64,000 nucleotides of DNA from Paracoccus jeotgali (GTDB lineage: Bacteria > Pseudomonadota > Alphaproteobacteria > Rhodobacterales > Rhodobacteraceae), in assembly GCF_002865605.1 (NCBI RefSeq), contig NZ_CP025583.1, positions 2,398,501 to 2,462,500 on the forward strand, written 5' to 3'. Every line of letters starts with the position of its first letter. Within the stretch, counting starts at the first letter, position 1. Below, piece after piece: positions 1-64,000 of this stretch. The notes under the pieces are model-generated. The model saw only the letters and a program-made list of their open reading frames with translations. It was not told the origin of the DNA and did no database searches. A program made the translations under genes and the position numbers.

Positions 1-441
1 GCGCTTGCGATGGGCGGCGTAGGGCTGCTGCTCGGTGTCGAAATTGGTGCCGAAGGCGTGCAGGACCATGCGCAGCATCCACACCACCATCAGCCCCAGC
101 ACGACGATCAGCCGCATGGTCATCTGCGGCGCGGCCAGCAGGACCATGGTCAGCGCGATGCCCAGGCTGATGCAGGGATAGACCACGTCCATGATGCTGT
201 GGTTGCGCATCGCCATGCCGATGCTCCACCCGATGGCGCCCAGAAAGAACATGGCGACGCCGCCCCACAGCCAGACGCCCACCGGCTGGGCCAGTCCGGG
301 CGGCGCGAGGCTGTAGACCAGCAACCCGATGCCGGGGACGAGCATGTGGGCATAGCTCCAGTTGCGGCCGCGCGCCTCGGGCGGCATGACCAGCCGCCAG
401 GTGACGGCGAAAATGATCCAGATGACGAACGCGTAAATCAT
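1..441 (-). CDS. DUF1295-like (steroid 5-alpha-reductase fold) integral membrane protein, C-terminus cut by window edge
   Basis: Read from the complement, this frame is open for 147 codons from an ATG at 441 and runs off the window. It is strongly hydrophobic, with about four likely membrane helices (residues 1-19, 33-53, 56-76, 88-130). A polar signature NHSIMDVVYP at residues 80-89 resembles the N-x-S-x-x-D motif of DUF1295 reductase-like membrane proteins. A GAGG ribosome-binding site lies 9 bases upstream. The start overlaps the stop of a possible 44-codon ORF, suggesting coupling. The substrate is unknown. The family assignment is moderate because the conserved C-terminal half lies outside the window. 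Confidence 0.6.
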   Translation of the reverse strand, partial: MIYAFVIWIIFAVTWRLVMPPEARGRNWSYAHMLVPGIGLLVYSLAPPGLAQPVGVWLWGGVAMFFLGAIGWSIGMAMRNHSIMDVVYPCISLGIALTMVLLAAPQMTMRLIVVLGLMVVWMLRMVLHAFGTNFDTEQQPYAAHRKR

Positions 442-572
442 GTGATGGCATCCTCTTTCAGGCAGAGACGGTGAAAGGGACCGCCAGCGGCCCCGGTTCT
501 GAATGCGGCAGCATCAGGCCCGCGCCGGGCGCGGGCCTTGCGGTCCAGGAAGCGATTCGGTGAAGCAAGCAT
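438..572 (-). CDS. Possible 44-residue small ORF translationally coupled to the DUF1295 gene
   Basis: A short frame starts at ATG 572 and ends in a TGA that overlaps the next gene's ATG (ATGA). A very good ribosome-binding site (GGGGAGGG) sits six bases before the start. The product is basic and Ala/Arg/Gly-rich, with no signal peptide and no recognisable domain. A 10-bp perfect inverted repeat (516-538) lies inside it. It could be a real small protein, a leader peptide that controls the downstream membrane protein, or a chance frame. What supports it is the ribosome-binding site and the stop/start overlap, not homology. Confidence 0.35.
   Translation of the reverse strand: MLASPNRFLDRKARARRGPDAAAFRTGAAGGPFHRLCLKEDAIT
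516..538. repeat. 10-bp perfect inverted repeat with 3-base loop
   Basis: AGGCCCGCGC at 516-525 pairs with GCGCGGGCCT at 529-538. There is no T tract on either side, so it is not a standard intrinsic terminator. It lies within the leader of the minus-strand DUF1295 gene, where a strong RNA hairpin could influence translation. Confidence 0.4.
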
Positions 573-608
573 CGAAGACCCTCCCCGTATCCGTGCTTTT
601 CGCAGCCC

Positions 609-636
609 ATGATACAGATAACGAACCTTTAAGCAA
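609..636 (-). promoter_or_regulatory. Possible sigma-70-like promoter for the minus-strand DUF1295 unit
   Basis: On the minus strand TTGCTT (complement of 631-636) is followed after 16 bases by TATCAT (complement of 609-614). This lies 37 bases upstream of the small ORF start, in an AT-richer patch of an otherwise GC-rich intergenic region. The rest of the gap up to 865 holds no gene I can support. Confidence 0.35.
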
Positions 637-827
637 GGGGGCGGAATTTCAGGGATGAGGCGTGGCCGAGGCGGCTACCGGTCGGCGCGGGTGGGGACAT
701 CTCCACTCTAGCCCCTGCCATGCAGCGGCTAAAGGCCTCATCCTCGCCCCCTGACCCGCTGTCCTCCGGCATCGCCGGAACCCGCCGCCCCAGCGCCGCC
801 AGTCAACATTCCCATTGTTTCAGTCTG

Positions 828-836
828 TCTAATGAA
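828..836 (+). promoter_or_regulatory. TCTAATGAA element upstream of CoA ligase 1
   Basis: This nonamer lies 30 bases before the GTG start of the first CoA ligase. Its complement forms part of the perfect CTTCAT-TAG-ATGAAG palindrome at 9137-9151, in the divergent control region of the same island. Sharing between the two candidate control regions suggests a common regulator, possibly the double-HxlR protein encoded nearby. This is inference from two sites only. Confidence 0.3.
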
Positions 837-865
837 CTAGAAACGAATCATCTGGTAGCGAAAAG

Positions 866-2554
866 GTGAACGCCTTGGACGATTCAAGACAGATCCTGGT
901 CCTGCAGGACCTCTTGGCCCGCAATCGCCGCGACTATGCCGATAACGAGTGTCTGGTGGACCCGATCGACCGCGCCCGCATCGCCGATGGCGAGGCCAAG
1001 CGCCTGACCTGGGCCGAGTTCGGCGCCCGCGTCGACCGCGTTGCGCTGACGCTGTCGCGTGCCGGGCTGGGCAAGGGCGATGTGGCGCTGCTGGTGGCGC
1101 CCACGCTGCACGAAACGCTGGTCGCGCAGCTGGCCTGCATCGAGCTGGGCGCGCTGGTCGCCTCGATCCCCGTCCAGTATCGCGAGAACGAGGTCGAGGC
1201 GCTGATCGCGCGGCTCTCGCCCAAGGCGCTGATCGGCTATGCGCGGCTGGGCAAGCACGCCAATGCCAGGATGCTGGCCGAGGTCGCCGACCGAAGCGGC
1301 GCGCAAGCCGCCGTCCTCGCCTTTGGCGCCGATCTGCCCGACGGCGTGATCCCGCTGGACAATGACACGCCGCTGAGCGACGCCGAACAGGCCGAACTGG
1401 ACGCCATCCGCGAGGCCGTCGATCCGCAGCCCGACGATCCGGCCTTTCTGGTCTTTACCTCTGGCACCTCGGCGCGGCCCAAGGCGATTGCCCGCACCCA
1501 CGCCCAGACCCTGACCACATCCAGCTTTCTGCAGGACGTGGCCGACCTGCCGATGGGCGGCTGTTTCCTGTCGCCCCGGATGCTGAACACGGTCGGTTCG
1601 CTGGCCAACGGGCTCGCCTCGTGGCTGCATCTGGCGGCGCGGATGGTCCTGCACCACCCGTTTGATATCGAGGTCTTCCTGCGCCAGATCGCGCAAGAGC
1701 GGCCGCAGGTCACAAGCTGCCCGCCCGCCATCCTCAACATGATCCTGCGCCGCATCGAAGAGGGCGAGACGCTGGATCTGGACGGGCTGAAATACATCAC
1801 CTCGGGTTCCGCGCAGCTGAATCCCGCGCTGTTCCGCGAGTTCCGCGAGCGCTTCGGCATCAGGCTGGTCAACGTCTATGGGTCCAGCGAGGGCGCGATG
1901 CTGATCTCGTCCGACAAGGACATCCCCGACGAAGAGACCCGCGCCCATTGCTTCATGAGCCATGCCAAGGGTCAGCCCGGATCCTGCCTGCCGGCGCTGA
2001 CCGGTACCCAGACCCGCATCGTCGATCCCTCGACGGGCGAGGAAATCACCGCCCCCGATCAGGTGGGCGAACTGCGCCTGAAGGGGCCGGGGATGCTGGC
2101 AGGCTATTGGGACGATGCGGATCTGACCCGCGAGTCCTTCGACGACGAGGGCTGGTTCCGCACCGGCGATCTGTTCACCTTCTCGGGCGATCAGGGGCAG
2201 TATCTCAGCTTTGCCGGGCGGCTCAAGAACATCATCCTGCGCGGCGGGCTGAACATCTCGGCCGAGGAAATCCAGAACCTCGCCGCCACCCACCCCGCCG
2301 TGGCCGAGGCGGTGGCCGTCGCGGTGCCGGACGCCAAGCTGGGCGAAAAGGTCGGGCTGGCGGTGGTCCTGCGCCCCGGCCACCAGTTGACGCTGGACGA
2401 GCTGAACCGGCATCTGCGCGATGTCCGCAAGGTCGCGGTCTTCAAGCTGCCGGAATATCTGAAAACCCTCGACGCGCTGCCGACCATGGCCAGCGGCAAG
2501 ACCGATATCCACGCGATCCGGGCGCTGTTGCGGGCCGAGGCCGCGACGGACTAA
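866..2554 (+). CDS. AMP-dependent acyl/aryl-CoA ligase (ANL superfamily), paralogue 1
   Basis: This 562-residue cytoplasmic enzyme should activate a carboxylic acid to its CoA thioester through an acyl-adenylate. The phosphate-binding motif FTSGTSARPKA lies near residue 195, YGSSEG near 338, the TGD hinge region near 435, and the catalytic lysine in SGKTD near 543, so the family set is complete. It starts at GTG with an upstream AAAAGG. A paralogue at 9312 shares long blocks (SPRMLNT.G, PFD.EVFL.QI, TS.PPAIL). A thioesterase and a regulator follow in the same direction. The substrate is not evident, though the context suggests an aromatic or cleavage-derived acid. Confidence 0.85.
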   Translation: MNALDDSRQILVLQDLLARNRRDYADNECLVDPIDRARIADGEAKRLTWAEFGARVDRVALTLSRAGLGKGDVALLVAPTLHETLVAQLACIELGALVASIPVQYRENEVEALIARLSPKALIGYARLGKHANARMLAEVADRSGAQAAVLAFGADLPDGVIPLDNDTPLSDAEQAELDAIREAVDPQPDDPAFLVFTSGTSARPKAIARTHAQTLTTSSFLQDVADLPMGGCFLSPRMLNTVGSLANGLASWLHLAARMVLHHPFDIEVFLRQIAQERPQVTSCPPAILNMILRRIEEGETLDLDGLKYITSGSAQLNPALFREFRERFGIRLVNVYGSSEGAMLISSDKDIPDEETRAHCFMSHAKGQPGSCLPALTGTQTRIVDPSTGEEITAPDQVGELRLKGPGMLAGYWDDADLTRESFDDEGWFRTGDLFTFSGDQGQYLSFAGRLKNIILRGGLNISAEEIQNLAATHPAVAEAVAVAVPDAKLGEKVGLAVVLRPGHQLTLDELNRHLRDVRKVAVFKLPEYLKTLDALPTMASGKTDIHAIRALLRAEAATD

Positions 2555-2602
2555 GACAGAATGGCGGACCCGACCCGCCCGTTTCCACAGCCAAGGTCCC
2601 CC

Positions 2603-3034
2603 ATGCCCGAACGATCCGACCAGCCAAGCCCGCTGCCCTTCCTGACGCATGAGGCGCTGCGCTTTCGCGACATGGACCCGCTGGGGCATATCAACAACTC
2701 GGTCTATGCGACGCTGCTGGAACAGAACCGCGTGGCCTTCCAGTGCGAGCCCGGCGGATTCCGCGAGGCCCAGGGCCAGACCGCCGTGCTGGCGACGCTG
2801 ACCATCGACTTTCTGCGCGAGATGCGCTGGCCGGGCACGGTCGAGGTCTCGCTGGGGATCTCGCGGATCGGGCGCAGCAGCTTTGATTTCCAGCAGCAGA
2901 TCGTGCTGGACGGGCAGTTGATCGCCCGCGGCCGCTGCACGCAGGTCTTGATCGACGAGGGGTTGCGCAGCGCGGTGCCGCTGTCGGAGGAGCAGAAACA
3001 GATGCTGACGCGCTGGATGATCGACGCCGAATGA
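2603..3034 (+). CDS. Acyl-CoA thioesterase, 4HBT hot-dog fold
   Basis: A 143-residue single hot-dog domain protein. The N-terminal signature RFRDMDPLGHINNSVY (about residues 20-35) contains the Asp and the H-x-N-N typical of 4-hydroxybenzoyl-CoA thioesterase-like enzymes and YbgC relatives. I prefer the ATG at 2603, preceded by AAGG, over the in-frame ATG at 2561, which has no ribosome-binding site. It lies about 50 bases after the CoA ligase and probably shares its transcript. It may hydrolyse the CoA ester made by that ligase or relieve CoA trapping. Confidence 0.8.
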   Translation: MPERSDQPSPLPFLTHEALRFRDMDPLGHINNSVYATLLEQNRVAFQCEPGGFREAQGQTAVLATLTIDFLREMRWPGTVEVSLGISRIGRSSFDFQQQIVLDGQLIARGRCTQVLIDEGLRSAVPLSEEQKQMLTRWMIDAE

Positions 3035-3073
3035 TCGAGGCCCACAGATCGAGCAGCGCAGGAAAGGGACGTG

Positions 3074-4030
3074 ATGGATCAGGCCGCGCACGAGTTTGAC
3101 GACGACAGCACGCTGGTCGCGCGGTTCTCGGTGGTGCGGGCGCTGGCGGTGGTCGGCGACACCTGGACGCTGCTGATCCTGCGCGCGGCCTTCAAGGGCA
3201 CGCGGCGTTTCTCGGACTGGCAGAACGATCTGGGCATCCCCAAGGCGGTGCTGACCAACCGGCTGGACCGGCTGGTCGAGGCCCGCGTCTTCCGCAAATC
3301 GCCGGTCAGCAAGGGCGGCAAGCGGATGGAGTATTATCTGGACGAGGCCGGGCTGGACCTGTGGGAGACGCTGGTCGCCATGGTCCGCTGGTCGCGCCGC
3401 TGGTACTGGCCGCAAAGCGATGACGGGCTGTGGTTCCGCCATCGGCTGTGCGGCGAAAGATGCGACGTCATCCTTAGCTGCAATGTCTGCGCGCAGCCGC
3501 TGACGCCGTTCAACACCTATGCCGAACCCGGCCCCGGCGAGGGGCTGGAGCCGCGGATCGAACCGCATTCCCGCCGCCGCGCCAATTCCGCCATCCGCCA
3601 CGGGCAGGACGCGCTGGGTTCGGAAGAGGCGCTGACCCTGTTCGGCGACATGTGGGCGCCGGCCATCGTCGCCAGCGCCTTTCGCGGCGGCCGCCGGTTC
3701 AACGATCTTGTCGCCTATCTGCGCATTCCGCCGCTGGTGCTGTCCATGCGGCTGAAAGAGCTGATCGAGATCGGCGTGCTGGCCCGCCGCACCATCGACG
3801 ACAGCGAACGCTACGAGGCGTTTCACCTGACCCGCAAGGGCTTGGACCTGTTTCCCTATATCGCGATGATGGCAAAATGGGGCGACAAGTGGCGCGACGA
3901 TCCCAGCGGCGTGCCGCTGGTGTTCCACCACCGCGATTGCGGCCATGAATACACGCCGCTCTATCGCTGCTCGGCCTGTGGCGAGCGCATCCGCCGTGCC
4001 GATCTGGATATCCTCGACACGGGCTGGTGA
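3074..4030 (+). CDS. Double HxlR-type winged-helix regulator with cysteine clusters
   Basis: This 318-residue protein carries two HxlR-like winged-helix domains in tandem (roughly residues 10-110 and 185-280). Ordinary HxlR regulators are about 110-150 residues with one domain and work as dimers. Each domain is followed by a Cys-rich stretch: C-x3-C then C-x2-C after the first, C-G-H then C-x2-C after the second. This suggests a bound metal or a redox-sensitive pair. AAAGGGA precedes the ATG at 3074, and a GTG three bases earlier is the alternative start. It is the only regulator in the 866-17076 island, so it is the likely controller. Confidence 0.8.
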   Translation: MDQAAHEFDDDSTLVARFSVVRALAVVGDTWTLLILRAAFKGTRRFSDWQNDLGIPKAVLTNRLDRLVEARVFRKSPVSKGGKRMEYYLDEAGLDLWETLVAMVRWSRRWYWPQSDDGLWFRHRLCGERCDVILSCNVCAQPLTPFNTYAEPGPGEGLEPRIEPHSRRRANSAIRHGQDALGSEEALTLFGDMWAPAIVASAFRGGRRFNDLVAYLRIPPLVLSMRLKELIEIGVLARRTIDDSERYEAFHLTRKGLDLFPYIAMMAKWGDKWRDDPSGVPLVFHHRDCGHEYTPLYRCSACGERIRRADLDILDTGW

Positions 4031-4062
4031 CGGGTTTTGGACCGGCGGTCGCGACCTCTGCC

Positions 4063-4818
4063 CTAGACCGACAGCCGCATCCCGCCGGTCGCCTCGACGA
4101 TCTCGCCCGTGACCCAGCCCGCGTCTTTCGAGGCCAGAAACACCACCGGCCCGGCCAGATCGGCAGGCTCTCCGATCCGGCCCATGGGGATCAGATCGAC
4201 GACCGAGGTATAATTCGCCTTGGCCGAAAACGGGTGGAAATCGGATTCGACCAGCCCCGGTGCCACCGCATTGACGCGGATGCCCTCGGGCGCGAGCTCG
4301 CGGGCCAGCGCGCGGTTAAAGGCATCGACGCCGCCCTTGGCAGCGGTATAGGCGATGCCGCCAGGCACCCCGCCGACCCGCGTCACGGATGAGCTGATAT
4401 TGACGATGGCGGGCGCGTCGGATTTGCGCAGCAGCGGCAGCGCGGCCTGACACATCAGCATCTGCGAGGTCAGGTTGATCGCGATGACGCGGTTCCAGTC
4501 GGCCAGCGGCATGTCCTCCAGCCGGTTCTTCAACGGCGAGGCCCCGGCGCAGTTGACCAGCACATCCAGCCGCCCGGCATGGTCCTGTATCTGCGCGGCG
4601 ATGGCGCGCACCACCTCGGGGTCGGTCAGATCGCCATCGGTCTGCAGCGTCCTGGCGCCCTTGTCCTGCAACTCGCGGGCCACCGTCTCGGTCGCGTCCT
4701 GCTGGTTCAGCCCATGCAGCACCAGCTGCGCCCCGGCCTCGGCGAAACGATGGGCGATGGCGCGCCCGATCCCCGAGGCACTGCCCGTCACCAGAACGAT
4801 CCGGTTGCTGAAATCCAT
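4063..4818 (-). CDS. Short-chain dehydrogenase/reductase (SDR)
   Basis: A classical 251-residue SDR. TGSASGIG at residues 11-18 binds NAD(P), NCAG follows at 89-92, the catalytic Ser is in 142-144, and Tyr157/Lys161 form the Y-x-x-x-K motif. The open frame extends further upstream, but the ATG at 4818 is supported by AGAAGGA and sits two bases after the aldehyde dehydrogenase stop. It is the last gene of a minus-strand operon of thiolase, carotenoid-type oxygenase and aldehyde dehydrogenase. A role in oxidising or reducing an alcohol/ketone intermediate is plausible. Substrate unknown. Confidence 0.85.
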   Translation of the reverse strand: MDFSNRIVLVTGSASGIGRAIAHRFAEAGAQLVLHGLNQQDATETVARELQDKGARTLQTDGDLTDPEVVRAIAAQIQDHAGRLDVLVNCAGASPLKNRLEDMPLADWNRVIAINLTSQMLMCQAALPLLRKSDAPAIVNISSSVTRVGGVPGGIAYTAAKGGVDAFNRALARELAPEGIRVNAVAPGLVESDFHPFSAKANYTSVVDLIPMGRIGEPADLAGPVVFLASKDAGWVTGEIVEATGGMRLSV

Positions 4819-4820
4819 CG

Positions 4821-6266
4821 TCAGTCTTCCTTCTGCAAGGTTTCGAACCACCAGGGCGAGGCGCCCGGATTGCGGTTCACCAGGATCGCCTGCTTGCGCA
4901 GAAACCTCTTGAGCGCGTCGCGCCCCAGCCGCGACCCGCCAAGGCCAGAGCCGCGGAACGCGGTCTTTTCCGCCACCAGCCTGTCGCCCATCAGCATCGG
5001 CGCGATCCCGGCATCGTTGATCGAGATACCGCCGACCCACAGCCGCCGCGCCACGGCAATCGCCTCGGCTTCCGGCCCGAACACGGCACCGCTCAGGCCA
5101 TAGGTCGAATCATTGGCCAGCGTGACCGCCTGATCGACGCTGTCATAGGCCATGACCGGCAGCACCGGGCCAAAGGTTTCCTCGCGCATCACCAGCATGT
5201 CATGGGTGACATCGGCCAGCACCGTGGGCGGGCACCATTTCGCGCCGTCGCGGTCGATGATCCGCCCGCCGCAGAGGATGGTGGCGCCCTTCTCCACCGC
5301 ATCCTGCAGATGCCGTTCGATGATCTCGGCCTGCGGGGCGAAGGTCAGCGGCCCGATCTCGCCCTTGGCCGGATCGGGGTGGCTCAGCCGCAGCTTGCCC
5401 ACCTTGTCCAGCAGCAGATCCAGAAAGCCGTCGCGGTCGGCGCGGGGGACATAGATCCGCTCGATCGAATAGCATTGTTGGCCGCTGCCAAGCGTCGCGC
5501 CATTGGCGATGGCGGTCGCGGCGCGGTCCAGATCGGCGCCGGGCAGGATCACCGCCGGGTCCTTGCCGCCAAGCTCGGTAAAGCAGGGGATGAATCGCTG
5601 CGCCGCCTGCACGACGACCTTGCGCCCGGTCGCGGTCGAGCCGGTGAAGCAGACCAGATCGCTCTGCTCGACCACCGCCGCACCGATATCGCCCGCGCGG
5701 CGCAGATAGGCCAGCACATCGCGCAGGTCCGGCACCTCGTCCAGGATGCGATCCATGACGTCGATAAAGCGCGGCGTCACCTCGGACGGTTTGACCATCA
5801 CCGCCGCCCCGGCCAGCAGCGCCGGGACCGCGTCCATCAGCGACAGCGCGAGCGGGAAATTCCACGGGCTGATCACCCCGACCAGCGGATAGGCCAGATA
5901 GCCGGCCTGCGACGCGATGCCGGGAAATTCGGTGTCGTGCAGTTCCTCGGCAAAGGTCTCGGCCGCGATGCGCGACCAGCGCTCGACCCAGAAGCCGACG
6001 GCGGACAGCTCGATCCCGGTTTCGAAGCGCCGCCCGGTGTCGGTCTCGACGGCCCGGTGCAGCGCGTCGCGGTGACGCTGGATGGCGTCGGTCAACTGCG
6101 TCAGAACTGCGGCGCGATGCGCCACGCCGGCCTGTTCCCAAGCCGGTTGCGCGGCGCGCAGCCGTTCAGCCACCGCCGCCACGTCTGCCGGCGTATCGGG
6201 CAGGAAACTGTAATCGCGCGCGCCAGTGCGGGGGTTGCGCACCTCGATCGCGGATGCTGCGGTCAT
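4821..6266 (-). CDS. NAD(P)-dependent aldehyde dehydrogenase
   Basis: A 481-residue ALDH with a complete active site: the SPWNFP block (Asn136), Lys159 in KPSE, FTGST at 207-211, general base Glu231 in ELGGK, and nucleophile Cys265 in SGQQCYS. The start at 6266 follows GAGAGG by nine bases and is preferred to the longer frame from 6299. It lies directly downstream of the carotenoid-type oxygenase gene, whose reaction yields aldehydes, so oxidation of a cleavage aldehyde to the acid is the natural hypothesis. The SDR begins two bases after its stop. Confidence 0.88.
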   Translation of the reverse strand: MTAASAIEVRNPRTGARDYSFLPDTPADVAAVAERLRAAQPAWEQAGVAHRAAVLTQLTDAIQRHRDALHRAVETDTGRRFETGIELSAVGFWVERWSRIAAETFAEELHDTEFPGIASQAGYLAYPLVGVISPWNFPLALSLMDAVPALLAGAAVMVKPSEVTPRFIDVMDRILDEVPDLRDVLAYLRRAGDIGAAVVEQSDLVCFTGSTATGRKVVVQAAQRFIPCFTELGGKDPAVILPGADLDRAATAIANGATLGSGQQCYSIERIYVPRADRDGFLDLLLDKVGKLRLSHPDPAKGEIGPLTFAPQAEIIERHLQDAVEKGATILCGGRIIDRDGAKWCPPTVLADVTHDMLVMREETFGPVLPVMAYDSVDQAVTLANDSTYGLSGAVFGPEAEAIAVARRLWVGGISINDAGIAPMLMGDRLVAEKTAFRGSGLGGSRLGRDALKRFLRKQAILVNRNPGASPWWFETLQKED

Positions 6267-6358
6267 CTGTGCAAGCCTCTCGGGGGAGGACGGGCGCACC
6301 CGTCAATCGCTGGATGCCCCGCCACCTTGCGGCGGCGGGGCAGGTTCACCCTGCCGGA

Positions 6359-7855
6359 TCAGTCCGCCAGGCTGACGCCGTTTTCATACAGCATGTGCGG
6401 ACCGGCCCAGAAGGCATGGGCGCCGGTCGGGATGTGATAGGGCATGATGATCCGGCAGATCGGCCCCTTGTCGATATTGGCGGCATCGAACAGCACACAT
6501 TCGCCCTTGCCGGTGTTCACATTGGTCACGAAGGTCACGACGTAGCCGTCATCCTCGGATTTCGAGTTCAGGCGCGGGGCAAAGGGCGCCTCGCTGACGA
6601 ACTCGCCCTTGGGCATCATGAAGGTCTGGGTCTGGCCGGTTTTGACGTCGTATTTCTTCAGCCCGTCCAGCAACCACGACCCCGGCTGCGGCAGCGCGTT
6701 GTAGCTGTAGCGATAGTCGCGGCCGTTATGCAGGCCGTTGATCATCGGAAACTCGGTGATGGTGTCGTCCAGCCGCTCTTCCTTCGTCTCGCCGGTGCGC
6801 ATGTTGAAGCGCCAGCGATGCATCCGGGTTTCGGTCGTGTGCATGTCCAGCATCCGGTTCAGACGCTCGTAGCCCTCTTTCGGCAGGTCGGACATGTCGG
6901 GGATCGGGTTGCCGATGATGCAGCCGTCCATGACGATCTCGTCGCCATCCTCATAGGTGTTGGACAGGTGCAGCATATAGCAGGGTTCGGCCTCGAACCA
7001 CTTCACGTCCTCATTGGTGCCAAAGCGCGGGATCACCCCGAAGCGCGAGGGCACGTCGCGGTGGAAGCCCAGCCGATGCTTGCCCTGCTTCAGCCCCTCG
7101 TGGTCGAAATACAGCGGCAGGTCGTGCAGCACGCAGTAATTCTCGGTCATGCCCATGTCATGCGGCCAGCGCGGGCCGGGCAGGTCGATGGGAACATAGT
7201 GGACAAGGTTGTTCTCGGCATCGACGACGCCGTAATTCATGAAGGGCGGCTCTTCGGCGAAGTTGAAGAACATCATGTGGCCGCTGTGCTCGTCCACCTT
7301 GAAGTGCGAGCAGATGCCGCGGTCGCCAAGCGCCTGCGCCCAGTTCTCGTCCGGTCCCAGCGTTTCCAGCGTGCGCGTGTCCAGCCGGTAGGGCTCGGAA
7401 CATTGCGACATGGCGACGATGATCTTGCCGCCATGGACGATGACGTCGGTGCCGGCATTGTCCTTCATCTTGCCGATGCTGCCCCAGCCGCGACGGACCG
7501 CCTTGCGCGGCTCGATGATGCCGGGCCACAGCGACTTGCCGGCGGCGCGTTCGGCGAGCAGGCCCGTGGTCATGGTGAAGCGGTTGCGGTATTCGACCTT
7601 GCCCTCGTTGAACCAGACGGCATGCAGCATACTGTCGCCGTCAAAGGGGTGATAGCGGCCGATGGGTTCGTGGATCTGGTTGTGGCCGTTGCGGACATAC
7701 ATGCCCTGCAGATCCTTGGGGATCTCGCCCACCACCTCGAGCTCGGGGCCCTTTGCGGTGTATTCCAGGTCGATGGGCTTGTGCGGCCCGTTCAGATAGG
7801 GGTTGTCGTTCGGGAATTTCACGGTCGAATGACCGTGATCGAAGATATGGAGCAT
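6359..7855 (-). CDS. Carotenoid oxygenase family protein (lignostilbene/apocarotenoid cleavage type)
   Basis: A 498-residue non-haem iron oxygenase of the RPE65/carotenoid-cleavage family, similar in length to lignostilbene dioxygenases and isoeugenol monooxygenase. The HPFDGDSMLH block is at residues 69-78. The four expected iron-ligand histidines can be placed at about 184 (SHFKVD), 232 (PHDMG), 296 (MLHLSN) and 480 (GAHAFW). Such enzymes cleave a C=C bond with O2 to give aldehydes. The aldehyde dehydrogenase lies directly downstream and the thiolase upstream. Whether the substrate is a stilbene, phenylpropene or apocarotenoid cannot be decided from sequence. Confidence 0.85.
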   Translation of the reverse strand: MLHIFDHGHSTVKFPNDNPYLNGPHKPIDLEYTAKGPELEVVGEIPKDLQGMYVRNGHNQIHEPIGRYHPFDGDSMLHAVWFNEGKVEYRNRFTMTTGLLAERAAGKSLWPGIIEPRKAVRRGWGSIGKMKDNAGTDVIVHGGKIIVAMSQCSEPYRLDTRTLETLGPDENWAQALGDRGICSHFKVDEHSGHMMFFNFAEEPPFMNYGVVDAENNLVHYVPIDLPGPRWPHDMGMTENYCVLHDLPLYFDHEGLKQGKHRLGFHRDVPSRFGVIPRFGTNEDVKWFEAEPCYMLHLSNTYEDGDEIVMDGCIIGNPIPDMSDLPKEGYERLNRMLDMHTTETRMHRWRFNMRTGETKEERLDDTITEFPMINGLHNGRDYRYSYNALPQPGSWLLDGLKKYDVKTGQTQTFMMPKGEFVSEAPFAPRLNSKSEDDGYVVTFVTNVNTGKGECVLFDAANIDKGPICRIIMPYHIPTGAHAFWAGPHMLYENGVSLAD

Positions 7856-7902
7856 GGTATTCTCCTGCTACTGGAAGACGCGCCCTTGGGGCGGGTTCGG
7901 TT

Positions 7903-9102
7903 TCAAGTTGGGATACGTTCGATCACGGCAGCCGAGGCGACCCCGGCTGCCCCCGCGATTGCGACCAGTCCATAGCGCAGATCGCGGGCGTCCATTTCGT
8001 CCAGCAGGGTGCCGACCAGCATCGCGCCGGTCGCCCCCATCGGATGGCCAAGCGCGATCGAGCTTCCGTTGACGTTGAATTTGTCCAAGGAAAGATCGAA
8101 GGCGCGGATATAGTGCAGGGTGACGGCGGCAAAGCTGTCGCGCACCTCCCACAGGTCGATATCGTCGGCGCTTAGCCCGGCGCGCTGCAGGGCAAGGCGG
8201 CTGGCATCCACGGCGCCGGTCTGGGTGATGGCGACATTCGCCTCGGCGGTGGCGAGGATGCGGGCGCGCGGGGTCAGCCCGTGACGCTTCGCAGCATCTT
8301 CGCCCGCCATCAGCACCAGCGCCGCGCCATCGGCCATGGCCGGGGCGTTGCCGGCATGGTGGACATGCACGATCCGGTGCAGATCGGGAAACCCGCTCAG
8401 CAGGGCTGCCACGTCCGATGCGTCACCGACCTTTTCAAAGACCGGGTCCAGCCCGGACAGGCTTTCCGCCGTCACGCCGCTGCGGATGGTTTCGTCCTGA
8501 TCCAGCAGCACCGCACCGCTGGCATCGCGGACCGGGATGATCGAGGTGAAGGCCCCGCGCGCCCGCGCCGCCTCGGCCCGCTGTTGCGACAGCGCGGCAT
8601 AGGCGTCGCAATCGGCGCGGCTGATGTCGTGCTGCGTGGCGACCAGATCGGCGCCCAGCACCGGATGAACGGACCGCGCCGACCGCGCGACATCCTTATC
8701 CGCGAACAGCACCCCATTGTCGGAAAACATCGGGGTGCGGGACATCATCTCGACCCCGCCGCCCAGCACGACGCTGTCATTGACCTGCGCCTGCGCAGCC
8801 GCCGCATTGACCGCCGACAGGCCCGAGGCGCAGAAGCGGTTGATGGTGGCGGCGGGCACCTCGTCCGGCCAGTTCGCCCGCAAGGCCGCGACCTTGCCGA
8901 TGTTCGAGCCCTGATCCCCGGTCTGGGTGACGCAGCCGATCAGCGCATCGCCGACCAGCGCCTCGACCCCCGGATGACGGGCGGCAATTTCGCGGTAAAG
9001 CCCGGCCAGCAGGTCGGCCGCCCGCAGGCTGCTGAGCGCACCGCCCCTGGTGGTGCCACGGCCGCGCGGCGTTCGGATCGCATCGATGATGACAGTCTGC
9101 AT
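7903..9102 (-). CDS. Thiolase family protein lacking the second catalytic cysteine
   Basis: A 399-residue thiolase-fold protein. The acyl-accepting nucleophile is present as Cys91 in NRFCASG, and GHPMGATG with His353 is intact. In normal thiolases a second cysteine (C-x-G-G-G near the C-terminus) acts as acid/base. Here the matching segment reads VAIAGAAG, with Ala at about residue 383. The protein may do only part of the thiolase reaction, use another residue, or be a non-canonical retro-Claisen or acyl-transfer enzyme. It is first in the minus-strand operon, divergent from CoA ligase 2. Confidence 0.85.
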   Translation of the reverse strand: MQTVIIDAIRTPRGRGTTRGGALSSLRAADLLAGLYREIAARHPGVEALVGDALIGCVTQTGDQGSNIGKVAALRANWPDEVPAATINRFCASGLSAVNAAAAQAQVNDSVVLGGGVEMMSRTPMFSDNGVLFADKDVARSARSVHPVLGADLVATQHDISRADCDAYAALSQQRAEAARARGAFTSIIPVRDASGAVLLDQDETIRSGVTAESLSGLDPVFEKVGDASDVAALLSGFPDLHRIVHVHHAGNAPAMADGAALVLMAGEDAAKRHGLTPRARILATAEANVAITQTGAVDASRLALQRAGLSADDIDLWEVRDSFAAVTLHYIRAFDLSLDKFNVNGSSIALGHPMGATGAMLVGTLLDEMDARDLRYGLVAIAGAAGVASAAVIERIPT

Positions 9103-9136
9103 AACGCGCCGCCCTCCCCAAGAATCGTCGCTGTTG

Positions 9137-9151
9137 CTTCATTAGATGAAG
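9137..9151. promoter_or_regulatory. Perfect palindrome CTTCAT-TAG-ATGAAG in divergent control region
   Basis: Six-base arms around a three-base centre, 35 bases upstream of the thiolase start. It lies in the 209-bp region between the thiolase operon and the CoA ligase 2 operon. Its complement contains TCTAATGAA, also found before CoA ligase 1. It is a good candidate operator for the double-HxlR protein, but the binding partner is not shown by sequence. Confidence 0.4.
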
Positions 9152-9311
9152 TTTCGACTATGAATGTCAAGCCCGCATGTCGGCCAGAATAAACCTGCCT
9201 TACTTTAGCGCATATAACGACAAAAATGATAATAGTCGTAGAAAGCACCTCTGAATTGGTCTATCTACTGTAGTCAAGCGATTCGACATTACAGGGAAGG
9301 GGGGCCCGTTC

Positions 9312-11051
9312 ATGTGTTCAGCAGTCCAGACCCGTCACGAGGATGTTTCCGCAACGCCGCTGCTGCTTGGCGAGCTTTTGTTGCGGCGTCGCGCCGATGC
9401 GGCTGACCGCTGCGCGCTGATCGACCCGCCCGACCGGGCGCGCGTCACCGACGGCCCGGCACAGCGCCTGACCTGGCGCGAGGTCGGCGAGCGGGTGGAC
9501 CGCCTGTCGCTGGCGCTGCTGGATGCGGGCGTCCGCAAGGGCAGCATGGTCCTGAGCCCTGCGCCCACGGTTCACGAAACCATCATCGTGCAGCTTGCCA
9601 TCCTGCGTCTGGGCGCGATCTGCGCCCCGGTGCCGATCCAGTATCGCGAACACGAGCTGGCGCGGCTGATGGATGTGGTCGAACCCGACGCGATCGTGGG
9701 CTTTGCCCGGCTGGGCAAGTGCGCGCATATGCAGATGCTGCAGATGCTGCATGATCTGGTCGCCAAGCGCGGGAAGGATATTCCCCTGCTGGCTTATGGC
9801 CCCGACCTGCCCGACGGCGTCATCGCGCTGGACCCCGATGCGGCGCGGGCGCCCGATGACGCGGAATTGCAGCGGCTGGCGCGTTACGACGCGGCGCTGC
9901 AGCTTGGTCCCGACGACACGGCGATGATCGTGTTTTCCTCGGGCAGCGAGGCCTCGCCCAAGGCGGTGCGCCGCAGCCACAGCAACCAGATGCACCAGCG
10001 CCGCTTTCTGGCCGATATCGGCGGCTTGCAGGACGGCGCGTGTTTTATGTCGCCCCGGATGCTGAACACCATCGGCGCCATCACCACCGGGCTGGTGCCC
10101 TGGCTGGAACTGGGCGGCCGCATGGTCCTGCACCAGCCCTTCGACATGGAGGTGTTCCTGCAGCAGATCCGCGACGAACGCCCCGAAATGACCAGCGCCC
10201 CGCCCGCGATCCTGCAGATGATCCTGCAGCGCGACGACGCGGGCGAGGCGGTCGATCTGTCCAGCCTGCACCACATCACCTCGGGCTCGGCGCAGCTCAG
10301 CCCCTCGGTCGTGCATGCCTTCCGCGAGCGGTTCGGCATCGACATCGTCAATGTCTACGGATCAAGCGAAGGCGCGCTGCTGGTCTCGTCCGAGGCCGAC
10401 ATGGCAGCGCCCGAGGATCGCGCCGCCTTCTTCCCGGCCTACGGCTGGAACGGCTTCCGCTCGGCCCTGCCCTGCGCGACCGAGGTCGAGACGAAGCTGG
10501 TCTCGCCCGACACCGGCGAGGTCATCACCGAACCCGGCGTGCCGGGCGAGTTGTGCGTCCGCAGCCCGCTGGTCTTCGACAGCTACTGGAACGACCCGGC
10601 CCGCACCGCCGCTGCCTTCGACGACGAAGGCTATTACCGAACCGGCGACCTGTTCGAACACGCCGGCGGCGGCAGGCCCTATTACCGCTTTGTCGGGCGG
10701 CTGAAGAACATGATCGTGCGCGGCGGCATGAACATCTCGGCCGAAGAGATCGAGGGGCTGCTAATCGACCACCCCAAGCTGCGCGAGGTCTGCGTGGTCG
10801 GCCGTCCCGATCCCAAGCTGGCCGAGATCGTCGCCGCCGTGGTGGTGCCGAAACCCGGCCAGTCGGTGACGCTGGACGAATTGATCGCCTATCTGCGCGA
10901 TGACTGCCATGTCGCCGTTTTCAAACTGCCCCAGCACCTGACCGTCATCGAACACATGCCCCGCGCCGGCGGCGGCAAGGTGGATATCGGCGCGCTGCGC
11001 GACCTGGTCGCCACGGATGCGCGCAAGGAAACCGAAAAGGAAACGACATGA
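9312..11051 (+). CDS. AMP-dependent acyl/aryl-CoA ligase (ANL superfamily), paralogue 2
   Basis: A 579-residue paralogue of the ligase at 866. It has the ANL motif set: FSSGSEASPKA near residue 212, YGSSEG near 350, the TGD hinge near 443 and a C-terminal GGGKVD with the adenylation lysine. GGAAGGGG precedes the ATG. The stop overlaps the start of the next gene (ATGA), so it leads an operon with an alpha/beta hydrolase, TRAP PQM, a nitronate monooxygenase-like protein and an MFS carrier. Two related ligases in one locus suggest two acids released from one parent molecule, or acids at successive stages. Confidence 0.85.
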   Translation: MCSAVQTRHEDVSATPLLLGELLLRRRADAADRCALIDPPDRARVTDGPAQRLTWREVGERVDRLSLALLDAGVRKGSMVLSPAPTVHETIIVQLAILRLGAICAPVPIQYREHELARLMDVVEPDAIVGFARLGKCAHMQMLQMLHDLVAKRGKDIPLLAYGPDLPDGVIALDPDAARAPDDAELQRLARYDAALQLGPDDTAMIVFSSGSEASPKAVRRSHSNQMHQRRFLADIGGLQDGACFMSPRMLNTIGAITTGLVPWLELGGRMVLHQPFDMEVFLQQIRDERPEMTSAPPAILQMILQRDDAGEAVDLSSLHHITSGSAQLSPSVVHAFRERFGIDIVNVYGSSEGALLVSSEADMAAPEDRAAFFPAYGWNGFRSALPCATEVETKLVSPDTGEVITEPGVPGELCVRSPLVFDSYWNDPARTAAAFDDEGYYRTGDLFEHAGGGRPYYRFVGRLKNMIVRGGMNISAEEIEGLLIDHPKLREVCVVGRPDPKLAEIVAAVVVPKPGQSVTLDELIAYLRDDCHVAVFKLPQHLTVIEHMPRAGGGKVDIGALRDLVATDARKETEKETT

Positions 11052-11881
11052 GCAAGATCCGACTTCCCGACCACAGCGTCAGCGGCAGTGGCGACATCAC
11101 CGTGTTTCTGCTGCACGGCGCCTTTGGCGCCAAGGAATACTGGTTCCGCCAGATCGAGGCGCTGACCCATGCCGGCTACCGCGTCGTCGCCTGGGACGCG
11201 CCCGGCTATGGCGTCAGCCCGATGCCCGCCGATTTCAGCGTCGAGGCCGCCGCCCGCGCCGCCGAACACCTGATCCGGGCCGAGGGCACCGCCCGCAACG
11301 TCGTGCTGGGCCACAGCATGGGCGGGATGATCGCGCAGCGCTGCTACAGCTATTGCCCGGACCTGATCGACGGTCTGGTGTTGTCGGCGACCAGCGCGGC
11401 TTTCGGCAAGTCCGACGGCGACTGGCAACAGGAATTCGTCCGCGCCCGCGTGGCGCCGCTGGACAATGGCATGACCCTGCCCGAATTCGCGCCCAAGATG
11501 ATCGCCGCGATGCTGGCCCCCGGCTCGGCCGGTCAGGACATCGACCGCGTCATCAGCGTCGTCAGCCTGATGCGCGAGGACACCTTCCGCGCCGCCGTCC
11601 AGGCCATCACGCAGTTCGAGGGCCGCGACGTGCTGCCCATGATCGAGGTGCCGACGCTGTGCATCTCGGGCGGTCACGATCTGGCGGCGGCCCCGCCCAA
11701 GGTCATGGAAAAGATGGCCAGCAAGATCGCGGACGCCGAATATCACTGCATGGAGCATGTCGGCCATTTCGGCTGGGCCGAGGATGCCGACGGCTTCAAC
11801 AGGATCCTGATCGATTTCCTTGACCGCAGGGTCAAGGCTGCGGCACGCGATGTCGACGACCTCGCCACCGCGATGCACTGA
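11048..11881 (+). CDS. Alpha/beta-fold hydrolase
   Basis: A 277-residue single-domain hydrolase with no signal peptide. LLHGAFG at residues 21-27 supplies the oxyanion region, nucleophile Ser90 sits in GHSMGG, and the C-terminal SGGHD and GHFGW segments supply the probable acid and histidine. It overlaps the preceding CoA ligase by four bases (ATGA) and is followed by the TRAP genes. The context suggests hydrolysis of an ester, lactone or C-C bond in the same pathway. The fold alone does not give the substrate. Confidence 0.8.
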   Translation: MSKIRLPDHSVSGSGDITVFLLHGAFGAKEYWFRQIEALTHAGYRVVAWDAPGYGVSPMPADFSVEAAARAAEHLIRAEGTARNVVLGHSMGGMIAQRCYSYCPDLIDGLVLSATSAAFGKSDGDWQQEFVRARVAPLDNGMTLPEFAPKMIAAMLAPGSAGQDIDRVISVVSLMREDTFRAAVQAITQFEGRDVLPMIEVPTLCISGGHDLAAAPPKVMEKMASKIADAEYHCMEHVGHFGWAEDADGFNRILIDFLDRRVKAAARDVDDLATAMH

Positions 11882-11921
11882 CAGAACCGACGACAAACTG
11901 AACCCCAAGGGAGGACTTGGA

Positions 11922-12932
11922 ATGGGTAACCACTGGACCAACATGATCGCGGCTTTTGCCTTTGGCGGCGCTGCGATCGCCACCACCGCCGCCTATGCAG
12001 AGCCGAAAGAACTGAGCTTTGCCACCTACATCCCCGCCAGCTCGTCGTTCATCGTCGACGATCTGGTGCCGTGGACGGAATGGGTGAACGAGCGCGCGAA
12101 CGGCGAATTCAAGATCAAGGTCTATGCCGGCGGCACGCTCAGCCGCGACCCGAACCAGCAGGACAAGCTGGTCAAGGACGGCATCGCCGACATGGTCGCG
12201 ATCGTCCCCGGCCGCTCGCCGGGCGAATACCCGAACTATGCGATCTTTGAACTGCCCGGCTTTGCCCGCAGCGCCGCCGAAGGCACGCAGGCGGCGTGGG
12301 AGCTGTACAAGGAAGGCAAGCTGGGCCAGCACGATCAGATCCAGATCGTGTCGATGTGGATGGCCGAGCCGGGCATCCTGTTCTCGTCCAAGCCGGTCGA
12401 ATCGGTCGCGGATTTCGAAAACAAGCGCGTGCGCGTGGCCGGCGGCACCCAGACCGACACCATGCTGGCGCTGGGCGCGATCCCGCAGCCGGTCAAGGCC
12501 AGCGAGGTCGCCGAGGCGATCAGCCGCGGGATGCTGGACGGGGCGCTGGTCGACTGGACCGTGGCCGACACCTTCCGCGTCCACGAGGTGACGAACCACG
12601 TCTACAACATCCCGATGGGCTCGCTGCCCTTCCTGCTGGCGATGAACGTGGACACCTATGCCAGCCTCTCGGACGAGGGCAAGGCGCTGATCGACGAGGC
12701 CGGCGAGGAATGGATGCGCCGTCAGGGCCCGTTCTTCGGCGAAGAGGGCAAAGAGGTCCGTGCCAAGCTGGAAGCCAGCGGCAAGCACACCGTCGTCGAC
12801 GCGACCGAGGAGCAGATCCAGCTGCTTCTGGAAAAGACCAAGGCGCTGCGCGAAGACGTCGCCAGCCGTGTCGAACCGGGCCTGATCGAGGCCTATGACG
12901 AGAAGCTGCAGAAGTTCCGCGCCGGCAGCTGA
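11922..12932 (+). CDS. dctP: TRAP transporter substrate-binding protein DctP, system 1
   Basis: A 336-residue exported protein. The signal peptide is about 26 residues, with the cut after AYA. It is followed by a DctP-type fold with motifs such as WTEWVNE, GGTLSRDPNQQDKL and the RVAGGTQ region that carries the family's conserved arginine. A strong AAGGGAGGA lies just upstream of ATG 11922. It binds an organic anion in the periplasm and delivers it to the adjacent DctQ/DctM permease. Co-transcription with a CoA ligase points to the acid substrate of this catabolic island. Confidence 0.88.
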   Translation: MGNHWTNMIAAFAFGGAAIATTAAYAEPKELSFATYIPASSSFIVDDLVPWTEWVNERANGEFKIKVYAGGTLSRDPNQQDKLVKDGIADMVAIVPGRSPGEYPNYAIFELPGFARSAAEGTQAAWELYKEGKLGQHDQIQIVSMWMAEPGILFSSKPVESVADFENKRVRVAGGTQTDTMLALGAIPQPVKASEVAEAISRGMLDGALVDWTVADTFRVHEVTNHVYNIPMGSLPFLLAMNVDTYASLSDEGKALIDEAGEEWMRRQGPFFGEEGKEVRAKLEASGKHTVVDATEEQIQLLLEKTKALREDVASRVEPGLIEAYDEKLQKFRAGS

Positions 12933-12968
12933 TCCGGCACGGGGACGAGGAAAAACGGGAGGTCGAGG

Positions 12969-13499
12969 ATGTCCAATAACCTGCTCTTGCGCGTCGAGAA
13001 GTGGTCGGAGGCGATCAGCAAGCCGACCGCGATCATCGGGGTCGCATTCCTGCTGCTGGCTTCGGGCCTGACCATCGCGGATGTGGTCAGCCGGTGGCTG
13101 TTCGGCAAGCCGCTGATCTTCGTCCCTGACCTGTTCGGTCTCAGCATCATCCTGGTGGTGGCGGCCACCTTCCCCACCGGGGTGCTGCAACGCAAACACG
13201 TCGCCATCGACTTCTTCGGCACCTGGCTGGGGCGGCACGCCTCGCGGATCCTCGATTCGCTGGCCGCGCTGGCCACCGCGCTGTTTCTGGCCGTGCTGGC
13301 CTGGCAGGTGACCGAGGTCGCGATCAGCAAGGCGGCCGAGAACGACTATACCTATGTCATGCGCCTGCCGACCGCCCCCGTCTGGTGGCTGGCGGCGATC
13401 ATCATCTGGATCAGCGTGCCGATGCAGTTCGTCGTGTTCCTGCTGCAACTGGTCCACAACAAGTCCAAGCCTGCCGAGGACCTTACCCATGTCGAATGA
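12969..13499 (+). CDS. dctQ: TRAP transporter small permease DctQ, system 1
   Basis: A 176-residue protein with four predicted membrane helices (about residues 24-45, 57-74, 95-118, 138-160), the usual DctQ topology. It lies between the binding protein and the large permease, and its stop overlaps the dctM start. It forms the membrane complex with DctM and couples uptake to an ion gradient. Confidence 0.85.
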   Translation: MSNNLLLRVEKWSEAISKPTAIIGVAFLLLASGLTIADVVSRWLFGKPLIFVPDLFGLSIILVVAATFPTGVLQRKHVAIDFFGTWLGRHASRILDSLAALATALFLAVLAWQVTEVAISKAAENDYTYVMRLPTAPVWWLAAIIIWISVPMQFVVFLLQLVHNKSKPAEDLTHVE

Positions 13500-14799
13500 A
13501 ATGGTCGGCCTGATCGGCGTCGGCTCGCTGATGCTGATGATCGTGCTGCACATCCCCATCGGGGTCTCGATGGCCATCGCCGGCGCCGTCACCTTCGCCT
13601 TTCTGCGCAACTGGGACGCCGCCTTCTCGGTCATCGGGACCGAGGCGACCTCGGCCATTGCCAGCCCCGATCTGGCGCTGATCCCGCTGTTCATCCTGAT
13701 GGGCAACTTCGCCGCCGGCGGCGGCATGGCGCGCGACGTCTATCGCCTCGCCTTCGCCTTTGTCGGGCATCTGCGCGGCGGTCTGGCGATGGCCACCATC
13801 GGCGGCTGCGCGGGCTTTGGCGCGGTCAGTGGCTCGTCCATCGCCACCGTCACCACCATGACCAAGGTGGCCTATCCCGAGATGACCCAGCGCGGCTATT
13901 CGGAACGCCTCGCCGGGGGCAGCATCGCCGCCGGCGGCACGCTGGGGATGCTGGTGCCGCCCTCGATCATCTTCGTGCTGTATGGCATCCTGACCGAGAA
14001 TTTCGTGCTGACGCTGTTCACCGCAGCCATCGTGCCCGCGATCATCGCGGTGCTGATGCACTTCATCGCCATTCAGGCCTATCTGCGCCTGTCGCCTGAA
14101 TCCGGCCGCTCGGCCGAGCGGACAAGCTGGTCCGGGCGCCTGCACGCGCTGCGCGGGGCGTGGACGGTGCTGCTGCTGGCGGTTGTCGTCGCGGGCGGCA
14201 TCTATTCCGGCATCTTCACCGTCACCGAATCCGCCGCCGTGGGCGCCGTGCTGTCGATGGCCATTGCCCTGTTCCGGGGCGAGATGAAGATGCGCTCGTT
14301 CTGGGCCGCGCTGCACGACACCGCCGCCACCACCGCGATGATCTATGTCATCGTGATCGGCGCGGGCATCTTCAGCTATGCCATGACGCTGTCGCTGCTG
14401 CCCGAGACGCTGGTCAACTGGATCGGCGGGCTGCCGGTGCCGCCGCTGGTCATCATCGCCATCCTGATGATCTTCTACATCATCATGGGCGCGATCTTCG
14501 ACACCATCTCGGCCATGGTGCTGACGCTGCCCTTTGTCTATCCGGTCATCCTGCAGCTGGGCTATGACCCGATCTGGTGGGGCGTCATCATGATCATGGT
14601 GATCGAGATCGGCATGATCACCCCGCCCATCGGCATCAACGTGCTGGTGATGAACGCGATGCTGCCGGGATCTTCGCTGGGCACCATCTATCGCGGCATC
14701 GTGCCCTTCCTGATCGCGGATCTGGTGCGTCTGGTCATCCTGATCCTGATCCCGGCGCTGTCGCTGTATCTGCCGACGATCATGGGGATGCCGAGATGA
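13489..14799 (+). CDS. dctM: TRAP transporter large permease DctM, system 1
   Basis: A 436-residue polytopic permease with about 12 hydrophobic segments. Glycine-rich DctM signatures include GGCAGFGAVSGSS, AAGGTLGMLVPPS and GMITPPIGIN. The real start is ATG 13489, inside the end of dctQ (11-base overlap), rather than the longer frame that begins in dctQ. The nitronate monooxygenase-like gene overlaps its stop (ATGA). It is the transport channel of system 1. Confidence 0.88.
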   Translation: MSNEMVGLIGVGSLMLMIVLHIPIGVSMAIAGAVTFAFLRNWDAAFSVIGTEATSAIASPDLALIPLFILMGNFAAGGGMARDVYRLAFAFVGHLRGGLAMATIGGCAGFGAVSGSSIATVTTMTKVAYPEMTQRGYSERLAGGSIAAGGTLGMLVPPSIIFVLYGILTENFVLTLFTAAIVPAIIAVLMHFIAIQAYLRLSPESGRSAERTSWSGRLHALRGAWTVLLLAVVVAGGIYSGIFTVTESAAVGAVLSMAIALFRGEMKMRSFWAALHDTAATTAMIYVIVIGAGIFSYAMTLSLLPETLVNWIGGLPVPPLVIIAILMIFYIIMGAIFDTISAMVLTLPFVYPVILQLGYDPIWWGVIMIMVIEIGMITPPIGINVLVMNAMLPGSSLGTIYRGIVPFLIADLVRLVILILIPALSLYLPTIMGMPR

Positions 14800-15752
14800 C
14801 CGAGCGTTTCGGAAACCCAACCCTGCGCGACGAACTGCCGGGCCGGCTGCGCTACAGCCTGCCGGCCATCGTCGCGCCGATGTTCCTGGTCTCCAGCGGC
14901 GAGATGGTGGCCGCGGCGGCCCGCAACGGCGTCATCGGCGCCTATCCCTCGCTGAACGCGCGCAGCAGCGCGGGCTTTCGCGAGGTGCTCCAGACGCTGG
15001 ACGCAGCGCTGGCCGGGGCAGAGACGACGGCCTATGCGGTCAATCTGGTCACCCACCGCTCGAACCCCCGCTTTGCCGAGGATATGGCCGTCTGCGCCGA
15101 TCACCGCGTGCCGCTGGTCATCACCGCGCTGGGCAGCCCGACCCCGGCGCTGGGGCCGGTGCATGACTATGGCGGGCTGGTCTTTGCCGATGTGAACTCG
15201 CCCGCGCTGGCCCGCAAGGCCGCGGCCGCCGGGGCGGACGGGCTGATCCTGGTCTGCTGCGGCGCGGGCGGCCATACCGGCACCATGAGCCCCTTTGCCT
15301 TCGTGGACGAGGTGCGCCGCTTCTTCGACGGCCCGCTGGTCGTCGCGGGCGGCATCGGGACCGGGGCTGCCATCCGCGCGGTCATCGGCATGGGCGCCGA
15401 TCTGGCCTATATGGGCACGCGCTTTCTGGCCGCGCAGGAAAGTCTGGCGGTGCAGGATTTCAAGCAGATGGTCATCGACTGCGGCTTTGACGACATCCTG
15501 TGCACCGACGCGATCACCGGGGCGCTGGCCAACAAGCTGCGCCCCAGCCTGGTCCGCGCCGGCATCGACCCGGACACGCTGCAATCGGGCAAGGCCTTCG
15601 ATCTGTCGGGGCTGGAAAGCTCGGTCAGCAAATGGAAGGATTTGTGGTCGGCCGGGCACGGCATCGGCGCGGTCGCGGCGTCCGAAACCACGGCCGAGAT
15701 CATCGACGAACTCGCCTGCCAGTTCGCGGCCACGGCTGCCAAGGCGGCCTGA
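14796..15752 (+). CDS. Nitronate monooxygenase-like FMN protein (2-nitropropane dioxygenase family)
   Basis: A 318-residue TIM-barrel flavoprotein. GAGGHTG at 156-162 carries the family histidine, with FMN phosphate-binding AGGIGTG at 184-190 and MGTRF at 206-210. The start overlaps the dctM stop. Proteins of this family include nitronate monooxygenases but also many FMN oxidoreductases of unknown reaction. Placement in a CoA-ligase/TRAP operon makes an unrelated nitroalkane role less likely and suggests oxidation or reduction of a pathway intermediate. That is inference. Confidence 0.8.
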   Translation: MTERFGNPTLRDELPGRLRYSLPAIVAPMFLVSSGEMVAAAARNGVIGAYPSLNARSSAGFREVLQTLDAALAGAETTAYAVNLVTHRSNPRFAEDMAVCADHRVPLVITALGSPTPALGPVHDYGGLVFADVNSPALARKAAAAGADGLILVCCGAGGHTGTMSPFAFVDEVRRFFDGPLVVAGGIGTGAAIRAVIGMGADLAYMGTRFLAAQESLAVQDFKQMVIDCGFDDILCTDAITGALANKLRPSLVRAGIDPDTLQSGKAFDLSGLESSVSKWKDLWSAGHGIGAVAASETTAEIIDELACQFAATAAKAA

Positions 15753-15858
15753 GCTCCACCCGCTTGCAGCGCGCCGCGCGACGGGTCATCACACACATGC
15801 TTCACGGGCGACCGCGCTGGTCATGGGCCGAAGCGTCAGTCACAAGGACGGTCGCGCA

Positions 15859-17076
15859 TTGAACAAGATGTCAGCCAGCCAGCTTTCGCCCGCCCCCGTC
15901 GCGCCGATCATGTCCGCGCGCCGAGTCAGCCTGATGGCCGCGATGTTCGTCGCCATGGGGCCCATCGGCATCGCGCTCTATACCCCCGCCATGCCCGCCA
16001 TTGTCGAGGCGCTGGGCACCAGCAGCGGCATGGTCAAGCTGACGCTGACGCTTTATTTCGCGGGCTTTGCCTGTGCGCAGCTGATCGTCGGGCCGCTGTC
16101 GGACGCGCTGGGCCGGCGGCCGGTCATCATGGCGTTTCTGGGGCTGTTCGTCGTAGCCTCGCTGTTCGCGCTGATCGCGCAGTCCATCGAGACGCTGATG
16201 GCGGCGCGGCTGGCGCAGGGGATCGGAGCTTCGTCCGGGGTCGCCATCGCCCGCGCCGTGGTCCGCGACCTGTTCGAGGGCGAGGAATCGTCGCAGATCA
16301 TGAACACCATCGGCATCATCCTGGCCATCGCCCCGGCGTTGTCGCCCACCATCGGCGGCTTCATGGTCACGCTGTTCGGCTGGCGCTCTATCTTTGTGCT
16401 GATGAGCGTGATCGCCGTGATCGTGGTGCTGATCACCCGGCGCTTCCTGCATGAAACGGTGGTGGCGGACCGATCCCGGCTGAACATCGGCGCGCTGTTC
16501 CGATCCTACGGCACGCTGCTGGGGAACCGGCATTTCATGGCCTCGTCGCTGACCATCTCCGGCTCGAACGGGGCGATCTATGCGCAGGCGACGATCCTGC
16601 CCTTCATCCTGATCGACGAGCTTGGCTTTTCCTCGGCCGAGTTCGGGCTGGCGATGATCATGCAGTCGGGCAGCCTGTTCGTCGCCGCCATCATCATCCG
16701 CCAGTTGATGAAGCGCCACAGCGCCGACCGGCTGGTGGCGCCGGGGCTGGGGCTGATCGTGGTGGCCAGCCTGATGTTCCTGACGCTGCTGTTCCGCGAG
16801 CCCAGCCTGATCGGCGTCATGGGGCCGGTCGCGATCTATGTCTTCGGCATCGCGGCGGTCATGCCGGCCAGGTCGACGGCGGCGCTGGCGCCGTTTCCCT
16901 CCATGGCCGGGGCGGCCTCCTCGCTGATGGGGTTCCTGCAGATGGGCGCGGGGCTGGTCGCAGGCTCGGTCGCGGCGCTGTTCGGCGACCCGGTGACGCC
17001 GCTGGCGGTGCTGATCCCGCTTTTGGGGCTGCTGGCCTGCCTGTCCTATGCCGTCTATTGGACCCGGCCCGCCTGA
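15859..17076 (+). CDS. MFS drug/solute exporter, Bcr/CflA type
   Basis: About 405 residues with 12 predicted membrane helices. It has the motif-A segment G-R-R-P-V and the family-typical RAVVRDLFEG after helix 4. I chose TTG 15859 because AAGGA lies ten bases before it; ATG 15868 is a near-equal alternative. It is the last gene of the plus-strand run, 106 bases after the nitronate monooxygenase-like gene. It may export a toxic intermediate or end product of the island. Confidence 0.8.
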   Translation: MNKMSASQLSPAPVAPIMSARRVSLMAAMFVAMGPIGIALYTPAMPAIVEALGTSSGMVKLTLTLYFAGFACAQLIVGPLSDALGRRPVIMAFLGLFVVASLFALIAQSIETLMAARLAQGIGASSGVAIARAVVRDLFEGEESSQIMNTIGIILAIAPALSPTIGGFMVTLFGWRSIFVLMSVIAVIVVLITRRFLHETVVADRSRLNIGALFRSYGTLLGNRHFMASSLTISGSNGAIYAQATILPFILIDELGFSSAEFGLAMIMQSGSLFVAAIIIRQLMKRHSADRLVAPGLGLIVVASLMFLTLLFREPSLIGVMGPVAIYVFGIAAVMPARSTAALAPFPSMAGAASSLMGFLQMGAGLVAGSVAALFGDPVTPLAVLIPLLGLLACLSYAVYWTRPA

Positions 17077-17365
17077 TCCCGCGCCCACGATCCGCTGTGA
17101 GCCCGCGCAGCGCCGGGTCGCCACTCCACTTGGCCCCGCGCCATTATTGCCGCCATTGCAACAATAAATGCGATATTTTGCCTATTCAGGCACATGGTGC
17201 GCCAGTCTATATCTGCTGACAACCAAGCCGGCGCGCGTGCCAAGCGAACCATCCCACCTCCTGCGGGTTGTCCTCTGACAGACCTAGGCAGGGCGCAGGA
17301 TCGGTCCCTGCGAACGCGCCGGCCCCACCCTCAACCCCGTCCCCGGACGGAGAAAGGCCCTCGAC
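17077..17365. other. Intergenic region between MFS gene and doxX
   Basis: No gene is supported in these 289 bases. An AT-richer patch at 17143-17185 contains the inverted repeat TTATTG (17144-17149) / CAATAA (17162-17167), a possible regulatory site. The doxX ribosome-binding site GGAGAAAGG sits at the right end. Confidence 0.4.
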
Positions 17366-17785
17366 ATGATCGACCGCCCCGCCGACCGCTATCTTGAACC
17401 CGTCTGGACCGCGCGCATGCTCAGCGTGCTGCGGATCGTTTCGGCGCTGATCTTCTTTGCCCATGGCACGCAAAAGCTGCTGGGCTTCCCGGCGATGGAA
17501 AACCCGCCCACCGCCTTTACCCTGGGCTGGATCGCTGGCCTGCTGGAGCTTGTCGGCGGCGGGCTGCTGGTCATCGGGCTGTTCACCCGCCCGGTCGCCT
17601 TCGTCCTGTCGGGCATGATGGCCGTGGCCTATTTCATGGTTCACTTCCCGCAAAGCTTCTTTCCGCCGCTGAACCAGGGCGACGCGGCGATCCTGTATTG
17701 CTTCGTCTTCCTGTATCTCGTCTTTGCCGGTCCCGGCCCGTGGAGCGTGGATGCCATGCGCAACCCGACCACCGCGCGGCCCTGA
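17366..17785 (+). CDS. DoxX family membrane protein
   Basis: A 139-residue integral membrane protein with four hydrophobic segments. The DoxX family features are visible: R-x-x-x-A-x-x-F-x-x-H-G-x-x-K near the first helix, then GLLELVGGGLLV and GLFTRPVA. DoxX-type proteins often accompany redox-stress genes. It precedes wrbA, pirin and an MhqD/MhqO-like pair, which fits quinone or thiol-stress defence. GGAGAAAGG precedes the ATG. Confidence 0.82.
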   Translation: MIDRPADRYLEPVWTARMLSVLRIVSALIFFAHGTQKLLGFPAMENPPTAFTLGWIAGLLELVGGGLLVIGLFTRPVAFVLSGMMAVAYFMVHFPQSFFPPLNQGDAAILYCFVFLYLVFAGPGPWSVDAMRNPTTARP

Positions 17786-17869
17786 CCCGCATCACCTCGG
17801 CACAGACGGCGCAGCCGGTCTGCCCGTCTGCGCCCCACCCCCCTCACTGACCACCCAAGGAGAGTATCC

Positions 17870-18460
17870 ATGACTGTCAAGCTCGCCATCATCTATTATT
17901 CCACCTATGGCACCAACCATCAGATGGCCTCGATCGCCGCCGAGGCCGCCAAGGCCACCGGCGCCGAGGTGCGGCTGCTGAAGGCCCCCGAAACCGCGCC
18001 GCAGGATGTCGTCGCCGGCGTCGATGCCTGGGCCGCGCAGGCGGAAAAGACCGCCGACATCCCGACCGCCACGCCCGAGGATATGGAATGGGCGAACGCC
18101 TATCTGATCTCGGCCCCGACGCGGTTCGGGATCATGGCGAGCCAGATGCGCGCCTTCATCGACACGCTGGGCGGGGTCTGGTCCAAGGGCGGGCTGGCGA
18201 ACAAGCCGGTCTCGGCCATGACCTCGGCGCAGAACACCCATGGCGGGCAGGAAACGACGCTGGTTTCCTTCTATACCACCGTCATGCATTGGGGCGGCTT
18301 TGTCGTCGCGCCGGGTTACACCGACGAGGCGATCTTCAAGGCCGGCGGCAACGCCTATGGCTATAGCCACACCCAGGGCGCCGAGTTCACCGACGAGGTG
18401 AAAGCCGCCATTGGCCACCAGACCCGCCGCCTGATCGAGGTCGCCGGCAAGCTGAACTGA
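17870..18460 (+). CDS. wrbA: NAD(P)H:quinone oxidoreductase WrbA-type flavoprotein
   Basis: A 196-residue flavodoxin-fold enzyme. The FMN phosphate loop is [12 protein letters not shown] (about residues 9-20), followed by [21 protein letters not shown] and the NTHGGQETT loop typical of WrbA. It reduces quinones by two electrons and so avoids semiquinone radicals. AAGGAGAG lies a few bases upstream of the start. It follows doxX by 84 bases. Tandem hairpins follow the stop. Confidence 0.9.
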
Positions 18461-18467
18461 GCCCGCA

Positions 18468-18521
18468 GCGCCAGCCCCGACGGGCTGGCGCATCCGGCGC
18501 GATCCTGACCGGTCGCGCCGG
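18468..18521. terminator. Tandem hairpins between convergent wrbA and FUSC genes
   Basis: GCGCCAGCCC (18468-18477) pairs with GGGCTGGCGC (18482-18491). CCGGCGCGA (18494-18502) pairs with TCGCGCCGG (18513-18521). Two strong stems in a row between convergent genes suggest bidirectional termination or mRNA 3'-end protection. There is no U tract. Confidence 0.5.
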
Positions 18522-18533
18522 ACGGGCTGCCGG

Positions 18534-19599
18534 TCAGGCCCGGCCGCAGAACTCGGCCGAGACCTCGATCCCGTCATCCAGATCGCGGCGAAACTGTTCG
18601 AGCGCGAAGCCGAGGTTGAAGATCCGGCCCAGCTCCTCGGTCGTCAGCGATTGCGCCGATCCGTCGCCGCGCATCTCATCCACCGCCGCGCGATAGGCCC
18701 CGACCGCCTCGGCCAGCGTCTCTGTCGCCTCGGGCGCGGGGTCGTTGTCCAGACAGCGGGCCATGCGCCGCAAGGTCGCCGCCCCGCACAGCGCCGCCTG
18801 ACGCCAGGGCCCGGCCACATGATCATGCAGCAGATCGCTGCCCCCGCCCCGCGCCGCCCGCCGCAACATGTCCACGTCATGCCGTATCCGCCGCAAGGTG
18901 CGCAGCAATCGCTGCCCATCGGGAAGCTGCCCCAACCGGACCCGCTGCTCATGCCCCGCCTGATCCACGAACTCGGCAAGATCGCGCAGGCTTTCGCGCA
19001 CCCGCCCGGCCAGTCTGCCCAGATCCGCCTGACTGGCCTCGCCTCCGGCGGCAAGGGCGTCAAGCTGGCGGGCCAGCAGCCGCGCGACCTCGGCCCCGGT
19101 CTTGCCGATGGACCGCGAGGCCCGCGCCGGCATGATCGCCACGGCCACGAACAGCCCCCACCGCACAGCCCAGACCGACGCCGAAGATCCGCGACACGGC
19201 CAGGTCCAGCGGGTTCATCTCGATCCCCGGTCGGCCCAGCAGAACCACGGCGGCGGTGATCAGCGCGATCCGGTAGCCGGGCGACAGCGACGCCACCACC
19301 GACAGCGGCGCCAGCGTGATGGCGAGCGCCGCGACATAGGTCAGCGCGTCCTCGGGCCGCAGCACAAAGGCCACTGCGGCGGCGAAACCCGCGCCCAACA
19401 GCGAGCCCAGAAACTGCTCGACCGCCATTTTCAGCGAGCCGCCGACATTGCTTTGCGTGACCATGACAGCGGTGATGACGGCCGACAGCTCGACCGACAG
19501 CCCAAGCGCATGGACCAGCCCCAACGCCGCGATGCCGGCAATGGTCATCCGCGCCGCATGGGCCAGCATCCACCGATTTCGAGACAGAAGCCGCATCAT
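18534..19599 (-). pseudogene. FUSC-family (aromatic acid exporter-like) membrane protein, frameshifted
   Basis: Two minus-strand frames together make one FUSC-type protein of about 354 residues. The N-terminal part from ATG 19599 has several membrane helices and ends in SRIFGVGLGCAVG. The soluble part resumes in another frame with LFVAVAIMPARASRS and runs to the stop at 18534. The switch falls in a run of five C/G at 19155-19159, and removing one base restores a continuous family-like junction. This is a real inactivating frameshift, a variable homopolymer, or a sequencing error. The rest of the reading frame looks undecayed, so an error or recent event is likely. Confidence 0.6.
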
Positions 19600-19850
19600 C
19601 GCCCGGCTATAGCCCAAGCGAACAGGTCAGGAAACGGCGAACGACGCCGACCACCCCGGACCCGGACAGCCGGAACAAGCGCCTTCCATCGCCCCGCCAT
19701 CGCCCGCAGGATCGGATCGGCAGGCCAGGACGTTGACCCCCGCGCGGCCCTCGCCGCGACCGCTTTTGCCCTCGCGCAACCAACATCGTGACGACCCAAC
19801 ATCAGACCACGCCCCATCAGCCTCAACCCACATAACAAGGAGCACCACCC

Positions 19851-20813
19851 ATGAGCTGGACCCCCTGCCCCGACCCCGTCCTGGGCGACAAGGATGGCGT
19901 CAACGCCATCGAGACCCTCATCATCCCCCGCGCCGTCGATCTGGGCGAGATGGAGGTCCGCCGCGCCCTGCCCTCGACCAAGCGCCAGATGGTCGGCCCC
20001 TTCATCTTCTTCGACCAGATGGGCCCGGCCGAGTTCCTGACCGATCAGGGCATCGACGTGCGCCCGCATCCGCACATCAACCTCGCCACGCTGACCTATC
20101 TGTTCGAGGGCGAGATCCTGCACCGCGACTCGCTGGGGACCGAGCAGACGATCCGCCCCGGCGCCGTCAACTGGATGCGCGCCGGCAAGGGCATCGTTCA
20201 TTCCGAGCGGACCTCGGAGGACCGCCGCAAGAACGGGCAGCGCCTGTTCGGCATCCAGACCTGGATGGCCCTGCCCGAAGAGCAAGAGGAATCCGCCCCC
20301 GAATTCATCCATTACGGCGAGGGCGAGCTGCCGGTGATCGAGGCGGACGGCATCAAGGCCCGCATCATCGCGGGCCAGATGTTCGGCAAGACCTCGGCCC
20401 TGCGCACCGCCTCGGAAACGCTCTATGGCGATGTCGAGATGCAGGCCGGCAGCCAGATGCCCATTGATGCGGGGTACGAGGAACGCGCCCTCTATACCAT
20501 CTCGGGCGAGATCGAGATCGCCGGCGACCGTTTCGAACCCGGCCAGCTTCTGGTGCTGCGCCCCGGCGACGCGATCACCGTGCGGGCGCGGTCGAATGCG
20601 CGCTTCATGCTGTTCGGCGGCGCGCCGATGGGCGGTCCGCGCTATATCTGGTGGAACTTCGTGTCCTCGCGCCCCGAACGGATCGAGGCGGCAAAGCAGG
20701 AATGGGCGCGCGGCCGTTTCGACACCGTGCCCGGCGATGAGGAAGATTTCATCCCGCTGCCGGAAAATCAGGGCAAGCCGCGCCGCGCAACGGGTGGCGT
20801 GTTCTATCCCTGA
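19851..20813 (+). CDS. Pirin family protein
   Basis: A 320-residue bicupin. The N-terminal cupin holds the metal-site residues HPHIN (about 74-78) and IVHSER (about 117-122), as expected for pirins, some of which have quercetinase or redox-sensing activity. AAGGAG lies upstream. In bacteria pirin genes often sit with quinone-detoxification genes, and here it lies between wrbA and an MhqD-like hydrolase. The 250 bases upstream, back to the FUSC gene, show no gene. Confidence 0.87.
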   Translation: MSWTPCPDPVLGDKDGVNAIETLIIPRAVDLGEMEVRRALPSTKRQMVGPFIFFDQMGPAEFLTDQGIDVRPHPHINLATLTYLFEGEILHRDSLGTEQTIRPGAVNWMRAGKGIVHSERTSEDRRKNGQRLFGIQTWMALPEEQEESAPEFIHYGEGELPVIEADGIKARIIAGQMFGKTSALRTASETLYGDVEMQAGSQMPIDAGYEERALYTISGEIEIAGDRFEPGQLLVLRPGDAITVRARSNARFMLFGGAPMGGPRYIWWNFVSSRPERIEAAKQEWARGRFDTVPGDEEDFIPLPENQGKPRRATGGVFYP

Positions 20814-20893
20814 GCAGCATTGACCCTAATAGGGCCAAGGGGCGGGATCGGACTGGTCCGGCCCCCGGCCCGGTTTTCGGAAAGGCAGACGAC

Positions 20894-21568
20894 ATGACCG
20901 ACGATCCACATGGCCAGACCCGCATCCTGTCCGCCGGCGCCCCGCTGGCGCAGGCAAGGCTGGCGATGATCATGCTGCATGGCCGCGGTGGCTCGCCCGA
21001 GGATATGTTGGGGCTGGCCCACCATCTGGGCATCCCCGACATCGCCATCCGCGCCCCCGAGGCGGCGGGGAATTCCTGGTGGCCCGACAGCTTTCTGGCG
21101 CCCCTGACCCGGAACGAGCCGTGGCTGAGTTCGGCGCTGAACCGCGTGGCCGGCATCGCCGAAGCGCTGGCGGCGGACGGTTTCGGGCCGGATCGGACGG
21201 TGGTGCTGGGCTTCAGCCAAGGCGCCTGTCTGGCGGTCGAATACGCCGCCCGCGCGGGCACCCCCTTTGCCGGGGTCGCCGGTCTGTCCGGCGGGCTGGT
21301 CGGCACCGCCGACGGAACCGGCCCGCGGCTGCCCGAGCTTTATGACCATGTCGAAAAGACCTTCGACTATTCCGGCCGTCTCGACGGCACGCCGGTTCTG
21401 CTGGGCTGCCATCAGCGCGACCCGCATATCCCGCTGGCCCGGATCAGGACGACGGAAGAGGTGCTGAACCGCATGGGTGCGCGGGTGACGACGCAGATCT
21501 ATCCCGGCGCGGGCCACGGCATCATGGCCGACGAAATCACCGAATTGCGGGCCATGCTGAACGGCTGA
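20894..21568 (+). CDS. Phospholipase/carboxylesterase family hydrolase, MhqD-like
   Basis: A 224-residue alpha/beta hydrolase with LHGRGGSPEDM at residues 28-38, nucleophile Ser108 in GFSQG, and a C-terminal PGAGHGI with the catalytic His. It resembles the MhqD class, which in Bacillus accompanies the ring-cleaving dioxygenase MhqO in hydroquinone resistance. An MhqO-like gene lies about 0.6 kb downstream on the other strand, and pirin is immediately upstream. It may hydrolyse ring-opened or ester products. Confidence 0.78.
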   Translation: MTDDPHGQTRILSAGAPLAQARLAMIMLHGRGGSPEDMLGLAHHLGIPDIAIRAPEAAGNSWWPDSFLAPLTRNEPWLSSALNRVAGIAEALAADGFGPDRTVVLGFSQGACLAVEYAARAGTPFAGVAGLSGGLVGTADGTGPRLPELYDHVEKTFDYSGRLDGTPVLLGCHQRDPHIPLARIRTTEEVLNRMGARVTTQIYPGAGHGIMADEITELRAMLNG

Positions 21569-21683
21569 CCCGCGCAGATCCCGGCCGACCAAATAAGCGT
21601 GAGGCCGGGCGCAGCCCCTGATATCCCCCGCCGATCCGGGCTAGGAAGGCGGAAGACGACAATGAAACAAAGGAATTATCCCC

Positions 21684-22049
21684 ATGCGTATCGCCCTTTC
21701 CGCCCTTTTCCTGCTGGCTGGTGCCGGCGTCGCCTCGGCGCAGGCCAATGTCTCGGTCACGCTGACCCCCGGCTCGCTGGATAACGTGCAGTCCCACAGC
21801 TATGCCTGCGGCGAAGGGCAAAGCGCGATGCCGGTCCAGTATGTGAACGCGGGCGCGAACGCGCTGGCGATCCTGCCCATCGACGGCGAGCAGCGGATCT
21901 TCGTCAACGTCGTGTCGGGTTCGGGCGCGAAATACGTCTCGGGCGCGCATGTCTGGTGGACCAAGGGCGACAGCGCGACGCTGGAAAACGAGATGGAAGA
22001 GGGCAGCAGCATCGAGTGCAGCGTCACCGACGCCCAGCCGGCGCAGTAA
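21684..22049 (+). CDS. MliC-like periplasmic protein (C-type lysozyme inhibitor family)
   Basis: A 121-residue exported protein with a signal peptide of about 19 residues (cut after ASA). The mature part has the MliC pattern: an aromatic-Cys pair (YACGEG), V-Q-Y-V-N, a sheet-rich middle, SGAKYVSGAHVWWTKGDSATL, and a second Cys near the C-terminus, which would form the family disulphide. There is no lipobox, so it would be soluble (PliC-like) rather than a lipoprotein. AAGGAAT precedes the ATG, and an intrinsic terminator follows. Confidence 0.7.
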   Translation: MRIALSALFLLAGAGVASAQANVSVTLTPGSLDNVQSHSYACGEGQSAMPVQYVNAGANALAILPIDGEQRIFVNVVSGSGAKYVSGAHVWWTKGDSATLENEMEEGSSIECSVTDAQPAQ

Positions 22050-22105
22050 GCGCTGCGGCTGGTCCGGTGCGGATTTACGCCCGCATCGGACACGCCTGAA
22101 ACAGC

Positions 22106-22137
22106 AAAAGGACCTGCGTTTGCGCGCCGGTCCTTTT
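22106..22137 (+). terminator. Intrinsic terminator after the MliC-like gene
   Basis: AAAAGGACC (22106-22114) pairs with GGTCCTTTT (22129-22137), closing a 14-base loop. The stem ends in TTTT on the plus strand and in TTTT on the complement, so it can serve both this gene and the convergent dioxygenase gene. Confidence 0.75.
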
Positions 22138-22190
22138 CGTTCTGGACGATGCCGCTGTTCGACGGGGCGCTGCCGCCCCGCACTCGGCGC

Positions 22191-23123
22191 TTAGTCCGTG
22201 ATCGGCGTCAGCGTTTTCTCGATCTGCGGGCGCAGATGGGCGTGCTGGTCGGGCAGTTTCAGCGCCTCGCCCAGATGGGCCACATCCTCGTCGCGGTCAA
22301 AGCCCGGCTCGTTGGTGGCGATCTCGAACAGGATGCCGCCGGGTGTGCGGAAATAGATCGCCCAGAAATAGTCGCGGTCGATCACCGGGGTCACATGCGC
22401 GCCCGCATCCAGCAGCGCGCGGCGCACCTCGGCCTGTGCGGCGCGGTCGGCGACGGCAAAGGCGACGTGATGGACCGATCCGGCGCCCTCGCGGGCACGT
22501 TCGGCGTCGGGCAGCACCTCGAGATCGACGATATCGGCGCCGTTGCCGCCCTCGATCCCCATGCGGATCAGCGCGCCGTCACGGGCAAGTTCCTGATAGC
22601 CCATGAACTTCAGCAGCTCGGCCGTGGCCTCGCCGTCGCGCAGGCGCATGGTCACGCCGCGAAAGCCGTGAACGCCGCGATCCGCCGGCACCGGCCCGTG
22701 GCCAAAGGGGGCGCGGCTGTCGTCCGGCACCTCGACCAGCGCAAAGCCGTCGCCATCCGGACCCGGGAACCGCAGGCGCTTTTCGCCGAAGCGGGTGTCA
22801 TCCTGAAGCCCGCCGACCCCGGCCGCCGTCAGCCGCTCGCGCCAGTAGTCCAGCGCGCCTTCCGGCACGGCGAAGGCGGTTTCGGACACCTCGCCCGTGC
22901 CGCGGCGGCCCTTGGCGATGTGCGGGAACGGGAAATAGGTCATGACCGAGCCGGGCGTGCCGACATGGTCGCCGTAATACAGGTGATAGACGTCCGGCGC
23001 GTCAAAGTTCACGGTCTTTTTCACCCGACGCAGGCCGAGCAGCTTGGTGAAGAAATCGTTGTTCTCCTGCGCGTCCGCCGCCATCGAGGTGACGTGATGC
23101 AGGCCCTTGATCTGGTTGAGCAT
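22191..23123 (-). CDS. VOC-superfamily ring-cleaving dioxygenase, MhqO-like
   Basis: A 310-residue protein with two vicinal-oxygen-chelate modules. The N-terminal GLHHVTSMAADAQEN has the metal His near residue 9, and FYTxLLGLRxVKKTVNFD-type text follows. The second module begins near residue 148 (RGVHGFRGVT), and HHVAFAV and GGILFEIATNEPGF carry further ligands. Length and motifs match MhqO/YkcA-type hydroquinone dioxygenases. GGAG precedes the start. It is divergent from a LysR gene. Confidence 0.85.
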   Translation of the reverse strand: MLNQIKGLHHVTSMAADAQENNDFFTKLLGLRRVKKTVNFDAPDVYHLYYGDHVGTPGSVMTYFPFPHIAKGRRGTGEVSETAFAVPEGALDYWRERLTAAGVGGLQDDTRFGEKRLRFPGPDGDGFALVEVPDDSRAPFGHGPVPADRGVHGFRGVTMRLRDGEATAELLKFMGYQELARDGALIRMGIEGGNGADIVDLEVLPDAERAREGAGSVHHVAFAVADRAAQAEVRRALLDAGAHVTPVIDRDYFWAIYFRTPGGILFEIATNEPGFDRDEDVAHLGEALKLPDQHAHLRPQIEKTLTPITD

Positions 23124-23233
23124 GACAGGCTCCTTGCTGAAGGAAGTGTTGATCCGAATTTAGGGGATCGGGGCACCCAGCAGAACAGGTATAATCTTGC
23201 ATTGATTGTTGCGTCTGGCGTAACGCTAGTCGC

Positions 23234-24133
23234 ATGGGAGAGTTGGAATCCATCCGCGTGTTTCTGGCCGTCGCCGCGCAGCAAAGTTTTGCCGGGGCGG
23301 CGCGGCAGCTTGGGCTGACCCCGGCCTCGGTCACGCGCACCATTGCCGCGCTCGAGGATAATCTGGGCGTGCAACTGTTGGTGCGCACGACGCGCAAGGT
23401 CTCGCTGACCTCGGCGGGGGCCGTCTATGCAGCGCGGGTGGCGCCCCTGGCCGAAGGGCTGGCGCAGGCGTCCGAGGCCACGAGCGAGGCGCATGGGCTG
23501 ACCGCCGGGCGCATCCGCATCAGCGCGCCGGTGTCGCTGGGGCTCGAGGTGCTGCCCACGGTGCTGACGCAGTTCGCCACGCTGCATCCGCAGACCCATG
23601 TCGCGGTCAGCCTGTCGGACAGCTTTGTCGATATCGTCGAGGACGACTATGACCTCGCCATCCGCATCTCCGGCCCGCCAAGCGACAAGTCGACGATCTG
23701 GCGCAAGATCATGCCGGTGCCGCGGGTTCTGGTCGCCTCGGCCGCCTATCTGACCGCCAAGGGCGCGCCGCGCTCGCCCGATGATCTGTCGGGCTATACC
23801 TGCCTCAGCTATGGCGCCGACGCCCGCGAAGAGGTGTGGGAGCTGTCGCGCGGCGCCAGCCGCCGCAGCCACAAGGCGCGCGGCACCTTCAGCGTCAACA
23901 ATGGCGATCTGCTGGCCCGGCTGGTGCTGAATGACGAGGGCATCGCCCTGCTGCCGCGCTTCATCGTGGCGCGAGAGCTGCAGGCCGGGCGGCTGGCGCA
24001 GGTGCTGCCCGAATGGTCGACGCCCGACGTCTGGCTGACGCTGTATTACCCGCCCTATGACCAGCTTCCCCTGCGCGTCGCGACATTCTCGGATTTCTTC
24101 GAGACGCATGTGAAGGAAACCTGCCCGCTGTAG
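23234..24133 (+). CDS. LysR-type transcriptional regulator
   Basis: A 299-residue LTTR. The N-terminal helix-turn-helix (residues about 1-60) includes QQSFAGAARQLGLTPASVTRTIAALE, and a periplasmic-binding-like effector domain follows. It is divergent from the MhqO-like gene, with 110 bp between, the classical arrangement for a regulator of its neighbour. By context the inducer may be a quinone or hydroquinone. Confidence 0.85.
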   Translation: MGELESIRVFLAVAAQQSFAGAARQLGLTPASVTRTIAALEDNLGVQLLVRTTRKVSLTSAGAVYAARVAPLAEGLAQASEATSEAHGLTAGRIRISAPVSLGLEVLPTVLTQFATLHPQTHVAVSLSDSFVDIVEDDYDLAIRISGPPSDKSTIWRKIMPVPRVLVASAAYLTAKGAPRSPDDLSGYTCLSYGADAREEVWELSRGASRRSHKARGTFSVNNGDLLARLVLNDEGIALLPRFIVARELQAGRLAQVLPEWSTPDVWLTLYYPPYDQLPLRVATFSDFFETHVKETCPL

Positions 24134-24170
24134 CGGTGGCGCGGTAAGCCAGCTTGATTTTCGCCGTTTG

Positions 24171-24184
24171 ATTTGATATCAAAT
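24171..24184. promoter_or_regulatory. Perfect 14-bp palindrome ATTTGATATCAAAT overlapping the marR start codon
   Basis: The palindrome ends two bases into the ATG of the MarR-family gene at 24183. AT-rich palindromes of this kind are typical MarR operators, so the protein probably represses itself by binding over its own translation start. There is no ribosome-binding site in front of ATG 24183, suggesting a leaderless transcript or use of ATG 24189. Confidence 0.55.
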
Positions 24185-24641
24185 GAATATGAGTGAGGCC
24201 AATTCCAACCTGCTGCCGCTGGAAACCGTACTGCAGATCCGAGACAGCTGCCTGTGTCTGGCGGTGCAGCGGGCGGCGCGGCGGCTGGCGCGGCGCTTCG
24301 ATACCGTGTTGCGGCCCTACGGGCTGACCAACGGGCAGTTCTCGCTGATGGTGGCGCTGAACCAGCCCGCGCCGCCGCCCATCGGCCGGCTCGCCGGCTT
24401 GCTGGGCATGGACCCGGCCACGCTGACCGCCGCCGTCAAGCCCTTGGCGCGGCGCGGCCTGCTGACCGTCGCGCCCAACCCCGAGGACGGGCGCTCGCGC
24501 CTGCTGCAGATCACGCCCGAGGGGGTGGCGCTGATGCGCAAGGCGGTGGTGACCTGGCAAGAGGCCCATGACGAGGTCGAGGCGCAGCTTGGCCCCGACC
24601 TCGCCCGGACGCTGCGCGCGGGGCTGGCGCGGATCGACTAG
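24183..24641 (+). CDS. MarR-family transcriptional regulator
   Basis: A 152-residue winged-helix protein with the MarR order of elements: dimerisation helices, GLTNGQFSLMVALN, recognition region MDPATLTAAVKPLARRGLLT, and the wing PNPEDGRSRLLQITPEG. One cysteine (DSCLCLAV) lies in the first helix at about residue 20, where redox-sensing MarR proteins often carry one. A perfect palindrome overlaps the start. A VOC protein gene follows by 63 bases and is the likely target. Signals may be electrophiles or quinones, as for neighbouring genes. Confidence 0.85.
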   Translation: MNMSEANSNLLPLETVLQIRDSCLCLAVQRAARRLARRFDTVLRPYGLTNGQFSLMVALNQPAPPPIGRLAGLLGMDPATLTAAVKPLARRGLLTVAPNPEDGRSRLLQITPEGVALMRKAVVTWQEAHDEVEAQLGPDLARTLRAGLARID

Positions 24642-24704
24642 AACCGAACGACCGCGACGGCAGCCGCGCGGTGCGGCCGCCCGCATGACAGAGGGAGCGA
24701 GACG

Positions 24705-25484
24705 ATGCAGAACACCCAAGGCATGCCGATCTGGTACGAATTGATGACCAAGGACCCCGGCGCGGTGCAGGATTTCTACCACCGGGTGATGGGCTGGACC
24801 TTCGAACCCATGCCAGACGCGCCCGGCGGCGATTACCACGTCGCCAGCATCGACGGCACCTCGGTCGCCGGGCTGATGCAGATGCAGGACAGCCCGCAGG
24901 CGATGTGGTTCGTCTATCTGGGCGTCCAGGACGTCGATGCCTCGGCCGCCAAGGTGCAGGCGCTTGGCGGGCGGGTCGAGCAGGCGCCGACCGACATCCC
25001 CGGCGTCGGCCGCTTTGCCTTCTGCGCCGATCCGCAGGGGGCGTATTTCTATCTGATGCGCGGCGACAGCGACCAGCGGAGCGAGGCTTTCGCCACCGCC
25101 ACGCCCGGGCATTGCAGCTGGAACGAGCTGATCACCAGCGATCAGCGGGCGGCGCTGTCCTTTTACGGCCAGCTTCTCGGCTGGGAAAAGGGCGACGCCA
25201 TGCCGATGGGCGAAGCGGGCGATTACACCTTCCTGATGCTGGACGGGCAGATGATCGGCGCGGTCATGGACAGCCCCGATCCCGACGCCGCGCCCTATTG
25301 GAACTTTGCCTTTCAGGTGCCCGAGATCGACGCCGCCGCCGAGGCCGTCCGCGCGGCGGGCGGGGTCGTGCGGATGGGGCCGACGGATCTGCCGGATGGG
25401 CAGATGTGGCTGGTCCAGATCACCGATCCGCAGGGGGCCGAACTGATGCTGACCGGGCCGCGAAAAGCGTCCCAGTCGAGCTGA
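24705..25484 (+). CDS. VOC family protein with two glyoxalase-like domains
   Basis: A 259-residue protein made of two similar VOC modules, starting near residues 6 (PIWYELMTKDPGAVQDFY) and 136 (CSWNELITSDQRAALSFY). This is the repeat layout of the CFP30B-type glyoxalase/bleomycin-resistance family. GAGGGAGCGAG precedes the ATG. It lies 63 bases after the marR gene and is probably controlled by it. The chemistry is unknown; related proteins are linked to detoxification of electrophiles. Confidence 0.8.
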   Translation: MQNTQGMPIWYELMTKDPGAVQDFYHRVMGWTFEPMPDAPGGDYHVASIDGTSVAGLMQMQDSPQAMWFVYLGVQDVDASAAKVQALGGRVEQAPTDIPGVGRFAFCADPQGAYFYLMRGDSDQRSEAFATATPGHCSWNELITSDQRAALSFYGQLLGWEKGDAMPMGEAGDYTFLMLDGQMIGAVMDSPDPDAAPYWNFAFQVPEIDAAAEAVRAAGGVVRMGPTDLPDGQMWLVQITDPQGAELMLTGPRKASQSS

Positions 25485-25489
25485 CGACG

Positions 25490-25526
25490 ACCGCCCGCCG
25501 CCGCGGTTCATCCGACGGCGGGCGGT
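25490..25526. terminator. Hairpin between convergent VOC and dctM genes
   Basis: ACCGCCCGCCG (25490-25500) pairs perfectly with CGGCGGGCGGT (25516-25526) around a 15-base loop. It sits six bases after the VOC stop and about 45 bases past the convergent dctM stop, so it could end both transcripts. No U tract follows. Confidence 0.5.
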
Positions 25527-25569
25527 GCTGACGTGCCAGGGCCACGGCAGGGGCGTTCACGCGGCCCTG

Positions 25570-26889
25570 CTATCCCAGCAGCCGTCCCAGCCCCAGCGTG
25601 ATGATCGGAAAGGCCAGCAGCACGCCGATGCGGATCACGTCGCTGATCAGGAAGGGCAGGACGCCGCGAAAGCTCTCCCACATCGGCACATCCTTGGCCA
25701 TGCCGTTGATGATGAACACGTTCATCCCGACCGGCGGCGTGATCAGCCCGACCTCGACCACCACCACGGCAAGGATGCCGAACCAGATCAGCGTGTCCTC
25801 GCGCGTCATGCCGAAATCCAGCCCGCCGATGATCGGATAGAAGATCGGGATGGTCAGCAGCAGCATGGACATCGAATCCATGACGCAGCCCAGCAGCAGA
25901 TACAGCACCAGCATCGCCATCAGCACCCACATCGGTGACATGCCCGATTGCGAGATCGCGTCGGCCAGCAGCATCGGCGTCCGGGTCTGGGCGAGGAAGG
26001 CGTTGAAGGTCTCGGCCCCCAGCAGGATCAAAAAGATCATGGCCGAGGTTGTGGCCGTGCCGCGCAGGCAGGCCATCATCCCGTCCAGCCGCATCCCGCC
26101 ATGCAGGATCGCCAGCACGCCGGTGCCAAAGGCGCCCACGGCGGCGGCCTCGGTCGGGGTGAACCAGCCGCGATACATGCCGACGATGACCAGCGCAAAG
26201 ATCAGGATCAGGGTCCAGGTCTCGCGCAGGGCCATCAGCCGTTCAGGCCAGGTGGCGCGGGGACCGGCGGGGCCGTCCTCGGGGTGGCGGCGCACGAAGA
26301 TGGCGACCGCGACCATATAGCCGACCGCCGCCAGCACGCCCGGCACCATGGCCGCGATGAACATCTTGGCGATGCTCTGTTCGGCCATCAGCGCATACAG
26401 CACCAGAATGACCGAGGGCGGGATCAGGATGCCCAGCGTCCCCCCCGCCGCCAGCGAACCGGTCGCCAGCGCGCCGCTGTAATTATACCGCTTCATCTCG
26501 GGCAGCGCGACCTGCCCCATCGTCGCCGCCGTCGCCAGCGACGATCCGCAGATCGCTCCGAACGCCGCGCAGCCGCCGATCGAGGCCATCGCCAGCCCGC
26601 CCTTGCGATGCCCCAGAAACGCCGCCGCGGTGCGATAGAGCGCCCGGCTCATCCCGGCCTTGGTGGCGAATTCGCCCATCAGCACGAACAGCGGAATGAC
26701 CGACAGCGAATAGGTCGAGAACTGGTAATAGGTCGAGGTCTTCAGGAACGCGAGCAACGGCCCGCTGCCGGTATACAGCCCATAACCGCCGATCCCCACC
26801 GCCAGCATGGCGACGCCGATGGGAATGCGGATGGCCATCAGCCCCAGCAGCACGGCGAACCCGGTCAGCCCGGCGGCGATGCCGGTCAT
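25570..26889 (-). CDS. dctM: TRAP transporter large permease DctM, system 2
   Basis: A 439-residue polytopic permease with about 12 hydrophobic segments. DctM signatures include GGCAAFGAICGSS, LAAGGTLGILIPPS and GLITPPVGMN. The start at 26889 overlaps the dctQ stop (ATGA) and is preferred over a longer frame inside dctQ. It is the last gene of a run that begins at pobA, so the transporter probably brings in 4-hydroxybenzoate, protocatechuate or another aromatic acid. Confidence 0.88.
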   Translation of the reverse strand: MTGIAAGLTGFAVLLGLMAIRIPIGVAMLAVGIGGYGLYTGSGPLLAFLKTSTYYQFSTYSLSVIPLFVLMGEFATKAGMSRALYRTAAAFLGHRKGGLAMASIGGCAAFGAICGSSLATAATMGQVALPEMKRYNYSGALATGSLAAGGTLGILIPPSVILVLYALMAEQSIAKMFIAAMVPGVLAAVGYMVAVAIFVRRHPEDGPAGPRATWPERLMALRETWTLILIFALVIVGMYRGWFTPTEAAAVGAFGTGVLAILHGGMRLDGMMACLRGTATTSAMIFLILLGAETFNAFLAQTRTPMLLADAISQSGMSPMWVLMAMLVLYLLLGCVMDSMSMLLLTIPIFYPIIGGLDFGMTREDTLIWFGILAVVVVEVGLITPPVGMNVFIINGMAKDVPMWESFRGVLPFLISDVIRIGVLLAFPIITLGLGRLLG

Positions 26890-27413
26890 GCCCGCACCAG
26901 CCGCAGATGGCCGATCATGGTCGCGGCGCAGGTCGCGGTCAGCAGCATCATGGCCGGGATCACGACGATGAAGCTGTACCAGATCGGGATGCGCAGGACC
27001 ATGGACTGCTCGCCATAGCGGTGCATCTCGATCCCGCCCAGCGACAGCCGCCACAGCAGCAGCGCGGCGATCAGCAGATAGACCAGATCGCCCAGCGCCT
27101 CGAGCAGATGGGTCATGCGCGGCCCGGCCTTCATGGTGAAGAAATCGACCAGCACATTACCGCCCATCGACTGGCACCAGGGTAGAAAGCAGAAGATGGC
27201 GATGGCGCTGCCGATCTCGACCAGTTCGAAATCGCCGGGGATCGGCTTGCCCAGCGTGCTGCGCAGGGTGACGCTGGCGACGGTCATCAGCATCATCGCC
27301 AGCAGCACCACGCCCCCGAACCCGGCAAAGACCCGGCAGAGCGTCGCCAGCCAGGACGGCAGCGGCACGGGATGAGCGTGTTCGGTCAGTGTCTCGTCCA
27401 TGCCGCTGCCCAT
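26886..27413 (-). CDS. dctQ: TRAP transporter small permease DctQ, system 2
   Basis: A 175-residue protein with four predicted helices (about residues 27-47, 64-80, 103-125, 143-165) and the DctQ-typical ELVEIGSAIAIFCFLPWCQ. It begins four bases after the dctP stop. An in-frame ATG at 27401 is an alternative start, and neither has a clear ribosome-binding site, which fits coupling to dctP. It pairs with DctM. Confidence 0.84.
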   Translation of the reverse strand: MGSGMDETLTEHAHPVPLPSWLATLCRVFAGFGGVVLLAMMLMTVASVTLRSTLGKPIPGDFELVEIGSAIAIFCFLPWCQSMGGNVLVDFFTMKAGPRMTHLLEALGDLVYLLIAALLLWRLSLGGIEMHRYGEQSMVLRIPIWYSFIVVIPAMMLLTATCAATMIGHLRLVRA

Positions 27414-27416
27414 CGC

Positions 27417-28442
27417 TTACTTGCCCTGCGCCTTGGCCAGTATGGCGCGCGCGTCGTCCAGCATCGCCGCGCCGTCATGGCCGGCCGCGTCCATCGCCGC
27501 CACCCAGGCGTCGGTGACGGGCTGGGTCGCCTGCTTCCACGGCTCCAGTTCGGCCTCGGGGATGACCACGATTTCATCGCCCGCCGCAACGGCCTTGGCG
27601 CGCTCTTCATCCTCGGCGGCGTCGAAGGCCTCGCCGGCCAGCTTGGCCAGCGTGGCGCCGGTGGTGTCGTCGATCACCTTCTTCAGATCGTCCGGCAACC
27701 CGTCATAGGCGGCCGGGTTCATCACCAGCGCCATGACCGAGGTCGACAGCCCGCCATTCTCGGCCCCGAACTCGGTATGGTCGCGGGTCACGCTTTCGAT
27801 CCGCAGGCTGCCGAACACCTCCCACGGGATCACCGCGCCGTCGATGACGCCGGTGGTCAGCGCCTGCGGCACCTCGGGGACGGGCATCCCCACTGCCGTC
27901 GCGCCCAGCGCGTTCAGACCGTCGGTCATGGTCCGCGAGGGGGCGCGGATCTTCAGCCCGGACAGATCCTCCATCGTCTTGATCGGCTTGTCCTTGGTGT
28001 GGAACTTGTAGGCGGCGGGGGCGTGGATCAGCAGCGGATGCACGTCCTTCAGCTCATCGCCCAGGTATTTCGCCTGAAACTCCTGCAGGGCCGCCGTCGT
28101 CTCGCTGGCCGAGCCGGACATGAAGGGCAGCTCGAACACCTCGGAGACCGGGAAGCGGCCGGGGGTATAGCCCAGCAGCGTCCAGGCCACGTCCACGATG
28201 CCGTCGCGGGCCTGATCGTAAAGCTGCGGCGGCTTGCCGCCCAGCTGCATCGAGGGGAAAATCTGCACGTCGATGCGGCCGCCGGATTGGTCCTCGACCA
28301 TCTTTTCCCAAGGTTCCAGCACGCCCTTTTGCATCGGCGCATCGGCCGACAGGAAGTGGTGGACGCGCAGCGTCACCTCTTGCGCGGCGGTCATGCCGGC
28401 CATCGCGGTCAGCGCGACGGTGGCGAGAAGCAGTTTCTTCAT
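27417..28442 (-). CDS. dctP: TRAP transporter substrate-binding protein DctP, system 2
   Basis: A 341-residue exported protein. The start MKKLLLATVALTAMAG at 28442 gives a signal peptide of about 19-20 residues and is supported by GGGAGGA nearby. The mature part has DctP features: WEKMVEDQSGGRIDVQIFP, GKPPQLYDQARDGIVD and the LKIRAPSRTM segment with the conserved arginine. It lies 22 bases downstream of pcaB, so it probably captures an aromatic acid for the pca pathway. Confidence 0.88.
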   Translation of the reverse strand: MKKLLLATVALTAMAGMTAAQEVTLRVHHFLSADAPMQKGVLEPWEKMVEDQSGGRIDVQIFPSMQLGGKPPQLYDQARDGIVDVAWTLLGYTPGRFPVSEVFELPFMSGSASETTAALQEFQAKYLGDELKDVHPLLIHAPAAYKFHTKDKPIKTMEDLSGLKIRAPSRTMTDGLNALGATAVGMPVPEVPQALTTGVIDGAVIPWEVFGSLRIESVTRDHTEFGAENGGLSTSVMALVMNPAAYDGLPDDLKKVIDDTTGATLAKLAGEAFDAAEDEERAKAVAAGDEIVVIPEAELEPWKQATQPVTDAWVAAMDAAGHDGAAMLDDARAILAKAQGK

Positions 28443-28464
28443 CTTCAGTCCTCCCATGTTGTCT

Positions 28465-29745
28465 TCAGCTTCGGGCTTGCGCGGCGGCATCGCCCGTGTT
28501 TCGTTCGGGCGCAAGGATCGCAGCCCAGTCCCGGTCCGGCGCCAGCCCCGCCAGCGCCTCGGCCAGCGTCGCCGCCTGCCCCGACGCCAGTTGCGCCAGC
28601 GCCTGCCGGACGATGTCCAGCGCCGCCGCGCGCGGCATGTCGGCGGTCAGATGAAACCCCGCCGCCTCGGCCAGCATGGCGCCACGATCGGCGGCGAAAC
28701 CGGCGTCGATCCGGTCAGCGTCGGGCCGCAGGGTCTGCGCGAGTTCCCCCGCCAGCCGCAGCGCGGCGCCGGTTCGCACCACCATCTGCGGCAGGGTCTG
28801 CCATTCGATTCCCAACGCGCTGCCGTCGCGTTCCTGCGCGTGGACCATCGCCTGATGCAGCATGCCCACCGCGCCCGCGTTCAGCCGCGCAAGCGTCACC
28901 AGCGCCTCGGCCGCGACGGGGTTGGATTTCTGCGGCATGGTGGACGAGCCGCCACCGCGCCCGGCCTGCACCTCGGCAATCTCGGACTGGCCCAGCAGGA
29001 TCAGGTCGGCCCCGATCTTGCCCAGCGACCCGGTCACCAGCGCCAGCCAGCCGCCCAGTTCCACCACCGCGTCCCGCGCCGCGTGCCACGGCACGTCATG
29101 CGCGCCAAGCCCGAGTTCTGCCGCCAGCGCCGCGCGCACCGGCTGCATCCGCTGACCCAGCGCCGCCCCGGTCCCCGCCGCGCCGTGCAGCGAGACCGTC
29201 AGCAGCCGCGGGCGCAGCTGTTCCAGCCGCTGCAGATGCCGCCGCAGAGGCGCGCGCCAGACGGCGATCTTGGCGCCCAGCGTCGTCGGCGCGGCGATCT
29301 GGAACCGCGTCCGCGCGGCGATGGGTTGCTCGGCGAAGTCGCGCGCCTTGGCGGTCAGGGCGCGGTCGAGCGTGACCAGCCGCGCCTCGATCACCCGCAG
29401 CGCCGCGCGCAGTTGCAGGATCAGCGCGCTGTCCTGAATGTCCTGCGAGGTCGCGCCGAAATGCACCCAGTCGGCCTCATCCGGACAGGCCGCCTTCAGC
29501 GCGCCCACCACCGCCTGCGCGGGGATGCCCGCCTGTGCGACGGCATCCATCAGGCTCGCGGGGTCGGGCGTCAGTTCGCCTGCGGCCGCGTCGATGCGGC
29601 GGGCGGCCTCGGCCGAGATGACCCCCAGCCGGCCCTGCACGCGGGCCAGCGCAGCCTCGACCGTCAGCATGGCGGCGATGGCGGCGGGCGCGTCCATCGC
29701 GGCCGACAGTTCGGCATCGCCAAAAAGACCGTCGGTCAGGTTCAT
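28465..29745 (-). CDS. pcaB: 3-carboxy-cis,cis-muconate cycloisomerase
   Basis: A 426-residue member of the fumarase/aspartase superfamily with the signature GSSTMPQKSNP and an upstream HFGATSQDIQDSAL block that carries active-site residues. It converts beta-carboxymuconate to gamma-carboxymuconolactone in the protocatechuate branch. The start at 29745 overlaps the BKACE stop (ATGA). Its C-terminus is Ala/Arg-rich and ends in an ordinary stop, with no truncation relative to the family. Confidence 0.92.
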   Translation of the reverse strand: MNLTDGLFGDAELSAAMDAPAAIAAMLTVEAALARVQGRLGVISAEAARRIDAAAGELTPDPASLMDAVAQAGIPAQAVVGALKAACPDEADWVHFGATSQDIQDSALILQLRAALRVIEARLVTLDRALTAKARDFAEQPIAARTRFQIAAPTTLGAKIAVWRAPLRRHLQRLEQLRPRLLTVSLHGAAGTGAALGQRMQPVRAALAAELGLGAHDVPWHAARDAVVELGGWLALVTGSLGKIGADLILLGQSEIAEVQAGRGGGSSTMPQKSNPVAAEALVTLARLNAGAVGMLHQAMVHAQERDGSALGIEWQTLPQMVVRTGAALRLAGELAQTLRPDADRIDAGFAADRGAMLAEAAGFHLTADMPRAAALDIVRQALAQLASGQAATLAEALAGLAPDRDWAAILAPERNTGDAAAQARS

Positions 29746-30575
29746 GCCGGGCGCAGCCCCAGGATCTGCCGGGCCTGCTGCGGGGTGGCGACGGGGCGAC
29801 CGTGATCCTCGCACAGCGCCACCGCCCGCTGCACCAGCGCCGCGTTCGACGGCGCCAGCGTCTGACGGTCGAGGCGGATGTTGTCTTCCAGCCCGGTGCG
29901 GACATGGCCGCCGGCGGTGATCGCCCATTCGTTCAGCACGATCTGCTGCGCCCCGATCCCGGCCGCGCACCAAGGCGCGTCCTCGCCGAACAGGCGCTGA
30001 ACGGTGCGGACATAGAAATCGAACACCTCGCGGTCGACCGGCATGGCGTTGCGGACGCCCATGACGAACTGCACATAGGGGGTCTCGGCGATCTGCCCCT
30101 CGCGCCACATGCGGGCGGCCTGAAAGATATGCGACAGATCGAAGGCCTCGATCTCGGGCTTGATGTCATGGGCGATCATCTCGGCCGCCAGCCACGCCAC
30201 CAGATCGGGCGGGTTTTCGTAAACGCGGGTCGGAAAGTTGTTCGACCCCACGGACAGCGAGGCCATGTCCGGCCGCAGCGGCAGCATCCCGCCCCGCTCG
30301 CGCCCGGCCCCGGACCGGCCGCCGGTGGACAGTTGCACGATGATGCCGGGGCAGTGCTTTTCCAGCCCCTCTTTCAGCGCGGCGAAACGGTCGAGGTCGC
30401 TGGTGGGGCGGCCTTCGTCGTCGCGGACATGGCAATGGGCGATGGCGGCGCCGGCCTCGAACGCCTCTTGCGTGCTTTCGATCTGCTCGGGCAGGGTCAC
30501 GGGCACGGCGGGGTTGTCGGCCTTGGTCGGAACCGAGCCGGTGATCGCCACGCAGATGATGCAAGGCTTGGTCAT
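29742..30575 (-). CDS. Beta-keto acid cleavage enzyme (BKACE, DUF849)
   Basis: A 277-residue zinc-dependent TIM-barrel protein of the 3-keto-5-aminohexanoate cleavage family. It has the metal-ligand HCHVRD segment (His47 and His49) and the STGG block near residue 83. These enzymes use acetyl-CoA to cleave a beta-keto acid into acetoacetate and a new acyl-CoA. Set between pcaG and pcaB with an ATGA overlap, it probably acts on beta-ketoadipate, giving succinyl-CoA and acetoacetate. No pcaI, pcaJ or pcaF lies in this window. The substrate assignment is inference from context. Confidence 0.85.
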   Translation of the reverse strand: MTKPCIICVAITGSVPTKADNPAVPVTLPEQIESTQEAFEAGAAIAHCHVRDDEGRPTSDLDRFAALKEGLEKHCPGIIVQLSTGGRSGAGRERGGMLPLRPDMASLSVGSNNFPTRVYENPPDLVAWLAAEMIAHDIKPEIEAFDLSHIFQAARMWREGQIAETPYVQFVMGVRNAMPVDREVFDFYVRTVQRLFGEDAPWCAAGIGAQQIVLNEWAITAGGHVRTGLEDNIRLDRQTLAPSNAALVQRAVALCEDHGRPVATPQQARQILGLRPA

Positions 30576-30584
30576 GGCACCCCC

Positions 30585-31277
30585 TCAGATGTCGAAGAAC
30601 ACGGTCTCGGACTCCCCCTGCAGGCGGATCTCGAAGCGATAGACCGCCACGCCGTCCCGCTCGCTGCGGGTGGCGATCAGGGTCTCGCGGCGGTTTTCCC
30701 ATTCGATCAGGTTCAGCACCGGATCGACGGCGTTGGCTTGCGCCTCGTCACTGAAATACATCCGCGTGTTCAGCCCGATATTGATGCCCCGTGCGACGAT
30801 CCACAGGTTCAGATGCGGCGCCATCGGCGCAAAGCGGTCCTCGACCCGGCCCTGCCAATCGGGATGGGTGTCGCGCACCCGCCCCGCCACGCTGGAAATC
30901 ATGCGCCCGCGCGGCTCGACCGGGCCGGGCTTGACGGTGTCGAACCCCCATTCGCCGCTGTCGAAATTGGTGATGACGCGGCCCCAGCCGCGAAACCCGT
31001 CCTCGACCGGACCGCCGCCCTGCGGGTGGGCGTAATGGCCCTGCGAATTGGCCTGCCAGACCTCGATCAGCGCGTCCTTGACGGGGCTGCCGGTGCCGTC
31101 CAGAACCACGCCCTCGACCCGGATGCGCTCGCCCTTGGCGTTCGGCCCGGCGATGTCGTGGCCCAGCTCGCGGCGATAGATGTCAAAGCCGGCCGCACCG
31201 GGGGCCAGCCCGATATGGACGAAGGGCCCGGCGGTCTGCGAGGCGGTTTCGCGCAGGTAATACAGCGGTTGCGGCAT
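30585..31277 (-). CDS. pcaG: Protocatechuate 3,4-dioxygenase alpha subunit
   Basis: A 230-residue intradiol dioxygenase-fold subunit with ETASQTAGPFVHIGLAPG at residues 10-27, VDG-type linker text and VKDALIEVWQANSQGHYAHPQ. It lacks the full set of iron ligands, as expected for the alpha chain, and pairs with PcaH. It starts two bases after pcaH ends, and nine bases separate it from the BKACE gene. The enzyme opens protocatechuate to beta-carboxymuconate. Confidence 0.92.
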   Translation of the reverse strand: MPQPLYYLRETASQTAGPFVHIGLAPGAAGFDIYRRELGHDIAGPNAKGERIRVEGVVLDGTGSPVKDALIEVWQANSQGHYAHPQGGGPVEDGFRGWGRVITNFDSGEWGFDTVKPGPVEPRGRMISSVAGRVRDTHPDWQGRVEDRFAPMAPHLNLWIVARGINIGLNTRMYFSDEAQANAVDPVLNLIEWENRRETLIATRSERDGVAVYRFEIRLQGESETVFFDI

Positions 31278-31279
31278 GG

Positions 31280-32458
<1,179 letters not shown>

Positions 32459-32466
<8 letters not shown>

Positions 32467-33247
32467 GGCCGATATCCGTCAGGAAGCGGGTCAGGATCGC
32501 TGCATATTCCGCCGGCTTTTCCACGCAGGGGATATGGCCCGCGCCGGGGATCACGTCGATTCGCGCATCCTTGATCAGATCGGCCGTGCCCTGCACCGTC
32601 TCGGGCGGGATCGAGCCGTCCAGCTCGCCCGCGATCAACTGCACCGGCAGGTCCAGCTTGGCGGTGCTGTCGCGCAGATCGGCGGCTCCGATGGCCTCGC
32701 AACAGGCGGCATAGCCCTCCAGCGGCTGGCGTTCCAGCATCCGCTGCCAGGGTGCCGCCGCGCCGCTGGCGATGAAGCCGGGCGAGAACCAGCGCTCCAT
32801 CGTGGCAGCGCCGATGCTGTCCAGCCCGTCGCGGCGGATGGCGTCCACGCGGTCGCGCCACATCGCCTCGTCCCCGATCTTGGCGGCGCTGTTGGAGATC
32901 ACCAGCCCGCGCAACAGATCGCCATGCCGCGCCGCCAGCGACTGCCCGATCAGCCCGCCGATGGACAGCCCGACAAACACCACCTCGGACAGATCCAGTT
33001 CCCGCACCAGCGCCGCCGCGTCATCGGCCAGCTGCTCGATGCTGTAAGGCCCCGGCGTCTGCTGTGACAGCCCGTGCCCGCGCTTGTCATAGCGCAGCGT
33101 CCTGACGCCGTCGGGCAGATGCGGCAACAGCGCATCCCAGACCCGCAGATCGGTGCCCAGAGAGTTCGCGAACATCACCACCGGCCCGGCCTTTGGCCCG
33201 TCCAGACGGTAATGCAGATCGACGCCGTTCACGCTTTTCGTATCCAT
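32459..33247 (-). CDS. pcaD: 3-oxoadipate enol-lactonase
   Basis: A 262-residue alpha/beta hydrolase with FANSLGTDLRVWD near residues 26-38, RYDKRGHG at 52-59 and nucleophile Ser95 in GLSIGG; the C-terminal GAGHIPCVEKP supplies His. It hydrolyses beta-ketoadipate enol-lactone. The start at 33247 shares one base with the pobA stop (TGATG). A longer upstream frame lies inside pobA and is not used. Confidence 0.92.
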
Positions 33248-34416
33248 CAGTAAGGCAACCCCACATAATTCTCCGCAAAAGCCTTCTGCTGCGCCTCGTT
33301 GTCGCGCAGAAAGGCAAGATCGGCGCGCTGCATCTTGAGGTCGAACGGGCTTTGGTCCGGGTAGCGGTGCAGAAGCCCGCTGAACCACCAGCTGAACCGC
33401 TCTGCCTTCCAGACCCGCAGCAGCGCGCGCTCGGAATAGCGGTCGATCCCCTCGCTGTCGCCGCTGTCATAAAACTGCCGCAAGCCGTGATAGAGATAAT
33501 GCACATCGCTGGCGGCGGTGTTCAAGCCCTTGGCCCCGGTCGGCGGCACGATATGGGCCGCGTCCCCGCACAGAAACAGCCGCCCCCAGCGCATCGGCTC
33601 GGTCACGAATGACCGCAGCGGCGCGATGGATTTCTCGATCGCCGGGCCGGTCACCAGCCGGTCGGCGACCTCGGGCGGGATGCGGCGCTTGAGTTCCTGC
33701 CAAAAGGCCGCATCGGTCCAGTCCTGCGGATGATCGGACAGCGCGCATTGGATATAATAGCGCGACAGGTTCTCGTTCCGCATCGAACACAGCGCAAAGC
33801 CGCGGTCGGAATTGGCATAGATCAGTTCGTCATGGACCGGCGGCGTGCGCGACAGCACGCCCAGCCAGCCAAAGGGATAGGTCTTTTCATATTCGCGCCG
33901 CACACTCAGCGGGATCGCCTGACGCGAGACGCCGTGAAACCCGTCGCAGCCAGCGATGAAGTCGCAATCGATGCGGTGGTTTTCCCCGTGCTGGTCATAG
34001 GTGACATAGGGCTTGTCGGTATCGGCGTCGTGGATGGTGACGTGATCGACCTCGAACTCGGTCCGGGCGCCCACGGCCGCGCGGGCGTCATACAGATCAT
34101 GCGTCAGTTCGGTCTGGCCATAGACGGCGACCGGGGTTCCGGTCAGCGCCTTGAAATCGATGTGGAACATCTCGCCATCGACGGCGATCTGGGTGCCGTC
34201 ATGGACATGGCCTTCGGCATGCAGGCGGTCGGCGACGCCGGCTTCCTCCATCAGGCGGACGAGGCCGGTTTCCAGCACACCCGCGCGGATCCGGCCCAGC
34301 ACATAGTCGCGGGTCTTGCGTTCCAGCACCACGGCCTCGATCCCGCAGCGGTGCAGCAACTGGCCCAGCAACAGCCCCGACGGCCCGCCGCCGATGATGA
34401 CAACCTGTGTGCGCAT
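33247..34416 (-). CDS. pobA: 4-hydroxybenzoate 3-monooxygenase
   Basis: A 389-residue FAD-dependent class A hydroxylase, close to the usual 394. The dinucleotide motif GGGPSG is at residues 9-14, the DG-type motif at IAGCDGFHGVSR, the GD motif at LFLCGDAAHIVPPTGAKGLN, and the conserved C-terminal ENYVGLPY is present. It makes protocatechuate from 4-hydroxybenzoate. GGGGGAGC precedes ATG 34416. It is first in the operon and divergent from pcaQ. Confidence 0.94.
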   Translation of the reverse strand: MRTQVVIIGGGPSGLLLGQLLHRCGIEAVVLERKTRDYVLGRIRAGVLETGLVRLMEEAGVADRLHAEGHVHDGTQIAVDGEMFHIDFKALTGTPVAVYGQTELTHDLYDARAAVGARTEFEVDHVTIHDADTDKPYVTYDQHGENHRIDCDFIAGCDGFHGVSRQAIPLSVRREYEKTYPFGWLGVLSRTPPVHDELIYANSDRGFALCSMRNENLSRYYIQCALSDHPQDWTDAAFWQELKRRIPPEVADRLVTGPAIEKSIAPLRSFVTEPMRWGRLFLCGDAAHIVPPTGAKGLNTAASDVHYLYHGLRQFYDSGDSEGIDRYSERALLRVWKAERFSWWFSGLLHRYPDQSPFDLKMQRADLAFLRDNEAQQKAFAENYVGLPY

Positions 34417-34467
34417 GCTCCCCCCGAAACCGCAATCTGGCTGTCCCAAGGCTTGCATGTTGAAGCC

Positions 34468-34503
34468 GACAAGTAAAATGAGATGATTGCAGCAATACTT
34501 GTC
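34468..34503. promoter_or_regulatory. Nested inverted repeats in the pobA-pcaQ control region
   Basis: GACAAGTA (34468-34475) and TACTTGTC (34496-34503) are perfect eight-base inverted arms 20 bases apart. Inside and touching the right arm is a second palindrome, ATTGC-A-GCAAT (34486-34496). They fill the 100-bp gap between divergent pobA and pcaQ and are the natural candidate for PcaQ binding. Confidence 0.5.
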
Positions 34504-34516
34504 GAAATGGGTAAGC

Positions 34517-35431
34517 ATGGACCGCCGTATCAAGATCCGCCACCTGCAGGCCCTGACCGAGATCATCCGTCAGGGCAGCCTCAAACGCGCCGCCGAAACG
34601 CTGTGCCTGACCCAGCCCGCCATCTCGCGCACGCTGTCCGAGCTGGAGGACATCGTCGGCGCCGCGCTGCTGAAACGCGGGCGCGGCGGCGTGGCGCTGA
34701 CCGCCGAAGGCGCGTTCTTTCACCGCTTCGCCCAAGCCAGCCTGACGGCGCTGGAACAGGGCCTCAGCGGGCTGGACGCCGCCGGGCGGGAGGGCGCGAT
34801 GCAGTTGCGGATCGGGGCGCTGCCCTCGGTCGCGGCCCGGCTGATGCCCGACGTCGCCACCGCCCTTGGCCGTCTTGCCCCCGATCTGCGGCTGAGCATC
34901 GCCGAGGGCGCGCATGGCCAGATGATCGCCATGCTGCATTCCGGCGATCTGGACCTGCTGATCGGGCGGCTGGGCGATCCGGCCTCGATGCAGGGGCTCA
35001 GCTTCACGCAGCTTTACCTCGAAGATGTGGCGGTCGTGGTGCGCCCCGGCCACCCGATCCTGTCCGACCCCGATCTGCGCCGCATCGGGCAGTTCCAGGT
35101 CATCTATCCGCCACCCAGCGCCGCCATCCGCCCGCTGGTCGAACGGATGCTGATCGCCAGCGGCGTGACCGTGCCGCCGAACCGGATCGAGACGGTGTCG
35201 GGCGCGTTCGGGCGCGTCTTCACCCAGCAGGCGGATGCGGTCTGGTTCATCTCGGCCGGGGTGGTCGCGCGCGAGGTGGCAGATGGGCGGCTGGTGCGCC
35301 TGCCCATTGCGACCGGGCTGACGCAGGGGCCGGTCGGCCTGATGACCCGCGCCGAGGGCGATGAGAGCATGGCGCAGCGCCTGTTCGTGCAGGCCCTGCG
35401 GCAGACGGTGGCGCGGCTGGGGCTGGCCTGA
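34517..35431 (+). CDS. pcaQ: LysR-type regulator PcaQ
   Basis: A 304-residue LTTR with the N-terminal IKIRHLQALTEIIRQGSLKR and recognition helix LTQPAISRTLSELE. It is divergent from pobA-pcaDCHGB, the usual place for pcaQ, whose product activates the pca operon in response to beta-carboxymuconate-type intermediates. Start 34517 (MDRRIK) is preferred to an upstream ATG at 34487 that lies inside the inverted repeat. Confidence 0.85.
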   Translation: MDRRIKIRHLQALTEIIRQGSLKRAAETLCLTQPAISRTLSELEDIVGAALLKRGRGGVALTAEGAFFHRFAQASLTALEQGLSGLDAAGREGAMQLRIGALPSVAARLMPDVATALGRLAPDLRLSIAEGAHGQMIAMLHSGDLDLLIGRLGDPASMQGLSFTQLYLEDVAVVVRPGHPILSDPDLRRIGQFQVIYPPPSAAIRPLVERMLIASGVTVPPNRIETVSGAFGRVFTQQADAVWFISAGVVAREVADGRLVRLPIATGLTQGPVGLMTRAEGDESMAQRLFVQALRQTVARLGLA

Positions 35432-35539
35432 CGGGTGGGGCAGCGGCCCCCGACCGACCGTCCGTGGAACGCGAGGCCATGCTGGCGGGTTGACCCCCCA
35501 CACCGCAGCCACGCGGCGACAAACGGCAAGGAGATCCCC

Positions 35540-35893
35540 ATGGCGAATGCAGACAGCAAGAAATACGGCGCCGGTCAGCAGGATCAGGGCAAGGGCGACG
35601 GCAGCGGCGGCATGAGCCCGCTGCGCCCCGACACGCCGCTGACGACCGAGATCCTGTCCCCGCGCGACACCTCGCGCCACTCGAAACAGCGCGGGCTGGA
35701 CTCGCCCTATGTGCAGAACGAGCAGCGCCACCCCAATGTCGACAATCACCCGCCGGGCCAAGGCCCCGCCGGCGATGTCGACCGCGAAAAGCTGGCCGAC
35801 GAGCGTCCGTCCGACGACAGCGAGCACCTGCCCAAGGGCGGCGTCGAAGCCTCGCCGGATGACAGCGACGACAAGGACGACAGCAAGAAGTGA
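35540..35893 (+). CDS. Highly hydrophilic, probably disordered small protein
   Basis: 117 residues almost without hydrophobic segments, rich in Asp, Ser, Lys, Gly, Pro and Gln, and ending in a DDSDDKDDSKK-type acidic/lysine tail. AAGGAG lies six bases before the ATG. I recognise no domain, and the composition resembles stress-related hydrophilic proteins. It stands alone between pcaQ and the rhodanese gene. The start is well supported by the ribosome-binding site. The function is not known. Confidence 0.7.
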   Translation: MANADSKKYGAGQQDQGKGDGSGGMSPLRPDTPLTTEILSPRDTSRHSKQRGLDSPYVQNEQRHPNVDNHPPGQGPAGDVDREKLADERPSDDSEHLPKGGVEASPDDSDDKDDSKK

Positions 35894-36043
35894 CGCAGGA
35901 CGGGCCTGGCCGCGCATGGGACGCGGCCGGCCCGGCCATGCGGCACCTGACCCGGCAGGCCTGACGCGGCCACGCCGGGTTTGATTTTTGTCAGGACTTG
36001 GCGAAAGATGGGGTCAGTCACCCTTCAAGCAGGAGTCTGGACC

Positions 36044-37048
36044 ATGACCCCCTCTTTCGTGATGAAAGCCGTCGCGGGTGCCGCGATGTCCCTTCTTGTC
36101 GGGCTGTCGGGTCCGGCGCTGGCGCAGGATGCCCCCAACCCCCCGGTCCGCGTCGGCATCACCGCCGACATGCCCGAGGCAAGCTGGCAGGGGCAGGACG
36201 GCCAGACCGTCACCGTCTCGCGCGACCAGACCCCCGGCGCCACGCTGACCGGCGACTGGGCGCTGATCGGCCATGACTGCCCGCCCTTCTGCATCCAGCC
36301 GATGACCCCCGCGCCCGGCGTGACCACGGTGGGCGAGCTGGAGCTGATCGAGGCGATGAAGGAAGGCGACACCATCCTCGTCGATGGGCGCACACCCGAC
36401 TGGTATGCCGGCGGCACCATCCCCGGCGCGATCAACATCCCCTATACCCAAGCGATCGAGCGGCTGGCCGAGCTGGGCTGCGAGCCGGATTTCGACGGCA
36501 AGTTCGACTGCGCAGAGGCAAAAAAGGTCATCCTGTTCTGTAACGGCATCTGGTGCGGCCAGTCGCCCACCGCGATCCGCGCGATGATCAGCGCAGGCTT
36601 TCCGGTCGAGCAGATCCATTACTATCGCGGCGGGATGCTGGCATGGCGCCTGCTGGGCCTGACCGTCGAAGGCGGCGGCACCCCCGCACCGACCGACCCC
36701 ATCGCCGTGCAGGACGTGACCCCCGCCGAGGCCGCGGAACCCGGCGTGGCGCAGGAAGGCGCGGCCGAGGACGGCCTGCCCCAGAACCCGACGCTGGACT
36801 CGACGCCTGACATGACAACGGCCGAGGAGAACCCGGTCACTGACGGCCGCACCGAAGAGGCCGCCGAGACCGGCGAGGCCCCCGTCGAAGGCGAAGCCAC
36901 CGCTGCCACGCCAGAGGATGTGGGCGGGTCGGCGGGCGCGGAGACGCCGAATGGCGAGACACCGGAAGCAGACGCCGCAGGGAATGCTGCCGCGCCGGAC
37001 AGTCAGTCGGATGCCGCTGCGCCGGATGCCCCAGCCCCGAGCAACTGA
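36044..37048 (+). CDS. Exported rhodanese-domain protein with acidic low-complexity tail
   Basis: A 334-residue protein with a signal peptide of about 28 residues (ends ALAQ). A rhodanese-like domain spans about residues 95-210 with VDGRTPDWYAGGTIPGAINIP and the active-site loop CNGIWCGQS, which has two cysteines. The C-terminal 120 residues are Ala/Pro/Glu/Thr-rich and acidic. AGGAGTC precedes ATG 36044. It lies near the sox cluster, so a periplasmic sulfane-sulfur or disulphide function is plausible. A strong terminator follows. Confidence 0.78.
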   Translation: MTPSFVMKAVAGAAMSLLVGLSGPALAQDAPNPPVRVGITADMPEASWQGQDGQTVTVSRDQTPGATLTGDWALIGHDCPPFCIQPMTPAPGVTTVGELELIEAMKEGDTILVDGRTPDWYAGGTIPGAINIPYTQAIERLAELGCEPDFDGKFDCAEAKKVILFCNGIWCGQSPTAIRAMISAGFPVEQIHYYRGGMLAWRLLGLTVEGGGTPAPTDPIAVQDVTPAEAAEPGVAQEGAAEDGLPQNPTLDSTPDMTTAEENPVTDGRTEEAAETGEAPVEGEATAATPEDVGGSAGAETPNGETPEADAAGNAAAPDSQSDAAAPDAPAPSN

Positions 37049-37160
37049 AGCCCGCTGCGCGATGCCAGCAGCCCGGACGGGCTGCGGCAGGCGCGATGAG
37101 CAGAGCGGAGAGGACCAACCCTTTTCCTGCACATCAAGGCAGGCGGCGAGGCAAATATAA

Positions 37161-37195
37161 CGGGCGCAGCCATCAAGGCTGCGCCCGTCTCTTTG
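37161..37195 (+). terminator. Intrinsic terminator after the rhodanese gene
   Basis: CGGGCGCAGCC (37161-37171) pairs with GGCTGCGCCCG (37177-37187) around a five-base loop and is followed by TCTCTTTG. It separates the rhodanese gene from the convergent DUF302-soxS unit. The rest of 37049-37363 shows no gene. Confidence 0.75.
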
Positions 37196-37363
37196 CTTCA
37201 GATCAGCTTATGGCAGTCATGCCGCGAAACAGCATTGGCGGAAGCCGCAGGCTGTCTGCCGACCGACAGGCAACCCCCCTAGCCACCTGCCGTCACCTCG
37301 CTCATGCGGCCAACGCCGGCAGCTCTACCTCTGCACCGTCTCACACCCGCCAGCCTGCGCCGC

Positions 37364-37828
37364 CTATTCCGTCGCCGTGTCCACGATCCGGGTCAGCAGC
37401 TCGTCCACGCCCTTCATGCTCTCGGGCGCGTGCAGGCGGTGGCCGACGACGACCTTGCCGGGCGCGGCCACGGCCTCGTAGACGAAGATGCCATAGGGGC
37501 AATACTGGATGTTGGCGATGTCGGCCTCCATCGCCTGACGCGACAGGATCGCCGAGCAGAAGTTGAAGGTGTCGGCCTCGACATACAGCTCTTTCGCACC
37601 GCCGACATCCTCGCGGGTGCGGGCCAGCATCTCGCCGACATGGTTCACGCTGTCGATGACAAGCCCCTCATTGGTGATCGCCTGCTCGACCGCGAAGGCG
37701 ACATCGGCAAAGCTGCCATCGACCTCTTTGGTGTAGATCCCGGCCTCTTGCGCATGGGCGAGGCCCGCGCCGACGACCATGATCGCGGCCAGTGCCGCAG
37801 AGGCGACCCTTGTGGTGTTCAGGCTCAT
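37364..37828 (-). CDS. Exported DUF302 protein
   Basis: 154 residues with a signal peptide of about 26 residues (ends AHA) and a DUF302 domain. Family text is visible in FADVAFAVEQAITNEGLVIDSVNHVGEML and in the C-terminal VGHRLHAPESMKGVDELLTRI. Two cysteines lie in FNFCSAIL and IQYCPYG. GGAGG precedes the start, which lies one base past the soxS-like stop, so the two are co-transcribed. DUF302 function is not established. Pairing with a periplasmic thioredoxin next to sox genes suggests sulfur or redox metabolism. Confidence 0.82.
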   Translation of the reverse strand: MSLNTTRVASAALAAIMVVGAGLAHAQEAGIYTKEVDGSFADVAFAVEQAITNEGLVIDSVNHVGEMLARTREDVGGAKELYVEADTFNFCSAILSRQAMEADIANIQYCPYGIFVYEAVAAPGKVVVGHRLHAPESMKGVDELLTRIVDTATE

Positions 37829-37829
37829 A

Positions 37830-38279
37830 TCACTCCTCCGTTGGTTGTTGGTTCTCTGCTTGCGGCGGTGGCGCGTCGGCGGGCGTCCAGCCGGTCTCGG
37901 CCAGCATCCGGTCCAGCAGCACCCAGAAGAACTCGTCGCCGGCATAGCCTTCGATGCGCGACACCTCGGTCCCGTCATCGGTCAGCACGAAGGTCGGCGT
38001 AAAGACCGGCGCGCGGCCGGTCAGCACGGTGCCTTCGGGCAGCGGGTCCCTGATGTCCAGACGGTGCAGCGGGGCCGAGAGGCCCTCGGGCGTGCGGGGA
38101 TAGGCGGGGCCGATCTGTTCGTTCCACAGCTTGCAATAGCTGCACCCCTCACGCTCGAACATCAGCAGTTCCAGCTCGCCCGCCGATGCGGCGCCAGCGG
38201 CGGTCAGCAGCGCGCAGGCGGCCAGCCAGCGGCGAAGGCCACGCCCGGACGGCAAAGATGCGCGGATTGCCTGATACAC
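37830..38279 (-). CDS. soxS: SoxS-like periplasmic thioredoxin
   Basis: About 149 residues from a GTG at 38279. A signal peptide (RRWLAACALLTAAGAASA) is followed by a compact thioredoxin-like domain with redox site CSYC (Cys46/Cys49). It is divergent from soxV, as soxS is expected to lie next to soxV in Paracoccus. SoxS-type thioredoxins are thought to reductively activate Sox proteins such as SoxY. The start codon is uncertain because the open frame extends further upstream. No soxR-like repressor gene lies beside it; a DUF302 gene follows instead. Confidence 0.75.
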   Translation of the reverse strand: MYQAIRASLPSGRGLRRWLAACALLTAAGAASAGELELLMFEREGCSYCKLWNEQIGPAYPRTPEGLSAPLHRLDIRDPLPEGTVLTGRAPVFTPTFVLTDDGTEVSRIEGYAGDEFFWVLLDRMLAETGWTPADAPPPQAENQQPTEE

Positions 38280-38376
38280 CTGCCCCAGCCCCGTTGACCC
38301 CAGCCTCGTTGACGCAATGGACAGAGTGTCGCAGCTTTGCCCCAAGGTCGCAAGCCGGCCGCAAAACCCGGAGGCC

Positions 38377-39117
38377 ATGATGCCAGAGATCACCTATGGC
38401 GGCGCGATGCTGGCGGGGCTGCTGTCCTTCCTGTCGCCCTGCATCCTGCCGATGGTGCCGTTCTACCTCAGCTATCTGGCCGGGCTGTCGATGGGCGAGC
38501 TGCGGGCCGAGGGCGGGCTGCAGCCGGGCGCGCGCGGGCGGCTGGTGGTGGGCGCCACCGCCTTTGCGCTTGGCGTCACGACGATCTTCGTGCTGCTGGG
38601 GCTGGGGGCGACGGCGCTTGGTGCGGCGTTTTCGCAGTATCAGTCCCAACTCAGCTATGTCGCGGCGGCGATCCTGCTGCTGTTCGGGCTGCATTTCCTG
38701 GGCGTGATCCGCATCCCGCTGCTGAACCGCGAGGCGCGGATCGATAGCACCCCCGCGCCCGCCACCCTGCTCGGCGCCTATCTGATGGGGCTGGCCTTCG
38801 GCTTTGGCTGGACGCCCTGCGCGGGGCCGGCGCTGGCGGCGATCCTGTTCGTCGCCTCGGGCATGGGCGAGGTCTGGCGCGGCGGCGCGCTGCTGCTGGT
38901 CTACGGCTTGGCGATGACGCTGCCCTTCGTTATCGCGGCGGCCTTTGCCCAGCCGTTTCTGGCGTGGCTGTCCCGGCATCGCAGCATCGTGGCTTGGGTG
39001 GAAAAGCTGATGGGTGTCATGCTGATCCTGTTCGCCGTGCTGATCGCCACCGACAGCGTCAGCCATATCGCGCAGTTCCTGCTGGACCGATTCGATTGGA
39101 GCGCGACGACATTGTGA
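38377..39117 (+). CDS. soxV: SoxV, CcdA-type transmembrane thiol/disulphide transporter
   Basis: A 246-residue protein with six predicted membrane helices. The two redox cysteines are in LSPCILP and WTPCAGP, the CcdA/DsbD hallmark. It carries reducing equivalents from the cytoplasm to periplasmic thioredoxins. GGAGG precedes ATG 38377. In Paracoccus soxV is followed by soxW, a thioredoxin. Here soxX follows directly after 139 bases, so the divergent SoxS-like protein is the likely partner. Confidence 0.9.
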   Translation: MMPEITYGGAMLAGLLSFLSPCILPMVPFYLSYLAGLSMGELRAEGGLQPGARGRLVVGATAFALGVTTIFVLLGLGATALGAAFSQYQSQLSYVAAAILLLFGLHFLGVIRIPLLNREARIDSTPAPATLLGAYLMGLAFGFGWTPCAGPALAAILFVASGMGEVWRGGALLLVYGLAMTLPFVIAAAFAQPFLAWLSRHRSIVAWVEKLMGVMLILFAVLIATDSVSHIAQFLLDRFDWSATTL

Positions 39118-39186
39118 CGCAGGCGCCCTGCGACGCTGTCCGGGTTCCGCGCCGGATCAGGGAAAGTTTACCTCGCATCCGCTGTC

Positions 39187-39229
39187 TGCAAGAATGTCAA
39201 TTGCATCCGTGGCACGATCTGCGTAACTT
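39187..39229 (+). promoter_or_regulatory. Candidate promoter/operator for soxXYZABCD-GH
   Basis: TTGCAT (39201-39206) and TAACTT (39224-39229) are spaced by 17 bases, about 30 bases before soxX. An inverted repeat TGCAA (39187-39191) / TTGCA (39201-39205) overlaps the -35 element, as expected for a repressor site. The octamer TGTCGCAG occurs just after this promoter (39230-39237) and also in the soxS-soxV gap (38327-38334). Confidence 0.45.
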
Positions 39230-39256
39230 TGTCGCAGAGAGGATTGGGAGGTCCGC

Positions 39257-39745
39257 ATGTTTCGTCTTGCCCTTACGCGCCCTGCGTGTGCGGCTGCGCT
39301 TGTGGCGCTGGCCGTCGCACCTGCCCTTGCCAGCGATCCGCCGGCCCCGTCGGATGTAGTGTTCGACTCCGGCTCGGTGGCCTCGTCGCTGACCGGCCAG
39401 CCCGGCGATGTCGACGAGGGCAAGCGCATCATGTCCACCAACTCGCTGGGCAACTGCGTGGCCTGCCACGAGATCAGCGCCATGCCCGAGGTCGATTTCC
39501 AGGGCAATGTCGGCCCGTCGCTGGACGGCGTCGCCGACCGCTATGACGAGGCGCATCTGCGCGGGCTGGTCATCAACGCCAAACAGACCTTCGAAGGCAC
39601 GGTGATGCCGGCCTTCTACAAGAACGAAGGCTTCATCCGTCCGGGCGAGGGCTATACCGGCAAGGCCCCCGACGGGCCGCTGTCGCCGATCCTTGCCGCC
39701 CAGCAGATCGAGGACGTGCTCGCCTATCTGCTGACGTTGAAATGA
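39257..39745 (+). CDS. soxX: SoxX, monohaem c-type cytochrome subunit
   Basis: 162 residues with a signal peptide of about 26 residues. There is one haem motif, CVACH (67-71), and a probable distal ligand Met117 (GTVMPAF). SoxX forms the SoxXA complex that couples thiosulfate to the SoxY cysteine and accepts the electrons. It is the first gene of the main operon; soxY follows by 45 bases. Confidence 0.94.
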   Translation: MFRLALTRPACAAALVALAVAPALASDPPAPSDVVFDSGSVASSLTGQPGDVDEGKRIMSTNSLGNCVACHEISAMPEVDFQGNVGPSLDGVADRYDEAHLRGLVINAKQTFEGTVMPAFYKNEGFIRPGEGYTGKAPDGPLSPILAAQQIEDVLAYLLTLK

Positions 39746-39790
39746 TCGCCGCGCCCCGCGCGGCGCTGCCGACCAAAGAGGAGTGACTTC

Positions 39791-40246
39791 ATGAAACTGA
39801 ACCGACGCGACGCATTGATCCTGGGCGCCGGCGGTCTGGCGGCCGCGACCCTTGCCGGCCCCGTGCTGGCCCAGGACGCGGCCCCGGCTGCGGCCCAGAC
39901 CCCCACCAAGTCGGTCGAGGAATGGATCGCCGAATTCACCGGCGGAAGCGAGGTCCAGGAGGGCGGCGTCACCCTGACCGCGCCCGAGATCGCCGAGAAC
40001 GGCAACACGGTCCCGATCTCGGTGTCCGCCGAGAACGCGGCCGAGATCCTGGTCCTGGCCACCGGCAACCCGACCCCAGGCGTCGCGACCATCAAGTTCG
40101 GCCCCGCCGCCGGCGCGCGCCAGTTGGCGACCCGCATCCGTCTGGCCGAAACCCAGGACGTCATGGCCATCGCCAAGCTGGAAGATGGCAGCTTCAGGCA
40201 GGCCAAGTCCAATGTGAAGGTGACCATCGGCGGCTGCGGCGGCTGA
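39791..40246 (+). CDS. soxY: SoxY, sulfur-carrier subunit
   Basis: 151 residues. The N-terminus has a Tat-like signal (N-R-R-D-A-L-I-L-G), and the protein ends in the conserved swinging arm GGCGG, whose Cys149 carries the covalently bound sulfur substrate. It acts with SoxZ in the periplasm and is exported together with it. The arm is intact. Confidence 0.95.
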   Translation: MKLNRRDALILGAGGLAAATLAGPVLAQDAAPAAAQTPTKSVEEWIAEFTGGSEVQEGGVTLTAPEIAENGNTVPISVSAENAAEILVLATGNPTPGVATIKFGPAAGARQLATRIRLAETQDVMAIAKLEDGSFRQAKSNVKVTIGGCGG

Positions 40247-40281
40247 CCCGTCCCTTACGACCGAATTTCAGGAGATAGAGC

Positions 40282-40611
40282 ATGGCGAAAAACGTCAAAC
40301 CTCGCGTCAAGGTGCCGAAAAGCGCCAAACCGGGCGATGTGATCACGCTGAAGACGCTGATCAGCCACCCGATGGAATCGGGCCAGCGCAAGGATGCCGA
40401 CGGCAACATCATCCCGCGCGAGATCATCAACCGCTTCGTCGTCGATTTCGCCGGGCAGAACGTCGTCGATGTCACGATGGAACCGGCAATCTCGACCAAC
40501 CCGTATTTCGAATTCGAGGTGAAGGTCGATCAGGCAGGTGAGTTCACCTTTACCTGGTATGACGATGACGGGTCTGTCTACGAAGAAAAACAAAGCATCG
40601 AAGTCGCCTGA
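40282..40611 (+). CDS. soxZ: SoxZ, sulfur-carrier partner subunit
   Basis: 109 residues, immunoglobulin-like, with no signal peptide of its own, as expected because it is co-exported with SoxY. Family motifs include LKTLISHPMESGQRKD and FTWYDDDGS. It begins 35 bases after soxY with AGGAGAT before the ATG. Confidence 0.94.
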   Translation: MAKNVKPRVKVPKSAKPGDVITLKTLISHPMESGQRKDADGNIIPREIINRFVVDFAGQNVVDVTMEPAISTNPYFEFEVKVDQAGEFTFTWYDDDGSVYEEKQSIEVA

Positions 40612-40684
40612 CCCATGCCCGGGATGCCTTGGCGGCATCCCGGCGCGCAGGATCGTCAGGACGGGCCAACCGGGGGGAACCGCA

Positions 40685-41548
40685 ATGAAAAGCAGAATTG
40701 TCGCTTCAGCCTTTGCTGCGGCACTTGTCTCGGCATCGGTCACGGCGCTTGCCGATCCGATCGAGGACACGCAGATCGAGATCAATGGCGGCGAGGTGGT
40801 GCTGCCGACCCGCGCGCCCGCGCCGGAGTTTCTGAAGGACACCTTCGACGAGGTTCTGTCCGGCTGGCTGTATCGCGACCCCGACACGCGGGCGATGGAA
40901 ACCGACGATTTCGAGAATCCGGGCATGATCTTCGTCGATCAGGGGATCGACCTGTGGAACGCCGTGGACGGGTCCGAGGGCAAGTCCTGCGCCAGCTGCC
41001 ATAACGAGATCGAGGACAGCATGAAGGGCGTGCGCGCCCATATGCCCAAGATGAGCGAGGCCGGCGACGATCTGTGGTCGCTGGAAAACTTCGTCAACAA
41101 CTGCCGGGTCGAGCGCATGGGCGCCGAGGAATGGGGCTGGAACAGCGCCGAGATGAAGAACATGACCTCGGCCATTTCGCTGCAGTCGCGGGGCGATCCG
41201 ATCGACGTGGCGATCGACGGGCCCGCCGCCGAATGGTGGGAAAAGGGCAAAGAGATTTACTACACCCGCTATGGCCAGCTCGAACTCGGCTGCTTCAATT
41301 GCCACGAGGAAAACGCCGGCAACATGATCCGCGCCGACCACCTGTCGCAGGGCCAGATCAACGGCTTTCCGACCTATCGGTTGAAGGATGCCGGGATCGT
41401 CTCGATCCATCAGCGCTTCACCGGCTGCGTGCGTGACACCCGCGCCGAGACCTTCAAGCCCGGCTCGCCCGAGTTCCGCGCGCTGGAGCTGTATGTCGCG
41501 TCCCGCGGCGCCGGTCTGCCGGTCGAGGGGGTCGCGGTCCGCCACTAA
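40685..41548 (+). CDS. soxA: SoxA, dihaem c-type cytochrome subunit
   Basis: 287 residues with a signal peptide of about 23 residues. Haem motifs are CASCH (102-106) and CFNCH (203-207), and Cys248 in GCVRDTRA is the active-site cysteine that carries the persulfide ligand. Dihaem type, as in Paracoccus. It pairs with SoxX. Start 40685 fits the signal peptide and follows GGGGGAA. Confidence 0.94.
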   Translation: MKSRIVASAFAAALVSASVTALADPIEDTQIEINGGEVVLPTRAPAPEFLKDTFDEVLSGWLYRDPDTRAMETDDFENPGMIFVDQGIDLWNAVDGSEGKSCASCHNEIEDSMKGVRAHMPKMSEAGDDLWSLENFVNNCRVERMGAEEWGWNSAEMKNMTSAISLQSRGDPIDVAIDGPAAEWWEKGKEIYYTRYGQLELGCFNCHEENAGNMIRADHLSQGQINGFPTYRLKDAGIVSIHQRFTGCVRDTRAETFKPGSPEFRALELYVASRGAGLPVEGVAVRH

Positions 41549-41615
41549 GCGCCCCGACCGGGACAGGACGGCTTGTCAACGCCCGCATCGATGCGCGGCG
41601 AGAAGAGGTTTGACG

Positions 41616-43307
41616 ATGATTACCAAGCGCGAATTCATGCAGGCGGCACTGGCCACCACGGCGCTGTGGGGCGCCTCGGGCTATGGCCGCTGGGGCCGGC
41701 TGGCGGCGCAGCAGACCCTCAGCCAGGACAAGCTGCTCGAGTTCGACGATTTCGGCAATGTGACGCTGATCCACATCACCGACGTCCACGCCCAGCTGAA
41801 ACCGATCTGGTTCCGCGAGCCTGCGGTGAATATCGGCGTGGGCGACGCCAAGGGCCGCCCGCCCCATGTCACCGGCATGGATTTCCTGCAGATGTTCGGC
41901 ATCCCGCCCGGCAGCCCCGACGCCTATGCGATGACCTGTGAGGATTTCGTGGCGCTGGCGGCCGAATACGGGCGGATGGGCGGCATGGACCGGGTCGCCA
42001 CCGTGGTCAAGGCGATCCGCGCGGCGCGGCCGGACTCGATCCTGCTGGATGGCGGCGACACCTGGCACGGCTCTTACACCTCGCTCAAGACGCGCGGGCA
42101 GGACATGGTCAACGTCATGAACGCGCTTGGCGTGGACGCGATGACCAGCCACTGGGAATGGACCTATGGCACCGAGCGCGTGAACGAGATCGTGGGCGAG
42201 CTGCCCTTCCCCTTCCTGGGCGCGAACATCTTCGACGTGGAATGGGACGAGCCGGCCTTCGAGCCCTACAAGATCTTTGAAAAGGGCGGCGTCAGGATCG
42301 GGGTGATCGGTCAGGCCTTCCCCTATATGCCCATCGCCAACCCGCGCTGGATGTTCCCCGAATACAGCTTTGGCATCCGCGAGGAACGGATGCAGGCGGT
42401 GGTGGACGAGCTGCGCGAGGAAGGCGTCGATCTGGTCGTCTGCCTGTCCCACAACGGCTTCGACGTCGATTACAAGATGGCTGGCCGGGTCAAGGGAATC
42501 GACGTGATCCTGTCGGGCCACACCCATGACGCGGTGCCCGAACCGGTGCTGATCGGGCAGACGGTGATGATCGCGTCAGGCTCGAACGGGAAATTCGTCA
42601 GCCGGCTGGATCTGGACGTGCGCGACGGGCAGATGCTGGGCTTCCGGCACAAGCTGATCCCGATCTTTTCCGACGTCATCCAGCCCGATGCCGAGATGGC
42701 CGCGCTGATCGACAGCGAACGCGCGCCCTATCAGGCCGAACTGGACGAGGTGGTCGGCAAGACCGAAAGCCTGCTGTATCGGCGGGGCAATTTCAACGGC
42801 ACCTGGGACGATCTGATCTGCGACGCCATGCGGGCCGAGCGGGACACCCAGATCGCGCTGTCACCCGGCGTCCGCTGGGGGCCGTCTCTGGTGCCCGGCG
42901 ACGACATCCGGCGCGAGGATATCCACAACGCCACCTCGATGACCTATGGCCAGTGCTACCGCACCGAAATGACCGGCGAGACGCTGAAAACGGTGATGGA
43001 GGATGTGGCCGACAACATCTTCAACCCCGACCCCTATTACCAGCAGGGCGGCGACATGGTCCGCGTCGGCGGCATCGCCTATGCCATCGACCTGTCGAAG
43101 CCGATGGGGCAGCGCATCTCGCGGCTGACCCTGTCGGATACCGGCGAAGAGATCGAGCCGTCGAAATCCTATACCGTCGCCGGCTGGGCCAGCGTCAACG
43201 AGGACACAGAGGGGCCGCAGATCTGGGACGTCGTCGAAAGCCATATCCGCAAGACCGGCACCGTCAAGCTGCAGCCGCGCGACACCGTCACGGTCTCGGG
43301 CATCTGA
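41616..43307 (+). CDS. soxB: SoxB, sulfate thiohydrolase
   Basis: 563 residues of the 5'-nucleotidase/metallophosphoesterase family, with dimanganese-site motifs DVHAQL (56-61), GGDTWHG, SHWEWTYG and SGHTHD. It hydrolyses the sulfonate group from SoxY-bound substrate. The exported N-terminus reads TKREFMQAALA, with Lys-Arg in place of the usual Tat Arg-Arg. AAGAGG precedes ATG 41616. Confidence 0.94.
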   Translation: MITKREFMQAALATTALWGASGYGRWGRLAAQQTLSQDKLLEFDDFGNVTLIHITDVHAQLKPIWFREPAVNIGVGDAKGRPPHVTGMDFLQMFGIPPGSPDAYAMTCEDFVALAAEYGRMGGMDRVATVVKAIRAARPDSILLDGGDTWHGSYTSLKTRGQDMVNVMNALGVDAMTSHWEWTYGTERVNEIVGELPFPFLGANIFDVEWDEPAFEPYKIFEKGGVRIGVIGQAFPYMPIANPRWMFPEYSFGIREERMQAVVDELREEGVDLVVCLSHNGFDVDYKMAGRVKGIDVILSGHTHDAVPEPVLIGQTVMIASGSNGKFVSRLDLDVRDGQMLGFRHKLIPIFSDVIQPDAEMAALIDSERAPYQAELDEVVGKTESLLYRRGNFNGTWDDLICDAMRAERDTQIALSPGVRWGPSLVPGDDIRREDIHNATSMTYGQCYRTEMTGETLKTVMEDVADNIFNPDPYYQQGGDMVRVGGIAYAIDLSKPMGQRISRLTLSDTGEEIEPSKSYTVAGWASVNEDTEGPQIWDVVESHIRKTGTVKLQPRDTVTVSGI

Positions 43308-43343
43308 CGCCCGGCCACACCACCAGCTAGCAAGAGGTTCGAC

Positions 43344-44642
43344 ATGACCGAAAGTCCTGACGGACGGGCCAAGCCCCACAGCACCGACCGCCGCCGCTTC
43401 CTGACCCGCAGCCTGGCCACCGGCGGCGCACTTGCCACGGCGGGGCTGGTGCCGGCGCGGGCGATCTCGCAAACCGCGCCCGATCCGCTGATCACCGAGG
43501 TTCAGCCCTGGGCGCAGTATCTGGGCGACGGGGTGGACGTCTATCCTTACGGCATGCCGATCGAGTTCGAAAGCGACGTGATCCGCCGCAACGTGCCCTG
43601 GCTGACGGCGGAAACGGCCTCGTCCATCAACTTTACCCCGATCCATCAGCTTGACGGCATCATCACGCCCAACGGCCTGTGCTTTGAACGCCACCATGCC
43701 GGGTCGATCGAGCTGGCCAAGGAGGATTACCGCCTGATGATCAACGGGCTGGTCGATCAGCCGCTGGTCTTCACCTATGCCGATCTGGAACGCTTCCCGC
43801 GCGAAAACCGGATCTATTTCCTGGAATGTGCGGCCAATAGCGGCATGGAATGGGCCGGGCCGCAGTTGAACGGCGCGCAGTTCACCCACGGCATGATCCA
43901 CAACGTCATGTATACCGGGGTGATGGTCAAGGATCTGCTGGCCGAGGCCGGCGTCAAGACCGAGGGGAAATGGCTGCTGGCCGAAGGGGCGGATGCCTCG
44001 GCCATGACGCGGTCGGTCCCGATGGACAAGGCGCTGGAAGACTGCATGGTCGCCTTCAAGATGAACGGCGAGGCGCTGCGCAAGGAACAGGGCTATCCCG
44101 CCCGGCTGGTCGTGCCGGGCTGGGAAGGCAACATGTGGGTGAAATGGCTGCGCCGGCTCGAGGTCGGCGACCAACCTTGGGAACAGCGCGAAGAGACGTC
44201 GAAATACACCGACACGCTCGAGGATGGGCGCTCGCGTAAATGGACCTGGGTGATGGATGCGAAATCCGTCATCACCTCGCCCAGCCCGCAAATGCCCATC
44301 CGCCACGGCAAGGGGCGTCTGGTCATCACCGGGGTCGCCTGGTCCGGCCGCGGCACCGTGTCCGAGGTGCATGTGACCACCGATGGCGGCGTCAACTGGC
44401 ATCAGGCGCGGCTGTCGGGGCCGTCGCTCGACAAGTCCATGCACCGTTTCTATTACGAGATGGACTGGGACGGCCGCCCCATGCTGCTGCAATCGCGCGC
44501 CGTCGATTCCACCGGCTATGTGCAGCCGACCAAGGATGTGCTGCGCAAGTTCCGGGGTCTGAACTCGATCTATCACAACAACGGAATCCAGACCTGGGCG
44601 ATCAGCGCCGATGGGGAGGCCGAGAATGTCGAAATTTCCTGA
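43344..44642 (+). CDS. soxC: SoxC, molybdenum sulfane dehydrogenase subunit
   Basis: 432 residues of the sulfite oxidase family with a clear Tat signal (DRRRFL, 15-20). The molybdenum-ligating cysteine is Cys162 in ECAANSGMEW. The C-terminal dimerisation domain follows (HVTTDGGVNWHQA). With SoxD it oxidises the sulfane sulfur on SoxY, giving the full electron yield. The soxD start lies inside its 3' end. Confidence 0.94.
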   Translation: MTESPDGRAKPHSTDRRRFLTRSLATGGALATAGLVPARAISQTAPDPLITEVQPWAQYLGDGVDVYPYGMPIEFESDVIRRNVPWLTAETASSINFTPIHQLDGIITPNGLCFERHHAGSIELAKEDYRLMINGLVDQPLVFTYADLERFPRENRIYFLECAANSGMEWAGPQLNGAQFTHGMIHNVMYTGVMVKDLLAEAGVKTEGKWLLAEGADASAMTRSVPMDKALEDCMVAFKMNGEALRKEQGYPARLVVPGWEGNMWVKWLRRLEVGDQPWEQREETSKYTDTLEDGRSRKWTWVMDAKSVITSPSPQMPIRHGKGRLVITGVAWSGRGTVSEVHVTTDGGVNWHQARLSGPSLDKSMHRFYYEMDWDGRPMLLQSRAVDSTGYVQPTKDVLRKFRGLNSIYHNNGIQTWAISADGEAENVEIS

Positions 44643-45444
44643 ATTCGTTCTGGGGCTGGCGCTGTCGCTGGCGCTGACCGGGGCAGCGATGGCGCAGGAC
44701 GCGCCCGACACCGCCGACGCCGCCACCGATGCGCTGAACCTGACCGAGGCCAACGCCGCCGAGGTGAAGGCCGCGACCGAGGCCGAGGCTGACGACGCCG
44801 CCGCTGACGACGCGGCCGGCGGCGAGGGATCGGGCGCGGGCAAGGTGCTGCATCTTGGCCGCGCGGCGCTGCCCGAAGAGGTCGCAGCCTGGGACATCGA
44901 TGTGCGCCCCGACGGTACGGGCCTGCCCGAAGGTCAGGGCAGCGTCGAGGATGGCGAGGTCTTGTTTTCCGACACCTGCGCCTCGTGCCACGGCGAATTC
45001 GGCGAAGGCGTGGACCGCTGGCCGACGCTGGCGGGCGGCATCGGCACGCTGGCCGATCAGGACCCGGACAAGACGCTGGGGTCCTATTGGCCCTATCTGT
45101 CCACCGCCTATGACTATATCCACCGCGCCATGCCCTTTGGCGACGCGCAGTCGCTGGAACCGGACGAGATCTATGCGATGCTCGCCTATATCCTGAACAT
45201 GAACGACATCGTGGACGACGACTTCGTGCTCTCGCGCGAGAATTTCCTGACGGTCGAGATGCCGAATGCCGACGGCTTCTTCCGCGACGACCGGGACGAG
45301 GTGGAACTGCCCGAGCTGACGCAGGCGCCCTGCATGGAAAGCTGCAAGGACACCGCGCCCGAGATCACGCGCCACGCCAGCATCCTCGACGTCACCCCGG
45401 ACACGCCGGACGACGGCGCCGAGTCGCCGCCGCCGATGCAGTAA
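44626..45444 (+). CDS. soxD: SoxD, c-type cytochrome subunit, single-haem form
   Basis: 272 residues with a signal peptide of about 24 residues (ends AMAQ), an Ala/Asp/Glu-rich linker, then one cytochrome c domain with CASCH (118-122) and a probable Met ligand in RAMPFGD. The Paracoccus pantotrophus protein is longer, with a second haem domain. Here the C-terminus has only CMESCK, which lacks the haem-binding His. GGGGAGG precedes the start, within soxC. Confidence 0.9.
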   Translation: MSKFPEFVLGLALSLALTGAAMAQDAPDTADAATDALNLTEANAAEVKAATEAEADDAAADDAAGGEGSGAGKVLHLGRAALPEEVAAWDIDVRPDGTGLPEGQGSVEDGEVLFSDTCASCHGEFGEGVDRWPTLAGGIGTLADQDPDKTLGSYWPYLSTAYDYIHRAMPFGDAQSLEPDEIYAMLAYILNMNDIVDDDFVLSRENFLTVEMPNADGFFRDDRDEVELPELTQAPCMESCKDTAPEITRHASILDVTPDTPDDGAESPPPMQ

Positions 45445-45501
45445 CGGGATGCGGGGCGCGCGCCGGTCGTGCCCCGCGTCTTTATCACAAGGGGGAAAGC
45501 C

Positions 45502-46425
45502 ATGATCGTGACCCGCCGTGTCGTGCTTGCCGGATCGGCAGCCCTTGCCGCAGGCGCCGTGCTGCCTGCGACCGCCCGCCGCGCCTGGGCGGTGACGACC
45601 TGGAAAAGCGATGGGCTCCAGATCGACAGCGCCTCGGACGGGCATCTGGAATTTCCGCCCGAATTCGCCTATGCGACCTTCCCCGAGGCGCAGCGCGCCG
45701 ATCTGATCGCGCAGTTCGACCTGCCCGATGGCGTGGTCGAAAGCCCGCTGAACGTGACGCTGCTGCGCCAGGGCGACCGGGTGATCCTGTTCGATGTGGG
45801 GTCTGGTCCCGACTTCATGCCCACCGCCGGGCGTCTGGTCGATGCGCTGGCGGCCATCGACGTCGCGCCCGAGGACGTGACCGATGTGATCTTTACCCAC
45901 GGCCATCCCGATCACCTGTGGGGGCTGCTGGATGAGTTCGACGAACCCAGCTTTCCCGACGCGCGGCTGGCGATGGGCAAGGCCGAGTTCGACTATTGGA
46001 CCGACCCCGCGACCGTGGACACGATCGCCGAAGATCAGCTGTCCTTCGCCGCAGGCGCGATGCGCCGGCTGCAGGCGGTGGCCGACCGGATCGAGACATT
46101 CGCCGACGGGGACGAGGTCGCGCCGAATGTCCGCGCCGTCGGCACGCCGGGCCATACCCCCGGCCACATGTCTTTTGCCATCGGCACGCCGGAAGACGGG
46201 CTGTTCGTGCTGGGCGATGTGGCCACCACAGTGGTCAGCGTCGCCTATCCGCAGATCGGCGCGGGCACCGACCACGACCCCGACCTCGCCGCCCGGACCC
46301 GCGCGGCGGTGCTGGCGCGGCTGGCGGATGAGGGGTGGACCACGCTCGGCTATCACCTTCCGCAGGGCGGCATCGGCCGCATCCAGCGCGACGGCGATCG
46401 CTTTACCTATGTTGCAGGAGCCTGA
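45502..46425 (+). CDS. soxG: SoxG-like periplasmic metallo-beta-lactamase-fold hydrolase
   Basis: 307 residues with a Tat-type signal (TRRVVLAG) and a metallo-beta-lactamase fold. The zinc motif HGHPDH (133-138) is intact, with PGHTPGH and LGDV further on. Length and place fit Paracoccus soxG. soxE and soxF, which lie between soxD and soxG in P. pantotrophus, are absent. AAGGGGGAAAGCC precedes ATG 45502. Its role in thiosulfate oxidation is not established and it is dispensable for core Sox activity. Confidence 0.8.
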   Translation: MIVTRRVVLAGSAALAAGAVLPATARRAWAVTTWKSDGLQIDSASDGHLEFPPEFAYATFPEAQRADLIAQFDLPDGVVESPLNVTLLRQGDRVILFDVGSGPDFMPTAGRLVDALAAIDVAPEDVTDVIFTHGHPDHLWGLLDEFDEPSFPDARLAMGKAEFDYWTDPATVDTIAEDQLSFAAGAMRRLQAVADRIETFADGDEVAPNVRAVGTPGHTPGHMSFAIGTPEDGLFVLGDVATTVVSVAYPQIGAGTDHDPDLAARTRAAVLARLADEGWTTLGYHLPQGGIGRIQRDGDRFTYVAGA

Positions 46426-46426
46426 A

Positions 46427-47374
46427 ATGCGCGCAGCCCTGACCCTTGCCCTGTCGCTGCTGGCCGGTGCGGCCTTTGCCGACGACACGCCGGACAAATA
46501 CCCCGAGTCGGTTCTGTATGACAAACCGGTCGAGGTCGCGCCGGGCGTCTACAGCGCCATCGGCGCCACCCAGCCGCCGACCTATGAAAACGCCGGCCAC
46601 AACAACAACCTGTCCTTCATCGTGACCAGCGATGGTGTCGCGGTGGTCAATGGCGGCGCGTCCTGGAAGCTGGCCGAGGCGCTGCATCACGAGATCGAGC
46701 AGGTCACCGACCAGCCTGTCAAGCTGGTCATCAACGAAAACGGTCAGGGCCATTCCATGCTGGGCAACAGCTATTGGGCGGCGCAGGGCGTGCCGATCCT
46801 CGCGCATGAGGACGCGGCCGAAGATTTCGCCGAGATGCAGGGGCCGCAGGGGCTCGAGGCGCTGAAATCCTATGCCCGCGAGAACGCCGAGGGCACAACC
46901 ATCGTCGCCCCGACCGAGACCTTCACCGACCGCAAGGAGATCCAGATGGGCGACACGCGGATCGAGGTGCTGCATCTGGGTCCGGCCCATTCGCCCGGCG
47001 ATACGCAGGTCTGGCTGCCCGACCAGAAGGTGCTGATCGCGGGCGACATCGCCTTTTCCGAACGGATGCCGCCGATCTTTCAGGGCACCTGCACAAGCTG
47101 CTGGATCGAAACCTTCGAGACCAAGCTCGAACCTCTGGGGGCCGAGATCATCGTGCCGGGCCACGGCGCGGCCACCGATCTCGACACGGTGCGTCAGGGG
47201 ACGGTGGGTTATCTGAAGGATCTGCGCGAGAAGATCGGCGCCCATATCGAAGAGGGCGGCGATCTGGCCGGGGCATACTACGTCGACCAGTCAAACTGGG
47301 AATATATGGACACCTTTGAAGAGCTGGCGACCAAGAACGCCGGCGTCGTCTTCACCGAGATGGAGTTCGAGTGA
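46427..47374 (+). CDS. soxH: SoxH-like periplasmic metallo-beta-lactamase-fold protein
   Basis: 315 residues with a signal peptide of about 18 residues. The fold is metallo-beta-lactamase-like: N-terminal sheet, then ligands in LGPAHSPGD, AGDIAF and VPGHGA. The first zinc motif, normally H-x-H-x-D-H, reads N-E-N-G-Q-G-H-S (103-110), so the usual ligands are missing. GCAGGAG precedes the start, one base after soxG. Its 3' end overlaps the convergent soxT-like gene by 23 bases. Confidence 0.8.
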   Translation: MRAALTLALSLLAGAAFADDTPDKYPESVLYDKPVEVAPGVYSAIGATQPPTYENAGHNNNLSFIVTSDGVAVVNGGASWKLAEALHHEIEQVTDQPVKLVINENGQGHSMLGNSYWAAQGVPILAHEDAAEDFAEMQGPQGLEALKSYARENAEGTTIVAPTETFTDRKEIQMGDTRIEVLHLGPAHSPGDTQVWLPDQKVLIAGDIAFSERMPPIFQGTCTSCWIETFETKLEPLGAEIIVPGHGAATDLDTVRQGTVGYLKDLREKIGAHIEEGGDLAGAYYVDQSNWEYMDTFEELATKNAGVVFTEMEFE

Positions 47375-48443
47375 ACCCCCGCGGCGGACGCACCCCCTCG
47401 CGTGGCTGATCGACCAGCCAGTCGGTCACCACGCCGCCGACCCACATCGAAATCAGCGCCACCCAGGCCGTCAGCGCAAAGATCGAGCTGCCGCTGACGC
47501 CGTTCCCGATGGAACAGCCGCCCGCCAGCATCCCGCCGAACCCCATCATCACCGCCCCCGCCATGGCGCGGCGGGTCTGGCCGGGGCTTTCGAAGGTCTG
47601 AAAGCGCAGCTCCCCCACAATGGTGGCGGCAAGGAACGAGCCGATGAAGACGCCGGGGACAAGCCCGATCTCGAAGCTCCAGTTGCCGAAGGGTTCGAGC
47701 ATGGCCATCAGCGTGTTGGCCGACGGGCCGGTGAAGGTGATCGAAGAGACCGTGATCGGCTCGAACGCGACCTGCGACAGGCTGAAGGTCAGGAAATAGC
47801 CGATGGCGACGGTGACGCCCACGCCCGCGCCAAAAAACAGGATGCCGGTGGAAATCCGGTTCCGCCGCGCCAGATACAGCGCGAGGATGGCGGTCAGCAG
47901 GCCCAGCATCAGCCCCGACCAGTCCGGCAGGCCCAGCACCCGCATCAGGTCCAGATTGCGCCCGCCCGGCGTGACCCACAGCGCCGCCAGATCGATGCGC
48001 GCCCCGCTCATCCAGCCGCGCAGCGCCATCTGCGCGCTGACCGCAAAGATCAGACCGGACAGGATCGAGCGCAGGTTGCCGGTCGCCGCCAGCACCAGCA
48101 GCCGCCCCGGACAGCCGCGCGCCAGGATCATCCCCGCGCCAAAGATCAACCCGCCTATCAGCGCCCCGCTGAGACTGCCGGTCACCGCCATCATCCGCGC
48201 ATCGGCAGGATGAAACCACCCATTCAGCCGCGCGACCTGCACCCAGACCACGGCCGAGGAAAAGGTCAGCAGCCAGACCGCCATGCGCGGCCCCAGACGG
48301 CTGCGGGCGAACTCCACGGTCGCGGCGCGCAGGCAGAAGGCCGAGCGCTGCGCCGCGACCCCGAACAGGATGCCGACGAACAGCCCGATCAGCGCCGAGG
48401 CCGGATAATCGCCGACCAGATCGGTGAAACTGGAAAGATCCAT
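47352..48443 (-). CDS. YeeE/YedE family sulfur transporter, SoxT-like
   Basis: 363 residues with about ten membrane helices and the conserved cysteine motifs of thiosulfate-type YeeE/TsuA transporters: SAFCLRAA, ARGCPGR and GGCSIGNG. Position beside the sox cluster suits SoxT-type uptake of a sulfur compound. GAAGGGATCGTC precedes ATG 48443. It is convergent with soxH and the coding ends overlap by 23 bases. Confidence 0.85.
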   Translation of the reverse strand: MDLSSFTDLVGDYPASALIGLFVGILFGVAAQRSAFCLRAATVEFARSRLGPRMAVWLLTFSSAVVWVQVARLNGWFHPADARMMAVTGSLSGALIGGLIFGAGMILARGCPGRLLVLAATGNLRSILSGLIFAVSAQMALRGWMSGARIDLAALWVTPGGRNLDLMRVLGLPDWSGLMLGLLTAILALYLARRNRISTGILFFGAGVGVTVAIGYFLTFSLSQVAFEPITVSSITFTGPSANTLMAMLEPFGNWSFEIGLVPGVFIGSFLAATIVGELRFQTFESPGQTRRAMAGAVMMGFGGMLAGGCSIGNGVSGSSIFALTAWVALISMWVGGVVTDWLVDQPREGVRPPRGFTRTPSR

Positions 48444-48663
48444 GACGATCCCTTCGCTCGCGCCGCCAAATGCCTTCTTGCGCGGTGGCCGCGACCCCGC
48501 GGCCGGTTGCTGCAATTGTCGGGTCTGGGCGTCCCGGTTTCAAGTCCCGCGCGACGGACCGCCCCTGATGCGCGGCGACAGCGGCAAATCTGACCCCGCG
48601 AGTCGAACGAAACCCCACCGACAGGAGTTTGCCGCGTAAGCAAGCGCAAGAATGGCGGCCTGA

Positions 48664-49380
48664 ATGTCTGAAACCATCGTCCCTTTCGAAGCCGGCCGGA
48701 TGTGGGTCGGGGCAGAGCCGTGGCTTTTCTATCTGGAAATCGTCTTCCGCAGCACGATCGGCTATCTCTACTGCATCCTGCTGATGCGGGCGCTGAACGG
48801 GCGGACGGCGGCGCAGGTGTCGAAAATCGATCTGGTGCTGGTCATCGCGCTCGGCTCGGCGGTGGGCGATCTGACGCTGTATAATGACGTGCCGATCCTG
48901 CATGCGCTGACGGTGGTGACGGTCATCATCTCGCTGACCAAGCTGATGGACCTCGCCCAGCAGAAATCTGAGACGGTGAACCGGGTGCTGTCCGATCCGC
49001 CGGTGGTGATCATCAAGCACGGCGTCATCGACCAGAGGGGCCTGAAGTCGCAGGATCTGAACGCGCTTGAGGTGATGGAGCAGCTACGCCTGAGCGGGGT
49101 CCGCAATCTGGGCCAGGTCGAATGGGCCTTTCAGGAGGCGAGCGGCGCCTTCAGCGTCTTTTTCCACGACGAGCCCGAACCCGGCCTGCCCATCGTCCCC
49201 CCGCATGATCTGGCCCCCGCCCCGCCCGAGTTTCCGTCGCCCGACGCGGGTGAGGACGCCTGCTGCCAGAAATGCGGCGCCATCGTCAGCGATGACGGCA
49301 CCGGCGGCAACCTGCCCTGCCCCAATTGCGGCGCGCAGAAATGGACCCGCCCCGTCACCGCCGAGCGGCGGCAACGATAA
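48664..49380 (+). CDS. DUF421/YetF-type membrane protein with C-terminal zinc ribbon
   Basis: 238 residues. Three membrane helices (about 18-40, 52-70, 78-98) and a DUF421 core (DLVLVIALGSAVGD, RVLSDPPVVIIKHG, LRLSGVRNLGQVEWAF) are followed by a Pro-rich linker. A C-terminal CCQKCG...CPNCG cluster (about residues 197-222) should bind zinc. The function is unknown. It stands alone after the sox cluster, with about 220 bases upstream that hold no other gene. Confidence 0.78.
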   Translation: MSETIVPFEAGRMWVGAEPWLFYLEIVFRSTIGYLYCILLMRALNGRTAAQVSKIDLVLVIALGSAVGDLTLYNDVPILHALTVVTVIISLTKLMDLAQQKSETVNRVLSDPPVVIIKHGVIDQRGLKSQDLNALEVMEQLRLSGVRNLGQVEWAFQEASGAFSVFFHDEPEPGLPIVPPHDLAPAPPEFPSPDAGEDACCQKCGAIVSDDGTGGNLPCPNCGAQKWTRPVTAERRQR

Positions 49381-49428
49381 GCGCCGCTGCCTGAAGGGGT
49401 GGCCCATGCCCCGGAAATTCGTTAGCCC

Positions 49429-50949
49429 ATGAAGACGCGGGCCTCGGCCCCGCCCCCTACAGAAAGTCCCGGAAGCATGGCTTCATCCGAAAAGACCCTC
49501 CGCCGGTCGGCGGCCACGGACGACCCGACCGCCGATCCGGTGCGGTGGCGCATCCTTTTCGTGCTGCTGGTCACGATCTTCATGACGCTGGTCGGCGTCA
49601 GCATCGTCAACGTGGCGCTGCCGTCGATCCGGCAGGGTTTGAACGCCTCGCAGGCCGATCTGCAATGGGTGCTGTCGGGCTATGCGCTGACCTTTGGCGT
49701 GGTGCTGGTCGCCGCCGGGCGGGCCGGCGACATCATGGGCCGGGGCGGGCTGTTCCTGATCGGGGTCACGATATTCACCCTCGCCTCGGTCGGGGCGGGG
49801 CTGGCGCCCAGTGCCGAATGGCTGAACGCGTCGCGTTTCGTGCAGGGCATCGGCTCCGGCCTGCTGAACCCGCAGGGGCTGGGGATGATCCAGCATTACT
49901 TCCGGGGCGAGGAACGCGGCCGCGCCTTCGGCTATTTCGGCACGGCGGTGGGCTTTTCGGTGGCCATCGGCCCGGTGCTGGGGGGCTTCCTGATCCAGCT
50001 TGGCGGGCCTGATCTGGGCTGGCGGCTGACCTTTCTGGTCAACGTGCCCATCGGTCTGCTGGCCATCATCCTGGGCCTGATGTGGTTTCCCCGCCCGCTG
50101 ATCGAGCGGCTGCCCCGGACCGGCAGCGGGCTGCGCTCGCTCGACCCGGTGGGTGCGCTGCTGCTGGGGGCGGCGGTGCTGGCGATCCTGTTCCCCTTTG
50201 TCGAGGCGGGCGGCGGTCCTGCGGTCTGGCTGCTGCTGCCGCTTGGCCTGCTGCTGGTCTGGCTGTGGGTGCTGTGGGAGCAGCGCTATGTCCGCCTCGG
50301 CCTCAGCCCGATGGTCGATCTGAAGATCTTCGCCACCCGCAGCTATACCAACGGCATCACCATCATGACGCTGTATTTCATGGGCATGACCAGCGTCTGG
50401 GTGCTGGTGGCGCTGTATGTGCAAGAGGGCGACGGCCGGTCAGCGCTGCAGGCCGGGTTCTTCGGCGTCCCGGCGGCGCTGCTGGCGGCCTATACCGCGC
50501 ATTGGGCCGGCAGCCGGGTCGCCCGGCTGGGGCGGATGCTGATCATCGGCGGGCTGCTGCTGGCGCTGTTCGGGCTGGCGCTAAGCGTAGCGGTGGTGGT
50601 GCTGCACGAAGCCGGCCATCTCAGCGTGTGGTGGCTGATGGCCTCGCTGTCCTTCATCGGGGTGGCGCAGGGGGTGGTGATCAGCCCCAACCAGACCCTG
50701 ACCCTGGCCGAGGTGCCGCTGGACTATGCCGGCAGCTCGGGGGCGATCATGCAGACCGGGCAGCGGATCGGAACGGCGGTGGGGATTGCGCTGATTACGG
50801 CGGCGAGCTTTTACACGCTGTCGATGTCGTCATGGTCGACGGCGATCATCGTGGGCTTCGGGCTGATCGGGGTGATGGTGGTGCTGGCGCTTCTGGTCGC
50901 GCTGCGGGATGTGCGCCTGCGGCCCGCGCGGGGCCGCAGACGGTTCTAG
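49429..50949 (+). CDS. MFS exporter, DHA2 (EmrB/QacA) type, 14-helix
   Basis: 506 residues with 14 predicted membrane helices. Motif text includes NVALPSIRQGLNASQADLQWVLSGYAL and GRAGDIMGRGGLFL, typical of the DHA2 drug:H+ antiporters. The N-terminal 40 residues are hydrophilic. ATG 49477 is an alternative start and neither has a strong ribosome-binding site. No periplasmic adaptor gene is adjacent. Substrate unknown. Confidence 0.85.
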   Translation: MKTRASAPPPTESPGSMASSEKTLRRSAATDDPTADPVRWRILFVLLVTIFMTLVGVSIVNVALPSIRQGLNASQADLQWVLSGYALTFGVVLVAAGRAGDIMGRGGLFLIGVTIFTLASVGAGLAPSAEWLNASRFVQGIGSGLLNPQGLGMIQHYFRGEERGRAFGYFGTAVGFSVAIGPVLGGFLIQLGGPDLGWRLTFLVNVPIGLLAIILGLMWFPRPLIERLPRTGSGLRSLDPVGALLLGAAVLAILFPFVEAGGGPAVWLLLPLGLLLVWLWVLWEQRYVRLGLSPMVDLKIFATRSYTNGITIMTLYFMGMTSVWVLVALYVQEGDGRSALQAGFFGVPAALLAAYTAHWAGSRVARLGRMLIIGGLLLALFGLALSVAVVVLHEAGHLSVWWLMASLSFIGVAQGVVISPNQTLTLAEVPLDYAGSSGAIMQTGQRIGTAVGIALITAASFYTLSMSSWSTAIIVGFGLIGVMVVLALLVALRDVRLRPARGRRRF

Positions 50950-50957
50950 GCGTCGGT

Positions 50958-52154
50958 TCAGGTCGGATAGCGATAGCTCGCCGCCATCATGGTGTCGGGG
51001 TTCGCCTCGCTGCTCAGCGGGAAGACGTCGCCGCCCTGCCGCAGCGTCTCAATGATGGCGCGGTCGACCAGATCCTCGGGGCCGTCCTCGGATGCGGTGG
51101 CCTTGTAGCTGTCGGGATCGACGCTGCCGCGCATCGTGGCCTCGGGCCGCACGAACAGATGCGCGATCCGGCCTGACGCGGCGGCGGTCACGATGTCCAG
51201 CGGGTCCTTGCTGGCCTCGCCATCCTCGCGGCCCAGCGACATCGCGATCTCTTCCCAGACCTCGTCACGGCGGCGCGCGACCTCTTGTTCGAGGCAGGCA
51301 TTGGCCTCTTCGCGCAGCTTCTCCTCATCCATCTCGCGCGGATGCAGGGTGATGCCGTTTTCCAGCAGGAAGGGGTATTCGCTGTTGTCGCGCAGCATCC
51401 CGTACAGCCGTTCATCCGCGGCGATGATCAGCGGCACGTTGGTTCCGCTCAGGTGATGCTGGGCGGCGTTGATGACGAGGTTCGCGTAATGGCGCATCTC
51501 GCCTTCCTTGTCCTCGCGCCAGTCATGGCCACCGACGCTGTAATGCGGCACGCCCTGCGGACCGCCACGGCCGGTCGCCATCGCCGCCTCGCCCCGCAGG
51601 CTGCCGGGCACGCCGGAATCCTCGAAGCCCTCGATATTGCCCTTTTCCTGCTGGTCGGTGAACTTGCTGATGTCATGCAGCGAGTTCGGCATGTCCGGCA
51701 CATCCTGCCGGGTCAGCACCCCGCCAGAGGATTGGTAAAGGCAGGTTTCCTCTTGGCTGGCGGCCAGAATGGCGTGGTCGGGCCGCTGGTCCAGATCGCC
51801 CAGCAGCGGGGCCAGCCGGAACGCCTCGCCCAGATGCACGCCGGTTTCGACAAAGCGGGCATCGATGATCTCGGTCCGGTCAGGCGCGATATAGACGGCG
51901 ATGCGGCGGTCATGGCCGCCGACGACGTCGTCGTAATCGAGCGCGTCGAGCCGCTGCCGGATCGCCTCGACCGCGTCCTTCGGCCCCTCGCAGGCGTCGA
52001 GCGCGTCATTCGCCTCGGATTTGGTGTTCTTCAGCGAGATCCGGATGTGGTTGTGATTGCCGCCCCCACGGGCCACGTCCATGAAAAGGCTGAGGCAGAG
52101 CGGAGCCTTATGCTCCGCCAGGTCGCGCAACAGGTTGTCGTTCAGCGGTCGCAT
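50958..52154 (-). CDS. baeRF-family protein (bacterial release factor-like, eRF1-related)
   Basis: 398 residues, soluble and acidic. The layout fits the baeRF group: an N-terminal domain (LCLSLFMDV, then GGHDRRIAVYIAPD), a middle region with FRLAPLLGDLDQRPDHAILAAS, and an L7Ae-like end with AASGRIAHLFVRP and ETLRQGGDVFPL. The group is predicted to act at ribosomes, but roles are largely untested. The start at 52154 follows GGAGAG. It is convergent with the MFS gene, and the antiporter gene lies upstream on the same strand. Confidence 0.72.
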   Translation of the reverse strand: MRPLNDNLLRDLAEHKAPLCLSLFMDVARGGGNHNHIRISLKNTKSEANDALDACEGPKDAVEAIRQRLDALDYDDVVGGHDRRIAVYIAPDRTEIIDARFVETGVHLGEAFRLAPLLGDLDQRPDHAILAASQEETCLYQSSGGVLTRQDVPDMPNSLHDISKFTDQQEKGNIEGFEDSGVPGSLRGEAAMATGRGGPQGVPHYSVGGHDWREDKEGEMRHYANLVINAAQHHLSGTNVPLIIAADERLYGMLRDNSEYPFLLENGITLHPREMDEEKLREEANACLEQEVARRRDEVWEEIAMSLGREDGEASKDPLDIVTAAASGRIAHLFVRPEATMRGSVDPDSYKATASEDGPEDLVDRAIIETLRQGGDVFPLSSEANPDTMMAASYRYPT

Positions 52155-52180
52155 GAGCTCTCCTGACATTGTTCAAGTGT

Positions 52181-54796
52181 TCAGGAACCCAACTTTTCCC
52201 CGACACCAACAGTTCCGCCCGCGGCATTATGTCTGGCCGGGGGGTCGGCTTGCGCCTCGGCCCCGGCCTCGGGCTGGTTCTGCATCGACAGCTTGCGCAC
52301 CTTGGGAGAAAGCTGTTCGGGCGTGATCCCACGCTTGCGGGCGCTGTCGAAAAAGGCCTGCTGGATGACCTTGCTGCGCTTCAGCAGGCGCAGAAAGCGG
52401 TCCTCGTCCAGCACCAGCAGGGTCGTGGGCGCGATGGCACGCACCTCGACCCGCTGCGGGCGGCGCATCAGCAGGCCCATCTGCCCGAACATCTCGCCGC
52501 GCCCCAGCCGCCAGGACTGCCCGGCAAAAGACAGCTCGACCGCGCCGGACGCGACGAAATACACTCGCCTCGCGCCATTGTCGCGGTGCAGGATGACCTC
52601 GCCCACGCTGACATAGCGGGTCTTCAGGGCGTGGGCGAGGCGCATCAGAACCGCGTCCTCCATCTCGGAAAACAGCGGGAAGCGCCGGGCGAGTTCGATC
52701 TTTTGCAGCGCCAGATCCAGCGGCGGCGCGGCCTCGGCCCGGTCGCGCCGCGCGCCGATGTCGCGGGTCAGGGCGCTGTGGACCTCTTCCCCGATCAGCC
52801 CGTCTTCCAGCAGCGTGTCATATTCCCGCTCTTCCAGACGCAAGGCGGTGCGCCGGATGATCCGCCGCTCCATCTCTTCGGCGTAGCCGGGGAATTGCAG
52901 GCGCAGCCCGTCCAGCGATTGCTCGATCAACTCGATGCGGCGATCCAGCATCACATGCAGCAATTCGGCCACACGGCGGCCATGGATCCGCCGGATGCGC
53001 CCGTCGATGAAGGCGTGAAGGTCGCGCAGGATCAGCCGCTGCGACAGCAGCAGCCCGAACCGCGTCGCGGTGATGTTCGCCAGCGGCGTCGACCAGTTGA
53101 GACGATTGTGCAGAAAGATCGCCGGCCGCAGCCACAGGCCAAAGCCCAGACTGCGCCGCGCCGCCATGTTGTAGCCGCTGCGCCCGTTGAACCGCGATGC
53201 CTCGATCAGCGCATCGGCATCGGATAGCAGCCGTTCCGACAGCGCCGACGAGATCGTCCGGTCGCGAAAGCGGTCAACGATGGCATCCCGCTCGGCGCTC
53301 GACAGCGCGATCAGACCCAGCGTGACCCGGTCGCGGTCGGGAATGTCGGTGGCATCATCGGCGGATTTCACCGCCACATCCAGCCGCTCGCCAAAGCGCT
53401 TGGCCTCGGCCCGGACGGTTTCCTTGGTCAGATCATAGCTTTCGGTGACCTTGGCCAGATCGGCCCGCACCGTCTGCAGCGCCACCGCGATGACCTGATG
53501 ATACAGCGCGTTGTCCAGCCGCGACAGCTTGTCGAGGCCCAGCCAGCCGATGACCCAACGCAGCGTCGTGCCCTGAACGAGCAGCGTGAACAGCGTGAAC
53601 CCGGTGGCGAGGATCGCGACCTGCCGCTTGATGTCGACCGGCACCAGCGCGCTTTCGGTCACCGCCAGCGCCAGCGACAGCGTGACCGCGCCCCGCAATC
53701 CGCCCCACAGGATGGCGACGCGGTAGGGGCGCTGGACGACCGGCGACAGGCCGAGCCGAGTCAGCAGCGGCAGCAGCAGGTAGAGGATCAGCGCGCGGGC
53801 CGCGATGGCGGCGGCGACGACAACCATGATCAGCCCCAGATCGCGCAGCTGCACCGATTCCAGCATGCGCGGGATCAGCAGCGCGGCCAGAACGAAGATC
53901 AGCGCCCCGGCCCAATGCGCCAGCAGGTCCCAGACGTCCTGCAGGTTCTTCCAGGTCGGCGGCGGCAGGCGACGCGGGCCGGTCAGTTGCAGTGTCATCG
54001 CCGCAATCACCACCGCGATCACGCCCGAGGCCCCGACGCTCTGTTCTGCGACGATATAGGCCAGATAGGGCAGCGCGATGGAGACAGAGATCACCGCAAG
54101 CTCGTATCGCGCAAACATGGTCATGATCCAGATCGCGATCCGTGCCGCCAGCCATCCCGTCACCACGCCACCCAGCAGCAGAACCGGAAACCGCGCCAGG
54201 GCATCCTGCACCGACGGATCCGGCATCCCCGCCCGGACATATTCCAGAAACAGCGCCGCCAGCGCGATGGCGGCGGCGTCATTGAGCAGGCTTTCGCCCT
54301 CGATGATCCGCGCCAACCGCCGCGGCGCCGAGATCGAGCGGAAGATGCTGACCACCGCCGACGGGTCGGTGGTCGAGACGATCGCCCCGACCAGCAGCGC
54401 GGACGACAGCGTCAGCGAACTGACCCAGGCCAGCGAATAACCGACCACAAAGGTGGCAACAAAGACCGCCACCACCGCCAGCACCAGAATGGGTACCCAG
54501 TCATCCGCCATCCGGCGCAGGTTCAGCCCCAGCGTGACCTGAAACACCAGCGTCGGCAGGAAGACGTACAGGAAGACGTTCGAGCGGATCGGCAGAGCGA
54601 GAATGGCCTCGGCCACCGGGTTCAGCGCGTCGGTCAGGTCGGTGTGCAGGAAAAACGCAGCGGCCACCCCGATGAGGATGCCAAGGCAGGCGATGATCAC
54701 GGCGTAGGGCAGGCGCAGATAGCTGGCCAAGGGCTCGGCCGCGCCGATGAACAGGAAAAGCGACGAGATGATGGTCGTGATCAGGATGATGTTCAT
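52181..54796 (-). CDS. CPA1-type cation/proton antiporter with C-terminal cyclic-nucleotide-binding domain
   Basis: 871 residues in three parts. About 12 membrane helices (1-410) contain STTDPSAVV and GESLLNDAAAIA, the ion-binding ND region. A long soluble helical linker (about 420-730) follows, and then a cNMP-binding beta-roll (about 735-850) with FPLFSEME, GARRVYFVASGAVEL and the GEMFGQMGLL loop. It exchanges Na+ or K+ for H+. The added domain suggests control by a nucleotide second messenger, though the loop lacks a clear R-x-A phosphate-binding arginine. Confidence 0.85.
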   Translation of the reverse strand: MNIILITTIISSLFLFIGAAEPLASYLRLPYAVIIACLGILIGVAAAFFLHTDLTDALNPVAEAILALPIRSNVFLYVFLPTLVFQVTLGLNLRRMADDWVPILVLAVVAVFVATFVVGYSLAWVSSLTLSSALLVGAIVSTTDPSAVVSIFRSISAPRRLARIIEGESLLNDAAAIALAALFLEYVRAGMPDPSVQDALARFPVLLLGGVVTGWLAARIAIWIMTMFARYELAVISVSIALPYLAYIVAEQSVGASGVIAVVIAAMTLQLTGPRRLPPPTWKNLQDVWDLLAHWAGALIFVLAALLIPRMLESVQLRDLGLIMVVVAAAIAARALILYLLLPLLTRLGLSPVVQRPYRVAILWGGLRGAVTLSLALAVTESALVPVDIKRQVAILATGFTLFTLLVQGTTLRWVIGWLGLDKLSRLDNALYHQVIAVALQTVRADLAKVTESYDLTKETVRAEAKRFGERLDVAVKSADDATDIPDRDRVTLGLIALSSAERDAIVDRFRDRTISSALSERLLSDADALIEASRFNGRSGYNMAARRSLGFGLWLRPAIFLHNRLNWSTPLANITATRFGLLLSQRLILRDLHAFIDGRIRRIHGRRVAELLHVMLDRRIELIEQSLDGLRLQFPGYAEEMERRIIRRTALRLEEREYDTLLEDGLIGEEVHSALTRDIGARRDRAEAAPPLDLALQKIELARRFPLFSEMEDAVLMRLAHALKTRYVSVGEVILHRDNGARRVYFVASGAVELSFAGQSWRLGRGEMFGQMGLLMRRPQRVEVRAIAPTTLLVLDEDRFLRLLKRSKVIQQAFFDSARKRGITPEQLSPKVRKLSMQNQPEAGAEAQADPPARHNAAGGTVGVGEKLGS

Positions 54797-55073
54797 AGGG
54801 TTGAGATACCAGAAAACCCTGATCCGGAAAGATGTAATGGTCGGTTAATCCGGCTGGCCAAAGACTGTGGGGCGAGGGTGCGCGAACGGCGGTCACTGCA
54901 TCACCTTCAGGCAGCCGCGGCCACTACATCTTCTTGTCAAGAAGGCCGACCTGAAGCCGACCGTGGAAGCCGGTAAGCGTCACCAGTCGGATATTTACCG
55001 TATCCAGTGCCGCGCCTAAGCTGATAGCGAGGCAAGCCTCGATCTCTGCCTGGCAACACTTCGAAACCTCTGC
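54797..55073. other. Intergenic region between antiporter and flagellar genes
   Basis: No gene is supported. It contains the minus-strand motif CGGTAAATATCCG (54988-55000), which closely matches a site before fliK. It also contains a near-perfect palindrome, CGAGGC-AA-GCCTCG (55028-55041), just past the DUF1217 gene that might aid termination. Confidence 0.4.
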
Positions 55074-55871
55074 TCACCGCAGCCGGGACGAACCCAGCAA
55101 TGTCAAAGCTGTCGAATATCTGTTCGACGAGGAATCGAGCCTCACCGCGCTGCGCGCGAGGAAGGTTCGGACCAGCTTTTCGACCTGCGCCTTGTCGCTG
55201 AAGGCCGCCACTGAATCGGTGCCCATCACGCGCCGCGCGGCTGCCTTGAACTCGGCGTGTTGGCGGTCGATGGGCATTTTCGCGTAGGAGCTTGAAAAGC
55301 CGAATGCGCCCTCGAACACCTTGCGAAGGCGGGTGTTGCCGATGATCTCGAACCATTTGGTGTCGTTGCTGGACGGACTCGCCGACAACTCGGCAAGCTC
55401 GCGCCGCGCGCTCAGGGCGAGGCGCAGATTTCCGTCGCTCTCGCCGACCCGAGCTTCGAACTCCCGCTCGACAAATTTCGACACGATGCGATCTGCGAAG
55501 CCCTTTTCCTGTGGCCGCTGTCCGCCAGCGCCAAAGCCAAAGGCCTCGGCCAGTTTGCGGTAGCTTTTATCGGCCAATCGGTTGGCGAGGCTCTTGTCGT
55601 CGTCCAGATCGCTTTCCAGGATCTTGCGGATGAAGGCTTTATTTCCGACATCGGCCTCGAGCCCGAAGGCACCCAGCGACAGCTTCAGCAGCTTATAGTC
55701 GGACAGCAGGTCGTCAGCCGAGCCGACCGAGGCGATGCGATCCCGGTAGTGCTGCGAGGCTTGCCGGATCTGGCCCTCCTGCGCGACCATCTGGCGTTGT
55801 CGGTCGCCGGTGCGTGACAGCAGGCTCCACCCCGCCACCCCGCCGCCGCCGGTAAAGGGCAGGATGGTCAT
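55074..55871 (-). CDS. DUF1217 flagellar-locus protein
   Basis: 265 residues of the DUF1217 family, which is usual in rhodobacterial flagellar loci. Typical text includes SADDLLSDYKLLKLSLGAFGLEAD, the Asp-rich ILESDLDDDKSLANRLADKSYRKLA, and the C-terminal segment with FLARS. The N-terminal 35 residues start MTILPFTGGGGVAGW. The start overlaps the flbT stop (ATGA), making it the last gene of a fliC-flaF-flbT unit. The exact role is not established. Confidence 0.82.
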   Translation of the reverse strand: MTILPFTGGGGVAGWSLLSRTGDRQRQMVAQEGQIRQASQHYRDRIASVGSADDLLSDYKLLKLSLGAFGLEADVGNKAFIRKILESDLDDDKSLANRLADKSYRKLAEAFGFGAGGQRPQEKGFADRIVSKFVEREFEARVGESDGNLRLALSARRELAELSASPSSNDTKWFEIIGNTRLRKVFEGAFGFSSSYAKMPIDRQHAEFKAAARRVMGTDSVAAFSDKAQVEKLVRTFLARSAVRLDSSSNRYSTALTLLGSSRLR

Positions 55872-56269
55872 CCGGCGACCGCGAGATAGCGGCTTTCCCG
55901 TGGCAGCAGATCACGCAGCGATCGCAGCGCGCGATAATAGTTGCCGTCGAGGACCGCGCGGGTGGCGGCGGTCAGGAGATTGCGGCTGTCGCGGTCGTCG
56001 AAGACCAGCGTCAACTGCTCGATCCCCTTCAGCAGGATCTTTCGCCCTTCCGCAGCCGGGCGATCACCGGACAGGATCAACTGCGCCTCATAACAGACAC
56101 GGGCCACGGGGGTGTTGCTGTCATCGGGGTGAATGGCGTCGCGCAGACGAAGGATGTTGGCGTCGGGCGTGCGGACGGCGATCCGCGTCCGGCGGTCGCC
56201 ATTCTCGATCACGGCGCCGTTGATCAGCACCCGCTCATTCGGGGCGAGTTTCAGGATCAGGCCGCTCAT
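55868..56269 (-). CDS. flbT: Flagellin translation regulator FlbT
   Basis: 133 residues with FlbT family features: LKLAPNERVLINGAVIENGDRR at the N-terminus, ILRLRDAIHPDD, and a helical C-terminal part (YYRALRSLRDLLP). In Caulobacter FlbT binds the flagellin mRNA leader and limits translation until assembly is ready. The start overlaps the flaF stop (ATGA). Confidence 0.9.
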   Translation of the reverse strand: MSGLILKLAPNERVLINGAVIENGDRRTRIAVRTPDANILRLRDAIHPDDSNTPVARVCYEAQLILSGDRPAAEGRKILLKGIEQLTLVFDDRDSRNLLTAATRAVLDGNYYRALRSLRDLLPRESRYLAVAG

Positions 56270-56637
56270 GACGTTGCCTCGGTCCCGTTCAGGCCGCGGA
56301 TCGTGCTGCGGTTGATCTCGAGCAAGGCATCGACCGACACGGTGCCCATCCGCAGCTTGCTGCTGTGGCCGACAACGAACCCGGCCAGCGAGATCAGCGC
56401 CGCGCGCAACCCCTCTGGCAGGCGGTTGCCGTCCGAGGCAAGGTCGGTCGCGGCCGTGGTCCAGAACCTCTCATTGTCATGAATTGCCGCCATGAAACGC
56501 GCGGGATCGCGGGCCGCGGTTTCGGCTGCCTGGGCAAGTCGGTTGGTCAATCGGGACAGCAGCCTTGCCTCGGCATCGCGGGCCGAGGCGACCGTGTCGA
56601 GCGCCACGCCATAGCCGGTTGCGGCATATGCATTCAT
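56266..56637 (-). CDS. flaF: Flagellin regulator FlaF
   Basis: 123 residues, all-helical FlaF family, with TRLTNRLAQA-type text and the diagnostic NERFWTTAATDLASDGNRLPEGLRA segment. FlaF promotes flagellin synthesis and works opposite FlbT. AAGGAG lies nine bases before the start. It lies 94 bases past fliC with a strong hairpin between, probably reducing its expression relative to flagellin. Confidence 0.9.
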   Translation of the reverse strand: MNAYAATGYGVALDTVASARDAEARLLSRLTNRLAQAAETAARDPARFMAAIHDNERFWTTAATDLASDGNRLPEGLRAALISLAGFVVGHSSKLRMGTVSVDALLEINRSTIRGLNGTEATS

Positions 56638-56702
56638 TCTGGTTTCTCCTTCAAGAAAATCCCGCTCGGGCCGGACAGAGCTTTGCGTTCAGGCAAGGGT
56701 GC

Positions 56703-56724
56703 GGGGGCGCCCGAGGGCGCCCCC
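56703..56724 (-). terminator. Hairpin between fliC and flaF (attenuator)
   Basis: GGGGGCGCCC (56703-56712) pairs with GGGCGCCCCC (56715-56724) just eight bases past the flagellin stop. There is no U tract, so it may act as partial termination or as a 3' stabiliser that lets flagellin be made in excess over FlaF/FlbT. Confidence 0.55.
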
Positions 56725-56731
56725 GTCAGCT

Positions 56732-57928
56732 TTAGCGGAACAGGGACAGCAGGGCCTGCGGCGCCTGGTTCGCAATCGACAGCGACTGGGTCGCCAACTG
56801 CTGCTGAACCTGAAGCGCCTGCAGCCGCGCCGAGGCCTCTTCCATGTCCGCGTCGACAAGCGCGCCGATCCCGGTCTTCATGGCGTCGGTCAGCTTGCCG
56901 ATGAAGTCGCGCTGTGTCTCGATCCGCCCCTGGGACGAACCGAACGAAGCCGCCGCATCCACCGCGACCTTCATAAGCCCTTCGATATCTCGCAGGGCAA
57001 GGGCCGCACCGCCCGGTTCGGTGACGTCGATGCTTACGAGATTGCCGAGACCACCCCGATTGACATTCATTCTGACGTCGAAGTCGCCGCCGCCAGTGCC
57101 TGCGTCGAAAGAGAACTGACCGCCGGCTTCTGTCAACGTGCCTCCCACTCCCGCGTTGCTCTTCTCGGTGTTGAGCTTGCCGACCAGAGCCGCCGCAGTA
57201 TCGCCGACTTCGACAACGCAGCCGAACGACTTCCCGTTGACGGTCATCTCGATCCGGTCACCGGCCAGAATCGCTGACAGGTCATTCTGATTTGCGCTGG
57301 CGCTCGTCAACGCAATCGCTCCGGCCCCACCTTGGAAGGCCAGCGCCGCGCCAAGGTTGACCGCGCCGCCACCGTCAGTCGCTGTGACGGCGTCGCTCCG
57401 GAGTTGCGCAGACCGCAAATCTGCCGTCGCGACCGAGATCTTTCCGGCCGTGACGGTGCCATCTGCGGCCCGGTCCAGCGACGACGTCACCTCCATCGGG
57501 CTGGCGGTGGTGCCGTTCAACAGGTTCTTGCCGTTGAACTGAGCGGTTCCGACGATCGAGCCGATTTCAGCCTTCATGGCGTCGATGTCGGTCTGGATCT
57601 TCGCACGGTCCTCGGCCGAGGTCCCCGCCTCTTGCGCGGCGATGATCTTGGTCTTCACCTTGCCGAGCAGATCCGCGACGGATTCGGTCGCGGCGCGGGC
57701 AACGCCCACCGTCGACTGGCCGATCGACAGCGTCTGGTCGATGGCCTTGAACGAGCTGACATCCGTCTCCATCGTCTTGGCGATGGCCCAGATCGCGGCA
57801 TTGTCCTTGGCCGTGTTGACGTCCTTGCCGGTCGAGATCTGATCCTGGGTCTTTGCCAGGTTCGCGTTGATCCCCTTGAGCGTCTGCAGCGCAACCATTG
57901 CGCCATTATTGGTCAGAATGCTGGACAT
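56732..57928 (-). CDS. fliC: Flagellin
   Basis: 398 residues with conserved terminal domains. The N-terminal coiled coil includes NNGAMVALQTLKGINANLAKTQ and STGKDVNTAKDNAAIWAIA. The C-terminal RIETQRDFIGKLTDAMKTGIGALVDADMEEASARL region is followed by a final LLSLFR. The variable middle is about residues 160-330. GAAGGAGGACAAG precedes the ATG, a very strong ribosome-binding site. FlaF and FlbT follow in the same unit and would tune its translation. The 155-base upstream gap holds no gene. Confidence 0.93.
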   Translation of the reverse strand: MSSILTNNGAMVALQTLKGINANLAKTQDQISTGKDVNTAKDNAAIWAIAKTMETDVSSFKAIDQTLSIGQSTVGVARAATESVADLLGKVKTKIIAAQEAGTSAEDRAKIQTDIDAMKAEIGSIVGTAQFNGKNLLNGTTASPMEVTSSLDRAADGTVTAGKISVATADLRSAQLRSDAVTATDGGGAVNLGAALAFQGGAGAIALTSASANQNDLSAILAGDRIEMTVNGKSFGCVVEVGDTAAALVGKLNTEKSNAGVGGTLTEAGGQFSFDAGTGGGDFDVRMNVNRGGLGNLVSIDVTEPGGAALALRDIEGLMKVAVDAAASFGSSQGRIETQRDFIGKLTDAMKTGIGALVDADMEEASARLQALQVQQQLATQSLSIANQAPQALLSLFR

Positions 57929-58083
57929 CTTGTCCTCCTTCTCTGGTGTTTACCATTTCGTTCCGGCCATTCTGACCACGGGTTTCCCCGATGCGTTTCA
58001 ACATGTCTCAGCTTTAGCCGATGAGTTCCTTCCAATCCATTAAATTGACCCCTTGCATCCGACCGTATTAGATCGAGTTTTAC

Positions 58084-58380
58084 TCAATATCGGCCAATCG
58101 AATTCGCGGTCGTTTCGACCTTTCGCGGCCGCCCGGCGCTGTCATAGGTCTTGACCGACTCTCGCAGCGTGATCGCCGCCGAAACCAGCGCGATGGCTTC
58201 GGCCACACCCTCGGACGCGGCACGGGAAAGCGTGGCCAAGCGTTCCAGCGGGCCGCGAAGATCCTCGTCCGACGCGGCGATATCGTCCCGCAGCGCCTCA
58301 ATGATTTGCAGTGCAGCGGCCGGATCGCCTGACAGCAGCGCAGATTCGGCTTGCTGAAGCCTTCGGGTCAGTCGGCTCAT
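58084..58380 (-). CDS. Small helical protein in the flagellar locus, possibly FlgN-like
   Basis: 98 residues, almost wholly amphipathic helix (LTRRLQQAESALLSGDPAAALQIIEALRD in part, then a second long helix). It overlaps the rod-binding protein gene upstream (ATGA), so the two are translated together. Its size and helical makeup would suit a flagellar export chaperone such as FlgN, but I see no diagnostic motif. Treat it as a conserved-context hypothetical. Confidence 0.6.
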   Translation of the reverse strand: MSRLTRRLQQAESALLSGDPAAALQIIEALRDDIAASDEDLRGPLERLATLSRAASEGVAEAIALVSAAITLRESVKTYDSAGRPRKVETTANSIGRY

Positions 58381-58604
58381 GCCTGGACCCTCAGGCCCAG
58401 ATCCAGCCGCTGGGACAGGGCCGCCGCGTATTCCTGGTGCAGGAATGAGCGGAATTGTCCCTCGGCGCTGCCGCCAGAGAATTCGCCGCCGCTCGAGTCG
58501 GGGGCGATGTATTTCAGCATTTCTTCAAGAAACGCCTGCTCAAGCCGTGGCGCCGGCTGTGTCTGAATTGAATTGAATTCTATCTTTTGCGAAACTTGCA
58601 CCAT
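58377..58604 (-). CDS. FlgJ N-terminal-like rod-binding protein
   Basis: 75 residues. The pattern LEQAFLEEMLKYI followed by a Gly/Ser-rich loop and FRSFLHQEYAAALSQRLDLGL matches the rod-binding half of FlgJ. The peptidoglycan hydrolase half of enterobacterial FlgJ is absent, as is usual in alphaproteobacteria. It would cap or scaffold the flagellar rod. It is divergent from fliK. Confidence 0.72.
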   Translation of the reverse strand: MVQVSQKIEFNSIQTQPAPRLEQAFLEEMLKYIAPDSSGGEFSGGSAEGQFRSFLHQEYAAALSQRLDLGLRVQA

Positions 58605-58637
58605 GCCTCCGATTCTTTAAGGTAATTCATTCATAGG

Positions 58638-58661
58638 CCGACGTCGGTAAATATTCGGTAA
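58638..58661. promoter_or_regulatory. Palindrome and direct repeats in the flgJ-like/fliK divergent region
   Basis: CCGACGTCGG (58638-58647) is a perfect palindrome. TCGGTAA occurs twice (58644-58650 and 58655-58661), eleven bases apart, close to one helical turn. The included CGGTAAATATTCG (58645-58657) nearly equals a minus-strand site at 54988-55000 on the other edge of the flagellar block. It may bind a flagellar regulator. Confidence 0.4.
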
Positions 58662-58684
58662 CCGGTTGCTGTTATGCCAAAGCC

Positions 58685-60271
58685 ATGGATATGAGAATCA
58701 CATCTGCGGATCGGGCGATGGCTGCCTGGAAAACGGCGGCGCCGGTCGATGGGCTGGGGTCGGGCGCGTTTCTCGCGGTGTTGGCGGGGGTCGCGGCCGT
58801 GCCATGTGGTGATGCCGAGGCGGCTGCGCCTGCTACTGGCGAGGGACTTGGGGAAGTGGGTGAGGCGGAGGAAGCCGTGGAGCTAGCGCCGCCTGCGGAG
58901 CCGGACGGCGCTGGTGGTGTTGAGGGCGAGGTCGAGCCGCTGCTGGCATGGGCGCCGATGTCGCCGGGGGTCCAGCCGGGAAGGCGGGAGGCGGGCGCTG
59001 CTGGCTTGTCTGGCGGCGGCGCTGGACTGCTCGCGGCAGACGGCAGTGTCGGTCGCGAGAGGGCAGCCTCTTTGAGCGACGCCGATGGGAGGCGGACAGA
59101 GGATGCCAGCCGGATCGCACTATCGAACGACAGGATCGTCCTCACAGAACGGCGGAACGAGATTGACGAGAGGGTCGGCCAAGAGGCGCTCGATGCCGCG
59201 CCTTCTCCGGCGCGGGCACAGGATATCGAGCATGCCATGGCCTTTGACGAGGACTCTACCTTGCCTGTTCAATGGGAAGCGGAGAAGGCACCTCTCGCCC
59301 AGACAGCAACGGCCCCTGTAGACCGGAACCTCGAAGGTGCGCGGGATGCTGAGAGCCCGCAGAAACCGGACCTTGAGACTGAATTCGCCACACAGGCCCC
59401 AGCGAGAGCCAAGCCGCAAACCATAGAAGCTGTGCGGGGGAGCGTCCCGCCTCCTGCATCTCCGCTAGGGTTGCCCGCCCAGCCCCCTATGGAGGCCACG
59501 CTTGTGGCGGAGAGGCAGCTGGAAACTCTGGCAAGCGGACACGATGGACACGAGATCGAGACCCCGCTCCTGTGGCACACTCGGCTAGTGGGGGCATCGC
59601 AGAGCGAGAAGATACAGGATACGCAGTCAGATAATCTGATAGAGGGACTCCCGACCGCGCAAACCTCCCCTCAGAAGATGAGCCGATTCGTCGCCTCGCG
59701 GCCCCATGTCTTGGACAGCTCCTTTTTTAGCGCCTTGAAACAGGCGGCCCCTTTCCAAAGCGGACACGACACGACCTTGCTGGAAAAGAGTGTCGCCCTC
59801 GGGGAGGCCGGGAGGATGTCGCATCTGATAGCGACTTTCACGCCGTCACCCGGCACCGCAGCTGCCAACACAGCAGCGCCCGTTCACCAGCAGATCGCCA
59901 GCGCCATAGTGGCCGCGACCCCCGATTCGCCAGAGACGGAGCTGTTGCTGGCACCGGAGGAACTTGGCAAGCTGCGTTTCGTCTTCGGCCAGGACGATGG
60001 CGCATTAACCATTCTCATCACGGCCGAGCGGCCCGAAACGCTCCAGTTGATTCGCCGCAATGCCGATGCGCTGATCCAGGAGCTCAACCAGCTCGGCCTG
60101 ACCGACGCGACCGTCGACTTTGGCGACAGAGGTTCGAGAGATCGCGACCATCCCGCTGCCAAGGGCAGCCCGAGCGACACCGATCCGCTGGCGGTGCAAC
60201 AAGTGCCGGCGCAGCCGGCCGACAAGCCGCCCATGCCGCTCCGCTTCGGGCGGCTCGAACTTCGCCTTTGA
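58685..60271 (+). CDS. fliK: Flagellar hook-length control protein FliK
   Basis: 528 residues. The N-terminal 400 residues are low-complexity and Ala/Glu/Gly/Pro-rich, the expected ruler region. The C-terminal Flg_hook domain (about 415-495) reads PETELLLAPEELGKLRFVFG and LIQELNQLGLTDATVDFG. It sets hook length and switches export specificity. ATG 58691 is an alternative start, and the ribosome-binding site is weak. flgD follows 21 bases later. Confidence 0.85.
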   Translation: MDMRITSADRAMAAWKTAAPVDGLGSGAFLAVLAGVAAVPCGDAEAAAPATGEGLGEVGEAEEAVELAPPAEPDGAGGVEGEVEPLLAWAPMSPGVQPGRREAGAAGLSGGGAGLLAADGSVGRERAASLSDADGRRTEDASRIALSNDRIVLTERRNEIDERVGQEALDAAPSPARAQDIEHAMAFDEDSTLPVQWEAEKAPLAQTATAPVDRNLEGARDAESPQKPDLETEFATQAPARAKPQTIEAVRGSVPPPASPLGLPAQPPMEATLVAERQLETLASGHDGHEIETPLLWHTRLVGASQSEKIQDTQSDNLIEGLPTAQTSPQKMSRFVASRPHVLDSSFFSALKQAAPFQSGHDTTLLEKSVALGEAGRMSHLIATFTPSPGTAAANTAAPVHQQIASAIVAATPDSPETELLLAPEELGKLRFVFGQDDGALTILITAERPETLQLIRRNADALIQELNQLGLTDATVDFGDRGSRDRDHPAAKGSPSDTDPLAVQQVPAQPADKPPMPLRFGRLELRL

Positions 60272-60292
60272 CATCAGCTTCAGGACATCAGC

Positions 60293-60964
60293 ATGACGAC
60301 AGGAATCTCCGCGACGACCGGCGCCTCTTATACCGCCCCCGGCAGCACCAAAGCCGCGGCGGGTTTTGCGGGGGGCGATTTCGAGACGTTCCTGAAGATG
60401 CTGACCGCCCAGATCCGAAATCAGGACCCGATGAACCCGATGGAGGGGTCGGATTTCGCGGTTCAGCTTGCGACCTTCTCGGGCGTCGAGCAGCAGGTGA
60501 AGACGAACGACCTGTTGTCGCAGATCGCGGGACAGACGGGGGCCGAGTCGCTGGTCGCCTATTCCGACTGGATCGGTCGGCAGGTGCGCAGCAGCGGACA
60601 GGCGCATTTTGGCGACAAACCGCTGGTCATGGATATTCGCCACGATCCGATGGCCGACCGCGTCGTTCTGGTCACCTTGGACCGATTCGGACGCGAGGTG
60701 TCGGCCGAGGATATCGGGGCGGGTCAGGGGCTGATCGAATGGTTCGGGCGCGACACGGCCGGCGCCAAGCTGCCAGAGGGGCTGTATAGCTTCGCCATCG
60801 AAAGCTATCGCGGCGACAAGCTGCTGGGACGCACCGATGCCGCGACCTATGCCACCGTGACCGAGGTGCAGCGCAGCGGCGGCAAGCTGAGCTTTACGCT
60901 GGAAGGCGGCGCGACCGCGACGCTGGACCAGATCGACGCAGTTGCAGCGGGTGGGTCGGAGTAG
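60293..60964 (+). CDS. flgD: Flagellar hook-capping protein FlgD
   Basis: 223 residues with the FlgD N-terminal signature FETFLKMLTAQIRNQDPMNPMEGSDFAVQLATFSGVEQQ, quoted here as overlapping conserved text across residues 30-68. A FlgD Ig/tudor-like part follows, with SDWIGRQV and RHDPMADRVVLV. It caps the growing hook. It is downstream of fliK in the same unit; further hook genes are not in the window. Confidence 0.9.
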   Translation: MTTGISATTGASYTAPGSTKAAAGFAGGDFETFLKMLTAQIRNQDPMNPMEGSDFAVQLATFSGVEQQVKTNDLLSQIAGQTGAESLVAYSDWIGRQVRSSGQAHFGDKPLVMDIRHDPMADRVVLVTLDRFGREVSAEDIGAGQGLIEWFGRDTAGAKLPEGLYSFAIESYRGDKLLGRTDAATYATVTEVQRSGGKLSFTLEGGATATLDQIDAVAAGGSE

Positions 60965-61000
60965 CAGGTGTCCGCAGCGACCTCGCCCGCGAACGGGCCG

Positions 61001-61885
61001 TCACTCAGTCCCTTCTGTGCCCTTCTCGGCTTCAAGAATCGCGGTCAGCCCGCTGTCGAGATCGGGGTAGCGAAGGTGATAGCCCAGCTGCGTCTTCATC
61101 CGATCATTCCGCACGCGCTTGGAATCCGCGTAAAAGCTGCGCGCCATGGCCGACATCTCGGCCTGTTCAAATGGCTCTTCTGGCGGGGTCGGCAGGCCCA
61201 GCATCTCGGCGGCGCGGCGGATCGTTTCTTGCGGGGGGGCGGGTTGGTCATCGCAGAGGTTGAAGATCTCGACGCCGACGGCCTGTTCTGCAATCGCGCG
61301 CGTGATGGCTGTCTCGACCGCGCCGGCGATGTCTTCGGCATGGATGCGCGAGAAGATCTGGCCTGGTTTGACGATGCAGCGGGCGGTTCCGGCGCGGAGT
61401 TTCGCGAAGGGGCCCCGTCCGGGGCCGTAGATTCCGGCAAGTCGAAAGATGTTCAGCGGCCAGCCGGCGCGGCGGGACAGATCGGCCCAAGCGGCTTCGG
61501 CCTCGACTCGGGCGCGGGCGCGGGCGCTCGACGGGGACGGCTTTGTCGTTTCGTCCACCCACGCGCCGCCGTGATCGCCATAGACATTGGTCGAGGACAG
61601 GTAGCCCACCCATTTCGGCGCGGCCTGCGACAGATCCTGTGCAAACTCGCGCAGCACCGGGTCGCCGGTGGAGCCAGGTGCAACCGAGGTCAGGATCGCG
61701 TCGGCGCGGGATATGTGGTGGCGGACGGCGTCGCTGTCGCGGGGCCAGATGATCTGTTCGATGCGGTCATCGCCGAAGCCTGCGGTTGCGTTTCGGGTGG
61801 TGCCGGCGACGGTCCAGCCTTTCGCCAGCAGGCGCGGGGACAGGAAGGACGCGGAGTAGCCATGTCCCAGTATCAGAAGATGCAT
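61001..61885 (-). CDS. NAD(P)-dependent epimerase/dehydratase-like protein (YeeZ type)
   Basis: 294 residues of the extended SDR class. The N-terminal dinucleotide motif is atypical, LLILGHGYSASFLSPRL (G-x-G-x-x-x-x), as in YeeZ-type proteins. SSTNVYGDHGGAWVDE holds the Ser/Tyr region, and RLAGIYGPGRGPF follows. The active-site Y-x-x-x-K is not obvious, so catalysis is uncertain. It is convergent with flgD and ends 36 bases past it. Confidence 0.75.
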   Translation of the reverse strand: MHLLILGHGYSASFLSPRLLAKGWTVAGTTRNATAGFGDDRIEQIIWPRDSDAVRHHISRADAILTSVAPGSTGDPVLREFAQDLSQAAPKWVGYLSSTNVYGDHGGAWVDETTKPSPSSARARARVEAEAAWADLSRRAGWPLNIFRLAGIYGPGRGPFAKLRAGTARCIVKPGQIFSRIHAEDIAGAVETAITRAIAEQAVGVEIFNLCDDQPAPPQETIRRAAEMLGLPTPPEEPFEQAEMSAMARSFYADSKRVRNDRMKTQLGYHLRYPDLDSGLTAILEAEKGTEGTE

Positions 61886-62370
61886 CGGTCCTTACCATTC
61901 TTTCCCGGTAATCCGCGTCAAGTCTTTGGCGGAACGAGCGAACCTCGCGCGGATGCGGCTGCGATGCAAGCGGGCGGCAGAAGGGGGTGTATCGCGAGGC
62001 AAATTGGCGGACAAGCGTCTCGGGCCCGCGCAGAGGCGACGCCTATGTGTGACAGCGCGCCCCGTCCGAACCAGTCATGGGCCGCTCCCATGGCCCGGCA
62101 AGGTGACGCGAGGCGTAGACGCTCAGAGACAGAAACCGCTCGACCGAAACCTCCCCCCTCTCGGGGGACTGCGGTTGGAGCGCTGCCGGGCCCGGTGGCG
62201 GGAGCCTCTTCGGGAGTAGCGGAGTGGTCACGATCTGAAGAGTCCGCGAGACGCGCCAGCAAGCGGAAACTGCTCACGGCCGTCGCCCGAAGGCGTGGGG
62301 CCGTCCCAAGGCGGCCTCCATAAGCCGCCTCGAAACCCGCAAACCGGGTCGCGGACCAAGGGCGAGCGCT
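61886..62370. other. Gene-poor stretch with several strong RNA-type hairpins
   Basis: No coding region is convincing. Perfect stems include CCCCC/GGGGG inside ACCG/CGGT (62143-62175), CGGCC/GGCCG enclosing CGCC-CGAA-GGCG (62277-62303), AGGCGGC/GCCGCCT (62309-62330) and ACCCG/CGGGT (62335-62349). The last stems may terminate the minus-strand oxidoreductase gene. The whole could be a structured RNA of unknown class. It does not match the conserved blocks of RNase P RNA, tmRNA or SRP RNA that I could check. Confidence 0.45.
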
Positions 62371-63363
62371 TCAGCCCAGCCCCTCCATCACGTCCGCGGC
62401 CAGCCGGAACGACTCCTGCCGGGCTTGCGGGTCGTGGATCTGACCGGTCAGGATAACCTCATCGGGCCGGTATTGCGCGACAAGCGCCGAGAGTTGCGCG
62501 CGCACGGTGGCGGGGCTGCCGACTGCGCTGATCTTCAGCGCCTGCTCGACGCCCCTCTGCAGCGCGGGCGTGATCTCGGCCAGATCTTCCGTCGGCGCGG
62601 GCAACCTGCCGGGGCGGCCAGAGCGGAGCCGCGCAAAAGCCAACTGCTGGCTCGATTGCAGATAGCGCGCCCGCTCGTCCGTCTCGGCGGCGATGACGTT
62701 GATCGCCAGCATGAAGCGAGGCCCCTCCTCCGCCTCGGCGCGGCCGGCGGGCTGGAAGCGCTCGCGATAGACCTGCGCGGCGTCATCCAGCGCGGCCGGG
62801 GCGAAATGCGAGGCGAAGGCGTAGGGCAGGCCCAGATAGGCGGCCAATTGCGCGCCGAACAGCGACGATCCCAGCATCCAGACCGGCACATGCGTCCCCT
62901 GCCCCGGATGCGCCTGCACCGCCTGATCGGGCGCGGCGTCGCCAAGATAGCTCATCAACTCGACCACATCCTGCGGGAAGTTCTCGGCCATTTCGGGCGA
63001 TTTCCGCAGCGCGCGAAAGACCGCGCCATCGCCGCCCGGCGCGCGGCCCAGACCCAGATCGATGCGGTCGCCGTGAATGGTCGCAAGCGTCCCGAACTGC
63101 TCGGCGATCGACAGGGGCGAGTGGTTGGGCAGCATGATGCCGCCGGCGCCGACGCGGATGCGGCGGGTATCCCCGGCGATATGCCCGATCAGGACCGAGG
63201 TCGCGGCCGAGGCGATCCCCGGCATGTTGTGATGTTCCGCCAGCCAATAGCGGTGATACCCCAGCCCGTCGGCCATCTGGGCCAGCGCCACGCTGCTGGC
63301 GATGGCCTCGGCAGTGGTGCTGCCCTCGGGGACAGGGGCAAGATCCAGAATAGAATAACGCAT
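62371..63363 (-). CDS. LLM-class flavin-dependent oxidoreductase (luciferase-like)
   Basis: 330 residues with the bacterial-luciferase TIM barrel. Text typical of the MsnO8-type family includes [27 protein letters not shown], the flavin-site [33 protein letters not shown] and [27 protein letters not shown]. It would use FMNH2 or F420-like flavin chemistry; the substrate is unknown. GGAAAG lies seven bases before the start. It is divergent from the AMP nucleosidase gene. Confidence 0.86.
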
Positions 63364-63456
63364 TGATCTTCCTTTCCCGACCTATCTGGGCACGCGAGGC
63401 CCGACTTGCCAGTGCCGGCGCCGACTGGCAGTCTTGGGCAACAGACGAGGGTCCAG

Positions 63457-64000
63457 ATGAACCACAAGCAGCTAAGGCTGGAAACGCCGCCTCTGGTCGA
63501 GCGGGAATATTTCACCGATCCCCAACACGCCGTCGACCGGCTGCGCGGGCTTTACGATCAGGCCGCGAATTTTCTGACCCAGCATTTCCTGCGTGCTTTG
63601 GGCGGCGAGGCGCCGCAGGCCCGCTATCGCGCCTTCTACCCCGAGGTGCGGCTCACCACGACTAGTCACGTCAAGGCCGATTCGCGCCTCGCCTTCGGCC
63701 ATGTCACCCTGCCCGGCACCTATGCCGCCACGATCACCCGGCCCGATCTGTTCGCCAATTACCTGCGCGAGCAGTTCGCGCTGCTGATGCGCAATCACGG
63801 CGTCTCGATCGGGGTCGGGGTCAGCGACACGCCGATGCCGGTTCATTTCGCCGTCGCCACCCGCACCGATCTGAACGTCCCGCAAGAGGGTGTGCTGGAT
63901 TTCAGCCTGCGCGATGTCTTCGACGTGCCGGATCTGAACACCGTGAACGACGACATCGTCAACGGCGTCGCGGTGCCGGCGCCGGATGGCACCCAGCAGC
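63457..64000 (+). CDS. amn: AMP nucleosidase, N-terminal part (cut by window edge)
   Basis: The frame is open for 181 codons from ATG 63457 to the window end. The N-terminal domain of AMP nucleosidase is recognisable: DPQHAVDRLRGLYDQAANFL, FYPEVRLTT, RLAFGHVTLPGTYAATITRPDLFANYLREQFALL (in part), and PMPVHFAVA. It hydrolyses AMP to adenine and ribose 5-phosphate. The catalytic domain is outside the window. GAGG lies just upstream. Confidence 0.85.
   Translation, partial: MNHKQLRLETPPLVEREYFTDPQHAVDRLRGLYDQAANFLTQHFLRALGGEAPQARYRAFYPEVRLTTTSHVKADSRLAFGHVTLPGTYAATITRPDLFANYLREQFALLMRNHGVSIGVGVSDTPMPVHFAVATRTDLNVPQEGVLDFSLRDVFDVPDLNTVNDDIVNGVAVPAPDGTQQ

Follow-up and report, generated by a model that had tools for sequence, protein, structure and literature searches.

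Organization of the Locus

The window, a stretch of 64,000 nucleotides on contig NZ_CP025583.1 of Paracoccus jeotgali, harbors a pair of divergent operons adjoined by a third unit. This unit lies on the plus strand and encodes CoA ligase 1, a class I adenylate-forming enzyme (866..2554, Pfam AMP-binding 1.4e-61), an accessory 4HBT-type thioesterase (2561..3034, 4HBT_2 9.4e-20) and a doubled HxlR regulator (3071..4030, two HxlR stretches). The minus-strand operon is arranged thiolase-CCO-ALDH-SDR: a thiolase (7903..9102, Pfam thiolase), a carotenoid-cleavage-type oxygenase (CCO, 6359..7855, RPE65/CCO), an aldehyde dehydrogenase (ALDH, 4821..6266, Aldedh 2e-95) and an SDR oxidoreductase (4063..4818, adh_short_C2 1.4e-60, start codon inferred). 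It diverges from a plus-strand operon comprising CoA ligase 2, likewise class I adenylate-forming (9312..11051, AMP-binding 4.3e-61), a PcaD-like alpha/beta hydrolase (11048..11881, Abhydrolase_1), the TRAP solute-binding protein DctP (11922..12932, DctP 2.7e-34), the small permease DctQ (12969..13499, DctQ 1.6e-14), the large permease DctM (13489..14799, DctM 8.6e-90), an NMO/FabK-family FMN enzyme (14796..15752, NMO 2.3e-24) and an accessory MFS transporter of uncertain start (15904..17076, MFS_1 8.4e-43). Several starts in the open reading frame list are too far upstream; likelier positions are 6266 (ALDH), 4818 (SDR), 11922 (DctP), 13489 (DctM), 14796 (NMO) and about 15904 (MFS). Every gene named in the initial annotation is present with coding-type codon structure and a clear Pfam match (both ligases, 4HBT, HxlR, SDR, ALDH, RPE65/CCO, thiolase and the others), which confirms the genes and their divergent organization; its title left out the NMO-family FMN enzyme, which is a core member. 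Scanning the window against Rfam and for tRNA genes gave no match.

The two ligases are 50.4% identical over 542 aa. Ligase 1 carries the motif FTSGTSARPK and ligase 2 an unusual P-loop, FSSGSEASPK; the C-terminal Lys motif is present in both. Catalytic motifs are likewise present in the hydrolase (GHSMG nucleophile motif), the NMO-family enzyme (GGH motif retained, as GGHTG at residue 158) and the ALDH (ELGGK and GQQC). The TRAP transporter is complete, all three components being encoded, and the nearest solved relatives of DctP by sequence are 7nr2, 5i5p and 5iga.

In the regulator each half is followed by H-x2-C-x9-C-x2-C, giving two H-C-C-C motifs, and these eight His/Cys residues are conserved in 19-20 of the 20 aligned copies, the window's included. 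The divergent promoter region (9103..9311, no strand) contains a palindrome, CTTCATTAGATGAAG, at 9137-9151 and a looser repeat with 5-bp arms at 9217-9239; it is a candidate operator only. A search for a conserved operator found the palindrome core TTCATNNNATGAA in the window's sequence and in none of the relatives' loci compared.

Two Altered Active Sites

The CCO has the seven-bladed propeller fold of the RPE65/CCO family, and its Fe ligands are His184, His232, His296 and His480. Passages of PMC8191317, PMC8866865 and PMC5133782 describe for this family a second shell of three acidic residues, to which three of the four His are bonded. In the window CCO the first of these Glu residues is replaced by Gln151, the remaining two being Glu368 and Glu422. 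Forty further CCOs share the loss (Gln in 36 of the 41, Arg in 3, Asn and Met in 1 each), the other two positions being E,E in 40/41; the same Glu is retained in all 49 other CCOs aligned. The four His are present in 41/41 and 49/49 of these sets; the iron site of the Glu-less CCOs is therefore retained but altered. In the tree, the Glu-less CCOs group into one clade (SH-aLRT support 100), within which one Glu-retaining member, L018, is nested; CCOs shorter than 400 aa were excluded from the alignments and the tree, which removed L016. Because the second-shell acidic set is broken at Gln151, the window CCO is, judged by its sequence, placed in a divergent clade within the RPE65/CCO family and is not a standard member.

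Mutagenesis in other family members found the second-shell Glu necessary, as described in part of PMC5133782, and Glu150Gln was engineered as a test mutant in the cyanobacterial enzyme ACO, according to the entry title of 5kjd. Because the residue lost here is required elsewhere by mutagenesis, its replacement leaves open that the CCO may not be an ordinary oxygenase. The paper behind the ACO mutant structure reportedly found the Glu to be required. The CCO scores 237.4 bits against the NCBIfam equivalog for lignostilbene dioxygenase (cut-off 800) and 218.7 bits against that for 8'-apo-carotenoid 13,14-cleaving dioxygenase (cut-off 675), and its best PDB match by sequence is plant CCD1.

The thiolase retains its nucleophile, Cys91, and His353 of the GHP motif, a pair also found in the best 120 of 7,150 matches (the window's own included). 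Of the four catalytic motifs usual in thiolases, two are missing: RDSF replaces NEAF, and the CxG cysteine is absent. NEAF and CxG are functional motifs of degradative thiolases, and four other thiolase loci of the same genome retain both. Among the best 120 of the 7,150 matches, RDSF occurs in 120/120 and a Cys at the CxG position in 0/120; this second catalytic cysteine is also missing in all 18 module thiolase copies read.

Recurrence and Mobility

A core set of genes is found again, in reshuffled order, in both Alpha- and Betaproteobacteria as well as on Cupriavidus and Sphingopyxis plasmids: those for the CCO, the thiolase, the NMO-family flavoenzyme, a CoA ligase, the alpha/beta hydrolase and the doubled HxlR regulator. 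Carriers include Marivita, Shimia, Pararhodobacter, Cupriavidus, Rhizobiales 62-17 and Rhodoferax, besides further Alphaproteobacteria and other proteobacteria. At 35 loci whose CCO shows at least 40% identity, HxlR occurs 20 times, the thiolase and the NMO-family enzyme 17 times each, the CoA ligase 16 times and the hydrolase 12 times (34-57%), against 0/48 for each partner at other CCO loci; partners were counted at a coverage of at least 50% and an identity threshold chosen by the analyst for each gene. The 48 controls are 40 of the 66 outside-clade places among 82 listed, taken by score order (G602, G533 and G524 skipped, the weaker rest omitted), together with L020-L023, L068-L070 and L019 (39%). 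Chance clustering is rejected on these counts; because all loci were found by similarity, they represent related sequences and not independent events, and the near-copies L003 and L149 are counted twice. The initial annotation had assigned all genes to one pathway. A lack of conserved synteny in relatives had been set beforehand as the outcome that would refute this; such synteny was looked for, and the recurrence of the core leaves the claim standing.

At least one core partner accompanies the CCO at 28 of 36 loci with a Glu-less-type CCO, or at 25/33 when the plasmid loci L146, L147 and L149, whose partner lists were entered by hand, are set aside. Core partners are absent at the other eight: L007 and L013, which are short, and L010, L015, L017, L057, L063 and L065, of about 20 kb each. 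Four of these eight (L007, L010, L013, L015) have a hydrolase of a different family in place of the module type. Many copies are also incomplete in the stretches examined, with thiolase but no NMO-family enzyme in L001, L008 and L055, and HxlR alone in L058 and L060. L016 has ligase, hydrolase, thioesterase, SDR and ALDH.

The best-matching copies of ligase 1 are in L001, L002, L006 and L016, and a thioesterase of the window's type occurs only at these loci (4/36). SDR and ALDH of the window's type occur at 2/36 (L002 and L016), the SDR lying beside the CCO in both; this ALDH is also found at one control locus, L133. The Cupriavidus and Sphingopyxis plasmid copies carry other SDR and ALDH pairs, about 29-35% identical, and the MFS transporter has only partial matches of 24-31% in relatives (L001, L006, L017). 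SDR, ALDH, thioesterase and MFS transporter are accessory and not universal in the module. The importers also differ from copy to copy (TRAP, Bug receptors, ABC, MFS, TonB receptor).

The distribution is patchy: 4/394 genomes of the family and 14/398 of the phylum, the window's own included, at E<=1e-100. Flank stretches of three same-genus relatives (G023, G822, G813) gave no match to the module proteins. They match portions of the right flank in a rearranged order, the match in G023 and G822 starting at about 17393-17420; an empty insertion site sought in the three gave no clean junction. The combination of an MSQ-type CCO with an RDSF thiolase is a genome marker for the module.

Proposed Pathway and Alternatives

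Starting from the observed gene content, recurrence and unusual active sites, we favor, by a modest balance of probability, the view that this is a catabolic module that moves horizontally, that the literature searched gives no earlier description of it, and that its substrate is an imported conjugated-C=C carboxylate other than a 4-hydroxystilbene. The gene set probably digests an unsaturated acid. The acid would be imported by the TRAP transporter (elsewhere by Bug, ABC, MFS or TonB systems), and the CCO, an iron enzyme with four His ligands that belongs to a clade of its own, would cleave the C=C bond to carbonyl fragments. SDR and ALDH would oxidize these to the acid level and both ligases would form CoA esters. 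The FMN enzyme may be a FabK-like reductase, or a redox enzyme related to it, whose target is a CoA ester, either unsaturated or beta-keto; the reductase role is suggested by analogy only. Hydrolase and cysteine-less thiolase could then split C-C bonds in retro-Claisen-type steps with a leaving group that can depart without a cysteine acting as acid, the thioesterase would recycle CoA, and the doubled HxlR regulator would control both operons. Tentatively, and with rather less confidence, the Glu-less CCOs, with Gln, Arg, Asn or Met at this position, and the cysteine-less thiolase may be two re-engineered active sites of one mobile pathway. C=C cleavage, or some other reaction at the iron, and C-C thiolysis would then proceed through altered mechanisms, and the substrate would be of a class with no described bacterial pathway found.

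The initial annotation had proposed a catabolic set for a stilbene, phenylpropenoid or apocarotenoid. The view of a catabolic set holds up; a stilbene or phenylpropenoid substrate is not supported. In lignostilbene dioxygenase (LSD), the substrate residues given in part of PMC8191317 are Phe-59, Tyr-101 and Lys-134, the latter two binding the 4-hydroxyl; the window CCO aligns Phe71, Ile113 and Ser150 at these positions. Because the Tyr/Lys phenol clamp is missing, a 4-hydroxystilbene substrate is unlikely, and stilbene or phenylpropenoid catabolism by a lignostilbene-type dioxygenase giving aromatic aldehydes is quite improbable. Catabolism of an apocarotenoid or cyclic-terpenoid acid (abscisate-, ionone- or retinoate-like), in which the side chain would be cut by the CCO and the ring-containing half processed via CoA esters in the style of late steroid rings, is doubtful but has several points in its favor: the CCD1 match; DUF1295 (steroid-reductase-like) and SnoaL-like proteins, a second thiolase-like protein and SDRs added in Alphaproteobacteria L061, L062, L064 and others; a Rieske protein added on the Sphingopyxis granuli plasmid pRW412b, whose only NCBIfam match is sterol monooxygenase (82.6 of 600 bits); and a set of ligase, NMO-family enzyme and thiolase that may echo the steroid lower pathway (FadD3, IpdC, FadA6). 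All these links are weak analogies, however, and the term carotenoid oxygenase occurs 0 times in the available text of the bacterial abscisate papers PMC7996341 and PMC9599779. An apocarotenoid substrate is possible; the substrate class is likely, on a weakly held view, alicyclic or terpenoid (apocarotenoid-like) or an aryl-alkenoic acid without the 4-hydroxystilbene pattern.

The CCO might also cleave no C=C bond, its Gln-altered iron site serving a non-redox reaction (isomerization, hydration, decarboxylation or ring cleavage). The four His kept throughout the Glu-less CCOs are consistent with this, as are the identical substitution engineered in ACO (by the title of 5kjd) and the isomerohydrolase chemistry of which RPE65, going by reference titles, shows the fold to be capable. 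Yet the Fe ligands, the other two Glu and the fold are intact, and the SDR and ALDH partners suit an aldehyde product, which makes such a role unlikely. That adjoining separate pathways merely share a mobile region would agree with the variable SDR, ALDH, thioesterase and MFS genes and the many incomplete copies, but the five core partners turn up again, differently ordered and oriented, in several classes and on plasmids, and in none of the controls; this explanation is very improbable.

Two other leads were set aside. A bisphenol link via Sphingomonas bisphenolicum pBAR2, which carries NMO, ligase, SDR and thiolase, is uninformative on the substrate because the stretch examined holds no CCO; Sphingobium WTD-1, checked in the same way, is likewise uninformative. 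The literature search, with subscription papers mostly outside its scope, recognised no publication on the module and turned up none that combines three or more of the terms carotenoid oxygenase, nitronate monooxygenase, thiolase, HxlR and lignostilbene dioxygenase. Because no matching paper emerged, the view that this is not a described pathway holds within that literature.

The second-shell Glu is described as required in the CCO family (part of PMC5133782), hence the interest of a natural Gln clade; being conserved and tied to its own gene set, this clade opens the role of the residue to direct testing. Through its recurrence, the cluster, which plasmids also carry, offers a handle on a carbon source of bacteria in several classes.

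Comparison with Known Systems

The lignostilbene dioxygenases and lignin-dimer pathways of sphingomonads (LsdA-H) share with the module the CCO fold, the four His, a catabolic setting and a downstream ALDH. In contrast to LsdA-H, the module CCO has no equivalents of Tyr-101 and Lys-134 and has lost the second-shell Glu, and in place of the dimer-pathway enzymes given in passages of PMC12997858 it is accompanied by a ligase, an NMO-family enzyme, a thiolase and a hydrolase. Plant CCD1 and the apocarotenoid oxygenases have the highest PDB sequence similarity and also a Ser at the LSD Lys position, but the aligned CCD1 retains the second-shell Glu. These are biosynthetic or signalling enzymes without CoA-ester partners.

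With the beta-ketoadipate lower pathway (PcaD, PcaIJ, PcaF) the module shares the order of chemistry, namely hydrolase, CoA activation and thiolase, and in Sporosarcina (L015) CoA-transferase subunits beside the CCO recall that pathway. Unlike PcaF, the module thiolase is without NEAF and CxG. It scores 231 bits against the PcaF model (cut-off 597) and the hydrolase 115 bits against the PcaD model TIGR02427 (cut-off 255.85), and the standard PcaD/PcaF route is rejected on these scores. Steroid ring C/D degradation genes include FadD3, IpdC, IpdF and FadA6. By analogy, this system may be seen as bringing together a ligase, an NMO-family enzyme, an SDR and a thiolase, as the module does. Ligase 1, however, scores 222 bits against the FadD3-family model, under its 657-bit cut-off, and by Pfam the fourteen module genes include none of the CoA-transferase or enoyl-CoA-hydratase type, which sets the module apart from steroid ring C/D degradation.

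Module genes in the window

The module at 866-17076 holds fourteen genes, all of which match Pfam clearly and are rich in GC at the third codon position, as coding genes are in this GC-rich genome. On both grounds every gene of the initial annotation is confirmed; its title left out the NMO-family FMN enzyme (14796-15752), which proves central to the module. The closest relatives of the carotenoid-cleavage-type oxygenase (CCO; 6359-7855, minus strand) are from Rhodobacterales. The genome totals 3.3 Mb, and the window belongs to its main contig of 3.1 Mb; scans of the whole window found no tRNA or Rfam elements. Outside the module, an ORF at 10-474 has its GC excess at the first, not the third, position and is probably no real gene on this strand. 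A second TRAP set (DctM and DctP; 25570-28514, minus strand) is separate from the module's TRAP genes, and a family 3 protein of the baeRF type (archaeo-eukaryotic release factor-like; 50958-52169) adjoins a large Na/H exchanger that contains a cNMP domain.

Recurrence and control loci

Genome contigs were scanned with the CCO as query, yielding 23 loci on which the window's proteins were then placed. The same genes recur, reordered, in Marivita (L001), Pararhodobacter (L006), Shimia (L009), Cupriavidus (L003), Rhizobiales 62-17 (L004), Rhodoferax (L008), a proteobacterial bin (L002), a Bordetella-labelled bin (L005) and a fragment (L016). More distant CCOs, at 41-50% identity, in the relatives, family and phylum samples also often adjoin the NMO, a doubled HxlR regulator, the CoA ligase and the thiolase. 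The conserved co-occurrence that the initial annotation proposed looking for is present across loci of several genera, with the order changed.

Forty-seven loci of other CCO family members, treated identically, served as control; with L019 they make up the 48 loci below 40% CCO identity. At 40% or above, the thiolase and the NMO each occur in 17 of 35 loci, HxlR in 20, the ligase in 16 and the alpha/beta hydrolase in 12; below 40%, each is found in 0/48. The contrast is complete for these five core partners (Fisher p from 9e-6 to 4e-10, indicative only, because the thresholds favour kin of the proteins in the window and because there is kinship among the loci). Window-type ALDH is present at one control locus (L133).

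The core is CCO, thiolase, NMO, ligase and doubled HxlR, plus the hydrolase in most nearer copies. Within the stretches examined many copies are incomplete; for example, the thiolase occurs without NMO in L001, L008 and L055, and HxlR is the sole core partner in L058 and L060. Importers are swapped between copies, with TRAP in the window and elsewhere Bug/TctC receptors (protein cluster 5), ABC genes with a Peripla_BP_6 receptor, porin plus MFS, or TonB receptors. CoA activation is swapped too. L007, L008 and L011 carry a CaiB-like protein (cluster 13, named from its sequence, with no Pfam assignment), and no module-type ligase was found in these three; in Sporosarcina (L015) a CoA-transferase pair adjoins the CCO. 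Window-type SDR and ALDH occur only in L002 and L016, while Cupriavidus and Sphingopyxis copies have different SDR/ALDH pairs. A variable front end with a recurring middle suggests a pathway for the catabolism of an organic anion.

Related clusters were also seen. In L147 (Cupriavidus basilensis pRK1-2) a second cluster (14840-23460) adjoins the module, comprising a MarR regulator, two alpha/beta hydrolases, a Bug receptor, a second CCO with one second-shell Glu replaced (55%), a porin, MFS and ALDH; L010, L012 and L014 resemble it. Paired CCOs also occur in L017, L052 and L056. The Gram-positive version in L015 (5688-13344) has, consecutively, ALDH, amidohydrolase, DUF3870, CoA-transferase A/B, CCO, hydrolase and TctC receptor. 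In L010 an MlrC/M81 metallopeptidase-family gene (12116-13588) lies immediately next to the CCO, hydrolase and Bug genes.

Distribution and probable mobility

Among 24 other same-genus genomes only one (G001) has a CCO match, 35% identical, at a locus (L070) without any core partner. The window's proteins had no match in stretches of three same-genus relatives, although part of the right flank is there. CCOs of the window's kind (E<=1e-100) are rare, occurring in 4/394 family and 14/398 phylum genomes, its own genome counted, and members of the Glu-replaced clade come from Alpha-, Beta- and Gammaproteobacteria and Sporosarcina. Copies lie on plasmids pRK1-2, pENH92 (C. necator) and pRW412b (Sphingopyxis granuli), the last flanked on both sides by IS21 transposase genes and containing a Rieske oxygenase and a TonB receptor. 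Horizontal transfer is the simplest account of this distribution.

Regulator and divergent promoter

The regulator (3071-4030) fuses two HxlR domains, and an H-x2-C-x9-C-x2-C motif comes after each of them. Across the 20 copies aligned, each of these eight His/Cys residues is kept in 19 or all 20, and from its sequence the protein looks metal-binding; it could act as a sensor of reactive carbonyl or thiol state. The divergent promoter contains a perfect 15-bp palindrome, CTTCATTAGATGAAG (9137-9151), whose core is absent from the relatives' loci searched.

Probable function and comparison with known systems

The gene set very probably forms one functional module, and its role is likely catabolic, for an imported organic anion. 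The order of the pathway steps we infer from enzyme types alone. The CCO probably performs an O2-dependent C=C cut, on a substrate very likely other than a 4-hydroxystilbene; alicyclic or terpenoid acids are a tentative choice, weakly favoured over other aryl-alkenoic or polyene acids. In the literature searched, which mostly did not cover subscription papers, no paper combined three of five key terms and no description of this cluster was recognised. Catabolic gene clusters, CCOs and thiolases are known kinds, on which the module is a variation; unexpectedly, a single mobile pathway contains two enzymes that consistently lack some of the catalysis-defining residues of their families.
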